Part shown: positions 1-64,000 of the stretch, one piece after another
Layout of the letters: each line of letters opens with the position of its first letter
How positions within the stretch are numbered: position 1 is the stretch's first letter
Assembly: GCA_031213475.1 (NCBI GenBank)
Contig: JARUPZ010000009.1
Span: forward strand, 1,590,001 to 1,654,000
Direction of reading: 5' to 3'
Source: Nereocystis luetkeana
Lineage: Eukaryota > Sar > Phaeophyceae > Laminariales > Laminariaceae
DNA length: 64,000 nucleotides
Program-made: the position numbers and the translations under genes
The notes under the pieces: model-generated
What the model was told of the DNA's origin: nothing
Seen by the model: only the letters and a program-made list of their open reading frames with translations
Database searches by the model: none

Positions 1-142
1 CTAGATTGTGATCTATCTGTCCTGCCGCACACTAGAGTCATGTCTCAATCTAGATCGTGATCTATCTGTCCTGCCGCAGCGTAGAGGCATGGCTCAATGC
101 CATCTAGATGATCTAGATCGTGATCTATCTGTCCGTCTTGTG
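1..142. repeat. Tandem fragment of a dispersed element end
   Basis: Two and a half copies of a roughly 52-bp unit starting CTAGATCGTGATCTATCTGT and containing TAGAG.CATG. The unit resembles the terminal part of the CACACCTCGGACAG element family found elsewhere in the window (for example 1968-2225). Confidence 0.6.
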
Positions 143-582
143 AAAGTTTCGCCGAAACTTGGGGCAAATCTTGAACATTTCGCATGGAGCCAAAAAGAGA
201 AAAAAAATGAACCGTTCGTTTATTCGTTCATTTTTTAGAGCTGTGCGTCGACTTAAAGTCACTATCTATCAATAATTATTAGTCCGGCTTATACTTATTT
301 CTCGGAGATGTCGACTAGTCCGAATGATTGGGTTTCCATAATTTTAGGAAGGGTTATAGAATGCGTGTTTTTCCTGTTTTGGGCGGGCCCCGCCCGGCCG
401 GCGAGGGCTGTTTTGGCTTTCGTTGCTCACCTGACTCAAGTTTCGGTAACTCGGCTGACCATCGGCTGGCTTGCTGGCCGACTTACCGACTAAATCAGCG
501 AATTGGCAAACGGCACCTACCGACTAGGTATTGGTCGTAAAATCCTGTCAACTCATACACAGGTGGCCTGGGCCGCCCTCAC

Positions 583-740
583 CTTGCACAATTTTGGGCG
601 CAAAAAAATCATGGTGAAGACATTGAGCAATGTAGCAAACTCCACAAGGAAGGTATCGACAACCTCTCTCAACTCTGCCCGCCTACGTAACGGTGTGCTA
701 TACGCATTGTTCAATGTCTCCACATGGATTCGTTTGACGC
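583..740 (-). CDS. Doubtful extra exon of the dehydrogenase gene
   Basis: A minus-strand open segment with acceptor TGTAG, donor GTGCAAG|GTGAGG, starting in phase 1 and ending in phase 0, so it would join the exon at 842-1032. The translation (KRIHVETLNNAYSTP..., then a hydrophobic LLNVFTMIFL) does not resemble the FGPDGxLY region expected at this point. It could be an exon of a divergent protein or chance. Confidence 0.22.
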
Positions 741-841
741 CTACATTGTGCACGGGGGGGATCCAGGGTCCCGGCTACCTGTGTACGTACGTAGCTCTAT
801 CGTTTTCTCTCGTCGGCCAACCATTTTATTTTGTCAATCAC

Positions 842-1032
842 CTGCGTTGTGGTGAGCGTTGGCGGAGGCACACCAGTCTTCCATCAGGCGGACGCGGTTT
901 GTCTTGGAGTCTTGGAACGACCAGTCGCTGCAGGTCCCGTCCGAAACCGTGAGGTCTATCTTGAGACGGTCTACCACCGCCTTTTGCTCGCAGAAGGGAA
1001 GCCCGTTGATGATGGTGTTGCACTCGCCGGTC
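842..1032 (-). CDS. Sugar dehydrogenase-like gene, exon with C-rich loop and WC..HH motif
   Basis: Internal exon of a glucose/sorbosone dehydrogenase (PQQ/HHIP-like beta-propeller) protein. The translation has a cysteine-flanked loop (GECNTI..GLPFC), then DRLKIDLTV, then VRLMEDWC followed by AHHNAG. This order matches the family's pattern of a C..C loop, a 'gRLsRLtv' strand and a 'WC....H..G' strand. The minus-strand acceptor is ...TTCAACAG and the donor is CGCAG|GTGATT. It starts in phase 2 and ends in phase 1 (191 nt). The family expects an 'FGPDGxLY' strand next; I do not find it to the left, so the gene probably continues outside the window. Known for the family: soluble, PQQ- and calcium-dependent sugar oxidation, often in secreted proteins. 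The active residues lie in the missing part, so activity cannot be judged. Confidence 0.7.
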
Positions 1033-1481
1033 CTGTTGAACGGGGCGGGACGAGGGAGGATTGAAACAACAAAACGAAATGTTAACAAAAGCTGTAGCTT
1101 CAAGTCCTGTCCACTGTTCACACCTTTTTATTTTTTGTCCCAAATTTTCAATTTTTCATTTTTTTTTTATTTCCAAAATTACAGCCAAGGGCTGCGGGCG
1201 AGAAAAACTAATATTTTAAAACTAAATTTGGAAATGTTAAAATTTTGGAAATGCGGAAACTTTAAAGAAATACGAAACATCGAAAACGGCTAATAACCAT
1301 GTTGGCCATCCAACAACAATGTGCACCACTAAAGGAAACGTCGACCACTTATTAACACCTACCTGGTACACAAGTAAAAAGAAAACTCAAAGTTCGTAAA
1401 TGTAGGGTACGGATATGTGAGGTGGGAAAACCCGGGGATGTACCAACACTGTCCCCTCCTTTTCAACCGCGCAACACTCAC

Positions 1482-1546
1482 CAGCCATCGGGTGCGAGGG
1501 AGAAGAAGAGGAAGAGATAAGGCTCGTCAGGGAAATCGGGGTGTAG
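1482..1546 (-). CDS. Sugar dehydrogenase-like gene, short HPDF exon
   Basis: A 65-nt exon encoding LHPDFPDEPYLFLFFSLAPD. It corresponds to the 'GLaFHPdFp.npYlYvyYt' strand that is the best-conserved stretch of glucose/sorbosone dehydrogenase domains. Minus-strand acceptor GCGCGCAG and strong donor CTG|GTGAGTG. It starts in phase 0 and ends in phase 2, which joins both neighbours: the split codon TG|G gives Trp before TGEC. It is too short to be found as an ORF and rests on the phase fit plus the HPDF motif. Confidence 0.68.
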
Positions 1547-1656
1547 CTGCGCGCTTAGTAGGCCGTGGTCCTAAGTTGTTACAGTTGTTTGACGAAAACG
1601 AAACCATTCAGACAGTCCGTGGGAGGGAGCGAGGGGGGGGGAGGAGGGAGCAAGGG

Positions 1657-1822
1657 AGGCGGGGAGAGGAGGGAGGGAGGGAGGGAGGGAGGGAGGGAGG
1701 GAGGAAGGGGGGGAGGGAGGGAGGGAGGGAGGGAGGGAGGGAGGGAGGGAGGAAGGAAGGGGGGGAGGGAGGGAGGGAGGGAGGAAGGGGGGGAGGGAGG
1801 GAGGGAGGGAGGGAGGGAACAG
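1657..1822. repeat. (GGGA)n microsatellite
   Basis: An almost pure GGGA/GGAA tetranucleotide array in the dehydrogenase intron. Arg/Gly/Glu-rich or Pro/Ser-rich ORFs over it are artefacts of the repeat. Confidence 0.95.
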
Positions 1823-1967
1823 GGCACCATAGACGGAGGGGGTTAGATTGTTAAGGGGGGGGGGTGAAGTAACTAAAAGGGGACGTAGGGTATTCTATTT
1901 TTATTTTTTTCTTGGAAAACGATATGTTATCGCTCCACTTTTAACTAGTATCTAGTTTTCCCCCAAA

Positions 1968-2225
1968 CTTCGCACACCTCCGACAGATAGATAGATCATG
2001 ATCTATCTATATATTTTTCTACTGTAGATCCTCTAGTTTCTTGCCTGCCACTATTAGAAGATGTGCAGGATCTGCATAGTACAGGTTCAACCCAGGAAAT
2101 ATGTGCTAGATCGTGCAGACTATGCGACTCCCACCCGGCAACATGACCTAGATCATACATATCATACAGATCACACAGATCATACAGATCAGGAAGCGAG
2201 GTGTGAGGCCTTGCAAAGAGGCCGC
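1968..2225 (-). mobile_element. Dispersed element with CACACCTCGGACAG ends
   Basis: Non-coding element running from CACACCTCCGACAG to GCGAGGTGTG. Its internal landmarks recur in other copies: GTGCAGGATCTGC, CAACCCAGGAAA.ATGT, CTCCCACCCGGCAACATGA and CATACAGATCATACAGATCA. The inverted ends suggest a non-autonomous DNA element. It lies in the dehydrogenase intron. Confidence 0.65.
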
Positions 2226-2270
2226 AGCGTCAGATGTTATAGTTGACAAAGCAAGCAGCGCGCGTCTCAC

Positions 2271-2389
2271 CCCCCAAGAGTTGAGCTCGTCCCCAAGTTC
2301 GACCAGTGTTTCCAAAGATTCTCCTTCGTCGTTGGCGAAGGTATACTTTTCATCAGCCTCCGGGTAGATCTTCACTTCACCTCCCTTGC
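2271..2389 (-). CDS. Sugar dehydrogenase-like gene, propeller strand exon
   Basis: Encodes GKGGEVKIYPEADEKYTF followed by an acidic stretch and LVELGDELNSWG. This corresponds to the 'ekgGrvrvy....vldL.drv' strand of the glucose/sorbosone dehydrogenase propeller that precedes HPDF. Minus-strand acceptor TCGACAG|GC and donor GGGGG|GTGAGA. It starts in phase 1 and ends in phase 0, compatible with both neighbouring exons. A shorter, stop-containing copy of its first half sits 130 bp upstream on the gene strand (2523-2575). Confidence 0.7.
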
Positions 2390-2522
2390 CTGTCGATTTT
2401 TTAAGTACAAAAATAGACCAGATAATTATTTGTGATTGAACACGTTGGGTTCGTTGGGTTGGGCTTCGTTGGGTAGCGGTAGGCGCACGATACAATACGA
2501 TCGGTCGACGGCGACGAACTTA

Positions 2523-2575
2523 AAAGTTTTCGTCCGCAGCCGGGTAGATCCTTACCTCACCCCCTCACCTGTTTT
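2523..2575 (-). pseudogene. Decayed copy of the adjacent dehydrogenase exon
   Basis: On the minus strand an ACAG is followed by a sequence encoding GEVRIYPAADENF and then a stop. This parallels GEVKIYPEADEKYTF in the functional exon at 2271-2389. The acceptor and the first 13 or so codons are recognisable; the rest is lost. It looks like the remnant of a tandem duplication that included the intron-exon border. Confidence 0.6.
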
Positions 2576-2763
2576 TGCGTTTTTTCGCGGCCTTACATTG
2601 TGCACTTAGTGCAATCATTTTAGTTTATGGACGAACGAACAGATTCACAGCTTCAAGACAGGTTGTATTTTTCCTTTCGACATCGTACAGCATGACCTCC
2701 TTCAACGTCGTCACTCATAAAACACCCCTTCCTAACGACGCCCATTTGTCATTTCCCTCTCAC

Positions 2764-2858
2764 CGAACAGAAGCACATGGTCGGAGCAGGGCGAGAAGAG
2801 CGCCTGGGTGGGGCTGCCGTCAACGTGCAACGTGCTGTACACCTGGCTGAGCTCGAAG
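2764..2858 (-). CDS. Sugar dehydrogenase-like gene, upstream exon
   Basis: Encodes FELSQVYSTLHVDGSPTQ then ALFSPCSDHVLLFG. This resembles the first blade of glucose/sorbosone dehydrogenases ('..gl..Pt.iafsPdgrllfvaekgG'). Minus-strand acceptor GCTGTCGCAG and donor CTGTTCG|GTGAGA. It starts in phase 2 and ends in phase 1; the split codon G|GC gives the Gly that begins GKGGEV in the next exon. The upstream, signal-peptide-bearing part of the gene is not resolved. Confidence 0.65.
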
Positions 2859-2984
2859 CTGCGACAGCGGAAACATCGAAGAAAAAAGACAGAGCAAAGC
2901 GAACGGAAAAAGGGTGAAAAAAAACCCTGGGCATCCAGCTGCCAACTTAGGCTTGCATGGGGATTGGATGGGATTTCCCTCCAT

Positions 2985-3050
2985 ATGTGCAACGTGCTGC
3001 ACGTTGCACACTTCCTGGCGGAGCTCACGCCGAGCTCAAACCTGAGACAA
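2985..3050 (-). pseudogene. Possible second decayed dehydrogenase exon copy
   Basis: On the minus strand GTTGTCTCAG is followed by a segment encoding FELGVSSA..., resembling the start of the exon at 2764-2858 (FELSQVYS). The shared words GAGCTC and CAACGTGC(A)ACGTGCTG lie in the same order in both. The reading frame is not maintained and no donor is seen. Confidence 0.4.
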
Positions 3051-3059
3051 CAAAACCAG

Positions 3060-6000
3060 GGAAAACATCATGCCACTGCAAGCGCACGTTGGGGACAAAA
3101 AAAAACGGTTGACGCGTTTGGTTTTGGCCCTTGCCGGCCACCCGTCAAGGAAGCCGCAACGAAGCTCGTTACACGAAAACCACTGACCTGTTGCGACATC
3201 CCGTCGTCGCTTTGATTGGTACCACCCAGTCAGTATGTCTCCAAATGTAAGGAGGCCTTTTTACATTAATATACCTACCTGTACATACCAAGCGTTCCAT
3301 ATTTTTTTATCGGGAGACAGTGGTATGTACTTCGGGATCAATGGGGCCTCTCTGCTGCGATCAGGCGGAGACTCTCACGTAGCACATAGGGGATATGTGT
3401 GTATGACGTGCCCCCGCCTTGATCCACCGGCAATCAGCGCGGCACCTCGTTTCAGAGAGTGTAGTTGCTCCGGAAAATATGCGTACTGAGCCAGGGTATA
3501 CAGTAAGCCGCCGGCACACCAAGCACCCTGATCCCACGCGATTTTATCCACCAGAATCGGGGCTTGCACCCGGACGGTCACACACGCGGCCGACCGCGAA
3601 CAACGCGCCAGCCAAAATATTCAGAGTTCCTCGCCAACGTCGCCTCCAACCTAAAGCAATTATGTCAGTTGACGGTTTCAGTTTTGGCTTTCGAGTGATG
3701 CCTCTCTATAGACTTGAAACCCCTTCTGAGGTCCAGCCCACTTGTTGTGTGCAAACGGCTAGGGATCAGTGAGGGGTATCGATCGCAGCAGTACAGGGCT
3801 TGCGAGTATCAACCCTCGCACTGCGGCAATCAATATCCCACGCTAACTCCAAGTAGTTTTCGAGCAGCAATACGGCAGCAGCTATTAATGGGTTTCAAGT
3901 CTACACAGGCATTGCTCAAAGGTCAAAAACATGAACGTCCAACCGAACATCATTTTGCTTTGGTTGGAGGGCGACGTTGGCAAGGAAGTTTAGAAATTTG
4001 AGCTGACAGATAACACGCCAGCCACAAACATACCACTCTGGAACGAAATACACGGACCGTTTTTACGAGTGCGTGGCTTGTTCACGATTAGCGGTGGTGG
4101 TCGTCTAGGTGGGGACCCAGATTCTGGTGTAAAACGTCGCGCGGGGTCAGGGTGCCCGGTGGGACATGCCGGCGGCTTACTATGCACCACTACCCAGGTT
4201 CAGTTTGGAGGGCTCAAGTCCGGGTGCGATCAGGTCGGCGTGGGATCGTAGAGCCGAGTGGGAGCAGGGTCGGTGAAAGTGCCGACACAGTGAAAATATC
4301 TGACAAGCTCGTGTCTACCAGTCGTTCCTGTCAAGTTGTGCGCTGACACCATGGCCGGCCTGGTCACAGGTCACCGGAAAATGCGAAGAAAACCCTCTCG
4401 GGACTTCAATGGTCCAAAATTGATGATACAAATTGACGGTTTCCGCAACCATTGTGGCCACTGCGGGCTTGGGGGACAATACACTTGGATATACTTCCGT
4501 TCCCCTCGCTGCCTCGGCAAGGAATGCTGCGAGGCATGCCCTATCAGGCTAATAGCGAGTGGGGTAGGTCTTTCTGGCGGGTGTAAGGCCGGACTCACCC
4601 TCAAGGAGTGATACCTTCTTGCTGCTGCCTGTGGCCGCGAGGCTCAGGCGGCAGTAGAGTTGGGTCGTACGTGGTGCGTCAGGCACGGAGACCTACGATT
4701 CGCGCGTCTTTTTTAGGCAGCTGCGGAAGAGCAGCAATGCTCAATCGGGGTGTCCGTGCGCGGAGGCAGGCGCCACCACAGGCCACACTACGGCACAGTC
4801 TATTGCGCCTGTAGGAGGCTGGATTCGACGACGAGGGAGGAGGGAGACTGAGCGTCGGCGTGCGGGGAAGAGACGGATTGACCTCCCCCTGCGCGAGAAT
4901 TTTTATTTTTCAGATCAGAACCGCAAGTGCGAGGAGCATTTTGTTTTTCATGATGACGGAGAAAGGGAATCGACTGGAAGGGAATGGCAACGAGTGCATG
5001 CGCAAAGGAGCGGGTGGATTGGGCCAAGGCGATGATGCGGCCATGAAGAGCGGCAGGAAGACGGTGCATGGCGACCCATGATTTGCGCGCACACTATCAT
5101 CACGAGAGAAGCACTCATAGTTTGTTTTTTCCTGGTATTGTTTTTCACGAGGCAGAATAGTATCTACCGGTACTTGTTATAAACGTCGTCACTGGTCTTT
5201 GTAGTTTAACGAGTTGTATACCCTTCATGGGGAATAACCTACGCAATTATCAGGGACGTGGTATCATAACTGTGCTGCACCTTTTTGGGTCAGACAGTCC
5301 AGGAAGAGATGGCGATCGTTGATATTCGTGTGGTAGTAAGGTTCGATTGCTCCTTTTTTCACTGCATATCCGCGAGTCTTCACTCTGACAGCACTCCAGA
5401 TAGCAGGCAGGTGTGTTCCTCTGTCGTGTTCACGACTACCGTGCGTTTCGTACGGTGCAGGCAGCACTTCAGACAGCATCCGCTGTAGTCAGCAGCCCGA
5501 GTTGGTTAGTGGTGGGAACGGGGGTACTCTTCTATCTATGTTATAGTTGAGAGGATATACCCGCGGCCATGTTAGTTCAGTTTGCACATTGGTTTTATCT
5601 TGTGTGCGCTTTCTTCGTCTCGTGTATTTTGAGGCAGCCGAATTTTCGTTTTTTTTGTTTTTCGGATCTTCCGAGGGCTCCAGCACCTTTGTGTGACCAC
5701 GGACTCCTTCGCTGAGAGTTAATGTGAGAACAACAACAACAACAACAACAATGGTTGGTGTCCGAGTTACAACACTGCTGGGCGCTGACGCTGTTTGATG
5801 ACAGAAAAAATGAATAAAAAAAACGAAAAGGAGAGAGAAACAAAAGAGTAACATAAAAGGGTTAAATTAACGTTTCGTTTTTTGGGACGTCCTCTATATA
5901 CTTCATTTATTCACTATTTCTTCGAGGTTTCTTGCTTTTTTTATTTCAAAAAAATAAAAAACGACACTCATCGTCGTAGAGCTGAGCACATGCATATGAT

Positions 6001-6390
6001 GGCAACTAAATACCGTAAAGAGGTTGGAGTTCGTACAGGGTAGGGTGCCATCGTTTTTCGGCGCTATTGATAGTTTTCTCGACAGCGGTAAGGGTGCTAG
6101 AAACGAACATTATTTTTCGGAAGGCTTATCTCGACCAGATCTTTCCGAAAAAGCCACCTTGTTCGGTACTTGTTCGGTATTGGCAAAAACCGAGCGCTGC
6201 AAAACGATCGCGCACACCCCTGTGCGGCCTCGACGCTCTTCATCGATAATAGCGACTACATAATACAGTACCGGTACCTGATACAGGTATACAGCATCGG
6301 CCACACGACGACGCACAATGTACATCTGGGCTAGTATTGGGGGTGTTCATTTTATTATCCGAGCGACGAGCAAGGGAATATGTTGAAGAA
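3060..6390. other. Stretch without a recognised gene
   Basis: Between the dehydrogenase exons and the repeat at 6395 I see only short unsupported ORFs. There is a short CAA array near 5730-5753. The 5' end of the minus-strand dehydrogenase gene may be in here; a hydrophobic start (MKNKMLLALAVLI) reads on the minus strand near 4955 but has no convincing splice link. Confidence 0.5.
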
Positions 6391-6394
6391 CGTC

Positions 6395-6680
6395 TGATCT
6401 GATGACATGTTATGGTACTGCTTTGAATGAGGTTGAAAGCCCGGTATTTACCTGGGTTCAGGTATTGGGATCGTATTTTGAGTACTTGGGAGGCGTATCT
6501 TAGATGGGAAACCAGGGTTTTTCTCAGCGCAAGAGCTTCGCTCTCAGTCTCCACGTGCACGAGAGGAGTACAGCTGTTCTTCTTCTATCTCTATCCAGAC
6601 TACACACGCGAGTCCCAACGAGTGCCTGCTCAATAGACAAACCTGCCAATGGATACAAAGTGTCCCGACCTTACTCATAA
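6395..6680 (-). repeat. Dispersed repeat with CTACAAATACGATCCCAAT core
   Basis: Copy of a family also found at 44605-44790, 45060-45320 and 46740-46985. Shared words in the opposite orientation include AAGGTCGGGACACTTTGTATCC, ACTCGTTGG.ACTC, CGTGGAGACTGAGAG and GCGATCCCAATACC-like runs. It has no coding potential. Ends were not determined precisely. Confidence 0.65.
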
Positions 6681-6867
6681 CATGTATCGTCTGCCCCGCA
6701 GCCATGCAAAATAGCTCTCGGTTCTTACCATCAAGAGAATACTACTACAGCTGTAGTGTAACTGCTTGATAAAGCGCAAAATATACCATACCCCACAATT
6801 AACCATATACATACGTACCGTCAATATTGTCTACGTCGTCGGCCGTCAGTCAGTTGTTGACGTATAG

Positions 6868-6976
6868 CCGCAGCAGCAGCCGCAGCGGGAGCAGCAGGTG
6901 GTGACGTTTGCTGTGCGTGTGGTCACGACTGATCGTTCGATCAATGGCACTCACGTTTTGTCGTCGACGACCGTCG
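6868..6976 (+). CDS. Tentative first BRCT exon of the BRCT-PNKP gene
   Basis: An open segment from an acceptor-like TATAG to the strong donor GTCG|GTAAGT. It encodes a Gln-rich start (PQQQPQREQQ), then VVTFAVRVV and INGTHVLSSTTV with a split Gly codon. The G|GA split codon joins exon 14501 to give STTVGLSQARRK, which reads like beta-1 to alpha-1 of a BRCT domain. Evidence is phase fit plus plausible pattern only. The intron to the next exon would be 7.5 kb. No start Met is present, so at least one more upstream exon is required. Confidence 0.4.
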
Positions 6977-6999
6977 GTAAGTCCTTGCCACCCTTCTGT

Positions 7000-8180
7000 C
7001 CCCGAACCCCCCGAATGAAGTTTGCTGCCAACAGTCCTAAGGCCGGCAGGCCTTTGGACGTCGGGAATCTCATCCTGATCTTTCCTCAAGCAGACTTCCC
7101 TGCTCCAACAAGACACACAAGGACACCCACGCGCGTTCGTCTCAGAAGCGCGCGGTTGCATCATTATTGATCGACCCTTTCTTGGTTCCCAGCACGAAGG
7201 ACGGAAAGGAGTTGGGCAAGACGAAAAAAACGGGTCATATTTTTCTGGTGTACAACAGGAACATAGGGAAAGTAGACAACGCTTTTGCACGAGCTCGTTC
7301 TTTGTTTGTTATGACCGCAGTGCTGAGGTTATCGTCGTCAGGTCAGCGTAAGAGGTCGGTGTTGTACAACCCCGTTGCGAACCTCAACCTTTGTTGGTTT
7401 TGCCTGCTCACAACGGGAAGAGGTCGGGCAAAGAAACCCCACGCCTTCTTTTTCTAGTTTTACGTGTCGTACGAATGTTGTAGTAGGTCCAGTTCTCTCC
7501 GCATGATGCTGCCGTGGACTTCAGCTACTGTATCACAGCATACTACTACTACCGCTGCTACTACTCTATTAAAATTAGACACCCCACCAAGCGATCCTTA
7601 CTGCTCGAATTCTCTCCTCCAGCTGCTACGTACCTGGTAGCGTCTTGGACTATCCACTACCCCCCAGCGGAAGTTTAGACCTCGCGCAAAAGAATCCACC
7701 CTTCGGGACAAATCATGGTCTACTGTAGATCTTTTAGAGTCTCGCCTGCCATAGTGAGAGGTTGTGCAGGATTTGCATACGACAGTGCTACAGTAGTACA
7801 GCTCCAACCCAGGAGGCATGTGCTACAGCAGCACTGTGTAGATAGATCATGCAGACTATATGGGTCCCACCCGGCAACATGAGGTAGATCATACAGATCA
7901 TACAGATCACATAATATCGGGAATACATCTGCCTTGGAATATCTACACCATGAACTGTGGGAACCAATGTATGCTCTGTCCGAGGTGTGAAAACATCTCA
8001 TTCGTTCAGCGTATTCAGATGTCCACCATGTATATGATCTTAGGATCATACGTACCCCAGGTACGCACGGCGGAAGAGAAGGCCGACCAAAATTGTCAAG
8101 CTTCGAGTGGGCTGTAGATTTTTATGAGGCAGTTTGCCATGCATCCCACTGGTGGAAGATAGTCAGTGCTTTCCATATAG
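7000..8180. other. Intronic stretch with one dispersed element
   Basis: No exon recognised. Contains a CACACCTCGGACAG-family element at about 7690-7992 (landmarks CTCGCCTGCCATAG, GTTGTGCAGGATTTGCA, CCCACCCGGCAACATGA, CTGTCCGAGGTGTG). Confidence 0.5.
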
Positions 8181-8184
8181 CTGG

Positions 8185-8514
8185 TCGCCCCGATGGCTCA
8201 AGTGGTTAACCTCGAATTCTACTTGCGTTTGAGTCCTGGGTTCGAGCCCCAGGTGGGTCGGACTTTTCACTTTATTTTGCAAAAATAAAAATAAAAAGGA
8301 TTCAATTGTTGAGAGCGCCTTGCAGCGTGGGTAGGTACAATTCGATGCGAGTCGACGAGGGAAGAAAAGGCTGACATCTTCTCGCGATAAAAATGAAGGC
8401 ACGTACCGTAGCGGGAAGGGGGTAGAAGAGCCTGCTATGTGACCCCGGATCTGAGTTACGAGTTGGAAGGAGAGAGAGGAGAAGATGGGCGAAGATAATA
8501 AATGGGATGAGCAA

Positions 8515-8517
<3 letters not shown>
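8185..8517 (+). mobile_element. tRNA-derived SINE, family 1, full-length copy
   Basis: Starts with a tRNA-like head carrying an A box (TGGCTCAAGTGG) and a B box (GGTTCGAGCCC), followed by a roughly 250-bp body and an A/T-rich tail that runs into a (TA)n tract. It is nearly identical over its whole length to the copy at 16603-16935, which indicates recent activity. Internal pol III promoters of this type are characteristic of SINEs. The element encodes nothing. Confidence 0.88.
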
Positions 8518-8548
<31 letters not shown>

Positions 8549-8554
8549 TATATA
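8511..8554. repeat. (TA)n tail of the SINE
   Basis: A TA dinucleotide run directly at the 3' end of the SINE, where the other full copy has an A-rich tail. Confidence 0.9.
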
Positions 8555-8559
8555 GACTG

Positions 8560-11030
8560 CACAGCAGTATCCGCGCAAGCAAGCGGCGCCCGCTCAATGT
8601 GTTCGGGTGTTCAACGTACGCATGGGATACGTACTCTGCCGAGGAAGGTACTCGCGACGAAGGAGGAGGGGGTCGACAGAAGATGTCAAACTTAATTTGA
8701 TATTCGATGCCAGGTACTTCATATTTCAGATAGAGACGATACGTCCATCATCAGGCTTTCCATGTGGCCCGAGGCAGCACGCAGTACTCGCCGCAGTATC
8801 CGCGCAAGCAAGCAAGCGGTATCCGATCACATCGACGCTGTTTAGGGATACAACAAATTCGTGCGTTCTAGGTGTAGAGGTTGCTAGATACGAAGCATAG
8901 CTCGTGCTCTGCAGACGCCCGCTGGCTGCCCCATGCACTACAACACCAGAAAACGCCGGGAACGTAAAACGGAGATAACATGCAAAACTGTTCGTAAATT
9001 TAAGGACATTTAATTTGTTAAGTAGTGCGTTAATGTTTCTTACATTTATGGACATATTACATCGGCTTTTTCGGCCAAAACATCGTCCGTCGCAAAAACG
9101 TACATGTCACGATGTGTGTTGCGAGCGACGTCGGGACTTGAGGGATTAGGTTATAAACCTTTCGAAACTCAAGGACGATTACAGCATCGGCCATACGAAG
9201 GAGCATAACGAGGCATGCTGCTGGAGTAGGGGATAGGAGATGTGTCCGAAGTGCAACGAATGGTTATATATACTATATACCAGGCGTGAACAGTGGTGGT
9301 GGTACATGTACCTGCGCGTTTCCTGTCCGTTACTGTACTGCTGTAGACGCTTGATTAGAACACTCTTCGCCTTTGTGACCAGGTAAACATGCGTCCCGTT
9401 CGACTGAAACCTAAAAAGCGAAAACTGACGCGGTCTAATCAACCCTCTACTGCTGTACCAGGCACCATGTACATGCCGTAGGAAGAGCGCGTGACAGTAC
9501 AGCAGTACCTGGTACTCTGCAGCACAAGCATCACGATTCTGCGCGTGTGTGCCATACCCTTCCTCGTTGCGTCCGTTCCACTTCGGAAACCCCTCCTACC
9601 CCCGCAGCAGCCCGGGCTGCTTCTTCGTGCGGACGGCGCTGGGATCATCAACTGGTTTCGACACTTACATATTTCCCTCTGAACTCTGCGATCCGCCTAC
9701 GTGCTCATGTATGATACTGCAGTAGGGTATCTGATCTGACAGTGACTACGAGTCCTCGTACGACAAGATACTACAACAGCACACTCTACAACAAACTGAG
9801 CGCCCAAGGCGTGGCTGTGTTCTTCCTACGCACCCTTGTGCCGAGGATGTTTCGGCACACTTCCGTTTTTTCTCTTTCCTTCGCTCTCTCTATCTCTTGA
9901 TCGGTCTCGAAACTCCAAAATCTCGATCGTCCGATCGTCCGAAGTGCTCGAGACTACACCGTTCTTTGCTCGTATGATGCTCACCGGCGAACGACCGACC
10001 TGCAGTGTGTGCCTTTAACGTACTACAGTACGTACGTACACACGGTTGGGTACCTACCTGGCGATGGCAGAAGCTGAGGCTGGCTTCTACCCGGCCCGTC
10101 GTTGTCCTACCACACGGTCGCAGGGGTGTCCACAGAGCAGTCGGTGAGTGAGTGAGTGATTGCGACGAACGGGGAGAGTCGTATGGATGTATGGATCTCG
10201 TTGTCGAGGACGGCCGACAAATCGACAACGGAATATATGTACAAAAAAAAAAGGGAAAACCGAAAAATCCGTTTTACCAAGATATATCCCCGTTCCCCTC
10301 CCACAAAAACCATATTTTTTACGAGGAAACCCTTGCATGCCCACACCACGAAAACCAACTTCTTGTGCGTAAGGGTAGCGGGCAGCCGATACGCGCGCAA
10401 CAGAAGGATCGGAGGTCTGCGGAGCAAGCCGCCAAAGCTCATGTTTTCGGGGATGGTGGCCGTGATTTGTCCCGCGGGTGAGGAGAGCTTCTGTGCGATT
10501 AGCGTGCGATCCTTTAGGTAGAGAGAACAAACCTTCGCGAATTCGCAGTTCATGATATTTATATATCAACTATTTCTCGAAATATAGGGTCGTTTGGATT
10601 CAATATAAATATATAAATGATCGTTATATTTAGGTCCAAATCGGTACGACTTGACGGGCCAAGTTTGAAATTCATACTGGTACTGCTGGTACCTGGTACC
10701 TGGTATCTATTAATATTAATAGTAGGACAGGGCTGCTTGGTTGATCTGCTTGCTCTCTGAGTGTGCATGGGCGCCTGCGAGGCTCGTTGCGGCTGCGATC
10801 GATAATACCGGATATGTATGACGGTGGAGTGGGCAAGGGCCCACGAGAAGTATTTCATGAGTGGTGTTCCTTGTTCTGCGATGATGATCTGACGGATTCC
10901 AAATTTCGTCACTTTGTCCTCAAATTTAAGACCGTTTACGTATTTGCATTAAAATGTAAACGGGCGTTATATTTCCGAACAGGTATGTTGCCCTCTGTGC
11001 GTGCATCTGCACCAGCAAGCAGTACAGCAG
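8560..11030. other. Intronic stretch without a recognised gene
   Basis: No exon supported by homology pattern and splice sites. ORFs up to 160 codons occur but overlap each other on both strands and show no domain pattern. Confidence 0.45.
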
Positions 11031-11039
11031 TACGTAAGT

Positions 11040-11148
11040 ATTACGGGGGACCATAGTTAATAGGACCGACTGTTGTTAGTAAAAATGGCTAAATATATAG
11101 GTTTATATGTATACCATAGGTCCTATTAACTATGATCCCCAGTAATAG
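11040..11148. mobile_element. MITE family 1 copy (ACGGGGGACCATAGT ends)
   Basis: About 105 bp with terminal inverted repeats: left GGGGGACCATAGTTAATAGG, right CCTATTAACTATGATCCCC. Six further copies lie at 21001, 29763, 30203, 56822, 58108 and 61575. The size and lack of coding capacity indicate a MITE. Confidence 0.88.
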
Positions 11149-11149
11149 T

Positions 11150-12415
11150 GCCTGGGGAATGCAAGCGCTTCGTGTAGCGGGCGGTTCCGCCCGCTACGCT
11201 CGCCCGCTACTCTTGCTCACCAGGAAAAATGGAATGGAACAGACGGCCCAAACAATCAATTGAGTGTTAGGTGCAAACAGGCGAGTTGCAAATGCCAACT
11301 CCGTCCAGGAAAACAACCCGAACGCCGCATGCATGTACTTTACTTCCGTACATACCCTAGGTAGCTATTAATAGCGTCTCGCACTCATTTTCTGTTTTTG
11401 ATCATGAGAGTACCTAAGAGAAAGCACAGCACGCCGCAGCACCCCAAAAATGATGAAAAAAATGAAAGCGGAAATTTCAGAGAGAAAAAAAATCCCCGTC
11501 CCCTCTGATGTAATTAGTTTCCGCCCCGAATGGAACACCTTGTGCCCCCCCCCAAAAAAAAACGAGCAGCAGAGCTCTCAGCATCGTACGCTGCCCGCCC
11601 CTCTCGTGACCACCTCGCCACCGATTCGGTCCGGGTAAAGCTTTCCTCCCTCTCTGCCCCAGTGATCCCCTTCGCGCGCCTGGCGTGAAGCCCGGTGCTC
11701 ACCGTGGCTCTCGTTCGCGAGCTCGACAGTGTTGGTGCTCAGACTGCGATGCTCTCTCTGTCAAATTCGGCTTGGTCGCAAAAATAAGCACCGCTTGTTT
11801 TTTTTCCGCAATCCCAAACGACCCTTACAGACTCGTACATATTACTTCCAACCCCACACCAGGAGGCTAGGCAGAGCCCATTCGTAATTCCCTCGTGTCT
11901 CGAGGCACACGCGACGCCTAGCCACGAAAACGGCGACCGCGCTCCTTCCAACCCCACCTCCCAACCCCACCTCTACCCGCCAGCGCCCGCTGACACCCGC
12001 GACGGTGCGGGGCTCGCCCGCGGTGCCGTGGGTACACGCACGCACACAAAATGAAAAGAAGAAAAAAGGTAGGACAGGCTCTCGCCGGCAAGTAATAGAA
12101 GGAGGCGGTGTCCAAGTGGGAGCTCTGAGATGCCAGGGATGTACCAACCGAGTACGCTCGGCGAGAGATATATCTATAAAGTATGTTTATACATATATGA
12201 GTGCGCACACCAGTAATGTACGTGCTGCAGCCGTGTGTGCTCTTGGGATCGGGGTGCCAAGTGCCAAGCGGCAGCAGAGGGTGCATGCCTGTAGACTAAT
12301 AAAACACGCCGATTTATTCGTATTCGGTGTTTGGCCGATGAATGGCTATCTCCGGATATGTGGTGAGCCCCACTGCTGCTCTCTGTCTCTGCGACTGGCA
12401 GCTTGTGACTTGTGA
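11150..12415. other. Intronic stretch, nothing recognised
   Basis: Contains a short perfect hairpin near 11175-11205 (AGCGGGCGG...CCGCCCGCT) that recurs near 40815-40850. No exon recognised. Confidence 0.45.
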
Positions 12416-12417
12416 CC

Positions 12418-12768
12418 AGGGCTGCTGTTCACGGGTCATGACTCATCATCCGGCCCGCGGGTAGCGGGTAGGATTAGGAGGTTTTCAAGATATGACGGGT
12501 CGGGCCGGATCGGGTCTGGTCAGGGCGTGCTGGAAGTATCACGGATCAGGTCGGGTCGGGTCGGGCCGGGTCAGAAGGTTTTCCAAATTCTCACGGGTCG
12601 GGTTTATTCGTGTCGGGTCCGGAGGTTTTCGAAATCTCACTGTCGGGTCGGGTCGGGTCGGGTCGGGTCGGGCCGTTTGAGGAGGTTTTCACAATATCAC
12701 GGATCGGGTCGGGTCAGACGTCGACAACGCAATATTTCGTGGTCGGGTAGGCCCGACCCGACCCGTAT
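12418..12768. mobile_element. Foldback element with GGGTC arrays
   Basis: Starts CCAGGGCTGCTGTTCACGGGTC and ends in CCCGACCCGACCCG of opposite sense. Between them are several short (GGGTC)n arrays, each preceded by a spacer like AGGTTTTC.AAAT.TCAC. The same architecture is seen at 20495, 23680, 29352 and 48486. Confidence 0.7.
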
Positions 12769-12769
12769 C

Positions 12770-14500
12770 GTGTGTTGTAAGTTGTGTTGTGTGTTGTGTG
12801 TTGTATGTTGATGTTTGTTGTGTACCGAGTGTTGCGCGTTTTTTGGTGGTGTGTTTATGTTTTGTGTCACAGTTGTTTTCGGAGTAGTTGGTGTCTCTGC
12901 TGTTTGTGCCGTTGCTGTCGCTGTTGCTGTTGCTGTTGGTTTTTCAGGGGGGTTCACCATGGTTGAAAGTCACTTTGTACGATACGAGAAAAACGAATCC
13001 TAAGCCAATCAGAATCCATCAACCATTGAATAGCATATGCCCTTTTGTCTCGCACACCGTGTGCTTCAACCATAGTGTTTAATCAGAGGTGAACTCGATT
13101 TTGTTTTTTTTTGCGTGTTGCTGTTGCTGTTGCTGTTGTTGTCGCGGTTGTTGTTGCTTGTTGCTGCTGCTTGCTGTTGTTGTTGATGTTGCTGTTGTTG
13201 CTGTTGGTTGTATTGGTTTTGTTTTTGTTGGCGCAGGGATTGCTTCGCCGGCGGCCTCCGGCTGGGTGTCATCATTCGCCGCCGTACATACCCTGCTACA
13301 CCATCGATACAGAAATCGACCTACGTCCTTCCAACCGCGCGGTGCGTCTTTTCATACCATGTTGCTACTGTTGCTGTTACTGCTGGTGTTGCTGCTGCTA
13401 CTGCTGATATTGCTACAGCAATGCTACCACTGCTGCTACTACTGTTCCTGCTACAGCTACTGCTGCTACTTCTGCTGCTATCACTACTACTACTGTTATT
13501 GCTATTGCTGTGTCAGATGTTGGCGTCTCATACTCTTCATATTCTCGATGTTGTATGTTGTAACAGTATTGGAGCGTGTCAGGGACCCAATTGCATTGTC
13601 GAAGGGCAATGGCGCACAGAGAACACTTAGTCCTTTTTCCACTGCAGCTATTAATACCAGTAGAGTGTTGTACATAGGATAATTTTTTGTCTCAGAGTTC
13701 CTAAAGGGGCTATGGATCTACAAGTAGCATGTTCATTAGCATCATTAGCATGTTCATTAGAACTCTAAAAGCGTACCATGTGGCCATGTATCCCTGTCTT
13801 TTGCTGACACCAGATCCCACGTGTTACATAAGAGGTGTCCTACATTGCTTCTACGTAACGTTGTATTTCGCAATTATGTCAGCCTGTCTGGCCTTGGGAA
13901 CTCCTACAGTACAGTAGTTGATCAAAGCGAGATGGATTCGAATCATCGGCGAGCAAAGGCAACGGTCATGTCAATCTTCGCCCCCCCCCCCTCCTGCCCC
14001 CCCCCGCTCCCAGCCCCTGCCACCCTCCCCAGCCCATACACATGCCGTAAACAACACCGTGAAGACCCTGTGGCCCTTACACACCCCACGAACACCGCGA
14101 TGTTCACGCCGCAGAAAAAAACCCACCCCACTTATTTCTCTCTCCTCTGTCCTCGCCCCTCCAAGTAATTGGAAATCCGATCACAAAAACGCATGGAAAC
14201 CTTCGGGAACACCCGGTAGGGTCGCACGCGCTGCCTTAAATCCCGCCGCAGTAAAATAGTTGGAAACCCCCATCCCCACCCCCCTTCCACCTGTCCCCGT
14301 CCCCCCATCTTATCGCACACAATCGTACACACGGAAACCTTGCAAAACGCTCTTTTTGGGTTCGCAAGCACTGCCATCAACACCGCCGCTGAAAATCAGT
14401 TGGAAACCCCCATTCCCACCACCATGTCCCTGGTCCCCGCCCCTCCAACAAATTGCACAAAATCGCCATAACGCGTCGAAACCGCCGGAACTCTCTCTAG
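12770..14500. other. Intronic stretch rich in GTT/GCT triplets
   Basis: Contains GTT/TGTTG-rich sequence (12770-12950) and trinucleotide arrays at 13105-13230 and 13360-13515. These create long Leu/Cys or Gln ORFs that I regard as artefacts. There is a C-rich tract near 13980-14020. Confidence 0.6.
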
Positions 14501-14754
14501 GATTGAGCCAAGCAAGGAGGAAAATACTGGCCAAGGGGCTCGCCTCCAACGGGGCCACCGTGCTGGATTTCCAGTGCGGGGATGGAAGCGGATCACCCCC
14601 TGTCTCCGTACTTCCGAATGCATCCCAGCTTCTCATGAGCGCTGCCAAGAATAACTCGAAAAGGAAGCGTGCTGGCGAAGGGGCTGGGAGTTCGAAAGGA
14701 AAAGGATCGGCGGCCGGCGAGGAGGGGAGAGGGGGGGGCGGGGCGTCTCAGAAG
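14501..14754 (+). CDS. BRCT exon (alpha-1/beta-2) of the BRCT-PNKP gene
   Basis: Acceptor CTCTCTCTAG followed by an open frame encoding LSQARRKILAKGLASNGATVL, the alpha-1 helix and conserved small-residue turn before beta-2 of a BRCT domain. A Lys/Gly/Ser-rich loop follows (KNNSKRKRAGEGAGSSKGKG). The 3' border is uncertain: AAG|GTTCGG at 14754 leaves phase 0, which fits phase-0 acceptors of the next exon. Other weak donors exist within the exon. BRCT domains bind phosphorylated partners in DNA repair complexes, consistent with the downstream PNKP exons. Confidence 0.6.
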
Positions 14755-15221
14755 GTTCGGAGAATGTTCTTCGTTTTCGTTTCGGGAGTTGTATTTATTT
14801 GTGTTTTTTTCGGTCCGCTTTGGGGCTTGAAGGGGGGAAACGTGCCGAAAAAAAGTGACGATCACAGCATAGGTCACTCGCAAGAATGCCAGGAGACAAT
14901 GTCAGGCAAGGGAAAACGTGCGCTGTCAAGGTTGCAGGGCCGAGTGTTCCACAGTGTTTCGGTGTGAACGAAGGCGAATTCACCGTGTTCGGACATTCAG
15001 ACGGAAAAAATGACGGAAAAAAAGTGACCATTTTTGCAATGACAACTGCGTGATCGGGAGGTCCTGGTAGAAAATGGCGCCCGAGTTACAGTGGTTGAAA
15101 GCACGGAGTCGTACGGACCGGGCGGGCGCAACATTACCCCGCTCGTACTTATGGGCGCTCCCGCTGCTCGAAGACGGCTGATAGCACCACAACTATCAAC
15201 AATTGTTGTGGTCGCTATCCC

Positions 15222-15319
15222 TTAACCCTTTTAGAACCGCAGTCCGTTTTTGGGGACAAATCAGTCAAATTCTAAGTAATTTGTCCCCAAAATGGGACTG
15301 CAGTCCTAAAAGGGTTAAG
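15222..15319. mobile_element. MITE family 3 copy (AACCCTTTTAG ends)
   Basis: A 98-bp near-palindrome. AACCCTTTTAGAACCGCAGTCC at the left pairs with GGACTGCAGTCCTAAAAGGG at the right, and TTTGGGGACAAA with TTTGTCCCCAAA inside. Related copies at 22871-22978 and 62838-62930. Confidence 0.8.
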
Positions 15320-15534
15320 AGGAGTTCCAAAGAGGTTGTAAAGTGCTATCTTCTCAGCTATTAGGGTATACCAAGCAGCCCGGGTTGGTAAAAGTGTAGA
15401 GGGTGTAACTGGAGTTGCTGTGCATTGTCAATTCGAGGGCATCCCGGACACGAACGGCTCGTGATACAGCAGTGCGATCCGTGTTGCTTAGCTCTCCCAC
15501 TATTAGTAGTTCGTAAACATACGATAAGAACAGC

Positions 15535-15735
15535 AGCAGTACAGCAGTAGTAGTAGTAGTAGTAGTAGTATTAATAGTAGTAGTAGTAGTAGTATTAATA
15601 GTAGTAGTAGTAGTACCTCATAGTCGAGTAGTGTTAATAGTAGGTCTGCAGTAGTAGCAGCAGTAGTAGATGGTAGTCTGCAGTATTACTATTATACTGG
15701 TAGTAGAGTAGTACCAGTAGTCAAATAGCGGCAGT
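15535..15735. repeat. (AGT)n trinucleotide array
   Basis: AGT triplets interrupted by ATTAAT and AGC variants. Confidence 0.9.
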
Positions 15736-16214
15736 AGCAATACGAGTACAGTAGACGGTTGGCAGAAGTACCCATGGTCTCTAGGCGTGGGATAAAACAA
15801 CCTATTATATCTGATGCTCCTCACCTGATTATAGTGTAGGAGCTCTAAATACCAGGTATCTCCCGAAAAAACATTTTTCTGATGCTCCTCACTTGATTAT
15901 AGTGTAGGAGCTCTAAATACCAGGTATCTCCCAAAGGACTGATTTTGAGAGAAAAGAGGACGCTCAGCCGTATGGTATGTATTGTTCCATTCATGTAGTA
16001 GAAACAAGAAAGTGGGATTAACTATAAGGCATGCCCTTGAGGAACCGCGTCAGTCAGGAATATTTTGGCTAAAAAAAGGTACAGTACCGCTATCGTTGCG
16101 CGCGTCGTACGGTTACCTCCGATTGCGATCGAGCGCCGACCGAGATTCGTATTAATATGTGTACGTTATTCTCCAATGTTTCCAAATCGATCAGCGCACG
16201 CACATACTTTTGAC

Positions 16215-16342
16215 GACCATCCTCCCTCCCCTCCTCCTTCCCTCCCCTCCTTCCCTCCCACTCCTTCCCTCCCCTCCTTCCCTCCCCTCCTTCCCTCCCT
16301 CCCTCCCTCCCTCCCTCCCTCCCTCCCTCCCTCCCTCCCTCT
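16215..16342. repeat. (CCCT)n microsatellite
   Basis: CCTC/CCCT array lying about 110 bp upstream of the BRCT exon, where it could act as an extended polypyrimidine tract. Confidence 0.93.
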
Positions 16343-16465
16343 ACCTCTCTCTCTTGCTTCCCGACCTCTTGCTGTCTTGCAAATGTTTGCTGCCTCACAC
16401 AAATGTTTGCAACAATGTGCACACTGGTGCCGCCTGTCCGATACGTGAGGAAGGCTGTCGGCGAG

Positions 16466-16591
16466 AAGGGAGGACCATCTCCCACGCTTGCGGTGTGCGA
16501 TGCCGGGGCCTTCTCGTCGGGGAGGGCTCGGCGGGAGGTGGAGGGGATCCTTTCTAAGCATCCCCTGAAGGAAAAAAACGCCACAGTCAAG
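16466..16591 (+). CDS. BRCT exon (beta-3/alpha-2) of the BRCT-PNKP gene
   Basis: Encodes PSPTLAVCDAGAFSSGRA then GILSKHPLKEKNATVK, ending at donor GTCAAG|GTACGT in phase 0. It corresponds to the BRCT beta-3 strand ('THlVv') and alpha-2 region. Joined to the exon at 18125 it gives NATVKVVGSAWLSEC, a typical BRCT alpha-2/beta-4/alpha-3 junction. The 5' border is uncertain: AG dinucleotides at 16448, 16464 and 16467 are possible acceptors; the last two give phase 0. Three further copies of its 3' part lie downstream. Confidence 0.6.
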
Positions 16592-16602
16592 GTACGTGGC
16601 CG

Positions 16603-16935
16603 GTCGCCCCGGTGGTTCAAGTGGTTAACCTCGAATTCTACTTGCGTTTGAGTCCTGGGTTCGAGCCCCAGGTGGGTCGGACATTTGACTTTATTTTGCA
16701 AAAATAAAAATAAAAAAGGATTCAATTGTTGAGAGCTCCTTGCAGCGTGGGTAGGCACAATTCGATGCGAGTCGACGAGGGAAGAAAAGGCTGAAATCTT
16801 CTCGCGATAAAAATGAAGGCACGTACCGTAGCGGGAAGGGGGTAGAAGAGCCTGCTATGTGACCCCGGATCTGAGTTACGAGTTGGAAGGAGAGAGAGAA
16901 GAAGATGGGCGAAGATAATAAATGGGATGAGCAAA
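16603..16935 (+). mobile_element. tRNA-derived SINE, family 1, second full copy
   Basis: Same head, body and 3' end as the copy at 8185-8517, with only scattered differences. It carries A box TGGTTCAAGTGG and B box GGTTCGAGCCC, and ends in an A-rich tail (A9 then GAAGAAAG). It is inserted about 12 bp downstream of the BRCT exon donor site. Confidence 0.9.
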
Positions 16936-17029
16936 AAAAAAAGAAGAAAGGTGTTGGTGGCTGTAAATGCGTTGGTGTTGGTGACAGTAAGTGCTTTGGT
17001 GTTGGTGTCAGTAGTCTTTGATGCCAGTT

Positions 17030-17095
17030 TTCCGACACAATGGAGGGGACACTTTTCAAGCATCCCCTGAAAGACAAGACCTCCGCGGTTTGGCG
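17030..17095 (+). pseudogene. BRCT exon copy 2 (degenerate)
   Basis: Follows TGCCAGTTTTCC and reads KHPLKDKTSAV, parallel to SKHPLKEKNATV of the exon at 16466-16591. The donor is destroyed (GCGGTTTGGCG in place of GCGGTCAAG|GTGCG). It is embedded in a (GTTGGTGTTGGTGA)-type minisatellite. Confidence 0.65.
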
Positions 17096-17251
17096 TCAGT
17101 AGAAGCGTTGGTGTTGGTGACAATATATGCGTTGATGTTGGTGACAATATATGCGTTGGTATTGGTGACAGTAGGTGCGTTGGTGTTCATGTCATTAACT
17201 AGGTGTGTTGGTACTGTTGTCAGCAGTATTTTGCCAGTTTTCCACTTGCAG

Positions 17252-17299
17252 GGAATACTCTCCAAGCACCCCCTCAAACACACGACCTCCGCGGTCAAG
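17252..17299 (+). CDS. BRCT exon copy 3, splice-competent 48-nt cassette
   Basis: A 16-codon copy encoding GILSKHPLKHTTSAVK, bounded by a good acceptor (TTTTCCACTTGCAG) and donor (GTCAAG|GTGCGT). Both borders are phase 0, so it could be included between the exons at 16466 and 18125 without breaking the frame, duplicating the alpha-2/beta-4 junction. Whether it is ever spliced in cannot be seen from sequence. It could equally be a decaying duplicate. Confidence 0.4.
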
Positions 17300-17349
17300 G
17301 TGCGTTAGTGCTGGTGCTATTAATAGTAGTATTGTGTCAGTTTTCCACC

Positions 17350-17412
17350 ACAGGTAGGGGATACGTTCCAAGCATCCCCTCAAAGAGAAGGCCCACCGTG
17401 GTCAATGTGCGT
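17350..17412 (+). pseudogene. BRCT exon copy 4 (degenerate)
   Basis: After TTTTCCACCACAG the segment contains AAGCATCCCCTCAAAGAGAAG (KHPLKEK). The downstream part reads GTGGTCAATGTGCG where the functional copy has GTCAAG|GTACG, so the donor is altered and the frame is not kept. Confidence 0.6.
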
Positions 17413-18030
17413 TGGTGCTGGTGTCAGTAGATCGTGCAGTGGGAATGACCTGGAAATGTTTTGGTAGATAATCTGTTCGAGGAGTGCAACCTTCTGTTTG
17501 TAGGAAGCACGAGTAGCAGCACGACTTCCGGCGTGCTGCGCGCTTGGTAGTATAAATGAAACTATAAAACTCGTTTGCTCTGGTCGGTGTTACTTGCCCT
17601 TGTCCGGTTACTTGCCCGGGGGCTTGTGTACGTCATTTGTTCTCCGCTCTTGCCCGGTGGTCTGCGTACGAGTAGCCGGTGTGAGGATACGTACGAGTAG
17701 CTGGCACGAGGAACGAACGCCTGCTGTGTTCTCGATCCCTTTTCAGCTTGCAACACTCCCGGAATTTGAAGCCAACCATACAACCCCGAAGGGGAACCTT
17801 AACCTTGTGTTATATATGTAGTTCCCTACGTTGCGCTTCGGAAACATCCCCTACCCCCTACCCCACCAGCCCGGGCTGGTCGGTGTGGCCGATGCTGTAA
17901 AGGCACTTCAATCCACCCAAAGGGGTTGGTGTCGTATTCCCCGTGTCCCCTGTGGAATGCATGAAACACGCGCCGTGTCATGGCAAACCCTTTTATCGAT
18001 GGCGCCATCCCCTCACCTCTTTTCACACAT

Positions 18031-18078
18031 ATATATATATGTATATATATATATATTTTGTATATATATTATATATGT
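18031..18078. repeat. (TA)n/(TATG) tract
   Basis: TA-rich tract about 50 bp upstream of the acceptor of the BRCT exon at 18125. Confidence 0.85.
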
Positions 18079-18124
18079 ACTCTGTTTATTCTTGTGTTAC
18101 TTTTATTCAATCATGTACTTTTAG

Positions 18125-18326
18125 GTGGTGGGATCTGCTTGGCTATCCGAATGCCTTCGGCTGAACTCCCTCCAGCCAATGGGGCAGCACCTGCTGGAAA
18201 CCGTTACACCTGAAACTGTCAAAGGCTTCGCGAAACGGAACGTCGGTGGCGGTGGCAGCGGCGGCGGCGGCACAACCACCACCATCGCTGGCGGTGCTTC
18301 TTCCCGTAAGGGTGGTGGTGGAGGAG
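18125..18326 (+). CDS. BRCT C-terminal exon (W-x3-C) of the BRCT-PNKP gene
   Basis: Acceptor TACTTTTAG, phase 0. Begins VVGSAWLSECLRLNSLQP, the beta-4/alpha-3 signature of BRCT domains with the invariant Trp and the Cys four residues later. A Gly/Ser/Thr-rich linker follows. Two donors are possible: CC|GTAAGG at 18305 or GAG|GTACGC at 18326. Both leave phase 1, so the downstream frame is the same. The rest of the intron begins immediately with a 191-bp tandem repeat. This exon is the strongest evidence for a BRCT domain in the gene. Confidence 0.75.
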
Positions 18327-18900
18327 GTACGCATTCAATCTGCTCCTATCTATGGTACAAGGTATTGCGGGGGAATTATTTGGCGGATTTTATAGTAACG
18401 GATGAAACGGCCGTCGCGAAATAATACCAGAAGTGACACTGGATTGTTTGCGCGGAAAGCACATGTGAAACACGCGTCCCGTGCCTCGTTCAATACTTGA
18501 CAGTATTGACAGCGATGGTGGTGATTCAATCTGCTCCTATCTAAGGTACAAGGTATTGCGGGGGAATTATTTACCGGATTTTATAGTAACGGATGAAACG
18601 GTCGTCGCGAAACAATACCAGAAGTGACACTGGATTGTTTGCGCGGAAAGCACATGTGAAACACGCCTCCCGTGCCTCGTTCAATACTTAACAGTATTGA
18701 CAGCGATGGTGGTGATTCAATCTGCTCCTATCTATGGTACAAGGTATTGCGGGGGAATTATTTGGCGGATTTTATAGTAACGGATGAAACGGCCGTCGCG
18801 AAATAATACCAGAAGTGACACTGGATTGTTTGCGCGGAAAGCACATGAGAAACACTCGTCCCGTGCCTCGTTCAATACTTAACAGTATTGACAGCGTGGT
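18327..18900. repeat. 191-bp tandem repeat, three copies
   Basis: Three near-identical units, each starting GATTCAATCTGCTCCTATCT, at about 18333, 18524 and 18715. The units contain a short inverted repeat (CAATACTT.ACAGTATTG). The array starts right at the donor site of the BRCT exon. Confidence 0.92.
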
Positions 18901-19430
18901 GAGATTAGTTAACAATGTGTTTTTTTTTTGCGGATGAAAAACGCGTCACCCTTAACGGTGGAATATTTTTGCGCGTGATGCTCGTTACCCTTGACGGTGC
19001 GGTGGGATTTAGTTCGGAAGGTTAAACCCTTGTAACCCTTCAATGGCGCTGTATTTGTTTTTGGGAGGTGAAAGGCGCATCATGTTGATTTTTGCCGTGG
19101 GATTATTTGAATGGCGAAACGCTTGTCTCCCTTAATGCGGCGGTAGGTTTAGTTGGCAGATAAAAGGCGTGTCATGTTGAACGAAGGTTTACATGTGCGG
19201 CGATTTTTTTTTCGGCCGATGTAGAGCGCGTCCCATTTAACAGAGTATGAAAATGATATGCCATGCTGCCAGCACTGCTCCCAACCGCGGGAAACTAACG
19301 TGGCAAAGGCTAGCGCGACACGACTGCTCCCACAAATAGTATTGGCTGTGCTCGACGGAATTAATCAATTTCGGTGTGAATCGTAACCCGTGCCCGTTCC
19401 GTTTTCCTCGCGCCCCTTTTAACTCCTTGC
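18900..19430. other. Intron, nothing recognised
   Basis: Loosely repeated sequence (CTTGACGGTG/CTTAACGGTG, GCGTCATGTTGA) of a degenerate tandem nature. No exon. Confidence 0.5.
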
Positions 19431-19712
19431 TCCACATCACCGTCATCGCCGTTATCATCATCATCATCATCACCATCGCCACCATCGTCATCATCATCAT
19501 CATGGCCATCATCACCACCATCATAATCACCATCATCATCGTCAATATCCTTATCGTCTTCGTCGTCATCACCCTTATGATCATCATCACTATCATCGTA
19601 ATCATCCTCGTCTTCATCCTCCTCCTCCTGATCATCCTCCTCATCGTTATTGCCATCCTCCTCATCATTTTCGTCGCCATCATCATAATAACCACTACCA
19701 ATGCCACCGTCC

Positions 19713-19750
<38 letters not shown>

Positions 19751-19812
19751 GCCATCGTCATGCCAATAAAATATTAATTTTCATCACCACCACCACCACC
19801 ACCACCACGATA
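19430..19812. repeat. (CAT)n imperfect trinucleotide array
   Basis: CAT/CAC/CGT triplets over about 380 bp. One frame stays open from 19387 through to the linker exon and would encode a His-rich tract; another encodes poly-Ile. I treat it as intronic because the exon border fits at 19829. Confidence 0.9.
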
Positions 19813-19828
19813 CCACCACTGCCACCAG

Positions 19829-20138
19829 CATCATCTTCGAAACCCTCGGCCTCCTCCTGGGGCTGCCTCGCCCCACCTCCTTCCAAAAGGTCGGCAGCTT
19901 CTTCTACAAAACCCTCTGTCCCCTCTTCCTCCTCCAACCCTTGGTCCACCACAATGAACGACAACACCAACACCAATGCCGACACCGGCAACACCTTGGG
20001 ACTGGGCGCAGGCCTTGGAGGAGCAGACGGACCGGGAGACTTATCGGAGGAGCCGGAGTGGGAAGATAGCGTCAATGACCATGGTGGAGATGACGGTGGT
20101 GGTGGTGATGGGAGGGGGGGGGGGAAGGAGGAGGGGAG
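19829..20138 (+). CDS. Linker exon between BRCT and phosphatase
   Basis: Low-complexity exon rich in Ser/Pro then Asn/Thr/Gly, ending with an acidic stretch (DLSEEPEWEDSVNDHGGDDG) and a basic end (GKEEG). The donor GGGAG|GTGAGG leaves phase 2, and the split codon AG|A joins exon 21202 to read RWEEL. The acceptor is uncertain: CCACCAG at 19828 or GGCAG at 19897 both give the required phase 1. Acidic Ser-rich linkers between the interaction domain and the catalytic core are also present in animal PNKP, where CK2-type sites occur; that parallel is inference. Confidence 0.6.
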
Positions 20139-20204
20139 GTGAGGTGTCTATTTTGCTCACATGTCAGACAGATTATCTCCATATCATCTACAGGTATTAC
20201 TGAT

Positions 20205-20490
20205 CATTCCCACTCGATGATCTAGATCTTTCAGGGCAGTTACATTCCTGGTCTGCATGATCAGTATGATCTGTATGATCTGTGTGATCTAGCTCACGTT
20301 GCTGGGAGGGAGCCGTGTAACCTGCATGACCTACAGTAGCACATGTTTCCTGGTTTGGGTCTGCCCTATAAGGCAGATCCTGCACACTTATTAATACCGA
20401 TAACGGCGGGTCGAGATTTAGATGATCTATCGGTAAATGATCTATCTGTGGATGATCTATCTGTTAGATATTCTGTCCGACGTGTGATAT
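20205..20490 (+). mobile_element. Dispersed element with CACACCTCGGACAG ends
   Basis: Opposite orientation to the copy at 1968. Landmarks CAGTATGATCTGTATGATCTG, CTGGGAGGGAGCC, ACATGTTTCCTGG, GATCCTGCACA and an end CTGTCCGACGTGTG. Confidence 0.65.
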
Positions 20491-20494
20491 TTTC

Positions 20495-20682
20495 AGGGCC
20501 GGTTCACGACCCGAGCCGCGGGACGGATCCGGAAGTCTTCAAAAACTCATGGGTCGGGCCGGGTCCGTTCAGGAGGGATTTGAAATCTCACGGGTCGAGT
20601 CGGGTCTGCTCGGGTTGGGTTAGGTGGCCACGTCCGACCCAACCCTCGAGGTTTGACCCGACCCGACCCCTGAGCATCTAGG
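20495..20682. mobile_element. Foldback element with GGGTC arrays
   Basis: Begins CAGGGCCGGTTCACGACCCG, contains GGGTCGGGCCGGGTC spacers of the type seen at 12418, and ends with reversed CCCGACCCGACCCC. Confidence 0.65.
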
Positions 20683-21201
20683 GATCAAAATAGTTGCAGT
20701 TAGTGTAGGATGTGTTTTGCAGTATTCATAGTAATAGGGGTAAGCGTGTTTTTTTCGAGGCGGGGGGTGAGAGACGGTGGGAGGGGTAGGGTAGGGGTGT
20801 TTGCTTCAAGCGAGCGTTTCGAGGCAGACGGGGAGAGGGAGTTGGGCGGGAGTTGGCTTGTCTAGGCTGCAAGTTGGCGACTATAATAAACGCAGTTGTT
20901 GGATACTTTAGGACTGCTTGCCCGTAGTGGACACGAAACGCTTGGAATTGGAGTCATATTTACTGTAGGTTTATGTGTGCACGTGGGCAGTGCACCATTA
21001 TTTACGGGGGGCCGCAGTAAATAGGACCAAATATTGTTGGTAGCAATAGCGAAATGTACATCGTAGGTAATATTTCAAATAGTCCCCCGTAATAGAAGGG
21101 TTAACACTTCCACTTACCCATCTCTCCACCCTTCGTTCTCCCTCCTCCCCCCTCCCCCCCCCCCCCCCTTCACGCCTCCGCCCATTCCGTTATCGTTTCA
21201 G
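20683..21201. other. Intron with a MITE
   Basis: Contains a MITE family 1 copy at 21001-21093 (ACGGGGGGCCGCAGTAAATAGG ... AAATAGTCCCCCGTAAT) and a C-rich tract before the phosphatase exon acceptor. Confidence 0.7.
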
Positions 21202-21314
21202 ATGGGAAGAGCTGATGGGGGGGGCGGTTCTACGGTGGGTCCCCAAGATGGCAAGGGTTTCGACTCATATTTTGGCGTTTGATATGGACGGGACGCTGAT
21301 CAAAACCAAGTCAG
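21202..21314 (+). CDS. PNKP: PNKP phosphatase exon with the DxDGT nucleophile
   Basis: Acceptor TATCGTTTCAG and donor TCAG|GTGATT; starts in phase 2, ends in phase 1. Encodes WEELMGGAVLRWVPK, then THILAFDMDGTLIKTKSG. DMDGT is HAD-superfamily motif I: the first Asp is the nucleophile that attacks the DNA 3'-phosphate, the second the general acid. The WE..L lead-in and TKSG after the motif are specific to the polynucleotide 3'-phosphatase family. Everything from this exon to 38405 joins without a frame break and covers the complete catalytic region of PNKP (about 404 residues, like the animal enzyme without its FHA domain). A decayed duplicate follows at 21359. Confidence 0.93.
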
Positions 21315-21358
21315 GTGATTGGTGCGGTTCCGCATTGTTTTTACGGTTTTTGTGACAG

Positions 21359-21458
21359 CTGTGGGTGGGTGCGGCGAATGACCCCGGTGATGAAAGGGTT
21401 TCAAGTCATATTGTGGCTTTTGACGTAGGCGGAACGCTTATGACGACCAGCAAGTCAG
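21359..21458 (+). pseudogene. Decayed duplicate of the nucleophile exon
   Basis: Preceded by a possible acceptor (TTTTTGTGACAG) and followed by TCAG|GTCATT, the same donor context as the functional exon. It stays open and encodes ERVSSHIVAFDVGGTLMTTS. The DxDGT motif is changed to DVGGT, so the second catalytic Asp is gone. Its phases (0 in, 1 out) do not fit after the linker exon (phase 2), so inclusion would shift the frame. It is therefore read as a non-functional tandem copy. Confidence 0.75.
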
Positions 21459-22129
21459 GTCATTGGTCCTGTTTTTTTTTATTCATTTTTTTTAGATTTT
21501 TTTTTTCTTCTAGGCTGTTTCTTACGTCAAGCTGATTTGCTTCAGTTTTTTTTTTTTTTTTTTCAGCCAAGGAAATGTTGGTTTTGACCGGGAGCGCGAG
21601 CAAATCGGTCGTGCGCTTGGTGGAATGAGTCCGCCCCCGTGCTGTAACCCCTTTTTAAGGGATAGCAGCCAAGACAATGGTTGGTAACTCTTGAGTGTTA
21701 TCAATTGTCTACTGCAGGTGCAGCGTGAACGCCCGGCAGAACGAGCAGGGCCATGCTGCGCCCCATGCACCCATGCGGTACGATTCCTTGCACTGTATGT
21801 AACTCGGACACAAAATCTGTGTCGTCCCCCCCCTGCGGCCATGTAGTTGGGTCGGCGTCGGTTGGTAATGACACTATAAAACATGCCGCTCACTAGTTGA
21901 GCTATTAATAGACAACCAGGGTACTGCTTTGTTTATTCATTTTTTTGGCGGTCGGTCACAGCTGGTGGTCGGGTTAAATCGTTTGTGCGAGATCAAGAAC
22001 CTTTTCTCCGCACGAATAGGAATGATTGTATCACGTAGTGTTCAAGGTAAGGCACCCAAGAGGCAGTTACATGTTACTTCCATTGCTGTCTCTGGAATTG
22101 CCTGCACCGGAAATTAAATTAACTCATTG

Positions 22130-22365
22130 AAGCTGTCATCCATATGCAAGTCCGCCTCACGAGCGGTTCTTACCGTAGTAGGATGCAGCTCACCCTTCAT
22201 GCGACTCGCCAGACATCTCACGGCGCTTCGCGCTTGGTGCAAGCAATGTCTACCTGGTCGGTGAAAACTCGACATGCTCCGCCCCGGCATTGTAGGGATG
22301 CGAGGGCCTATGGTCATACGACTACGGCAATGCATGATATCGAGTACATCTCTTTTATCGAATCC
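22130..22365 (+). repeat. Dispersed repeat, CGGCGCTTCGCGCTTGGTG family
   Basis: Landmarks ATCTCACGGCGCTTCGCGCT, CCTGGTCGGTGAAAACTCGA, CCCCGGCATTGTAGGGATGC and CGACTACGGC.ATGCATGATA. Other copies: 24985-25175 (minus), 28868-29062, 37220-37430, 50985-51195; fragments at 31018-31050 and 31130-31168. Confidence 0.8.
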
Positions 22366-22870
22366 CCCTCCCCCCCCCGCGAAGCGCGCATCTGGTAAGG
22401 CACCCACGAGGCAGTTACATAGAAAACCCATTGCTGTCTCTGGAAGTGGCCACACCAGAAAATAAATCACTTAATTGACGCTGTCATCCATGTGCAAGAA
22501 AATCCGCCCCAAAAGCGGTTCTCAGTACGACGCATCGAGCGATCAGCCAGAAACTTCCATGATTCGTCTCAACTCACTACGAGTGTCAGGAGGAAAAATT
22601 GCGGTCCGCCGTTCGGACTACTTGAAAAAGAAAAACGCGACGCAGCCACGTTTCTGGCCGCCCGTTTCTGAGTCTTTTCCGGCCTTTTTTTGGGCCCGCG
22701 GTGGGGTCAATTAGTATTAGTAGGGTTTTATAGGCCTAGCGTGAGCATTTGCGTTGAGTTCTCGCCCGCTTACCTTGATCCCCACTGGTTCGGTGGAATA
22801 TATCAAGCTGAACAATCCATGATGGCTAAGCATACCGGGACATCGTACAATGTAAGAGCATCCTGTTTAT

Positions 22871-22978
22871 GACCCTTCTAGGGCAAAAAAACTGCAGGCC
22901 CGTCTTGGGGGACTATCCACTCAAATTTTGAGTAATTTTGTCCCCGACAACGGGACTGCAGGCGTAACGAAAGGTGTA
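22871..22978. mobile_element. MITE family 3 copy
   Basis: CTGCAGGCCCGTCTTGGGGG pairs imperfectly with CCCCGACAACGGGACTGCAG around a short AT-rich centre. Related to 15222-15319. Confidence 0.65.
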
Positions 22979-23679
22979 AGGCTGGAGTAGAGATGAAAAC
23001 CAGGTGAAATCGGCTTGTCGCGCGAAAACAACTTGTTGGATTCAGTGCAGGGTTGTGTTTTTTTCCGCAGCAAAAGATGAGATCATACCAGCGCGGTGTA
23101 AAAGACAACGTTTTGGGGCTTGTCGCGTGGTGATCTTAAGATGGGTACACCACCGTACGCTTTTGCGGGTCCATGGTGGGTCCTGATTACTACACGTAGC
23201 CCCTCGAAATAGGAGGTGCTTCCTACCCCGTTGTCCACGTTGTTTATCCTCCGGTGGATGGATAAAAATAAAGCTTGAGCTCCCAACATTTCCGTCCACG
23301 TTCAAATTTCGCGTGGTGTGTCAATTGAACCCATAGATCCCGTTGCAACAGCAGAGTAGGCTGCTGTTACCACTGGCGCTTGGGCACGTCGAAGTACAGA
23401 ATAATCTTACAATAGGCCGCGTTGTTCGCAGAACTCGTCCGCTCACCGCCGCGGAGGAGTCCACAAAAAACAAAGTCCGCTTCTCCAACGAAACTTTTTT
23501 TTTTTTAATATATATTTTGACGATTTTTCCATTTCCAGCATTTAGTGTACCATCGAAACGAATTCGAGTATACTTTCAAGTGAGGATTCCGAACGAGGGC
23601 GACACGTCCTGCGCCGTGTGAACATCACCAGTACAATTTTCGGTGCAGATGTAATACCGTACACCCCCTGCTTATTTTA

Positions 23680-23962
23680 TGACGCGAACCCGCGGGTCGG
23701 ATCAGGAAGGTTTCAAAATTTCACGGGTCGGGTCAGTTGGGGTGGGGTGGGGTGGGGTCGGGTCGGGTCGGGTCGGGTCAGGAAGGTTTCGAAATCTTAC
23801 GGGGCGGGCCGGGTCCGGTCGGGTCGGGTCGGGAAGGTTTCGAAATCTCACGGGCCGGGTCGGGTCCGGTCAGGTCGGGTCGGGAGGTTTTCAAATTATC
23901 ACGGATAGGGTCCGGTCACGGATACCCGACCCGACCCGACTTGATCCCGCGAGGTTTGACCC
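23680..23962. mobile_element. Foldback element with GGGTC arrays
   Basis: Four short GGGTC runs separated by AGGTTTC.AAAT.T.ACGG spacers, ending in CCCGACCCGACCCGAC of opposite sense. Confidence 0.7.
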
Positions 23963-23984
23963 TGATAAACCCTGCCTGTCACGA

Positions 23985-25950
23985 ATTGTGTGGATGATCT
24001 GTGTGATCCGTATGACACAGCTCTCGTGCACCTGGTTTTACCGGGTGGGTAGTCTATATGCTATAGTACGTATGCTACTACCGCTCTGGCTCTGGGGCAT
24101 GTGTTCACCGAGTGCGACCTGTTTGACATGCGGTGCTTGCACAACATTGCATAACGGCGAAATGTCCAACATCAAATCTATTGCGTAGTACGCACGATGG
24201 AAGTATTAATAGCACACACAGCTTGCAAAGATGAGCCTCGACGATTTTCTCGATCTCACAGCTGTTTTTTATATTTTTATTTCATGAATAATTATATATC
24301 ACACAGAGCTTGCATATATGACTTTCGATGAAATCCTCGATCTCGATAGCTGATGTTCGTGTCTAGTACATGTAAATCGTGATGTGTGCTACGCGTGAAT
24401 TCTCCGAGCAAGCCTAGAACATGGACCAAAACGCCTCTGAATTATCCTGCAACAAGGCACGGGTTGATCTCGGTTTGGTTCTCGATCATCTCCAACAGCT
24501 ACACTATTTTCCATCCTCTAGACCGGAGCTCATGCTCTCGTAGAAATAATTTTTTGTGAAGCCCAGTTTCGTGATGTACACCGACGTACACTAAAAGTAA
24601 CCTATGACATTTAGTCTGAGTTCCAATCAATCGCGTGTAACCGTCGGTGTACACTAAAATTAGCGCAAGGTACGCGTCCGACACTACAGCGGTAGTGTGT
24701 CGATTCTTCGAGTATGCAAGCCCAGAATACCAACCAGCACGCCTGTCTCATGATCTCTTGCAACACACCACGGAGTGCTCTCGGTTCGGTTTCCGGCCTC
24801 TGTACTTCAACAGCATCTGCTGTAAGTATCGGCCGGGCGGTTACCAAACCAGCTGTCTGTACTCAGCCGGATTTTTCTCTTCTCTTGGATGCATGCTGCG
24901 GCGCATAGGGCAGCATGGGGCGTACGAGAAAGCTGGTTTGATGACCGCCTGACACCCCGCTACATGTCCGTTTTCGAGACCCAAAAGGGGGGAGGGTGTA
25001 GTCGATATCATGCATGGCCGTAGTCGTACGACCATAGACCCTACTGTAGCATCCCTACAATGCCGGGACGGAGCACGTCGGGTTTTTACCCACCAGGCAG
25101 ACATTGCTCGCACCAAGCGCAAATAATCACCGTGAGGTGTTCGGCGAGTCGCATGAAGGGTGAGGTGCGGGGTACTCATCTGTTGCTTGGTCTAGTCATT
25201 TGACCGTCGACCGTGCGGAGTAAATCTGACGGGGAGGGGCTTATGAAACGCAAGTGAAAAACCCCCCCGCTAACTAAACAGTATGCTTTCGTAAAATCGT
25301 CCAGAAATCCCGCCCCACTGGTTTGTGTGTCATTGTCGCTACTGTGACCTTTTTAGGGTTGTGGTGTGGTTTCGCCTTTTCGTCGGAGTAGCGGATAATT
25401 TGTTTCAGGGCCCTCACTTGGTTATCGTATACCAGATACCCGGTACCCGGTAGGAGCTCTGTCTATACCCACCCACTGACCGACATTGAGAAATGTTGTA
25501 AGCCAGGGCCGATACACAATCAAGTGAGCTTACAAACAGCGAAACATGCAATACGCATCGGAATCACATGTATTGGGTAGTTTGTCACGTCCGTGGGAAA
25601 TGCTTGGGCTATACTATACCAGGTACAATACTACAATCAAGCGAAACCCCAATACCTGCAGTGGCACGGCTGCTATTGAGGTCGATGCACCCCCCTACCC
25701 GCTACCTAATCAACACCTCATCCTACATTATGGTTCAAGATACAGGGAGGTGCATGTTGTGTTTGCTTTTTTTTTCTCTGGATGCCTTGTTTCACGCGTC
25801 TACTTTACGTGGCCTGGACTTTCTGCTATTTCACCATGTTTTTGGTAATTGATTTTTCTTTTTATGCTCACGCTGCATAACAAAGGGACGGCAAATCGAA
25901 AACATAAACAGAGTTCGCCCCGAAAGCACGAGTTTTGCTTCCTTCAGTCT
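23985..25950. other. Intron, mostly unrecognised
   Basis: Holds a fragment of the CACACCTCGGACAG element (about 23985-24050) and a minus-strand copy of the CGGCGCTTCGCGCT repeat (24985-25175). No exon recognised. Confidence 0.5.
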
Positions 25951-25956
25951 TCCGCT

Positions 25957-26022
25957 CGTTTTGTTTTGAGGGACAGAAGTTTTGGCGACAGGATGGGAGA
26001 TTTTGCAGCCGCTGCAACTCAC
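25957..26022 (+). pseudogene. Partial copy 1 of the second phosphatase exon
   Basis: GTTTTGTTTTGAG followed by GGACAGAAGTTTTGGCGACAGG and GGGAGATTTTGCAGCCGCTGCA. It parallels the acceptor and first 45 bases of the functional exon at 27339 (TTTGCTTCAG, GGAAGAAGTTCGGGGACAGC, GGGAGATTGGCAGCTGCTGCA). The acceptor AG is retained as GAG; the frame is lost. Confidence 0.65.
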
Positions 26023-26039
26023 TGCTGTGACTAAGCACT

Positions 26040-26645
26040 CTCGACGGGAATGTAAGCACCGTTTGGACTCCGATGTGTATATCAAACGGAGCTTATATTA
26101 GACCTGTCATGAACGGTAATATAAGCACGCCGTTTGGACTCCGATATGAATGTCAAACGGAGCTGACCGGGAATATAACCACCGTCTGGACTCCGACATG
26201 AACATGAACTGGAGGTGACAGGGAGTATAAGCACCGTTTGGACTCCAATATATATATACCAGGTATATATTATATATATATCAAACGGAGGTTATATTAG
26301 ACCGGTCATAAACGGTAATATAAGCACCATTTGGACTCCGATATGAATATCAAACGGAGCTTACATTAGACCGTTCATGAACGGTAATATTAGCACCATT
26401 TTGACTCCGATACGAGTATCGAATGGAGCTTATCTTCCCGGTCATGGACGGTAATATAAGCAGCATTTGCACTCCGATATATCCCGATATGAATATCAAA
26501 CGGAGGTGACCAGAAAAGTTTAGCACCATTTGGACTTTTCGATATGTTCCGATAAGAATATCAGACGGAGGCGACCGGAATTTTTTAGCACCATTTGGAC
26601 TTCGATAGATTCCGATATGAACATCAAACGGGGCTTATACTCCCG
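26040..26645. repeat. Tandem minisatellite, TTTGGACTCCGATATGAAT units
   Basis: About nine diverged units of 60-70 bp. Each contains GTAATATAAGCACC, TTTGGACTCCGAT and ATCAAACGGAG. Lies between partial copies 1 and 2 of the phosphatase exon. Confidence 0.9.
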
Positions 26646-26730
26646 GTCAAAGCGGTTGCCAACTTCTATAGTACCTACTGAAACAGTCCTTGTACAGTCT
26701 ACCAATCCACGGCGCTCCTATGGTAAAATT

Positions 26731-26810
26731 TCTTCGCTTTGTTTCAGGGGATAGGGTTGGGGGACGGTGTGGGAGATGGGCAGCTGCCGGCTGCTGCTGC
26801 TGCTGCAAAT
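26731..26810 (+). pseudogene. Partial copy 2 of the second phosphatase exon
   Basis: Retains an intact acceptor (CGCTTTGTTTCAG), then GGGGATAGGGTTGGGGGACG and GTGGGAGATGGGCAGCTGCC, parallel to the start of the exon at 27339. It runs into a CTG microsatellite instead of the LHPSIP coding part. Confidence 0.65.
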
Positions 26811-26996
26811 TGCAGCAAGCTAGGCAACCAGTATCTAGTCAGCGTCGCATAGACAGCGAACATCCCAAGCATCCCGCGGTTCAGAGGGGGGAGAGTGTTA
26901 CAAGGATTACCCTGGACTGGGTAAATCGACCGATCTTTTACCCCTACAGGTCAGTACCCGGTAGGTAACACCTTCGCAACAGCCCTGCTGTTTGTA

Positions 26997-27072
26997 GCAT
27001 CCGATCCTTTTTTGTTGCATGGGGGAGATGATCGGAGACGGCGTGGGAGATTGGCAGCTGCTGCTGCTGCTG
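26997..27072 (+). pseudogene. Partial copy 3 of the second phosphatase exon
   Basis: GATGATCGGAGACGGCGTGG followed by GAGATTGGCAGCTGCTGCTG matches the first part of the exon at 27339. The acceptor is lost (GTTGCATGGGG) and the end is a CTG run. Confidence 0.65.
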
Positions 27073-27338
27073 TTGCGACCATCTACCACGAAGGTTGACG
27101 AGATAGGCCCACCCGAAACGTGCATGCCCCGCTCCTTCCCTTCCGGGGAGAAGCGAAGTCTCACACCATAAGGCAGGCACACCATAAGGCAGGCACACCA
27201 GAAGGCAGGCACACCATAAGGCCAGCCTTGCCACTAGCACGCAACATAATATCCGGTCGGCGACGTACAGAAAGCGAACTCTCACAGCCGTACTAAATGT
27301 GACAATCTCATCCTCGGTTACATCGTCGTTTGCTTCAG

Positions 27339-27487
27339 GGAAGAAGTTCGGGGACAGCTTGGGAGATTGGCAGCTGCTGCACCCCAGCATTCCGGCTGTG
27401 CTTAAGTCTTGGCACAATCGAGGCTACAAGGTCGCCATAATCTCCAACCAGCTCGGGGTGGGAAAGGGCAAGGTCGACAAAAGAACG
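27339..27487 (+). CDS. PNKP: PNKP phosphatase exon, DWQLLHP to GVGKGK
   Basis: Acceptor TTTGCTTCAG (phase 1) and donor ACG|GTGCGA (phase 0). Encodes KFGDSLGDWQLLHPSIP, then YKVAIISNQLGVGKGKVD. DW..L.P.IP is typical of PNKP. The S-N-Q in the strand 'vaIiSNQ.GvgkGK' is HAD motif II (Ser/Thr binding the phosphate) followed by the family-specific 'NQ.G..rGK' loop. Three partial copies of its 5' part precede it in the intron. Confidence 0.94.
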
Positions 27488-27769
27488 GTGCGATTTACTG
27501 CAGTTTATGATTTCCCATGCTTTATGTCTGTTGGTGTGTGTGTGTTTTTAACGCGTGTGCCTCTTGCGTCTGTTCGTTCGTTCGTTCGTTCGTTCGTTTT
27601 TTTTTTTTTAATGTGTTTGGTTTCACCTGCGTGTTATTTGTGATGCTTTGTGTGTTGCCTTCTCTTGGTTTGGTTTTGGTTTATTTTGTGGGTTCGGGGT
27701 AAGGTCGACAGGGGGCGTGCGTTTCATCAGTAGGTTGCTTTCGCCTTCGTACATCGATAGCTCGTTTCG

Positions 27770-28490
27770 ATCGCTCTACTCTACGCTGTTGGGTACGGAA
27801 GTCGAATGTTCGATCCAACCCCCCTACACACGCCGTTGGGTGCGCTTGTCGAATACCTGGTATGCGATTCGATCGCGCTATGCTTGTATTTGGAGGCGGA
27901 TATCGATTGTTTGTTCCACTCGATCGCTCTACGTCGTTGGATGCCGATACTGACTACTCGATTCAATCGCTCTGCGTTGTTGGATGTGGACATAGTATGT
28001 TCGATTCGATCGCTCTACGTACCTTGTTGGATGCGGATACTGACTAATCGATCTACATCGTTGGAGGACGACGCGGAATAGTCGATTCGATCGCTCCGCG
28101 TCCTGGGATGCGGATATCGAATGGTAAAATCGATCGCTCGTTCTTCATCCGTTGGAGGCGTGCATCGCTCCTTTGAATGCGTGACTCGAATATTCAATTC
28201 GAGCGCTCTACTTCGCTGGATGCGTGCATCACGTCGTCGGATGCGGATATCGACTACTCGATTCGATCGCTTTACTCTGTTGGGTGCGCGGGTACCGTCG
28301 CTAGATGCGGGTATCGAAGCTCCGATCGCTCTGCATCGTTGCATGCGGATATCGAATACGTGTGCGATTCGCTCTGCTCGGTTGGATGTGGCGATCGAAA
28401 ATTTCGATTCGATTTTTCGTCGTCGTGGGATGCGGATGCGTGCGTCGAACAGTCGACTCGATTGCCCGCACCCCGTTGGAATCGAGGAGC
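27770..28490. repeat. Tandem minisatellite, CGATCGCTCTACGTCGTTGGATGC units
   Basis: About a dozen diverged units of 50-60 bp in the PNKP intron. Landmarks TCGATTCGATCGCTCTAC, GTTGGATGCGGATATCGA. Confidence 0.9.
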
Positions 28491-28616
28491 CAATTTAGGA
28501 TCACCAACATCAGCAAGCGCAATAGCGACAGCAACAGCAACGACCACAACAACAGCAACCGAGTAACAAGAACCTCACCAACAACAACAATCCCGAATGT
28601 TTGCGTGTCTGTTCAG

Positions 28617-28703
28617 CTCAAGGCTAAGGTCCAGGCTGTGATCAAGGCGCTCGGAGTTCCTGTAGAGGCATGTCTGTCTTGCCAGGATGATTACTACAGG
28701 AAG
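28617..28703 (+). CDS. PNKP: PNKP phosphatase exon, KAKVQAVIKALGVPV
   Basis: Acceptor CTGTTCAG and donor AGGAAG|GTGAGA, both phase 0; 29 codons. Encodes LKAKVQAVIKALGVPVEACL and CQDDYYRK. It matches the PNKP cap-side helix ('fkaKveavlekLgvP') and the '..YRKP' element; the Lys of YRK is HAD motif III. The Pro of YRKP comes from the next exon. Confidence 0.93.
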
Positions 28704-28867
28704 GTGAGACGTGAAACGAAATATTAATGGTGGCGTTTTTTTTTCGGCCTTGCCGTCATTTTTGTTTTTTGTTTTGAAAAATATATACCTGGTATATTTT
28801 TGTTGTTGTTGTTGGTGAATTTTTTCATGATAGCTGGTACGATGTATTTTTTTTAGTCCCCCCCCTC

Positions 28868-29062
28868 CTCCATGCGACTCGCGAACACATTGCGGCACTT
28901 CGCGCTTGGTGGAAGCAATGTCTGCCTGGTCGGTGAAAACCCGACGTGCTCCGTCCCGGCATTGGAGGGATGCGAGGGTCTATGGCCTACGACTACGGCC
29001 ATCCATGACATCGAGGGCAACCCACCCCCCGGTCATACGACTACGACCATGCATGATACAAG
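28868..29062 (+). repeat. Dispersed repeat, CGGCGCTTCGCGCTTGGTG family
   Basis: Landmarks GGCACTTCGCGCTTGGTGGA, CCTGGTCGGTGAAAACCCGA and CGACTACGGCCAT.CATGA, as at 22130. Confidence 0.75.
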
Positions 29063-29159
29063 TATCCCCCCCCACCCCTCTTCCTCCCCCCCCCCCCCCC
29101 CCCCCCACTCGGCGATCCCCCCTCCGCGCATTAATGACCACTGTTTGCGACGGCCGTAG

Positions 29160-29297
29160 CCGCGCCCTGGTTGCTGGGAGCTGCTGTCCAAACCCAACAA
29201 CAATGACAGCGGCGAGGGGGGTTTCCAGGTGGTGAAGGAGGCGTGTCTCTACGTGGGAGACGCTGCCGGCAGGCCAAAGCAGGGGACCTATAAGAAG
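29160..29297 (+). CDS. PNKP: PNKP phosphatase exon with YVGDAAGRP
   Basis: Acceptor GACGGCCGTAG and donor AAGAAG|GTATGT, both phase 0; 46 codons. Begins PRPGCWELLSK (completing YRKP..G.W..L) and carries ACLYVGDAAGRPKQGTYKK. GDAAGR is HAD motif IV, with the Asp that coordinates magnesium; this exact form is diagnostic for DNA 3'-phosphatases. Confidence 0.94.
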
Positions 29298-29351
29298 GTA
29301 TGTTATGTACAGTACGTGTAACACCAGTTTTTTTAAAACTCAAATCGTTTA

Positions 29352-29735
29352 GAACCAGGGCTGTTTGCGGGTCAGGAGACCTTAAAAAATGCACGGGTCG
29401 GGTCGGGTCGGGTCGGGTCGGGTCGGGTCGGGTCGGGTCGGGTCGGGTCGGGTCGGGTCGGGTCGGGTCGGGTCGGGTCTGGTCTGGTCGGGTCGGGTCG
29501 GGTCGGGTCGGGTCGGGTCGGGTCGGGTCGGGTCGGGTCGGGTCGGGTCAGCAGGTGGTCGAATTCTCACGGGTCGGGTGGAGTGGGGTCGGGTCGGGTC
29601 GGGTCAACAGGTGTTCCAATTCTCACGGGTCGAGTCGGGTTGAATTGGGTCGAGTCGGGTCGGGTCGGGTCGGGTCGGGTTAGGTGATCCCATCCGACTC
29701 GGCTCGCGAGTTTTATCCGGACCCGTGAACAGCCT
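29352..29735. mobile_element. Foldback element with long GGGTC array
   Basis: Bounded by CCAGGGCTGTTTGCGGGTC at the left and GACCCGTGAACAGCCTTG at the right, which pair as terminal inverted repeats. Inside is an almost pure (GGGTC)n array of about 150 bp plus shorter arrays separated by TTCTCACGGGTCG spacers. Clearest example of the family in terms of its ends. Confidence 0.78.
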
Positions 29736-29762
29736 TGTTGAAAACAATGTGGATGTATTCCT

Positions 29763-29872
29763 ATTACGGGAAACCATGGTAAATAGGGCCAAATATTGTT
29801 CGTAAATATGGGAAAACATATAGATTTTTGTGAGTACCGTAGTTCCTATTTACTATGGTCCTCCGTAATAGT
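29763..29872. mobile_element. MITE family 1 copy
   Basis: ATTACGGGAAACCATGGTAA at the left pairs with TTTACTATGGTCCTCCGTAA at the right. Confidence 0.85.
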
Positions 29873-30202
29873 GAAGGGTGAATAGTTACGTACCCGTGTT
29901 CTTTACTGATAATATTTTGTTGAAGTCATTTGCTTCAGGCGTACAAATTGAAAACATATTGGCTCGGGCCAATGGACTTCGCGAGGACGCCGAAAGTGCG
30001 ATTTTGTGTAGGGGGCCTGGACCTGCCAGGAAAAAGAAAGAGGTATACCAGTAGGCGGGAGGAGGGGGGAGTAGGTGCACAGGTGTGCCCGCGTGGCAAA
30101 GCAGTAGTGAGCAGTACTTACATAGGAGAATGTGAAATACACAAGGAAAAGTTGGTGAGGAAAGTAGACGAATTTGGCTCGGAGATGTTTGATACACTTT
30201 TA

Positions 30203-30303
30203 CGCGGGACCATAGTTAATAGGACCTACGGTACACACAAAAACCTATATATTTACTTTTTTTTACCAACAATATTTGGTCCTATTTAGTATGATCCCCC
30301 GTA
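30203..30303. mobile_element. MITE family 1 copy
   Basis: ACGCGGGACCATAGTTAATA at the left pairs with TATTTAGTATGATCCCCCGT at the right. Confidence 0.85.
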
Positions 30304-30591
30304 CCAGGTAATAGATAGGAGCGAGAAAACGATCGCAATCCTAGGAGATAGATGGTGGCCACAGGCGGCGAAACAGCAGGGGGATAAGATTAGCAAAAAT
30401 GTTTTATGTATTATATGGAAACGACGCAGTGAGCGCCCAAATGTTGGAGATGTCTCTATTAGGAATAGGAACGGTGTTCCGTCTCGAAAGGGAAGCGTGG
30501 TCAATGGTCCAATGACTAAGGCAAGATGAGTACGTCCCGCCCCCCCCTTCCCACCCGGCCGCCTTTTTTTCCTCTGGAAATTATTTTCCAG

Positions 30592-30695
30592 GATTTTTCC
30601 GCGGGAGACCTGAAGCTGGCGCTGAACGCGGGCATACCGTTCCAGACCCCGGAGCAGTTTTTCCTGCGATCCAAGCAACCTCTCCATAAGAACCG
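30592..30695 (+). CDS. PNKP: PNKP phosphatase C-terminal exon, DFS to EQFFL
   Basis: Acceptor TTATTTTCCAG (phase 0) and donor CCG|GTGAGC (phase 2). Encodes DFSAGDLKLALNAGIPFQTP then EQFFLRSK. It matches the conserved 'kDfs..Dr.fA.N.glpF.TPEeFFl' that follows GDAAGR in PNKP. The split codon CG|A gives Arg at the junction. Confidence 0.94.
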
Positions 30696-30934
30696 GTGAG
30701 CAAGAAACATAGAAACAATCAGTACTATCACAAACAAAATGCCTGTTATGAAAATGTAAAAGAGCGCTCTAACCGATGAAACACACGTGCAAAAATAGTG
30801 ATGCAACTGTTTTTATACGTCTACGGTCACGGAGCGGCACCCTGGTGGGCGGTACCGAGCGTTGTTGTTTTTCAGATGGTGATATCTGTCATCATAATCC
30901 GAAAATAAAATATCCCCTCTGCACCTACCTCCCC

Positions 30935-31258
30935 CGCCATCTCTCCCCCCTTCCTCTCTCTCCCCTCCCCCCCCCCCTCCCACGTCTCCCCCCCCTTCCC
31001 CCACCTCCCACGTCTCCCCCCCCGACTACGGCCATGCATGGCATGAGTACCCCCCCCCTCCCCCCCTCTCCTCCCCCCCCCTCCCCCTTCCCCTCTCCTT
31101 CCCCACCCCTCATCTCCCTTCCCTCCCCCTCGGTCATACGGCTACGCCCATGCATGATATCGAGTACCCCCCCGCCCCTCCCCATCCTCCACCTCACCCC
31201 CCCCCCCTCCCCACCCCTTCCTACCCCCCACCCCTCCCCTTCCCACCCCCTTGCCCAA
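30935..31258. repeat. C-rich low-complexity tract
   Basis: C/T-rich sequence interrupted by two fragments of the CGACTACGGCCATGCATG repeat (31018-31050, 31130-31168). It directly precedes the kinase exon acceptor and may act as its polypyrimidine tract. Pro-rich ORFs over it are artefacts apart from their final, exonic part. Confidence 0.85.
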
Positions 31259-31263
31259 CCCAG

Positions 31264-31473
31264 ATCTTTGGCAGTCCTAGGTTTCGACCCATCTACCTTG
31301 CGCAGAGGCAGCTCTTCCCCATCAACATCAAACGCCTCTGACTCTCTGGAAACCTCTTTTGTTGGCGGTAGCAGTGGGAAGGGAGGAGGGGGGCTGGAGT
31401 TGGTGGTGCTGGTGGGGCCTCCTGCAGGGGGGAAGAGCAAGCTGTGCGGGGATAGGCTGGCGGGATACGCGAG
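31264..31473 (+). CDS. PNKP: PNKP kinase exon with the P-loop
   Basis: Acceptor CAACCCAG (phase 2) and donor GCGAG|GTACGT (phase 2). Encodes SLAVLGFDPSTLRRG, a Ser/Gly-rich linker, then LELVVLVGPPAGGKSKL. 'fdP.tl' marks the end of the phosphatase domain; GPPAGGKS is the Walker A motif (GxxxxGKS) of the DNA 5'-kinase, which binds ATP. Animal PNKPs usually have Thr after the Ser; here Lys follows, a mild deviation. Confidence 0.93.
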
Positions 31474-31489
31474 GTACGTCTGTGCACCG

Positions 31490-31735
31490 TATTGCCGTAT
31501 CACCCGGGTGATAAAATATAGCACACCCCCTGGGACGAAGTTCCAAGCTGAGTTTCTCCAAGCCCAGGACGGGGCACACAAAACGGAGATGGTGGCTTTG
31601 GAAATATCTACTTTTTTTTATCGTGTGGCGTTTTGACCTTCCCCACTGCCGAAAAAATCAGCCTCTAAATTCGTCCTAGGGTGGGTGTCATCTTATCACA
31701 CGTGATATCTTATCACACGTGATATCTTATCACAC
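31490..31735. mobile_element. MITE family 2 copy (ATCACCC..GGGTGATAA ends)
   Basis: Left end GTATCACCCGGGTGATAA then CACACCCCCTGGGACGAA. Right end TTCGTCCTAGGGTGGGTGTC then TTATCACACG. About 230 bp, non-coding. Other copies: 34185-34413, 54316-54545, 56180-56423; partial at 32070-32130. Confidence 0.75.
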
Positions 31736-32070
31736 GTGTTATCTTGTCACACGGGTTACCTTATTACATGTGTTATCTGATCACACATGTTATCTTATCA
31801 CACGTGTTATCTTATCAAACGTGTTATCTTACCACACGTGTTATCTTATCACACGTGTTATCTTATCACACTTGTTATATTATCACCCGGTGTGTTATAT
31901 TGTCACGTGTTATCTTATCGAACGTGTTATCTCATCACGCGTGTTATCTTACCGCACATGTTATCTTACCTCACGTGTTATCTTGCCACACATGTTATCT
32001 TATCGCGCATCTGATACTTTATCACACCTGCTATCTTACCACGCGTGCTTTATTACCACACGTGTTGTAC
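31690..32070. repeat. 17-18-bp tandem array, TTATCACACGTGTTATC
   Basis: About twenty units of CACACGTGTTATCTTAT, many with the palindrome CACGTG. The array sits at the right end of the MITE family 2 copy and repeats its terminal sequence. A second partial MITE end follows at 32070. Confidence 0.92.
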
Positions 32071-32357
32071 GGTAACACACCCGGTGATAATAAGGCAACA
32101 CACCCCCTACAGCAGGACGAATTTCCAATCCGACTTTCTTGAAAACGAGTACGAGTGGAGCGCAGACGCCGAGCGATGCATCTGCATGCAAACGTTTCGA
32201 CGTTGTCTGCCCTCCCCAAGCCACCGTATTTTTGCTGCGTGTGCCCTCCCAGTTTGGGAGTATATTGGCGTGCCCGCCTAATTTGGGAGTGAATTGGCTA
32301 TAGTATGAGACGCAAACCGGGGGGTTTGTTGTCTTTCGTGTGATATAGGGTATACAT

Positions 32358-32512
32358 GGTATATGCCTGTCTGTCTGTCTGTCTGTCTGTTTGTCTATGT
32401 CCAAATGTCTGTGTGTGATTTAGGGTATGTGCCTGTCTGCCTGTCTGTCTGCCCGTTTGTCTGTCTTGTCTGTGTCCAAATGTCTGTCTATCTATCTGTG
32501 TGTCTTGTGTTC
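32358..32512. repeat. (TGTC)n microsatellite
   Basis: CTGTCTGT runs interrupted by TTTGTCTATGTCCAAATGTC, a short second-order duplication. Confidence 0.88.
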
Positions 32513-32551
32513 CGTGGGGTTGTGTCTGTTCATCTCTGTGTGTGTACAGGT

Positions 32552-32745
32552 CACGCCGGTGGTCAAGTGGTTAACCTCGAATGCTACTATTAATATTAAC
32601 ATTAATTGCTACTAATAACACTAGCATTGATGGCGTTGATGTTACGAATTCGATTCTCCGTACAAGTATGGGGTCTTTGTTTCGGGTGATGAAAGACACA
32701 ATCTACCGAGAGCGCCTGCTGTAGTGTCGTTTCTCTCGAAATGAA
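32552..32745 (+). mobile_element. Diverged family 1 SINE head
   Basis: CGCCGGTGGTCAAGTGGTTAA followed by CCTCGAATGCTACT matches the tRNA-like head of the SINE at 8185. The B box region (CGAATTCGATTCTC) is separated by an insertion. Confidence 0.5.
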
Positions 32746-33102
32746 GGAGTACATGTTTTTTTTTCTCCGCAGTCTACGTTCTTCTGGTTCTGCTTCGTGT
32801 GTCTGATACTAAAGATGACATACAGAACATACATCGAGTAAACTACTGTACTTTTTTTCAACTGTTTTGTTTTCACATTTTTTTGTTTTCGCCTCGTTTA
32901 TCACACGGTTGACATTCAGTTGGTATTACTAATAGTACGAGTATATAGTTATTCTCCCACTACATATTGCTTTGTAGCCTGTCCTGTGACCATGGTTTTT
33001 TTAGCGATGAGTTATATGAGAACAGCAATAAAAGAGTTGACCATCTTTCTTGTTTGGTTTTTTCCCCATTGTTTCGTTTTTTGTTTCCGTTTATTTTGGT
33101 AG

Positions 33103-33205
33103 GGTAAACCAGGATGAGCTGTCGAGCCTGAGCCGCTGTCGACAGGTGGCCACTGCGCGACTGAAGGAGAGAAGCAGCGTTGTCATCGACGCCACAAACC
33201 CAGCG
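33103..33205 (+). CDS. PNKP: PNKP kinase exon with VIDATNP
   Basis: Acceptor TTTTGGTAG (phase 2) and donor CCAGCG|GTGAGA (phase 0). Encodes VNQDELSSLSRCRQVA, then KERSSVVIDATNPA. 'vN.D.l' carries the kinase catalytic Asp region and 'vviDaTNP' is the conserved strand of the DNA 5'-kinase (DNTNP in animals). The last 60 bases plus the donor are repeated five more times in the following intron. Confidence 0.93.
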
Positions 33206-33930
33206 GTGAGATGACATGATCCTAGTGTTGCTGCCAGTATACTGGAATATTACTGCCGCCAGTAGTACTGTTATGTTTTGGTGGGTGGCTACTGCGCGAC
33301 TGAAGGAGACAAGCAACGTTGTCATCGACGCCACAAACCCATGGGCGGGATTATAATTATACTGGTATACTGCTGCTCCCTGTATACTTGATTTCTGCCA
33401 GTATACTGGAATACTACTGCTGTCAGTAGTACTGCTGTTATAGTGGGTGCCTACTACGCGACTGAACGAAAAAAAAGCGTTGCTATCGACGCCATAAAGC
33501 CATCGGTGAGATTGCACACAGCTCGCTGGTGTGCTGTTGCTGCCAGTATACTGGAATGCTCCTGCTGTCAGTAGTACTGTAGTTATTCTTGGTGCCCACT
33601 GCGCGGCTGACGGAGAAAAGTTGTCATCGACGCCACAAACCCATCGGTGAGATTACAATATACTGGTGCAGTATGCTGTTGCTGCCACTACTGCTGTCAG
33701 TAGTACTGTTATACGTACTGGGTGGCTACTGCGCGGCTGAACGAGAACAAAACGTTGTCAACGTCGCCACCAACCCATCGGCGATATTCCAATATACTGG
33801 TATATACTATTTTATCAGTATTTTATCGGCCGCGAGATTATAGCATATACTACCTGTACCGTATTGCTGTAAGTGTGTGACTGCGGTGAGATGTGGGCAT
33901 TATTGTCAACACCACAAACCCATCGGGCGT
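33206..33930 (+). repeat. Exon-derived tandem repeat, 5 further DATNP copies
   Basis: Units of 130-160 bp each contain the 3' half of the preceding exon (GCGCGACTGAAGGAG, TGTCATCGACGCCACAAACCC), the donor region (CATCGGTGAGA in two copies) and intron sequence (CTGCCAGTATACTGGAATA, CAGTAGTACTG). Copies of the DATNP core are near 33327, 33487, 33629, 33765 and 33907. Divergence rises downstream; none has a recognisable acceptor, so all look non-coding. Confidence 0.88.
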
Positions 33931-34184
33931 CGGGGAGCAACAGTATACTACCAGTATACCCCTGTTACCAGTATTTTATTTCCGTGACAGCGGTACAACT
34001 TTGTTTCCAGCTACATTGGTCGCGTTCCATGTGCTGTCAGGGCTCGATTGCGGTGAGATCCGGATGCTATGATGATACGTAACGCTTCTGTCAGTATTTT
34101 TCGCCATAAGATGGTAGCAGTGTATACCTGGCAGTCTAATACTGCTTCCTTTGTTTGCGGTGATATTCGGACAGCAGAGCGTAC

Positions 34185-34413
34185 CACCCTAGGGTGATAA
34201 GATAACACACCCCCTGGTATGAATTTCGGAGCCGTTTTTCTCCGAAACCAGCGCAGAACACAACGAAAACGGCGATTTCAAAATGTCTCGTCGAGGTCTT
34301 CCCATAGACGCATCGCTAGGTGTGTGCACCTTCCCTGCTGTCTATAAAATCAGCCTTTGAAATTCGTTCGAGGGGGTGTGTTATCTCATCACCCTAGTGT
34401 GATACGGCGCCCC
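34185..34413. mobile_element. MITE family 2 copy
   Basis: ACCCTAGGGTGATAAGATAA with ACACACCCCCTGGTATGAAT at the left; ATTCGTTCGAGGGGGTGTGT with ATCTCATCACCCTAG at the right. Clear terminal inverted repeats of about 35 bp. Confidence 0.85.
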
Positions 34414-34414
34414 T

Positions 34415-35385
34415 CTGGTCGGAAATATAAGAAGAGTTTATACACTAATATGAATACGAAGCGGTCCTTTTATTTACTACACGCAGAGCGGTATGCTGCT
34501 GCTGTTGTAATTATGTTTCGGGTATGTACAAGACCGTAGTATATACGTACTGCTGTGTAGTCAGTGTGTTTATTGATGTCTTGAGATTACAGCATCTACA
34601 GAGACTGGTGCTGTCGGTATTTTTTTTGCTGCTTACCGGTGTACTGCTGCCGCTGCTGCTGCTGCTGCTACTCCTGCCAGTGTGTTACCACCGTGGTTGG
34701 AGTGCTGTATGTACTGTTGCTAGGGTGTTATCGGTGTTCAATACCCGGCAGATTACGGTATGCCAGGTATAGCGCTGCGGCCTGTTTGCCTTGAGTTTTC
34801 TTTGCACTACCGCTGCTGCTGTCAGTATGGTATCGCCGTGGTAATTCGGCACGTGCTGCTCCTGTGAGTGTTTTTGTTGCAATGAGCTGCAGCGGTCTAT
34901 TTTGCTGCTGGCAAGTGTATTTGTCACCGCTTCGTCTGCAGCAATATACCAGGCCTCTTCAGTATGAGTACTACAGCGGTACTACTGCTGTCTATACTTT
35001 GTTTCGATCGGAAAAACAATGCCAGCGCTGCCTCGCGTTGTTGCCGCCTTGCCTAATACTGCAAACAAAGCGGGGTGCTCGTATATTTTGCATTATTAAT
35101 ACGTAGAGGTGTGCAACTATATGATGACGTAGAGGTGTCGATAAATGCTGATACGTTCGTTTTTTTTGGTACCCCCACAGAAGCTTTGGTGGTGCTCTTG
35201 TCACGAGTGATCGGCGGAAAAACGCAAACCTTCAGTTGGTTGATTTTATGTCGGCGGCTGTCGCTAGGCTGGTTGTTTTGTCATAATAGTGTCCGCGGTG
35301 GTGGTGGTGGATGATGTAGTGGTGCCGATGAAAACGATGAGGGCAATTACAATTTCTTCTACCCACTAAACGTGTCTCGATGATT
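34415..35385. other. Intron, CTG-rich and TA-rich sequence
   Basis: No exon recognised. Short CTG runs near 34640-34675 and loosely repeated GCTGCTGTCAGTATGGTAT segments also seen near 35700. Confidence 0.5.
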
Positions 35386-35387
35386 GA

Positions 35388-35565
35388 ATGCAGTTTTTTC
35401 TTTTCCCATCATGTGTTCATCTTCGCCCTTCTTTCTCCATCCTCCCTGATCGTAACTCAGATCTGGGGGCACATAGCAGCCCCCCCCCCTCGCCCCAACT
35501 ACGGTACGTTTCTTATGAGTTCATACTTTTTTCCCTTCGTCGACCCGCGTCGAATTTAGTTGCTT
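35388..35565 (-). mobile_element. Truncated family 1 SINE (3' part)
   Basis: The reverse complement matches the body of the SINE at 8185: GTCGACGA.GGGAA, ACGTACCGTAG, CTGCTATGTG.CCC..GATCTGAGTTACGA and GGGCGAAGAT. The tRNA-like head is missing. It lies 30 bp upstream of a PNKP exon. Confidence 0.75.
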
Positions 35566-35593
35566 ATTTCCTCCCGGCCCTTGAAATTAACAG

Positions 35594-35674
35594 AGGAAGA
35601 CCAGAGCTGGATGGGTCGCCTTGGCTCGTGAGCATGGGGCCCGAGCGCGCTGCATCTTCTTCACCACCCCTAAG
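35594..35674 (+). CDS. PNKP: PNKP kinase exon, GWVALAREHGARARC
   Basis: Acceptor AAATTAACAG and donor CCTAAG|GTGTGT, both phase 0; 27 codons. Encodes RKTRAGWVALAREHGARARC and IFFTTPK. It matches 'R..wl.lA...gvp.Rc..f.t' of the PNKP kinase domain, the helix and strand before the lid. Confidence 0.9.
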
Positions 35675-35689
35675 GTGTGTCGTGATTTC

Positions 35690-37550
35690 AGTATATACTG
35701 CTACCGCTGCTGTCAGTATGGTATTGCCGTGATATTATAGTATTTTGGTAGTCTGAAGATACGAGTGTTTCATTGCCGCGAGCTATATTCCTGGTATAGC
35801 GGTATATTTTAATAGTGTTGTTCCCGTGTATACTCTGTGGCCGTTCTCGTGAAAACCCGCACTTGGTGGATGAAGTCGCGTGGGAGCAGGGTGCCTTGGT
35901 AGACCCTGCCGGCCGCCAATTATGTTTCTGCGCCACTCGGTGGGAGAAGGGTTCCAAATGGGATCAGGTCCGAGTGGGACCAGGGTGCCATGTGGGAGCA
36001 GGGTCGGTAACAGCGTCGACCTGTGAAGTTCTCTGACAAGCTCGTGTGTATACATAGTTCCTGTCCTACGGTAGGAGTGCACCGATTATTTTTCTGAGGG
36101 TTGCCTTCCGACGAGGTCTACAGTAGACTTCACCCCAAAACAATGGCTCTGAAAAAAAACGTCACACCTCCGGACAGATGATCGATTCCCGCTTTCATCA
36201 TCTACAGTAGATATACAGGGCAGCGGCTATAAGGCTGGTCTGTATGATCTACTCGAGCTCATATTGCCGGGTGGGAGCCGCATGATCTGCATGATCCAGG
36301 ACATGTTTCCTGGGTTAGATCTGTACTACACAGATCCTGCACAGCGTTCTCAAAGCGGCAGGTTAGAATATACTATAGATGACGTATCTGTAGATCATAT
36401 ACCTGCAGACCGTGAGCTGCCGACGTGTGCAGTGATGTAAGACCCGTGAGCTGCCGATGTGTGTAGTGATGTAAGACACGACAGGGATTCCAGTGGTACT
36501 GGATCGTTTTCAGCTGCGGAGCCCCGTCGGCCGGACATGTTTTGGCCAGATTGTTTTGCTCGTATATACCCCTATCGTTGCACGCCTCGACAGATGCCAC
36601 TCTCGACTTGTTTCAGCGCAGTCGTTTGTCATGGTTCGCTTCGTGTTTTAAACCAGATGCCACACCTGCGAGAGCGCTCACCTTCGTCCTTTTCGTCGTC
36701 TATGTTTTGTGTAATCACCAATGTTCGGGAGATGCCACTCGCCAGAGTTTTGACGGACAGGGTTGGTTCATTGTATATATTTCATTGCCCGTTTTGTGGT
36801 TCGACCATTAATGGCAGATGCTACTGTCGAGAGTTGTGACCGTTTTCACTATGATCGTCTCAGTCCGTTTTGTGATTTAACGGTTGTGTTGGTAGATATG
36901 CCACTTGCTAATATTGTAACCGTTTTCAAAAATGAATCGTCGGCTTTTTTTGCGTTTAATCCCACGTTAACTTTCTCCATAACTTGGGCCGTGATAACGA
37001 AAAACGGAAATGCTTTACGAAGTACGAGGTATACGTGCACTCGAACATGGCGGCTTGTAGTGTTGGCTCTCGTTTGACTGTCTCGATCTCGGCTTGGGTA
37101 CTTCTATTAGATATCGAGCATTTTGCAGCGTTTTCAGTATCACGGCGCTTCTCAGTTTCGCACTACGAGTACGTACGAGCAACGGCATTAAAAGTGCCCC
37201 CGCCCCCCCCAAGTATTTCGACGCTGTCATCCATGTGCAAGGAATTTCCCCTCGCAAGCGGTTCTTGGTGGGATGCTGCTCACCCTGTGACTCGCCGGAC
37301 ATCTCACGGCGCTTCGCGCTTGGTGAAGCAATGTCTGCCCAGTCGGTGAAGACTCGGCGTGCTCCCTCCCGGCAGTGTAGGAATGCGAGGGTCTAAGACT
37401 ATACGACTACGGCCATGCCTGAAATCAAGTACACCCCCCCAATCCCCCCCCCATCTTCCCTCGCCCTTATATAACTTCAACGACTTTGAAAGTACCATTT
37501 CCCCCCCCCCCTGCCTCCCCCGCTCCGGCCTGGAATATCTCATTCTGCAG
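35690..37550. other. Intron with repeats
   Basis: Contains a CACACCTCGGACAG-family element (36160-36445), a weakly conserved tandem repeat of about 80-110 bp with the word AGATGCCAC near 36590-36910, and a CGGCGCTTCGCGCT repeat (37220-37430). No exon recognised. Confidence 0.6.
36160..36445 (+). mobile_element. Dispersed element with CACACCTCGGACAG ends
   Basis: Runs from CACACCTCCGGACAGATGAT through ATTGCCGGGTGGGAGCC, ACATGTTTCCTGGGTTAGAT and GATCCTGCACA to CTGCCGACGTGTG. Both ends are visible. Confidence 0.75.
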
Positions 37551-37679
37551 GAAATCTGTTTCCACTTGAATGCTTTCCGAGGAAGTAACCCCTGGACCCC
37601 GAAGGAAGCACGGCGCACTGTGCCAGACGTGGCTATACACTCATGGTTCGCAAACATGGAACCCGTCCAAGAAGACGAG
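37551..37679 (+). CDS. PNKP: PNKP kinase exon, HLNAFRG to EDE
   Basis: Acceptor CATTCTGCAG and donor GACGAG|GTGAGC, both phase 0; 43 codons. Encodes EICFHLNAFRGSN, then RRTVPDVAIHSWFANMEPVQ. 'HlN.fR' is the kinase lid segment with the ATP-contacting Arg, 'vPdvai..w...f..P' the following conserved stretch in PNKP. Confidence 0.93.
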
Positions 37680-38303
37680 GTGAGCAGATGTTTTGTTTCC
37701 GTGTGCTAATCGTGTGCTCCTTCTCCTGTTTCCTTTTTTATTTTATTTTTTTTCTCTTGATTTTGATTGTAGCGGGCTCTCTCATTATTTTGATAACTGT
37801 GCTCTTGATGTCGAAGTTTAGCATTGCATTTGCCATCCGGCAATGTGCAGCATGTGCTTCAAGGTTGATCACCTTCCCAGAAAGAAACCAAGGGGTTTTC
37901 CCATCTCTTTTCCCCCCGTATTTTCTTGTTTTTTTATAGAATCAGTTGTCTTGGGTTGTTTCCTGGAGCTGCATAATTAGCTACCTGGTATTTCTTTTTT
38001 TCTCTGATGGCAAGCGTGTTCCATCCAGAATCTTCGAGCCTGTCTTGTTTACCCAGTCTACGCGTAGTTTAGTAACGTTAAGCTCGTCGAAGTGGAAGAT
38101 GTTATTTTTTTTTTGGTGTCCGAGGCGGTGCGTTGTCTTGCGTGATATGCGGAGTATATTGAGTTGTTGTCAGGTAGCAAACATGAAAATAAAAAAACGA
38201 ACGCGTGATAAGAGTGTTTTTAATACTAAATAATGATACGGTACGTATTGTTTGCCCTGCCCAATGGTGCAACTTCGTTTTGTATCCCCCTGATGTGCTG
38301 CAG

Positions 38304-38405
38304 GGTTTCTCTGAGATCGCGAAGGTCTCTTTTGAAGAACGGCTTTCGGACCAGCAAGGCCTACCAGAGCGAGATTTGCTGTTCATGTATCTTCTTCCCA
38401 AGTGA
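38304..38405 (+). CDS. PNKP: PNKP terminal exon with stop
   Basis: Acceptor GATGTGCTGCAG, phase 0, ending at TGA (38403-38405). Encodes GFSEIAKVSFEERLSDQQ, corresponding to the final 'EGF.eI..v.F' strand of PNKP, plus about 15 further residues ending FMYLLPK. Typical family end, so the kinase is complete. Confidence 0.92.
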   Translation, partial: GFSEIAKVSFEERLSDQQGLPERDLLFMYLLPK

Positions 38406-38880
38406 TCAAGAGCTAGTTCGTGCCAACGGAGCAGTAGCAGCAGCAGAAGGGGAAGCGGTAGTAGCAGCGACGGCAGCACCACCACCACCACCACCAAAAA
38501 CATAGCAACAGCAACAGCAGCAGGAGATACAGTAGCACCAGTATTGGCAGCAGTTTCAGCAGCAGCAGGACAAGCAATAGCAGCATCAGCAGCGGCGGCG
38601 GCAGCGTCGTGTTTTTTGTTTAATGTTTTTATTTCCACTTCGAAAAACAAGTCGCCTCGAATGCGTCATGAAACTACAGAATCGTGTATCTTGCTAACTC
38701 CTTTGGGACTTAACAGGGAAAAGTTACAGCATCGGTCACACGAAGCAGCCGAGGCTGCGGGTTTGGGATGCGTCCGAAAGTGCAACATGGTGAACCAAGG
38801 GAGATGTACGACACGCGCGCAGCATAGTGATATCATACGTACTCGTGTTATTGCACGCTCTTCCGGGACAGTTGTTGAAT
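38406..38880. other. Region after the PNKP stop
   Basis: Contains an imperfect AGC/CAG trinucleotide array at 38428-38610, probably in the 3' untranslated region or just beyond. No clear polyadenylation signal assigned. Confidence 0.55.
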
Positions 38881-38884
38881 ACGT

Positions 38885-39115
38885 CCACACCTCTCGGACA
38901 GATAATCCATTCCCACTTGATAATCTAGATACTTCAGGACAGATAGATCCCTGATCTGTATGGTCTAGCTCACGTTGCGGGGTGGGCGCCGTATAATCTG
39001 CATGGTCCAGGACATGTTTCCTGGGTTGGATCTGCACTAACCAGATCCTGCACATGAACTCAGAACGGCAAGTTAGAGTCTAGATGATCTAGACTGATCT
39101 GTCCGAGGTGTGAAT
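38885..39115 (+). mobile_element. Dispersed element with CACACCTCGGACAG ends
   Basis: Complete: CACACCTCTCGGACAG at the left and CTGTCCGAGGTGTG at the right form inverted ends. Inside are GGTCTAGCTCACGTTGC, ACATGTTTCCTGGGTTGGAT and GATCCTGCACATG. Confidence 0.82.
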
Positions 39116-39119
39116 AAAA

Positions 39120-39790
39120 TATCCCGATATTATTGCTACTCGTAACTACGGTATATTGTGCTTAGTGCAAAGCAAATTCCACAAGTGGTAACTTGTGTGC
39201 TCTCTAGAACGGATTCAGAAAAATTGTCTGTCCGGCATGGATCACTCAATGGTCACCTACGGACAAATTTCTTTCGAAACGGCTTCTCCCGTACCGCACG
39301 CAATCTGGTCGAAGTCCTCGCGGAGGCGATCGTCATAGTCCAAACCACACCTCTTCGGCTGCCCTGTGTGTGGAGTTATCAGAGTTGAATTCCATTATCC
39401 CAATCGGGGTGATGGGTCGAGCAGTGGCAATAGCTCGCGCGAGGGCAGCGGAAAAACTTTTCGTCAAGTCTAGGTGCAAATGGAATTGGATAAAATGTAT
39501 CTTTCTACTACAGCAGTTGTGCCGCAAGCGATAAGCGGCACGGCAATACAAAGCAATGGTCACCTACGGACGATTTCTTTCGAAACGGCTACGTCCATGC
39601 CGCACGCATCTGGTTGAAGCTCTCGCGGAGGCTCAGTCCCTCTCTCCATCTCTCCCTTGCTCCCTCCCACCCTCCTTGTCTCCCTTGCTCCCTGCCGGAA
39701 GCCCCCCCATCCTTGTTTTCTTGTAACCTACCTGATATCTGGTACGTGGTAGGCACTCTGACCTCTAAAACGATATATAGTGCGGTCCTA
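39120..39790. other. Intergenic stretch
   Basis: Contains a diverged duplication (AATGGTCACCTACGGACAAATTTCTTTCGAAACGGCT near 39248 and again near 39558). No gene recognised. Confidence 0.55.
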
Positions 39791-39794
39791 TATA

Positions 39795-40157
39795 GTGATG
39801 GGAGTTACGGGAGTACACGTGACTCCCCGTAATCAGATTGAGCCGTCCGCAATTGTTTTTTTTTCGCCGTAATAGCTGAGCCCGATCCACGGGTCCCCTA
39901 CCCCCCCCCTGTTTTCTATAAGTGGAAGCCCCGCACACAGCACACAGCAACCACACACAACCCCAACAAACAGCACACTACCTACAGCGACTATGGCTGC
40001 TAGGAGCGAGCCTTCGTGGGGGTCGCTCGTAGTAGACACCCGAGGATATTCGCCGTTTTTTTGCCGTAATAGCCGTCCGTAATGAAAATTGCTGATTTGC
40101 CGTAATTACACGTGCGTAAATGTTTCCATCTATCTCCCGTAACTGCCATCACTGGTC
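39795..40157. mobile_element. Non-autonomous DNA element with inverted ends
   Basis: Left end AGTGATGGGAGTTACGGGAG, right end CTCCCGTAACTGCCATCACT. These pair with one mismatch. The interior has repeated CCGTAAT words and no coding capacity. About 360 bp. Confidence 0.8.
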
Positions 40158-40390
40158 CTAAAGGGGTTAACTAAAAACCTTCAACTTTGAAACTTGGCAT
40201 TCGAACCTGTCCTGTTTATCGACCCACAAAAAATATAGGTATCAGAACTTTATGCCGAAGACAGATCTGCAGATTTCCGCCCGGCGAACCCTCACACGAG
40301 GGATGGAAGCACCCGCCTGCGTATATCTTCTGTTGTATGCGTTCCTATCTTTGGTTTTCAAGCATTTTTCTTTTTTTAATGACCACTTTC

Positions 40391-40706
40391 ACTTTCCAGC
40401 TTAACTCGTAGGAGGTTTTACCCTCAGCGGTCTTCTTCTGGACAAGCCGTGATCACAGGTATCGTCCCTTCTCCCCCTCGGTACGTGCCTTCACTTTTTG
40501 TCGCGCATAGGGTTCAACATTCCCACCGCTCGTCGATTTTTTCATCGAATGTAGCGACCCCACGCTTTCTTCGCGCTTTCCGCTAATAATCATTTTTTAT
40601 GCAAGAAAATGTCCTTGCGAGTATTCACTCGGTGAGACTTGAACCCACGAAAGTGATCTTGGTAGGCACGCGGACCACCTGCTAAGCCACCGGGGGCGTC
40701 GGCAGT
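40391..40706 (-). mobile_element. tRNA-derived SINE, family 2 copy
   Basis: In the minus sense it starts with a tRNA-like head: A box-like GTGGCTTAGCAGGTGG and B box GGGTTCAAGTCTCACC. The body contains GCATGAAAAA-like and GGCACGTACCG words. Two other copies at 52500-52835 (plus) and 61205-61533 (minus). Its body shares GGCACGTACCG and GAGTTA...GGAAAG with family 1. Confidence 0.85.
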
Positions 40707-40709
40707 CTA

Positions 40710-42155
40710 ATGCCCTAATAATTTAATGAGTTCAATATAATACCAAGTATATATGACGTGTATGCATCACACATGGTAGCAGACGAGTGATCGTATGTAT
40801 GTACAAGGCGCTTCGTTCCGCGGGCGGCCTACGCCGCCCGCTACGCTCGCTCAGGAAGAAACAGTACATCGAATTACGCGAAGCGGACAGAAGGTCGATG
40901 ATTGAACATACTCCGGAGTATACAACACACACCCGATATAGACTCCCAACTTGTACTATATACTACTACATACTGTAAACCCTATCTCAAGGAAGGGAGG
41001 GCGAGCGGGTTCTTTTCTTTCTACTCGCCGACTTCCTAGTATACCTATACCGAATGCCAGATTACTCTGATCCCTGTTGGTGCACACCTATACACGTCGT
41101 GTAGAGTACTATACTGCAGTAAGTAGGTGTGGTTTTCTTCCTCACTACTACTGTTTCAACCCTTTTCCCAGCCTGTCTGCCGCCGTCCCACAGTTCTACC
41201 AATAACAGCCAACTGCCCTCACTCGTCATCAACTCTATGAACCTCTTGTCCACCCCTTCTGTTCAAGCATGCCCACGATTCAATCCCTCTCCACAAACCC
41301 CAGGTTTCCTCCGTTCACTCTTCCACATGCTTTCATTTATTTGTGGGATCGAAAAATCCTTATCTGAAGCTCGAAATCGAACAGTATTGTTATAGGAAAC
41401 AATGAGGAAAAACGAAATACAAAATTCGTGGACAGACTGTCGCTTTTTCGTAGAAAGCAGCAGGTTGAGTTCTACGGGCCCGTCTTAACGCGAAACCTTT
41501 TTCAAGATGATCCAATAGGAAAAATAAATGATTTGACTAGGCCATATCTCTTATGGGAGGGTTTTGAAAATAAATCCAAAACCCTACCCGAAACTGTGTT
41601 TTATACGTGCTTTAACGCATTTTAGACCCGTAGTCCCGGAGTCCGACCGAATCAGGCTTGCTCTTCTTAGAATACTTGCAGTCTTTTGGGGAGAGGTATC
41701 TAGACCCGTTTTTCTTTTCTTTAGGGGTGTCGTTCGAGGTTTTTACGATGTTGTCATTTTCAGACAAAAAAATCAACAATGCATTTTCAGATATATATCG
41801 ACTTTTCAGCCGAAAAAATGGCCTCCTTTTCAGATAAAGCGCGCCCGAAACTGAATAGATAGAGGAGACTGGAGTGTATCGACAAGTTTTCAAACTGCTA
41901 TCCTGAAGAAACGGCAAACGGCGTTGCAAGCCTCTCGAGAAATAGCTGGTAGGACTTCATGAAAAGCGGGCCCGATTCGCCCGTTTCCCCGCTCAAACAC
42001 GCCTGCGAAGGTGCTGAAACCTCGATTACCAGAAACCAAAACCGGTTTGCCATAAGAGTTGGCCTTATAATAGAATTTCGTGGAAAATATGCCTTTGGGT
42101 CCTATCGAGGGAATTTTTCTTTTTTAGATCGAATAACGCACAAGGGTCAACAAAC
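40710..42155. other. Intergenic stretch
   Basis: No gene recognised. ORFs at 41129-41395 and 41428-41625 (plus) lack any domain pattern or splice support. Confidence 0.45.
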
Positions 42156-42159
42156 ACCA

Positions 42160-44080
42160 GTCAGAGGTCAACCAACGAGGAGGCGAGCGACGGCCCGCGT
42201 CCTCCCCGGGGGGGCGCGGCGGGCAGCGGCCGGTTGTTTCTGCCAGCACCGCCGAAGAGGCTATCTCGCTCGTGGGATGTCTTGGGTGGCTGGCGTAGAC
42301 CCGAAGCCCCATGCAGGCAGCAGGGACGGGGATACAGCGATCGAGCTTCTGAGCGAAGTCGTCACCTGTTCGATCCTCGTGTGGTTTGCGAGGCAAAGAT
42401 GGATGAAAAACAGCTGGGTATGCGACGGCCTTGTATTTTTTTGAGGCGCCACGGATGGTCTACTCTGTGTTAGGGGCCGTCGGACCTCGCGCTGCGGCTG
42501 CTCCGGTGGCCCTGTCTCTCGGGAATGGTGGATCTCATCTGTGAAGCAGTCGACGACACGGCTCAAGTTTGCGTGGCTTGCTTCGGTTTCAGGAACATGC
42601 CACGTCGAGTTGGACAAACTCCCCAACTTGAATAACACGAAGAGCAAAAGAAGCAAAAGAAGTCCCAAAATACTTCTTGTCGAATTGTTTTTTTTCGTTT
42701 TATTCGAATCAAGCATCAAAACGCCTGATGGGTGATTTATTTTCCGACTAATCAGATGCAAATCAAATCGAACGGAAAAAAGATTGGCGGAATATCAGAA
42801 AAAAGCTCCTCGTTAAGATGGGCCCATAACGGGGAACGCTATACGGAAGTAAAATCTTAGTTTCAATAGATTTTAATTAGATTTCGAAAAAAAAACGTGT
42901 TAGTTAATGTCCCATCGGGGAACAGCGTACTAGTTAGTTGTCAATAAAAAAATATCTAGGAAAAAACGCACTGCGTCACACAACGCCCAGCCGACAAACA
43001 ACGACGCGCGTAGACGAGAGCGAAGGTTTTTGCTGCCGCGTGCGCGCCGCCGCCAGCCTCTTTTTCTTTTTGGTCGCGCAGGATAGGAAGCTATCACGCT
43101 CAGGGTGTCTTGGGTGGGCGGAGAGAGCCCTCAAGCACCACGTGCGGAACAGCAGCGGTGATGCAGCTATCGAGGTATCGAGCGTATCCTCCATTGTTTT
43201 GCTCGTTTGCTCGGGTTTCGTGATTGTTGGCCGATCGAGCAGGCCGAAAAATTGGGATTGCGGCCGCCATGATTAATTTTGACGCGCCACAGCCGGGGTA
43301 CGATCTTCCATGGTCTGTGGGCGTGGGTGCGGCTATTGGTCCGGTCACCTCTCGTTGAGGTTCGCGTTTTATCGCCTCGATCGTTTGGCCAAGAATCGCC
43401 CCAGACTCGACCGAAGGTGTTGACCCACCATGAACATGCTACGTCAAAACCGAGGAACTCTCAAATTCCAAATTAAAATAAAAAACACACACGAAAAAAG
43501 TCCCAAAATACTTTTCACTCAAATTCAAATTTTCTAGTTTGCCTGCTTGGTCGTTCACTCTTCGGCCAATCAGATGCAAATTAAATTAGAAAAAAAACAA
43601 AAAAATCAAATGGAAAAAATAAAATCCCCCGTTAAGATGGGCCCTAAGGGCTGATCTTCACGGGGAACGCTACATGAAAGTAAAATTTTTAATTTCAATG
43701 AATTTTAATTAAATTTCGAAAAAAAATGTGTTTGTGTTCTGTCGGGGGACAGCGTACTAGTTATCAATCAAAAAATATTTCGGAAAAAACGCACCGCGTC
43801 ACTCAACGCCCAGCCGACAAATAACGACGCGCGTAGACGAGAGCGAAGGTTTGTGCGCTGCCGCGTGCGCGCCCCCGCCAGGCTCTTTTTATTTTTGGTC
43901 GCGCAGGATATCACTCTCAGGGTGTCTTGGGTGGGCGGAGGAAGCCCTCAAGGGCCACGTGCGGAACAGCAGCGGTGATGCAGCTATCGAGGTCTCGAGC
44001 GTATCCTCTGTTTTTTTGGTCGAGGGTGTCCTCCGTTTTTTTGTCGTAACGTTCCTCCTTCTCGTTCTACAGCAGAAAAC
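42160..44080. repeat. Tandem array of a 0.8-kb unit, about 2.4 copies
   Basis: Units start near 42160, 42975 and 43800. Shared landmarks include GTGTCTTGGGTGG, CAGCTATCGAGGT.TCGAGCG (last two units), CAGATGCAAAT.AAAT, GTTAAGATGGGCCC, GGGGAACGCTA and CAGCGTACTAGTTA. Units 2 and 3 are closer to each other than to unit 1. Confidence 0.88.
42261..42761 (-). CDS. Possible N-terminus of a type II membrane protein
   Basis: A minus-strand open frame with an in-frame Met near 42716. The frame has a short Lys-rich N-terminus, a hydrophobic segment (ILGLLLLLLLFVLFKLG), then a Ser/Thr/Pro- and Glu-rich stem, the topology of Golgi-resident transferases. A possible donor GAACAG|GTGACG follows NHTRIE. Homologous DNA in the next tandem unit has lost the hydrophobic segment. 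No catalytic domain can be identified, so the product is unknown; it could also be chance. Confidence 0.3.
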   Translation of the reverse strand: MHLISRKINHPSGVLMLDSNKTKKNNSTRSILGLLLLLLLFVLFKLGSLSNSTWHVPETEASHANLSRVVDCFTDEIHHSRETGPPEQPQREVRRPLTQSRPSVAPQKNTRPSHTQLFFIHLCLANHTRIEQVTTSLRSSIAVSPSLLPAWGFGSTPATQDIPRAR

Positions 44081-44600
44081 CTACTTGGCTACAGTACCGA
44101 AAATTGAAGCGCCTGGAACCACATTTTCAACCTTCACCGACAAGGTCCGGTATGAAGGAGAGCACGAAAAGTGTTGTAGCTTTGGCATACTCACGGGAGA
44201 GCACCTAGGAGCTCATATCCGGTCTGTCAATTTTTGGCTCGATGGAAGCGTTCGGAGCTAGAGCAGAAAAACGAAAAGTCCCCAGGAAAAAACGGCGGCA
44301 GACGTGCTTCCGTTGTCTTTGTTGCCGGGACTTTTGTCAATTATTAATAGCAAGTCACGAGCCCTGTCTGTTCGCGTGTTCTACCAGTCTTCTAGCACCG
44401 TTCCGTGCGCTATCCACTTGGCAGTCCCACAAGCGCGATCAACCAAACAGTGCCCACTGCTGCTGTCGAAGTAAGCTACGTACTACTGATACGTACTCAG
44501 TCAAATAATATGAACCATAACGCCTAATTCTCTCTACAACGATAAACTGCAGATTATTATCATATCGGTTCCCGATCTCTAATAATATTTTCCTTTTTTT
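44080..44600. other. Unassigned stretch with one open segment
   Basis: After CTACAG a 62-codon open segment (KTYLATVPKIEAPGTT...) runs to a stop at about 44261 on the plus strand. It has no recognised domain and no partner exon. Confidence 0.35.
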
Positions 44601-44604
44601 TGTG

Positions 44605-44790
44605 GGCAGTGCAACACAGACAGGTGACGGGGAGACTGAGAGAAAGGCTCGTGCCTCGATGGGAAAACCCCTGGTTTTTTCCATTCAAGATACGCCTCCC
44701 AAGTACTACAAATACGATCCCAATACCTGAACCCAGGCCATTACCGGGCTTTCAGCCTCATTCGAAGCAGTGCCATAGCACTAGCCCACT
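44605..44790 (+). repeat. Dispersed repeat with CTACAAATACGATCCCAAT core
   Basis: GAGACTGAGAGAAAGGCTCG, CCTCCCAAGTACTACAAATA and TTTCAGCCTCATTCGAAGCA; same family as 6395, 45060 and 46740. Confidence 0.75.
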
Positions 44791-45059
44791 CTGATGAGCC
44801 GTATATAGGCAGAATTACGGAAAAATCATGGAAACCCCGACTCAACGAGTGTTACAAGGCTTAGATTCGACAGGCCTTGGGTGATGGGGCACGGAGAGGC
44901 CCTCGACCTCAGTGGTTCGGTCATCGTGAAGGGAAGCAGACTCTCCCACCTCTTGAGTCTCCATCGTGCAGTGGGGGGAGCAAACTTACTCCAGAAAAGC
45001 AAACGGTCAGAAATGAGTCGTACCAACGAAAAGGCGAAAAGTCCGACGATACCACTTGT

Positions 45060-45320
45060 TAAGATCAAGGTCGGGACACTTTGTATCCCTGGACAAGTTT
45101 GCCCATTAAGCCAGTACTCGTTGGTACTCACGTGTATTGTTTGCTTAGAGATATAATAAGAGCAGCTTTATTATTTCCGTGCACGTGGAGACTGAGAGGA
45201 AGGCTCGTGCCTCGCAGGGAAACCCCCTGGTTTACCATCTAAGATATGCCTCCCAAGTACTACAAATACGATCCCAATGCCTTAACCCAGGTAATTACCG
45301 GGATGTCAGCCGCATTCAAA
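45060..45320 (+). repeat. Dispersed repeat with CTACAAATACGATCCCAAT core
   Basis: A longer copy that includes the 5' part (AAGGTCGGGACACTTTGTAT, GTACTCGTTGGTACTCACGT, AGAGCAGCTTTATTATTTCC) before the core. Confidence 0.75.
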
Positions 45321-45329
45321 GTATGTCGA

Positions 45330-46735
45330 AGATGCGGTTCCTCGAAACCCATTCCCACACCTCTGAACGTCAAGGTAACGAAGCCGGCAAGGTACGTAAA
45401 AAAAATGGGAAGAAAGGAAGGCCCAGACTTAAGGGACAGGTATATTCCGCCAAAAAAAAGCCATCGTCATACCACCCGCAACGGGGGTAGCGCGAGAAAG
45501 TGTCTGCGGAAAAGCGAAAAGTTGACACAAAAAACGAGGCGGTTCTGTTCTCCAGTAGGTGTTGTTAAGTTTCATCCAGATCGCCCCCAGGTCGCGAGCG
45601 TGGGGGGGGGTCGGTAGGAGAAGAAGAAACCCTAACACGGGATACGCAAAAAACGACCCAAACCCAGCCCCCAGCTCCGGAAACGTGTCCTGTGCCATTA
45701 ATGAGTGGCCAGATTACCCAGACCAGTCCCGACACTGAGCGGGGGGTTAGGCGGGACCAAATGCGCAAAATCCATCCCCAACCCAGCCCAAGAAAAACAT
45801 ACCAGGACCACACCGAGCAGAAAAAACCCCGACCCGAAAACTCGGAAAACGTCAAAAAGTAGAAGGCAATCTCCCAAAGCCCAGGAAAAACAGCGAGAAG
45901 AGAAAAATAAATGTAGATATATACTTATACATATACATATCGAGTGCAGCCGAGAAGCGAAAATCAGCCATCCACGGCGGCACCTCGAGATTCATCTACG
46001 TTACGCTGGACCCCCCGTGCAAACGCGCTAGCCAAAAGTGTGCTTGCAGACACCAAGAGCGTCTTACAGCTCTCGTCGAAGCCGTGTAGCGCGCCGGAGA
46101 AATAGGAAGCTTGAGCGGTCCCGGGTCATAAAAAAAATCGAACCAAATATATCCATCCGATGGTGTAGTCGCGCTGATTTTCCCGAGCCACCACAGACCG
46201 TCGCCGCCCTTGTAACAAAGAAGGGTCCCGTTGGAAAGCACGGCATTTCAGTATCGGCGAAGCCAATTGACTAGCGCAGCCATAGCCGGGTGCCAGCAAC
46301 CGCTCGCCGGTGCTCCGAGAAAGCTCCCGTTGTGCCGCGCCAATTCTCATCCGGCGGTACAGGCGGTTGATAATGCGGTGCTGTATCGTGGTGCCGGCCC
46401 AGTAGCGCAAAAAAATCGTGTCCTGCTTTCGACGCCATTTGTTGAGGTCTTAGTCCGCGGGCTACTGGTAAAAAGGCTAATAACATCGCCTACCCAACGT
46501 AAGCCTTAGAACACTCTCCCCCCCTGGAACGGACCGGATATACGGGAAGACGCGTGTCACCAACACGCGGTTCCAATTTCTGGGGGTCCAGAAATACTGT
46601 TTTCAGGTTCTTGACATGAGGATGATCAATTTTCTTAAAAAAGCGTTTTCATGATGGACGTGAGATTCGAACTCACGACCATCGACCCATATCCTGCCGT
46701 CGACGCCTCTAATTATGTTAAATTCCGAGACAAAT
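45330..46735. other. Unassigned stretch
   Basis: No gene recognised. A tRNA-like fragment lies on the minus strand at 46640-46700: a perfect T-arm (GTGAG/CTCAC stem with TTCGAAT loop) but no matching acceptor stem or D-arm, so it is not a functional tRNA. Confidence 0.5.
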
Positions 46736-46739
46736 GATG

Positions 46740-46985
46740 TCCCTTGACAGGATTACCTATTGCGTAGGTACTCGTTGGTACTCGCGTGTGTTGTGTGCTT
46801 AGCGATACAAGAAGAGCAGCTTTATTCCTTTCGTGCACGAGGAGATGGAGAGCCAAGCTCGACCCTCGCTGAGAAAACCCCTGGTTTCCCATCCTAGATA
46901 CGCCTCCCAAGTAGTACTACAGTGCGATCCCAATACCTGAACGCGGTTCATCACCGGGTTTTCAGCCTCATTCAAAGCAGTACCT
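46740..46985 (+). repeat. Dispersed repeat with CTACAAATACGATCCCAAT core
   Basis: GTACTCGTTGGTACTCGCGT, AGAAGAGCAGCTTTATTCC, CCTCCCAAGTAGTACTACAG and TTTTCAGCCTCATTCAAAGC. Confidence 0.75.
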
Positions 46986-46989
46986 ACCA

Positions 46990-48480
46990 TAATAAGATCA
47001 CTTCAAGATATCGAAACAAACGTCGAACACTACCTACCGTAACGTTGTTGTTGAATCGTAGTATATGTCATAACAAAGATTTCCACGCGAGTTCTACGAA
47101 TCTTGGACGTGTGAAGTTTGACCGAACATATATATGCGGGTTTCCTCGTCCATTTTTTATTTTTTTTATTTTTTTTACAGCAGTTTTGTAGGATGGACGT
47201 TTTCACTCTCCCTCGTTGGCTGCGGGGCGTTTTTCGGCTGAAAACAAAATCTAAATCAATTACCAAAATCCCGAATTAATTTGCGAGGTTCGATTGGTTT
47301 GTTGTTTTTTCCCCCTTTCGAAACAACTGCAGTGGAGTGTCTAGCGCCGAGTAGCCCGATCGGTGTTCCTGCAGTTTTTGCACTTTTGAGTCACAGTGAC
47401 AGCAGCAGCAGCAGCAGCAGCAGACGACGCAAGGGAATGCGGCAGCTGTCACGCCCCCTACCACTGTAACTCAGCACCACCGTGCTCCTACTCATGCCGT
47501 CGCCGCAGCATGCGGGTAAGGCTGGTATTTTGTCTCGTTCTGAAAATACACCCATATTTTTTTACGCCGTTGGCTGGGATTTTTAGGCTATAGCTTGTTT
47601 GAGAGACCACAGCCTCACTCCGCTCACGAAACGAGTGCGGAAGCTGCCGGACCCACGACTTCTGACAAACCAGCAACGTCGTGTTTCTACTACTTATTAT
47701 GACAAAACGCTGAGCCAAGCGCGTAGGGCTCGTCTTGTCTTGCGTCTTGTGTCCTAACCAGCTCCTCCGTAGCTGAAGCTGCTTTGAGCTCAACGTGATC
47801 GCGGTGCTGCTTTGGAGTTCAAGAAAAACGCTGCTGTTGATGAGAGATCATAATTTACACCGCTGATGGTTACAGAAGCTACCGGGCTCGCCGCTGCTAA
47901 TACACAGCAGCGCCGTTCTTCTACTACTTGTGTCACCACTCAAACCAAGCGGGTATAGGGGTTGTGTTGTCGTGAGTCGTGCTCTAGGCAGCTTGGTGCT
48001 TTCAAGGCCAGCTTGGTATGTGCGTTTCCCGTACTCATGTTTCTCTTGTTTGGGGGGGGGGGGGGGCTTGCGAAGAGCCTGAACGGCGGGGGTTTAAATC
48101 CGAGAAGCGGGGTATTTAAATCCAGCAGGCGTTTTTCTTTCAAATTCTTGGGTGAAAGTATAGGCTAGGGGGAAGCCTATATTATATCATACGTGTGGGG
48201 TTTGGTGACGCTTGTGCAAAGGGCAAACTGTGTTCAGTATGAAGAAGACTGTTCAGGGAGATATGTGAGAAATCCCGCATTTGTGAACGAACAGAAAAAG
48301 TTCCTTTAGCCTCGATACGGCGGGAGGTCGTGTCAAGCCCAAAGGTATTTCTTTGTTCGAAAGATTTAGGAAAAACCACTGAGCTACTCAGTCAGCGCTG
48401 ATTGGGTATATAGCTCAGCGGTTTTGTCTAGATTTTTCGAACAAAAAAGTCCGGGGTTCGAGTCCCGCCAGACGTTGTAT
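46990..48480. other. Unassigned stretch with a tRNA-like fragment
   Basis: Apart from the weak exon candidate, the only structure is a pol III-type fragment at 48405-48475 with TAGCTCAGCGG and GGGGTTCGAGTCCC boxes. Its acceptor stem does not pair, so it is a tRNA-derived remnant. Confidence 0.5.
47380..47516 (+). CDS. Weak exon candidate, Gln/Thr/Ala-rich
   Basis: A CAG array followed by an open frame (TTQGNAAAVTPPTTVTQHH...) ends at a good donor, TGCG|GTAAGG. The acceptor is unclear and the segment is low complexity. It might be an upstream exon of the gene at 50543-63693, but no phase or homology test supports it. Confidence 0.2.
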
Positions 48481-48485
48481 TCCCC

Positions 48486-49012
48486 AGGGTTTGTCGCGGG
48501 TCATGACCCGACCCGCGGGTCGGGCCACGGCGTGTTCAAAATATAACGGGTCGGGTTTTACTGGGAAGTGTTCAAAATGTCACGGGTCGGGTCGGGTCGG
48601 GTCAAGAGGTTTTCGAATCCCGCGGGTCGGGACAGGTCGGGGGTCAAGAATTTGTCAAATAAATGTCGCGGGTCGGGTCGGGTCGGGGACAAGAATGTTT
48701 CAATTCTCACGGGTCGGGCCAGGTCGAGTCAAGAGATGCGATGAAAACATCACGGGGTCGGGTCATGTCATGACCCGCGAGTTGTTTTAAGCTGACCTGC
48801 GGATCGGACCTTTGTACCCGCTCGCGGAGCCGACACTTAAAACTCTTCCTGCTCTCGTACCCAAATAAATACTTTTCTCGTGCCAATATTCAATAAATAC
48901 TTCTTTGGTATCATATTCAATCATTCAAACACCGCCAAATCTACACGTCGTATACGCCCCGCATCCATCCATACCCACTACAAGTATATAGCCTGGCCAC
49001 CTATCGCTGCGG

Positions 49013-49048
<36 letters not shown>

Positions 49049-49493
49049 AAGTGTTAACCCACGGGCCACAGATCCGCGGGTCGAACCTGCGGGTCAAGAT
49101 AAATAGTCTCGAGGGTCAAGATGACCCGACCGGCATGAAACCCATGTCTCACGCGCGTTAATCGGAACATGGCGGGTCGGGTCGGGTCACAGGAGGATTT
49201 CAAATCTTGTGGGTCGGGTCGGGTCGGGTCGGGTCGGGTCGGGTCAACAGTTTTTTTGACGAGTGACCCTTTCTCGCGGGTCATGACCTGACCCGACCCG
49301 TGAGCTTTTCATCCCCTCTTGGCCCGACCTGACCCGACCCGTGAGGTTTGAAAAATTCTTGACCCGACCCGCGCGACCCGACCCGACCCGCGACGTTTTG
49401 AACACTTCATGACCCGACCCGACCCGTCCCGCGACATTTTGAACACACCGTGACCCGGCCCGCGGGTCGGATCACGACCCGCGAAAACCCTCA
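48486..49493. mobile_element. Large foldback element with GGGTC arrays
   Basis: Left end CCAGGGTTTGTCGCGGGTCA with ACCCGCGGGTCGG, right end CCGACCCGCGGGT-type sequence and CGCGAAAACCCTC; these pair as terminal inverted repeats of about 45 bp. GGGTC arrays face inward on the left and CCCGA arrays on the right, with unique sequence and a (TA)n tract (49018-49044) in the middle. Largest member of this family in the window. Confidence 0.75.
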
Positions 49494-49499
49494 AAGTTA

Positions 49500-50540
49500 C
49501 GTGTGAAAAGGCGGCGCAATCTCACATGTTCCGAAATCTCCCACAATGTCATGTATAAACACACATGAAAACAACTTAGGTGGAAACCCTCTTTCTCGTA
49601 TGTTATTTGTGTCGAGAATAACCGTTTCCCCCCGTTTTTTCCACCCGTTTAATTGGGTATCAACTGCAAAGTGGCCTGGTAGTAGAAGAGCCGAAGCCGT
49701 CGTCAGCAATCGCCAAGCACGTTATCTCATGTAGCTACAGCAGTATTAATAGTAACTCTGTCGAGATCCGTGTAGTTCAACACTGCTGTACTGCTGTGCC
49801 TCTTACCAGATAGGGTATATTGGGGTTATTGTACTCTCTGTATTAGTAGTTACCCGCACTACAGTACTATTAATAGCAGTACTGCTTGCTGTATGATACC
49901 TTGTGTACGAAGTGCCACTATGTCCCGAAACATAATATTAAAACCTAATATATAAATGGTCCTTATATTTCGGGACAGAGTGGTATCCAGCAAGCAGGAG
50001 ATCTGCTAAAAAACTGGAACAACAGCGGCAGTATGGTAGTACGAGCGAATGTTTACCCTGGAGTACAATACGGCGAGAGCTGCCGCGGTACTTCCTACTC
50101 GCCACAACGGCCTGTACTGAGACATATGTGCATATCATATGTACGAGCTCGTGTTATTTTCTTCACGAGAGGGCTGACAAAAAAATCTAAAACCGCTCGA
50201 AACAATTCGTATTTTACGTTCGACATTAAGTACGTCGTGGGCGGTCTGCGGCGGATGCTTCTACGGTATCAAGGTCGAGGCCGGTATCAGAGTCCCAGAA
50301 TTAGCCTGAGAAATATTTCAGAGGGGAGGAGGATGTGAATTAGCCCTGCCTCAAGTACCGCTGCTGCACGACATCATCCGACAGTCGACTTGCTTGCTTC
50401 TGCCCGATGCTGTCTGTCCTCGCTACTCGCTTACCCGAGGGTACCATTTTTGCGGTACAACCTGTGATTCACCTACGGTTACAAATTCAAGGGTTTTATA
50501 TATTACTTTTGGCTTTATCTACCTGAATTGCTTGTCCCCG
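49500..50540. other. Stretch without a recognised gene
   Basis: No exon recognised; sequence upstream of the first supported exon of the right-hand gene. Confidence 0.45.
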
Positions 50541-50542
50541 AG

Positions 50543-50693
50543 AGCTTTGAAACTTAGTTCCGCGATCCGCGACACAGCGGAGAGCAAGATAACAGAGTCG
50601 CTGGACGGGCTGGGCATACCAGGGAGGGAGAGCGGGGCAGCGAGACGGAAGGCTCTCCGAAGGATTCGATGGCGCCATAAGATCTTACAGCAC
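50543..50693 (+). CDS. Unknown right-hand gene, exon 1 (partial model)
   Basis: After TTGTCCCCGAG an open segment encodes SSAIRDTAESKITESLDGLG, then GRESGAARRKALRRIRWRHK and ILQH. It ends at donor CAGCAC|GTGAGG in phase 0. It is rich in Arg/Lys/Glu with a helical pattern. The 5' border is uncertain (AG at 50542, 50544 or 50557). It joins exon 53365 in phase. No family recognised and no start codon assigned. Confidence 0.45.
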
Positions 50694-50984
50694 GTGAGGG
50701 CACAGCAATCGTGACTACGAGTATGTGTGCGAAGTCAGCGTGAGGATTTCACGTACAACAGCTACATTCTGTGCCCAATTTCAAGTACTGTTTTGATGAT
50801 ATTATTCATATAAAATGGTCTTTATATTAGGGACTGAGCAATAGTCTACTGCGCTGCACGTAGTATTCTGCTGCTGTTGTATCCTAAATCATGCACAACA
50901 AGCAATCTTTCGGTTAGACGCAAGTCATCGGCTCGACCTCGCCAACGTAGTCGTCCTTGCACGCAGGGAACCTTTCCGAACGTT

Positions 50985-51195
50985 CTCCCCCGGCTGGAGC
51001 CCGCCTCACAAGCGGTTCTTAGTTAAATGCAGCTCACCCCCCTGCGACTCTCCCAACACCTCACGGCGCTTCACCCCTTGGTGCAAGCAATGTATGCCTG
51101 CCTGGTCGGTGAATTCTCGACGTGCTCTGTCCCGGTGTTGTAGGGATGTGAACATCTATGGCCACACGACTGCACGCCCATTCATGGCATGAGTA
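50985..51195 (+). repeat. Dispersed repeat, CGGCGCTTC..CTTGGTG family
   Basis: CCCGCCTCACAAGCGGTTCT, ACCTCACGGCGCTTCA and CCTGGTCGGTGAATTCTCGA, as at 22130. Lies in the intron of the right-hand gene. Confidence 0.75.
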
Positions 51196-51219
51196 CACTC
51201 CCTGTCTCATACGCGGTGT

Positions 51220-51890
51220 GTTTTTCGTGGGATTCCGTGGGAGTTCTCATGAGATCGCGCTGGCACCCGCGGCATGCCACGGGACCCCACGACGGTATCC
51301 CACGGCATCCCGCGGGACTTCCCATGGAACAGTGTAGCATCCTGCAGGACCCCGCGGGATGCCACCCAGGTGGTTCCCGCATGTCCCCGCGTGTTCCGGC
51401 GGGGTCCTACGGGTTCCCGCGGGTGCCCGCCTGGAATTCCGCGGGATCCCGTGGGATTTTCGAGCACCCTAACCCAAACCCCAACCCGAACCAGAAGTCG
51501 GCCTTGTTGGTGATTTTTGGGGAAACTATCGGTCGTTGTGCTTATGTAGGACTCTAGATCGGGAAGGCGAGGGTCCTGAGGGAGAAACTCGCTGCAACTC
51601 CACGGCATCCCAAAAGCATCCCGTGCGCGCCCCCACGGAGGGTTCCCGGGGGATTTTGCACGTATTCCCCATAGAATCCCGCGGCTTCCCACGGCGCCCC
51701 AGGTGGGATCTCGCGGGATGTCATGGAATCCCACGGGATCCCGTCTAAGACCTCGCGGGATATTGCGGGATCCCACTGGGGATGTCGTGGGCTGCCGCTT
51801 AATCCCGCGGTATCTGTCGTGGGACCTCGCGGCATCTCACGAGATCCCGCGGGATCCCATGAGATTTCCCACGGTAACCCGTCAAAAAGC
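51220..51890. repeat. CCCGCGGGATCC minisatellite
   Basis: Many loosely spaced copies of CCGCGGGATCCC/CCCACGGGATCC in both orientations (the unit is nearly palindromic). ORFs such as PRDPVGSRGIP over it on both strands reflect the repeat. A short second patch lies at 56555-56640. Confidence 0.85.
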
Positions 51891-51899
51891 CCAGTCATG

Positions 51900-52498
51900 T
51901 GATCACACGGGGAATGAGTAATGGCCAGTGCTTTAGCAATTCGATACCAGATATGGTGCAATGGGCGAGTCTGTTGTCGGCGATAGAGGCTATCGATAGG
52001 CACAAATCTCAATCTATTGTCGTCGGCAATGTCTGTCGGTGGACTGCTTTCCCCCACGTGTTGTTGGGACAGAAGTATGCGGTAGTACCTCCGTGAAAAC
52101 TATTACCACCGACAATGACTTCCTATGGGCAGTTTGCAAATGATACCGTATTGCGGTCGGCCGTATCTATCGATAGACACCTCACACAATCTATGGCGGC
52201 CGGCAATAGCACCGATTGACACAGCAGTGCACAGCCTATTGTGGTGGTGGTGGACAGTAGTGTTTCTCGATTGGCAGTAGTATCGCCAGTCTACCAGTAC
52301 TACCGCGCATACATCGTGCTCTATTTTGAAACAAAGCAGTAAAAATTACGTTGTGCGATGGAAATGTCATCGATCGCGATCACAGCAGTTACCAGTCCAT
52401 GTTACATCGTGATCATCAGCAACGAGGGCATGATGTATATGATCCATTGTGATCACGTTACACAGCATGTAGAACACCGGGTATAATATATCCGCAGT
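51900..52498. other. Intron, nothing recognised
   Basis: Contains a loosely repeated motif ATCGATAG.CAC..CA.AATCTAT (near 51980-52200). No exon. Confidence 0.5.
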
Positions 52499-52499
52499 C

Positions 52500-52835
52500 C
52501 GAGCCGGCGTCCCCGGCGGCTTGGCAGGTGGTCCGCGTGCCTATCACTATCAATTTCGTGGGTTCGAGTCTCACCGAGTGAGTGCATGCTCGTAGGGACT
52601 TTTTCTTGCATGAAAAATTGATCAGCGGAAAGCGCGAGAGCGTGAGTTAGCTACATCACCGATGAAAATCGACGAGCATGGGAATGCTGAACCTTATGCG
52701 CGACAAAAAAATAAAGGCACGTACCGGGGGGGGAAAGGGACGACGCCTGTGACCACGACTCGTCCAGAAGATTGCTGCGAGGGTAAAACCTCCTACGAGT
52801 TAGGCTGGAAAGTAGAAGTGATGATTAGAAAAAAA
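52500..52835 (+). mobile_element. tRNA-derived SINE, family 2 full copy
   Basis: Starts with a tRNA-like head: A box-like GGCTTGGCAGGTGG, B box GGGTTCGAGTCTCACC. Body CTTGCATGAAAAATTGATCA, GGCACGTACCGG and CCTCCTACGAGTTAGGCTGG, ending in an A run and a long G run. Best template of family 2. Confidence 0.87.
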
Positions 52836-52839
52836 AAGT

Positions 52840-53364
52840 ACGGGGGGGGGGGGGGGGGGGTCGTATCGATATGTGTCATGTCCTACTGTACGTAACATCA
52901 TTTCATCCCTGGTACATACTTCGATTTTTTTTTCAATCTTGCGAAGGTAAAAACCGTTTTCCCACAGTATTATCTGTGACGCGGCACATACTCTCTTCTA
53001 ATAGATAGACCATTGCTGCTAAAATGGTGCCGAAAACGTGTCCGACCATGACCGTTATCACCTCAATAGGCTGGCAACACTGCTGTCTAGCGATACACAT
53101 TGTCGGCAACAAATAAATGCATCTTGCCATTTTTGGCGGTGGGCGGTTAGCATCATGGGGCGACTCGCTAGATACCCGCGGCTTTCCAACCCGAAACCTA
53201 ATCGGGACTCCTTGCTTGCTTGATTGATTGCTTGTTTGATTGCGCGCTTGATCGATGTAATACTTTATACTTACTTGCTTGCTTGATTACTTGCTTGATT
53301 GCTCTGGGTGCTTGTCTGCTTGGTTGCGCGCTTGATCAATTAATCACTTTGTACATATACACAG
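52840..53364. other. Intron with a CTTGCTTGATT repeat
   Basis: A G run, then unremarkable sequence, then a degenerate CTTGCTTGATTG array (53212-53340) immediately before the acceptor of the next exon. Confidence 0.65.
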
Positions 53365-53444
53365 GGGAACTTTTACGCGAAGGAGGAGATGGAGGGCGCG
53401 TGGGGAACGAGGAATGCCATCAGCGTGTCCGAGCTAATCGAAAG
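53365..53444 (+). CDS. Unknown right-hand gene, exon 2
   Basis: Acceptor CATATACACAG (phase 0) and donor GAAAG|GTACGC (phase 2). Encodes NFYAKEEMEGAWGTR, then NAISVSELIE. The codon-like composition and clean borders make it a convincing exon although the family is not recognised. Confidence 0.6.
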
Positions 53445-53449
53445 GTACG

Positions 53450-55005
53450 CGGAGGAAGGTCTTTTATGACCGGCTGCGCAGCAGTAGCCTAACAGTTGCC
53501 CAGCAGTAGCCTAACAATATAGCCTCAACATAATATGATTTCGTAGTCTATTGGTATCCCAACGGTAGCCTATTGCAGTCGCTTGACCGTACCGCTCGGC
53601 AGTAGACTAACCGGAGCCTAACACCGGCTTGACAGCAGCCCCTTCACAGTGACCCGAATTTCAGCCCAACATTAAGGTTAGCGCCGTACGATCAAGAGCA
53701 CCCCACTAACAGCGGTCTAACAGTTGGCTCAAACGTAGCCCGGCGAAAGCCTATCTGAGAGGCCTAAGAGAGGGGCCTAACAGTTGCCTCTTGCCGCGTT
53801 TACAGTAGCGACCATCGACTCCCCACTATTTGCTTGGTGGTTCTAGTGTTGGTTCACTGCAATCCCAGGGCCTACCGAAATGTTGCCCGTACATATGTAC
53901 AACGTGTCTGTACCATAAATTACAGCAGCTTGGGAGTTTTAGACGGGAATGCAAGGATCGTTTCTACATTAATACGAATATGAAGCGTTACTTGTATTTA
54001 CGCCCAGAGTGGTGTGCCTCTTTTCTTCGTTTTTCGCCTGTGCTACAGTCGAATTGACAGCATTTGTTTTTTTACTCTCTTCCTTCCGAGAATTTTCCCA
54101 GAATTTTTCCCAGTTTTCCCATGGGATCGGGGTTGGGGGTTAGGGTTGGTGTATACATATTACAGTCAAGCAAGTTTCAGCCACTTTGTCGAAGCTGGTC
54201 TAAGGTCTAGGTACGTACGTAGATCATTCAAAATGGGGTGCCGAAGCGCCGCAGCGCCGGTGCGTCCACAAAGACAGCATCGAACCCGATACTTACCTGG
54301 TAGCACGCAAGCTATCAATAGTATAACCCCTCGGATGGTTTTCGAAGCTAATTTGTCTCTACACAACTGGGACAGGGCGTACTGAATACGCCAAGCGGCG
54401 CGTTTTTGTAGGTAGATACCGACGAGATCTCCCCAAAACCACCATTTTCGGTGGGTGGGTGCGCCCCTCCCCCCTGGTTTGGGATAATATCGGCTCTGAA
54501 GTTCGTCCAAGGGGGTGTGCTATCTTATCACCCGTGTGTTATCGGTATACGGTAATGCACACCGAGTATATACCGCCTCCATCAACACCACCATGGATAC
54601 CTCATACCAGTACGTATACACGAGTAAACAGTACCATGTATCAATACTTGAGAGGAAATGGTTGATTTTTAGGTCGATGGCTCTTTTCAGTATGCTTTTT
54701 TTTTTTTTTTTCTGTGTCAATGTTTTCCGCTGGCGGTTACATGTTCGCACCTTGCGAAAACAAAAACCCTACCAAAATGTCATGTTCTGAAAGAAGAAGA
54801 GCCGAACCAGTATTAACAGCGTGCGGCCTCTGCTGCTGCTATATGCTACGGTACAATAGCACTGAGAGCTATGCATACGTTTCGCATAGTACTCCCTTTT
54901 TCGTATCGTGGAGCTTGTGAGTAAAAACATTGCCAGCACTCAACTGACATGGTCAAAAGCTACGTAGAGCAGGGGGATAAGTTGGCACCTGTTGATTCTT
55001 CCACC
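53450..55005. other. Intron with a MITE
   Basis: A loosely repeated CAGTAGCCTAACA segment (53480-53810) and a MITE family 2 copy at 54316-54545 (ATAACCCCTCGGATG ... GTCCAAGGGGGTGTGC, ATCTTATCACCCG). No exon. Confidence 0.6.
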
Positions 55006-55009
55006 CTTG

Positions 55010-55310
55010 CTAGGACCGATAGTCGATTCCCACTCCATGGTCTGGATTTTTCATGGCAGATTTGCTCCCGGTCTGTATTGTTTGGTTCATGTTGCCACGT
55101 GGGAGCCCGGTACAATCTGCATGATATGGGACAGGTTTCCTGGATTGTATATCCTCGCACAACATGTCATAACGGCAGGCTACACGGGATGTATATACGG
55201 TAGATGAACTAGATTTTCCTGGGTTGGATCTGTACTGTACAGATCCCGCACAATATTTCACCACTGCAGGCTAGGGTCTAAATTACCCGTGTCTAGATTG
55301 TCATCTGCCC
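55010..55310 (+). mobile_element. Dispersed CACACCTCGGACAG-family copy
   Basis: CGATTCCCACTCCATGGTCT, GTTGCCACGTGGGAGCC, GTTTCCTGGATTG and GATCCCGCACAA; ends partly degenerate and internally duplicated (TTTTCCTGGGTTGGATCTGT). Confidence 0.6.
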
Positions 55311-55460
55311 GATCGACTGGTAGATCCTTCCTGACGCATCGTGTCCTATACATCTTGATACTCGCGGAACTGAGTGGAGGAAGCTGTTGGGGGTTTAACT
55401 TTTTCCGCCCCGCTTTCTCGCTGATCGCACCCTAATTGCTCCGCTTCTGGCGGACGATAG

Positions 55461-55560
55461 TTTACGGGCCACGTCCGCGATCGACAGCGATGAAGAAATA
55501 ACGCCGGCGGCGCCCGAGCCCGCCTTACTGGAGGCAGGCTTAACGTACATGGTTCTCGAG
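55461..55560 (+). CDS. Unknown right-hand gene, exon 3
   Basis: Acceptor GGACGATAG after a pyrimidine-rich tract (phase 2) and donor CTCGAG|GTAGGC (phase 0). The split codon AG|T joins exon 2 to read ELIESLRATSAIDSDEE, followed by ITPAAPEPALLEAGLTYMVL. The mix of acidic, Pro/Ala-rich and hydrophobic segments looks like a real protein, but no family is recognised. Confidence 0.6.
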
Positions 55561-55599
55561 GTAGGCGGTGGTCCTTGGACCATTCCACGCACTCGGGAC

Positions 55600-55935
55600 A
55601 GCAGATGGATCCTTTGATTCCCACTTCTCGATCTATTGGATCTTTCAAGGCAGATATGTTCCGGATCTGTACGACCTGTATGATCCGTATGATCTGTATG
55701 ATCTAGCTCGCGTTGCCGGGTGGGAGCCGTATAATCTGTAGTATGTAGCACATATTTCCTGGGTTGGACCCGTGCTATACAGATCCTGCACAACACGTCA
55801 TGACGGCAGGTTGGGATCTTTTATGATCTAGATGATATATCTGTAGAGGATCTATCTATAGATGATGTATCTGTAGATGGGATATCTGTTGATGATCTAT
55901 ATATCTGTAGATGATCTATCAATCCGAGGTGTGGA
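55600..55935 (+). mobile_element. Dispersed CACACCTCGGACAG-family copy
   Basis: Begins near CTTCTCGATCTATTGGATCT; contains CTAGCTCGCGTTGCCGGGTG, CATATTTCCTGGGTTGGA and GATCCTGCACAAC; ends in a tandem GTAGATGATCTATC stretch and CCGAGGTGTG. Confidence 0.7.
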
Positions 55936-56179
55936 GCATTCTCACCCTCGACAATGTGGCTTTGCACCGTTTTAGGAATTATCTATACGTACGTACGACC
56001 GTGCGGCGTTTCTCTGTTATTTTCAGAATGCTGCATACCGTACCTATCTTGGTGTAATGGGCTTTACATACGTACATGTTTGTTGTTACTGGCTGGTGCC
56101 TTGTCGCACGTTCTATAGCACGGCAGTGCCACTCCTACACCCTGCCAGAGTTTATTCAGGTGCGTACATACGTAACGTA

Positions 56180-56423
56180 TCACCCAGGGTGATAAGATGA
56201 CACATCCCCTCGGACGAACTTTACAAGCTTCTCGACACCGGGGATAATGGCAGTGCCTACTGGTACGTACATAGCGATTCATAGCGTCCGTGGAAGTATC
56301 TCGACGAGATGTTTTCAAAGTCACCATTTTCGTTGTGGGTGTGCCCTCCTTTATTCGGAAAAAATCGGCTCGGATATTCGTCCCCGGGGATGTGTTATCT
56401 TATCACCCAGTGCGATAGTGTTG
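56180..56423. mobile_element. MITE family 2 copy
   Basis: TATCACCCAGGGTGATAAGA with CACATCCCCTCGGACGAA at the left; TTCGTCCCCGGGGATGTGTT with ATCTTATCACCCAG at the right. Confidence 0.85.
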
Positions 56424-56821
56424 TACGTTTTTGGTCTTTTGGTGAGTCTATTGTGACGCTAGCAGCGCGGTATGGACCTGGGAGGGGTGTTTTTCTTTCC
56501 CCCTTTTTTTAGTTCCTCCTTAGTTAGATTAATCGGGGCTTGGCAAAAAAACATGGTATCTCATGGCATCCCGCGGGACTGACTTCCCATGGGACCGAGT
56601 AGGTCCCGCAGGATTCCGCGTGGTGCCGGCCAGGTGAGTTTCCGCGTGTTCTCGCAAGGGGGGACAAATTTTTCATAATTCACGTGGAAGCTACACCAGC
56701 AAGTGAAGTTGATCCATGCTGCGCTCGTGGCTGACTTGCCCATGAATTGCGTGTGTCCGTGCGGCAGTAGTACCAAGGGTCTGCATGGAATGCGTTTGGT
56801 GCACAGCACTCGTAAGCCCTA

Positions 56822-56929
56822 CTTACGTGGGACCATAGATAATAGGACCTATGGTACCCACAAAAACCTATATATTCCCCTTTTTTACTAGCATTATTTG
56901 GTCCTATTAACTATGGTCCCCCGTAATAT
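56822..56929. mobile_element. MITE family 1 copy
   Basis: TTACGTGGGACCATAGATAA at the left pairs with TTAACTATGGTCCCCCGTAA at the right. Confidence 0.87.
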
Positions 56930-57297
56930 TAAGAAGCGAGAAAAAGGAAGGCGATTTGTGTCTATTTAACAGTATTGTACAGGCCTTCCATTCGATAACA
57001 CGTACGAGTATACGAAGAAAAATAAGCTTCGTGCCAGGTATGCTATGGAGCTGAGCTTGAGAGCATGCGAATCTTTGCGAGGCGTGCAATAGAACAACAC
57101 AACACCAGCAACAAAGGAGACGGTGAATACCATTAAAAGGTGAAAGGCGAGTGATTACACCCACAGAGATATCTCCAGCGCCCCTCTCGGTTGCGATGAC
57201 GCACACACACGCCTCCCACCTACTCTCTCTCTCTCTCTATCTACCCCTCCTCTCACTTGTGTGTTGGTGATGTCTGCCCGTCCGCCTCCCACCACAG

Positions 57298-57808
57298 GGT
57301 GCGAAGCCAGCAAAAACTGGACCCTTGGTCGGAGAACTTTGGCGCCACCGCCGCCCACCGGGCGGCCACGATGACTCCGGTAGCACAAACACCGCCGCTA
57401 CGGGCGTCATCTTCGCGTGCGCGCTTGCTCTGGCCGGGCCGTGTCGCCACAAAGGTTTCCGGCGCCGCGGGCCAAGAAAAAGACGTTTTTCGGGGCGGGG
57501 TGGGAAAGTAACCGGGGTGGGACCGGGGCATGCCATCCTGGTAGGTCACCCTGCCGGCGGGCTGCCCCTGATTCCTGCACCCTGGGAGCGCCAGCTCCTG
57601 TTGTCGGTGCGGGTTCTCCAGCATCTCTTCTGGGGGCAGGGAAGTCGGTGGCCGGTGGTTTTGGCGGGGCTAAAACGTCCGACCCTTCGGCCGGTCGGGT
57701 CGGCGTTGGTCGTTAACGTGGACGTGTCGTTGACGAGCACCGGGAAAGCCGAAAGCCAGCTCGTCATTCTGTCCAGCTTTCTGCAAGCTCCTTCTCGCCC
57801 GGAAGAAG
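57298..57808 (+). CDS. Unknown right-hand gene, exon 4 (long)
   Basis: Acceptor CCACCACAG, phase 0. The frame stays open for 170 codons to donor GAAGAAG|GTAATC (phase 1). It opens GAKPAKTGPLVGELWRH, passes through a basic Gly/Arg-rich part, then WERQLLLSVRVLQHLFWG and SALVVNVDVSLTSTGKAE, ending SFLQAPSRPEE. Other frames are also partly open, which is expected at this GC content, so the first half is less certain than the second. No family recognised. Confidence 0.5.
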
Positions 57809-57849
57809 GTAATCGCTTCTCTCCTTTCGAGGGATAACTGTTCCCGATC

Positions 57850-58335
57850 TTATCGACCGATCTCCACGACGCGATCTTGATATTCTAAGGGCAGATATAG
57901 TGGTTTATTTTTTCAAGGGCATATATATATTGATCTACGTAGATCTATTGATCCAGATGTCGCGGGGAATATATACCGTAGTGATCTACTGTAGACGTTT
58001 CGGGGGCAGATGTATTCCCGGTCTGTATGATCTACAGTAGCTCATGTTTATTGCCGGGTGGGAATCGTGGAACCTCCATGAACTACTGTACTGTATATAC
58101 TTGGTGCTATTACGGGGGACCATTGTAAATAGGACCATATATTTTAGTAAAATGAGCGAAATATGTACGTAGGTTTTCGTGTGTACCGTGGGCCCTACTT
58201 ATTACTATGGCCCCCTGTAATAGTACTGCAAGTTTTCTTCCTGGGTTGGATCTGTACTGTACAGACCCTGCGCACAACATTTCGTAACCGGCAGGTTAGG
58301 ATGCCGATGATCCAGGTCGTGGTCTGGCCGGCGTG
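57850..58335 (+). mobile_element. CACACCTCGGACAG-family element split by a MITE
   Basis: Left part (57850-58107) has GGTCTGTATGATCTACAGTA and TTGCCGGGTGGGAATC; right part (58223-58335) has TTCTTCCTGGGTTGGATCTG and GACCCTGCGCACAAC. The MITE at 58108-58222 interrupts the element at the position where other copies read continuously. Confidence 0.7.
58108..58222. mobile_element. MITE family 1 copy, nested
   Basis: CTATTACGGGGGACCATTGT at the left pairs with ACTATGGCCCCCTGTAATAG at the right. Inserted in the dispersed element described at 57850. Confidence 0.87.
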
Positions 58336-58339
58336 TGAG

Positions 58340-58900
58340 AGGGTTTCCTTGCCCTTCATTTGCTTCGCTTTTGCTGCAGCAACGTTTCGTCGTCGTTTCG
58401 TTTTGTGCATATAATAGTTCGGGATGATTAGGGCCTCTCTGCTACGATCAGCCGGAGACTGTTACCCAAGGGCTACCACCCCCGCGGTGATTCGATGGCC
58501 ATCGACGCGGCTGCTCGTCGCAGAGAGTACGGTAAAAGAAGACATTATGTGTTTGGTACATGGAAGGCGATCCCGTTGACCGGTTGTGGTCCAACGGGCT
58601 GGGCCCCACCGTTGCTGCTGCGCTGGACATGGGCTGGTGGGTAGGCTCTGTATTCACTGGCAGTCGCTTAGTTTATCGTGCTGCTCTACCCCGCCGAGGA
58701 TGCAACTGCCATTGACTTGCTCCTTGTGTGCTTTCCAGCAGGCTTTCTCTCCCCCCCGGTAATATTCTTGGTGCATCCCCGGTTTTGGATTGAGATTACG
58801 GGGGCACCTATTAGTATTCAGAACAAAATACGGTAGGCAAACATAGGGGAATTTGGGGTTTTTGGTTCCATCGTGGGTTCTGATTATTACTACATATGCC
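58340..58900. other. Intron, nothing recognised
   Basis: No exon or known repeat. Segment 58410-58460 (GGGATGATTAGGGCCTCTCTGCTACGATCAG..GGAGAC) resembles 3335-3372 and may be another dispersed repeat. Confidence 0.5.
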
Positions 58901-59572
58901 CCCCCGAAACTGATTCTTACTACATATGCCCCCCTCCCTGAAACTGATTCTTACTACGCATGCCCCCCCCGAAACTGATTCTTACTACATATGCCCCCCC
59001 GAAACTGATTCTTACTACACATGCCCCCCCGAAACTGATTCTTACTACGTATGCCCCCCCGAAACTGATTCTTACTACATATGCCCCCCCGAAACTGATT
59101 CTTACTACATATGCCCCCCCCCCTGAAACTGATTCTTACTACGCATGCCCCCCCCGAAACTGATTCTTACTACATATGCCCCCCCGAAACTGATTCTTAC
59201 TACACATGCCCCCCCGAAACTGATTCTTACTACGTATGCCCCCCCGAAACTGATTCTTACTACATATGCCCCCCCCCGAGACTGATTATTACTACATATG
59301 CCCCCCCCCCCAACTGATTCTTACTACACATGCCCCCCCGAAACTGATTATTACTACATATGCCCCCCCGAAACTGATTCTTACTACATATGCCCCCCCG
59401 AAACTGATTATTACTACATATGCCCCCCCCCCAACTGATTCTTACTACATATGCCCCTCCCCCCCAAACTGGTTCTTACTACATATGCCCCCCCCCCCCC
59501 AAACTGATTCTTACTACATATGCCCCCCCGAAACTGATTCTTACTACATATGCCCCCCCGCAACAGGTGGTA
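58895..59572. repeat. 30-bp satellite with higher-order organisation
   Basis: About 22 units of CTGATTCTTACTACATATGC followed by a C run and GAAA. Units differ at ACATATG / ACGCATG / ACACATG / ACGTATG. The series ATA, CGCA, ATA, ACA, CGTA, ATA is seen at 58905-59095 and again at 59100-59275, so a six-unit block has itself been duplicated. All three forward frames read as short repeats (PPETDSYYIC, PKLILTTYA); I regard these as non-coding. Confidence 0.95.
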
Positions 59573-59574
59573 CT

Positions 59575-59850
59575 CGTCTTCACTTGCTACGTCGCCTTCC
59601 GTTTTTTGGTTCTCAGCCATCACTGGAACGCACTATTCTCAATGCTTCCAATTTGTTGTCGTCGTGCGATATAAAGAAGGGATCTGTTGGCTAGAGAAGG
59701 AATAGCCCTGACTGGGCCATAACTGAAATGCACTTTATCTCATTGCTTCCAGTTTATTGTCGCGCGACAAGGAAAGAGGATCTGTTGGTTAGAGAAGGGA
59801 TAACGCTGACTGGGTACACAATACAAACAGGTCATCTCTTTTAGTCAACA
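59575..59850. repeat. About 95-bp tandem duplication
   Basis: Two units: CAATGCTTCCAATTTGTTGT ... GGATCTGTTGGCTAGAGAAG at 59640-59700 and TTGCTTCCAGTTTATTGTCG ... GGATCTGTTGGTTAGAGAAG at 59742-59800. Confidence 0.75.
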
Positions 59851-59854
59851 GGAC

Positions 59855-60110
59855 CGACGTGTGAATTTGGGGGGGCATAAGAGGACGTGCAGAGGAGTAA
59901 GTCGATCCCCCCTTCATGATCCCGACAGTTGTTCAGGGCAAACCTTATCCCTGATCTGTACGGTCTATCTAGCTCGCGGTGTAGGGTGGGAGCCTTACGA
60001 TGCGCATGATCTAGGACATGTTTCCCGGGTCGGACCTGCAATTTCACAGATCCTGCACAAAAAAACTCAGAACGGCAGGCTAGGAAACTCAATGATCTAC
60101 AGCAGTAGGC
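59855..60110 (+). mobile_element. Dispersed CACACCTCGGACAG-family copy
   Basis: GTTCAGGGCAAACCTTATCC, GTCTATCTAGCTCGCGGTG, ACATGTTTCCCGGGTCGGA and GATCCTGCACAAA. Confidence 0.65.
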
Positions 60111-60205
60111 CGTGGTCTCTCTGTCGACTCGTGAGAAAGGGTTGCTGTTCGTTGGTCGCCAGAGTTTCTCAGTCGTTTGTGTGTCGACTGCGTTCGCTAT
60201 TGCAG

Positions 60206-60285
60206 GCGGCAAACACGGGTGGGGCGGTGAAGAGGCCCCTCTTGTCGTCTACGTTGTGCTTGGAGGCTGTACCACCGAACGGGAG
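60206..60285 (+). CDS. Unknown right-hand gene, exon 5
   Basis: Acceptor CGCTATTGCAG (phase 1) and donor CGGGAG|GTGAGC (phase 0). The split codon G|GC joins exon 4 to read PEEGGKHGWGGEEAP, then LVVYVVLGGCTTERE. The hydrophobic strand followed by GG.T..E faintly recalls the 'vFviGGvTyaE' strand of Sec1/Munc18-type proteins, but the surrounding sequence does not support that family, so the product stays unknown. Confidence 0.55.
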
Positions 60286-60289
60286 GTGA

Positions 60290-61200
60290 GCTTGATGTAT
60301 GCCTGCATTTGTGTTTTTTTTTCGTGAGGGCGGTAGCTACGATGGGGGTGCAATGCTCTCGATTTACAGCGACCATGTCTATACTAATATTCAATAAAAA
60401 ACTCCTTGTATTTAGGCACAGATTGGACGCGTTCTACGATAGAGGTAGCACATTTCCGCTTTCTTGTTTTCTGAAAGACGGGGCTCCTTAACCCAAAATC
60501 GTCGGAAGGCCAATCTTGTTTCGAAAAATGACCTGTTTGCGCACTTGGGCCATGGGAATATTGATCGGCATGCCATTTGTTTTTTTGCTAGAGTGAGTCT
60601 TCGGGTGAGGTATGGAGCTCCCAGAGTGAGGAGCGTCAGAAAAGTTACGGTGAACCTGTATCGCAGAACGCCTCATCGGTATCAGTTTTCGGCCAACCAA
60701 GCTTTTATTGACTGGTTGGGCCCCTTGTAACCCCTTTGGCACTCCAGAGGGGGAAAAAAAAATGACGAGATAAAAAAGAAAGGGGTGGTTTCAGCATCGG
60801 CCACTGCCTGATAGGGGGATAGGATTACAGATCGGCGTCCGAGTTACAATGGTTGAACGCAAGGAGTCGCGCGGCACGGGCGCAACATGACCCTACCTGT
60901 CATGCTTCAGGTTGCTCACGCTGCTCGTAGATCAGATGGTTGATAAACCCGAACCTCTCAACCGTTGGTTGTATGGGTCGTCATGTCGGGGTCCCGGAGA
61001 TGTTAACCCGATGTTAACCCGACAAAACGTTGGATTACGGAACCATACGTAGTATTCACGACCCATCGTACACCCAATAAACTGTTCAATAGAGTAATTT
61101 TACTGGATATATTTGGTCCTGATTACGATGTTCCCTCTTTGATAGATCATATTTGACCGCTTTTACGGGGGATCATACTAGTCTGGACCCATCAAACACA
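60290..61200. other. Intron, one dispersed repeat
   Basis: Contains a CCGAGTTACAATGGTTGAA-type repeat (60825-60990). No exon recognised. Confidence 0.55.
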
Positions 61201-61204
61201 TGTT

Positions 61205-61533
61205 TTTTTTTTTCTTCATCACTTTTACTTTCCAGCCTAACTCGTAGGAGGTTTTACCTTCAGCGACCTTCTGGACAAGCCGTGGTCACAGGTGTCGTCC
61301 CTTCTCCCCCCCGGTACGTGCCTTTATTTTTTGTCGCGCATAGGGTTCAGCATTCCCACTGCTCGTCGAATTTCATCGAATGTAGCTAACTCACGCTCTC
61401 GCGCTTTCCGCCAAACATTTTTTTTTTGCAAGAAAAAGTCCCTACGAGCATGCACTCGGTGGGACTTGAACCCACGAAATTGATCTTGATAGGCACGCGG
61501 ACCACCTACCAAGCCACCGGGGACGCCGGCTAC
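61205..61533 (-). mobile_element. tRNA-derived SINE, family 2 copy
   Basis: In the minus sense: GGTGGCTTGGTAGGTGG, then GGGTTCAAGTCCCACC, and a body matching 52500-52835 (GGCACGTACCGG, GAGTTAGGCTGGAAAG). Confidence 0.86.
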
Positions 61534-61574
61534 ATGAAAACCTATACCATGGTATATTCCAGTATTTTTACCTA

Positions 61575-61684
61575 TTTACGAGGGACCATGGTAAATAGGA
61601 CCAAATATCGTGATTAAAAATAGGTTAATGTGTAGGTTTTTGTGTAGACCATAGGTCCTATTAACTATGGTCCCCTGGTAATAG
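61575..61684. mobile_element. MITE family 1 copy
   Basis: TTACGAGGGACCATGGTAAA at the left pairs with TTAACTATGGTCCCCTGGTA at the right. A further fragment of a similar end lies at 61155-61175. Confidence 0.85.
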
Positions 61685-61689
61685 CATAT

Positions 61690-62835
61690 TTGGTCCGGAT
61701 TACTACTGTATGTTCCGTAGTAGTGATTTGACAACCTTTTTCGTGGGATGACCTACTGTGTATACGTAGACTTTGGGGATTAATCATCCCTTCGCACTTT
61801 GGCCTTTTCTTGACATCATTTTTTGAGTGGCTAGCCAATAGTATATAGCAAGCGAGAAGCCTCATACAATTTAGCATGATACTTCAGTAGGTGCTACCCA
61901 AGGGTAATCGTAAAAAAGAAAAAGAAAAAAACGAGAGTCCACTTTTGTTTTTTGAATCCCAGACTGGGTCGGTAGGGTATGTATACAGCAACATCACGTT
62001 TGCTTTCTGGGTCCCAGAGGGGGAGGTACGGTATACATATGCAACACCAACTAAAATACCATTCTGAAAAAAAAACAGGTATATTTCTAAATTCTTCCAG
62101 AAATCTCACCTGTCTCTCTTTTTTTTTTTTTCTTTTCTGTTGTTGTTGTCATTTTGACCTCGGCAAGGACTGTCGCTCGTTTTCTGTTTTTTTTCGTATG
62201 CACTCATTTTTGCTCATACCGAAGCACGCGTCTGCAAGAAAAAAACTGGTACGAAAAACGCGATTGTTATGTGGCGGTGTAGGTCTTTTGCCATCGAAGG
62301 CAGATCTAGATGCATGCTAGATATAGGGCTACGTATGTATGAGTTGGCTGGCTAAAAGTGGCCGAATACGTAGCTATTATTAATAGCTGGCTGAGTAAAA
62401 ATCGCCAACCTACTGCTGTAGTTATTTGCTATTTTAGCTGACTTAAAGTTGCCAACTAAGTTATTAGTTGGCTACGAACGCATTTATACCTTTCTGCGTG
62501 CGGTAATTAGCGAATGTTTTTGCGTCCGCCCGACTGGCTCAATTGTGTGTAGTTGTTGATGAAGACTAAAGCCAATTGGTTGGTTGGCTTACTTCACCAC
62601 CTAACTACCGTAGCAAGTAGCCGCGAAGCGCAACAAGGCATACCTTACTCTCTCACACACCTCTTGAATCACATAGGTATCGGGTATCGAGCAATGTCAC
62701 GATAGGGGTTGGTACGCACCACTGTTTTTGCCTTCTGAGGCAAAATATTTCCTGAACGGTTGAGCTCCTCAAGTGATAAACTAATAATGTACTTTTTATT
62801 TTATTTTTTTATCCTCCGGTGGATTGGTGAAAATA
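61690..62835. other. Intron, nothing recognised
   Basis: Contains a loosely repeated GTTGGCT/GCTGGCT segment near 62340-62600. No exon. Confidence 0.5.
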
Positions 62836-62837
62836 AA

Positions 62838-62930
62838 GCTTACCCCTAGCCGCAGTCCCGTTTGGGGGGCAAACTACTTGAAATTTGTGCTTTGTCCCCA
62901 AAACGGGACTACGGTTCTAAAGGAGTTAAG
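62838..62930. mobile_element. MITE family 3 copy
   Basis: CTAGCCGCAGTCCCGTTTGG at the left pairs with CCAAAACGGGACTACGGTTC at the right. Confidence 0.75.
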
Positions 62931-63576
62931 CTCACCACACTTCCACGTTCTCGTGTCGTGTGTCAACTTAACCTATATCTCCCGTTGTTAATACACCGGT
63001 TGTATTTATATAGCGTAATCCTTTTTTCCGTCTATATATCGTATATCTACTTCTAAGTTCTAGTAACGCCCTAGATATCTCGGTCGGTTCCAGGCGAACA
63101 AACTTCTTCGTAATCCATATTTCAGGTGATATATTGAGCTTCTCCTCGTATGAGGAGGAGCTCAGAAAAAAAAGCACCACCCCTACCGGGGCATTGCTTT
63201 CAATCGATCATGACGCATGTTCCGGTTATATAGGCGTGCATCTGGATTTTTCTGAGATTTTTCTGAGGCTTCTTTCTCAATGGAGGGTCTTGTTACCCGA
63301 AAACTGTGTCTGAATCAAAACGCAGACCTAATCCGAGTAGCCCTCCCTTAGCCTACTTACATCTGAAACGAATCCGATTGAAACCATCGAACGACAAAGC
63401 ATGCCATAGTAGGTAGGTGCTCAGTGGTCTTAAGGAGCTCCCTCAGTCAGACAATAGTTTGGCCAAAAAAAGGTACAGTACCTCCTCTCGTATCGTAGAA
63501 GGCAAGGCATCTTGCGTGTTCCTGGCATATGCATGACGTTGTGTTCCGTTTCTCTCCCTCGTTTTGCTCGCTCCAG

Positions 63577-63693
63577 ACGAGGGTGAGAATGCTCAGGCTT
63601 CTCTTCAACAACGTCTCCGTCCCCGGGGGGGAAACGCTTGTGCGGGCCATGCTGCGAGATTGTGCATACGCGGGGCCACACTTCGAGACAGTG
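63577..63693 (+). CDS. Unknown right-hand gene, exon 6
   Basis: Acceptor GCTCGCTCCAG and donor ACAGTG|GTGAGC, both phase 0; 39 codons. Encodes RMLRLLFNNVSVPGGETLV, then RAMLRDCAYAGPHFE. Good coding appearance and phase fit with exon 5. The gene continues beyond the window; the following intron starts with a TATG array. Confidence 0.6.
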
Positions 63694-63706
63694 GTGAGCT
63701 ACTGGG

Positions 63707-64000
63707 GTGTATGTATGTATGTATGTACGTATGTATGTATGTATGTATGTATGTATGTATGTATGTATGTATGTATGTATGTATGTATGTATGTATGTAT
63801 GTATGTATGTATGTATGTATGTATGTATGTATGTATGTATGTATGTATGTATGATGTATGTATGTATGTATGTATGTATGTATGTATGTATGTATGTATG
63901 TATGTATGTATGTATGTATGTATGTATGTATGTATGTATGTATGTATGTATGTATGTATGTATGTATGTATGTATGTATGTATGTATGTATGTATGTATG
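63707..64000. repeat. (TATG)n microsatellite reaching the window edge
   Basis: Almost perfect tetranucleotide array of about 73 units with one ATG/ATGT slip near 63852 and one ACGT near 63727. It starts 14 bp downstream of the exon 6 donor. Confidence 0.97.

What the first reader, a model, noticed from the sequence alone, without database searches (positions are those of the whole stretch)
2523..33930. Exons are repeatedly duplicated into their own introns
At least six exons in two genes have decayed tandem copies beside them: BRCT exon (+3), nucleophile exon (+1), second phosphatase exon (+3), DATNP exon (+5), and two dehydrogenase exons (+1 each). Several copies include the splice site, so the duplicated unit crosses the exon-intron border. 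This suggests a local duplication process that enlarges introns using exon-edge sequence as seed, in a genome also rich in minisatellites.
Basis: partly seen in the sequence, partly recalled or inferred. Interest (0 to 1): 0.8.

Follow-up and report, generated by a model that had tools for sequence, protein, structure and literature searches.

The report
Decayed exon-edge copies in seaweed introns
A DNA-repair gene of a brown seaweed carries old, broken copies of several exon ends in the neighbouring introns; they are real, but in this gene exons are no more often copied than the intron DNA around them, so they look like by-products of ordinary local tandem duplication rather than of a process that starts at exon edges.

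Summary
The window is brown-algal and holds a 15-exon polynucleotide kinase/3'-phosphatase (PNKP) gene. The "dehydrogenase" and "BRCT" labels found no support, and a second dehydrogenase exon was not found. In each of the five families the similarity runs through one exon border, and the copies lie on that side.

The interpretation does not hold as stated. Exons are not preferred: 4 of 15 against 30-42% of random intron segments of the same lengths, and 4.4-6.4 expected under rotation. Local direct repeats are also common in 21 other genome stretches. Best explanation: indiscriminate local tandem duplication; units crossing one border leave the mature exon intact, so selection lets them stay and decay. 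The copies are old: at 8 of 13 testable codons a copy keeps the Undaria residue that the live exon has lost (null 1.7). Pseudogenic exons and border-crossing duplications are already published.

The parts
10441..38405 (+). PNKP (polynucleotide kinase 3'-phosphatase) gene, 15 exons E0-E14; exon ends set by eye from alignments and splice sites
   Evidence: tblastn with relatives P0026-P0030; splice sites; PNK3P in E6, 3.2e-07, and in 5 of 5 relatives
16454..16591 (+). E2 ('BRCT exon'), live exon
17041..17089 (+). E2 copy 1 (3' part of exon, donor lost)
17247..17305 (+). E2 copy 2; 17252-17299 is a 48-nt potential cassette exon with AG and GT in the needed phase
17352..17412 (+). E2 copy 3 with donor GTGCGT; indels against the exon
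21202..21314 (+). E5 nucleophile exon, live
21394..21473 (+). E5 copy including donor
27339..27487 (+). E6 second phosphatase exon, live
27022..27064 (+). E6 copy 1 (acceptor AG lost)
26738..26787 (+). E6 copy 2 (acceptor TTTCAG kept)
25966..26016 (+). E6 copy 3
33103..33205 (+). E11 DATNP exon, live
33284..33441 (+). E11 copy c2 (exon part, lost donor, intron part)
33446..33586 (+). E11 copy c3, frameshifted, donor kept
33591..33716 (+). E11 copy c4, frameshifted, donor kept
33721..33804 (+). E11 copy c5, frameshifted, donor lost
33906..33926 (+). E11 copy c6, marginal (score 27, best control 26)
2272..2391 (-). exon-like segment with AG and GT sites; protein unidentified
2527..2572 (-). copy of its 5' edge including acceptor AG
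18333..18901 (+). 191-bp x3 tandem array starting 6 nt inside the intron after E3; intron-only duplication

Best explanation
These are relics of ordinary local tandem duplication (units of roughly 30-200 bp, by slippage, unequal exchange or end-joining; which one is not shown) acting indiscriminately along the genome. Where a unit straddles one exon border, the extra copy lands in the intron on that side, while the body of the exon stays joined to one complete copy of the edge. The mature mRNA is unchanged and selection does not remove the event; units that disrupt the exon are lost. The intronic copy then decays, and sometimes the array is amplified further like a minisatellite. Shown here: the copies, their side, the border crossing, no excess over intron background in this gene, decay, and age from residues shared with a relative. 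Inferred: the molecular mechanism and the filter by selection.
For: Copies above all controls in direct orientation; the same five segments score only 20-27 against reverse-complement flanks. All five families cross a border and lie on its side: E2, E5, E11 donor side and downstream; E6 and the minus-strand segment acceptor side and upstream in the gene. 4 of 15 exons versus 29.8-42.0% of 600 random intron segments. 250 rotations: means 4.43-6.44 against 4 observed. Exon tiles 3 of 29 versus 33% of 416 intron tiles. Direct:inverted 67:14 under 1 kb, 63:45 beyond. 21 genome stretches: 12.6% direct versus 3.1% inverted of 714 tiles. An intron-only array of the same size class sits at 18333-18901. 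One of 7 exon-like segments in other genes has a 32-nt border-crossing duplication. In the exon part, E11 copies c3, c4 and c5 of c2-c5 have 1, 5 and 1 gap columns against the exon.
Against: The exon part of E11 copies is more alike between intronic copies (0.80-0.89 for c2-c4) than their intron part (0.69-0.75), which plain neutral decay does not predict; conversion from the exon, indel-prone intron sequence or misalignment could explain it. Local-repeat tiles are somewhat rarer beyond 1 kb from an exon (25% of 104) than within 1 kb (32-37%), which the seeding idea would also predict. An array starts 6 nt after the E3 donor and another gene has a donor-site duplication. Only one gene was tested well; elsewhere 7 segments.
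Confidence: 0.8

Rival explanations
1. Exon-edge seeding: duplication starts preferentially at exon-intron borders and enlarges introns with exon-edge sequence.
For: All five copy families include a border; one further border duplication in another gene; a 191-bp array starts 6 nt after the E3 donor; fewer local repeats beyond 1 kb from exons (25% against 32-37%).
Against: No excess of exons over intron segments; exon base coverage 162 of 2034 (8.0%) versus intron 3657 of 23198 (15.8%); no gradient within 1 kb of exons. Border inclusion is expected from selection alone.
Confidence: 0.1
2. Some copies are working alternative exons (tandem exon duplication under selection).
For: E2 copy 2 (17252-17299) has an acceptor, donor GTGCGT, 48 nt, no stop, phase 0 and encodes GILSKHPLKHTTSAVK. 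A lax scan also allows E2 copy 3 from another AG (17341-17406, 66 nt).
Against: 10 of 12 PNKP copies have no AG-to-border-donor segment of the right length and phase even in the lax scan, in which chance AG-GT pairs are common. Five relatives' proteins, read by eye, show no repeated segment there. No RNA data held.
Confidence: 0.07
3. Transposon or introner-like insertion: the repeats are dispersed elements that happen to resemble exons.
For: The window is rich in dispersed repeats; a SINE-like element lies 8 nt after the E2 donor and a MITE-like one about 12 nt after the E10 donor.
Against: The exon copies lie within about 1.5 kb of their own exon; distant window segments do not match as well.
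Confidence: 0.02
4. Assembly artefact (mis-joined repeats).
For: None specific.
Against: Copies differ from the exon by 8-29% over aligned bases; a related alga's protein fragment shows E6-like copies in the same intron, by a small margin over controls.
Confidence: 0.01

Closest known systems
Pseudogenic exons (decaying exon copies), Morais and Harrison 2009, PMC2718932 (abstract and passages read)
   Same: Decayed copies of exons near their parent exon within the gene; frameshifts; some alternatively spliced.
   Different: There in 0.4-1.0% of mammalian genes, found at protein level; here partial exon edges with the splice site, found at DNA level, 12 copies in one brown-algal gene.
Tandem genomic duplication across an intron-exon boundary, potato RdRp, Ma et al. 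2016, PMC4974935 (abstract read)
   Same: The duplicated unit crosses the intron-exon border and carries splice signals.
   Different: There it created a new intron; here the extra copy stays in the existing intron and the exon is unchanged.
Intron gain by tandem duplication in Drosophila, PMC2891723 (passages read)
   Same: Local tandem duplication including exonic sequence and splice-like sites.
   Different: There duplications within coding sequence give new introns; none seen here.
Exonize 'intronic' and 'inter-boundary' exon duplications, PMC12343006 (passages read)
   Same: Same class of event; the paper says more genes have partial, inter-boundary and intronic events than full-exon duplications.
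   Different: I saw no brown alga and no test against intron background in the passages read.
Tandem LRR exons of brown-algal ROCO genes, PMC11378527 (passages read)
   Same: Tandem exon repetition in brown algae.
   Different: There whole 72-bp coding exons are kept and used; here partial copies.

Membership tests
Pseudogenic exon | Copy of an exon in the milieu of its own gene | tested here: met
   12 copies of 4 PNKP exons above all 300 controls, two marginally
Pseudogenic exon | Coding ability lost by frameshift or premature stop | tested here: inconclusive
   Frame broken in E11 c3, c4, c5 and E2 copy 3; not broken over the aligned part in E11 c2 and E2 copies 1 and 2, which are partial; E5 and E6 copies not settled
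Pseudogenic exon | Substitution pattern of decaying sequence (Ka/Ks) | not tested
   No Ka/Ks computed; divergence 8-29% and lost splice sites fit decay
Border-crossing tandem duplication | Direct local repeat whose unit spans an exon-intron border | tested here: met
Border-crossing tandem duplication with intron gain | New intron created | tested here: not met
   Relatives' proteins align to single copies of each exon
Mutually exclusive or cassette tandem exons | Copy has acceptor, border donor, right length and phase, open frame | tested here: inconclusive
   Met for E2 copy 2, laxly for E2 copy 3; not for 10 of 12 PNKP copies
Mutually exclusive or cassette tandem exons | Copy present in mRNA | not testable with these tools
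   No RNA data held
Exon-edge-seeded duplication | Exons hit more than intron sequence | tested here: not met
   (one gene)
Minisatellite | Tandem array of short units, several copies | tested here: met
   E11 family: units spaced 139, 161, 141 and 134. Not met for the E5 and minus-strand families, which have one copy each

The most novel reading that the evidence does not exclude
In this brown alga local tandem duplication is frequent enough that a sizeable share of exons (tens of percent) carry intronic relics. The relics form a readable fossil record of earlier coding states and a steady supply of incipient exons; E2 copy 2 is such an exon, already complete and in frame.
Probability: 0.2. 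Interest if true: 0.6.

Novelty: new member of a known kind. Interest (0 to 1): 0.3.

Why it matters
It shows that a striking-looking link between exons and intron growth can arise with no preference for exons, once local duplication is common and selection spares border-crossing events. If common genome-wide, intronic relics that keep residues lost from the live exon (8 of 13 testable codons here) would let exon history be read inside one genome, and would give a measurable rate for the first step of exon birth.

Tried and rejected
Dehydrogenase gene: Pfam on two ORFs, on read-through frames of 1-9990 of both strands, a PDB sequence search (nothing better than E 0.98) and a homolog search of part of 1320-2519 minus gave nothing. 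I could not name the protein. BRCT label: no Pfam match in the E1 and E3 pieces or in 5 of 5 relatives; E2 alone was not scanned. Other genes in 38.4-48.4 kb: no Pfam match at 0.01; 48.4-64 kb and the read-through frames of 10-38 kb were not scanned. Rfam on 7-40 kb and ARAGORN on the window: none. Viral contigs: no related locus. Coding-potential scan of 210 kb: by eye mostly transposon-like or doubtful ORFs; 10 of the listed segments went to Pfam, 4 matched (WW, EF-hand, ubiquitin, and Mem_trans weakly at 0.028).

The confidence of the main explanation went from 0.82 to 0.8 and that of the seeding rival from 0.08 to 0.1, because the lower repeat rate beyond 1 kb from exons had been left out. 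E2 was one base short (16455 for 16454), and so out of frame; corrected. The script printed no hits, for the shuffled queries too, so its tblastn step did not work; replaced. One hit in a C-rich flank (L015 third exon, score 34; best control 32, reverse complement 33) was not counted.

Full report
What the sequence is. The window is from a brown alga. A query of joined conceptual exon pieces matched Ectocarpus, Hapterophycus and Sphacelaria proteins and, in a longer form, Undaria pinnatifida (P0026, E 2.6e-137), Ectocarpus, Ascophyllum, Pylaiella and Scytosiphon proteins (the Undaria record is named only Undpi1 there, and the species name is recalled). tblastn of these relatives places a polynucleotide kinase/3'-phosphatase gene on the + strand, 15 exons E0-E14 at 10441-38405 (part of that output was cut), with AG and GT sites (exon ends set by eye). 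PNK3P passes its cut-off in 5 of 5 relatives; AAA_33 passes in 4 of 5 and is below it in P0026, whose C-terminus is short; none has a BRCT match. Unmasked exons sum to 2034 bases and unmasked introns to 23198.

Are the copies there? Yes. With exon sequence alone, 5 of 16 segments tested (E2, E5, E6, E11 and the minus-strand segment 2272-2391) beat all 200 distant controls; against reverse-complement flanks they score 20-27. Two copies are marginal (33906-33926 and 17247-17305). The hits listed for E3 are the intron-only 191-bp array. The sixth claimed exon was not found.

Geometry. Similarity runs through one border in each family: donor side for E2, E5 and E11, whose copies lie downstream; acceptor side for E6 and the minus-strand segment, whose copies lie upstream in the gene. 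E2 copy 1 by itself stops 4 nt short of the border without gaps. This is what a tandem duplication with one breakpoint in the exon and one in the intron leaves behind. Splice sites in copies are a mixture: E11 donors kept in c3 and c4, lost in c2, c5 and c6; E6 acceptor kept in the copy at 26738 and lost in the one at 27022.

Is it more than intron background? No. Random intron segments of exon length (600) show a local direct copy in 42.0, 37.2, 32.5 and 29.8% at thresholds 30, 34, 40 and 44, against 4 of 15 exons (27%) at each. Inverted-orientation rates for the same segments were 20.5, 13.5, 8.0 and 6.7%, so part of the direct rate is dispersed or low-complexity sequence; 1 of 15 exons (E4, score 40) passed thresholds 30 to 40 in inverted orientation. 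Rotating the exon map 250 times gives means of 6.44 to 4.43 exons with a copy; 95 to 67% of rotations reach the observed 4. Sixty-base tiles at threshold 30: 3 of 29 exon tiles versus 33% of 416 intron tiles. By distance to the nearest exon edge the intron rates are 36, 37, 32, 37 and, beyond 1 kb, 25%. By blastn, 15.8% of unmasked intron bases, 8.0% of exon bases and 6.3% of bases outside the gene lie in local direct repeats.

Is the process general? In 21 stretches of 10 kb from the same assembly (SINE-like elements of the window recur at about 93-94%), 12.6% of 714 tiles have a local direct match at threshold 36 and 3.1% an inverted one; the window has 21.5% and 3.7% of 214. The window is thus above its genome's sampled average. 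In 7 exons or exon-like segments of 3 other genes (4 with some Pfam support, one of them weak) none has an exon-body copy. One (L008 2699-2779) has a 32-nt tandem duplication of its donor site including the last two exon bases. The whole genome could not be searched: the genome search did not answer in 17 tries.

Age. At codons where the live exon differs from Undaria, 15 of 38 copy cells show the Undaria residue, 10 the exon's and 13 neither. A null that mutates the live exon at the observed divergence gives 1.8 on average and at most 7 in 5000 trials; by distinct codon it is 8 of 13 against 1.7. Examples: NPS in four of five DATNP copies where the exon has NPA, and valine in two of three E6 copies where the exon has leucine. 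So these copies were probably made before those exon substitutions. Copies within an array are not independent, and Undaria need not be ancestral at each site. A protein fragment from another alga (P0004) has two 17-residue repeats just upstream of its E6; they resemble the window's copy at 27017-27073 (score 63; 210 controls, maximum 59, mean 34.7), a small margin.

Potential exon. E2 copy 2 (17252-17299) has AG, GTGCGT, 48 nt and no stop in phase 0. In a lax scan for any AG within about 30 nt and the border donor, 2 of 12 PNKP copies (E2 copies 2 and 3) give a segment of the right length and phase; chance AG-GT pairs are common in that scan.

Mechanism. Tandem duplication is supported by orientation, nearness and unit structure. 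The filter by selection is inferred: if one border is crossed, the exon body remains next to a full edge and the mRNA is unchanged. Whether slippage, unequal exchange or end-joining makes the units is unknown. Unexplained: between intronic E11 copies c2-c4 the exon part is more alike (0.80-0.89) than the intron part (0.69-0.75).

Known background. Decaying exon copies (PMC2718932), border-crossing tandem duplication (PMC4974935, PMC2891723), intronic exon duplications (PMC12343006) and tandem exons in brown-algal ROCO genes (PMC11378527) are published; what I read of each is stated in Closest known systems. Searches for exon duplication and for intron length with tandem repeats in brown algae and for relic or minisatellite forms listed no title describing this gene; listings only, and the library holds open-licence papers only.

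Verdict. The interpretation that exon edges seed the duplications is not borne out in this gene. The finding is a clear, dense example of a known kind.

Noticed in passing
17252-17299: E2 copy 2 is a complete potential cassette exon: AG acceptor, GTGCGT donor, 48 nt, phase 0, no stop.
   Followed up: partly
8180-8515 and 16599-16935: Two 97%-identical SINE-like elements (box-B-like GGTTCGAGCC, recalled motif); further copies at about 93-94% in L006, L007, L012. One starts 8 nt after the E2 donor.
   Followed up: partly
31486-32066: A MITE-like repeat starts about 12 nt after the E10 donor (relatives at 34180-34408, 54425-54553, 56176-56408), and a 17-bp x22 array next to it appears, by eye, to be built from its end: arrays may grow from element ends as well as exon edges.
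   Followed up: no
18333-18901: 191-bp x3 array (pairs 96-98% alike) begins 6 nt into the intron after E3: a recent intron-only tandem duplication.
   Followed up: no
33141-33804: Exon part of intronic E11 copies c2-c4 is more alike than their intron part even between copies; possible conversion from the live exon.
   Followed up: partly
L008 2778-2841: Tandem 32-nt duplication of a splice donor in another gene of the same genome.
   Followed up: yes
L001 1-10000: The first 10 kb of contig C1 has 56% of tiles with local direct repeats, against at most 24% in the other 20 stretches; it may be a chromosome end.
   Followed up: no
2018-2195 and relatives at 7719, 20245, 36241, 38952, 55659, 59967: Dispersed family with AGATCATAC-type units.
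   Followed up: no
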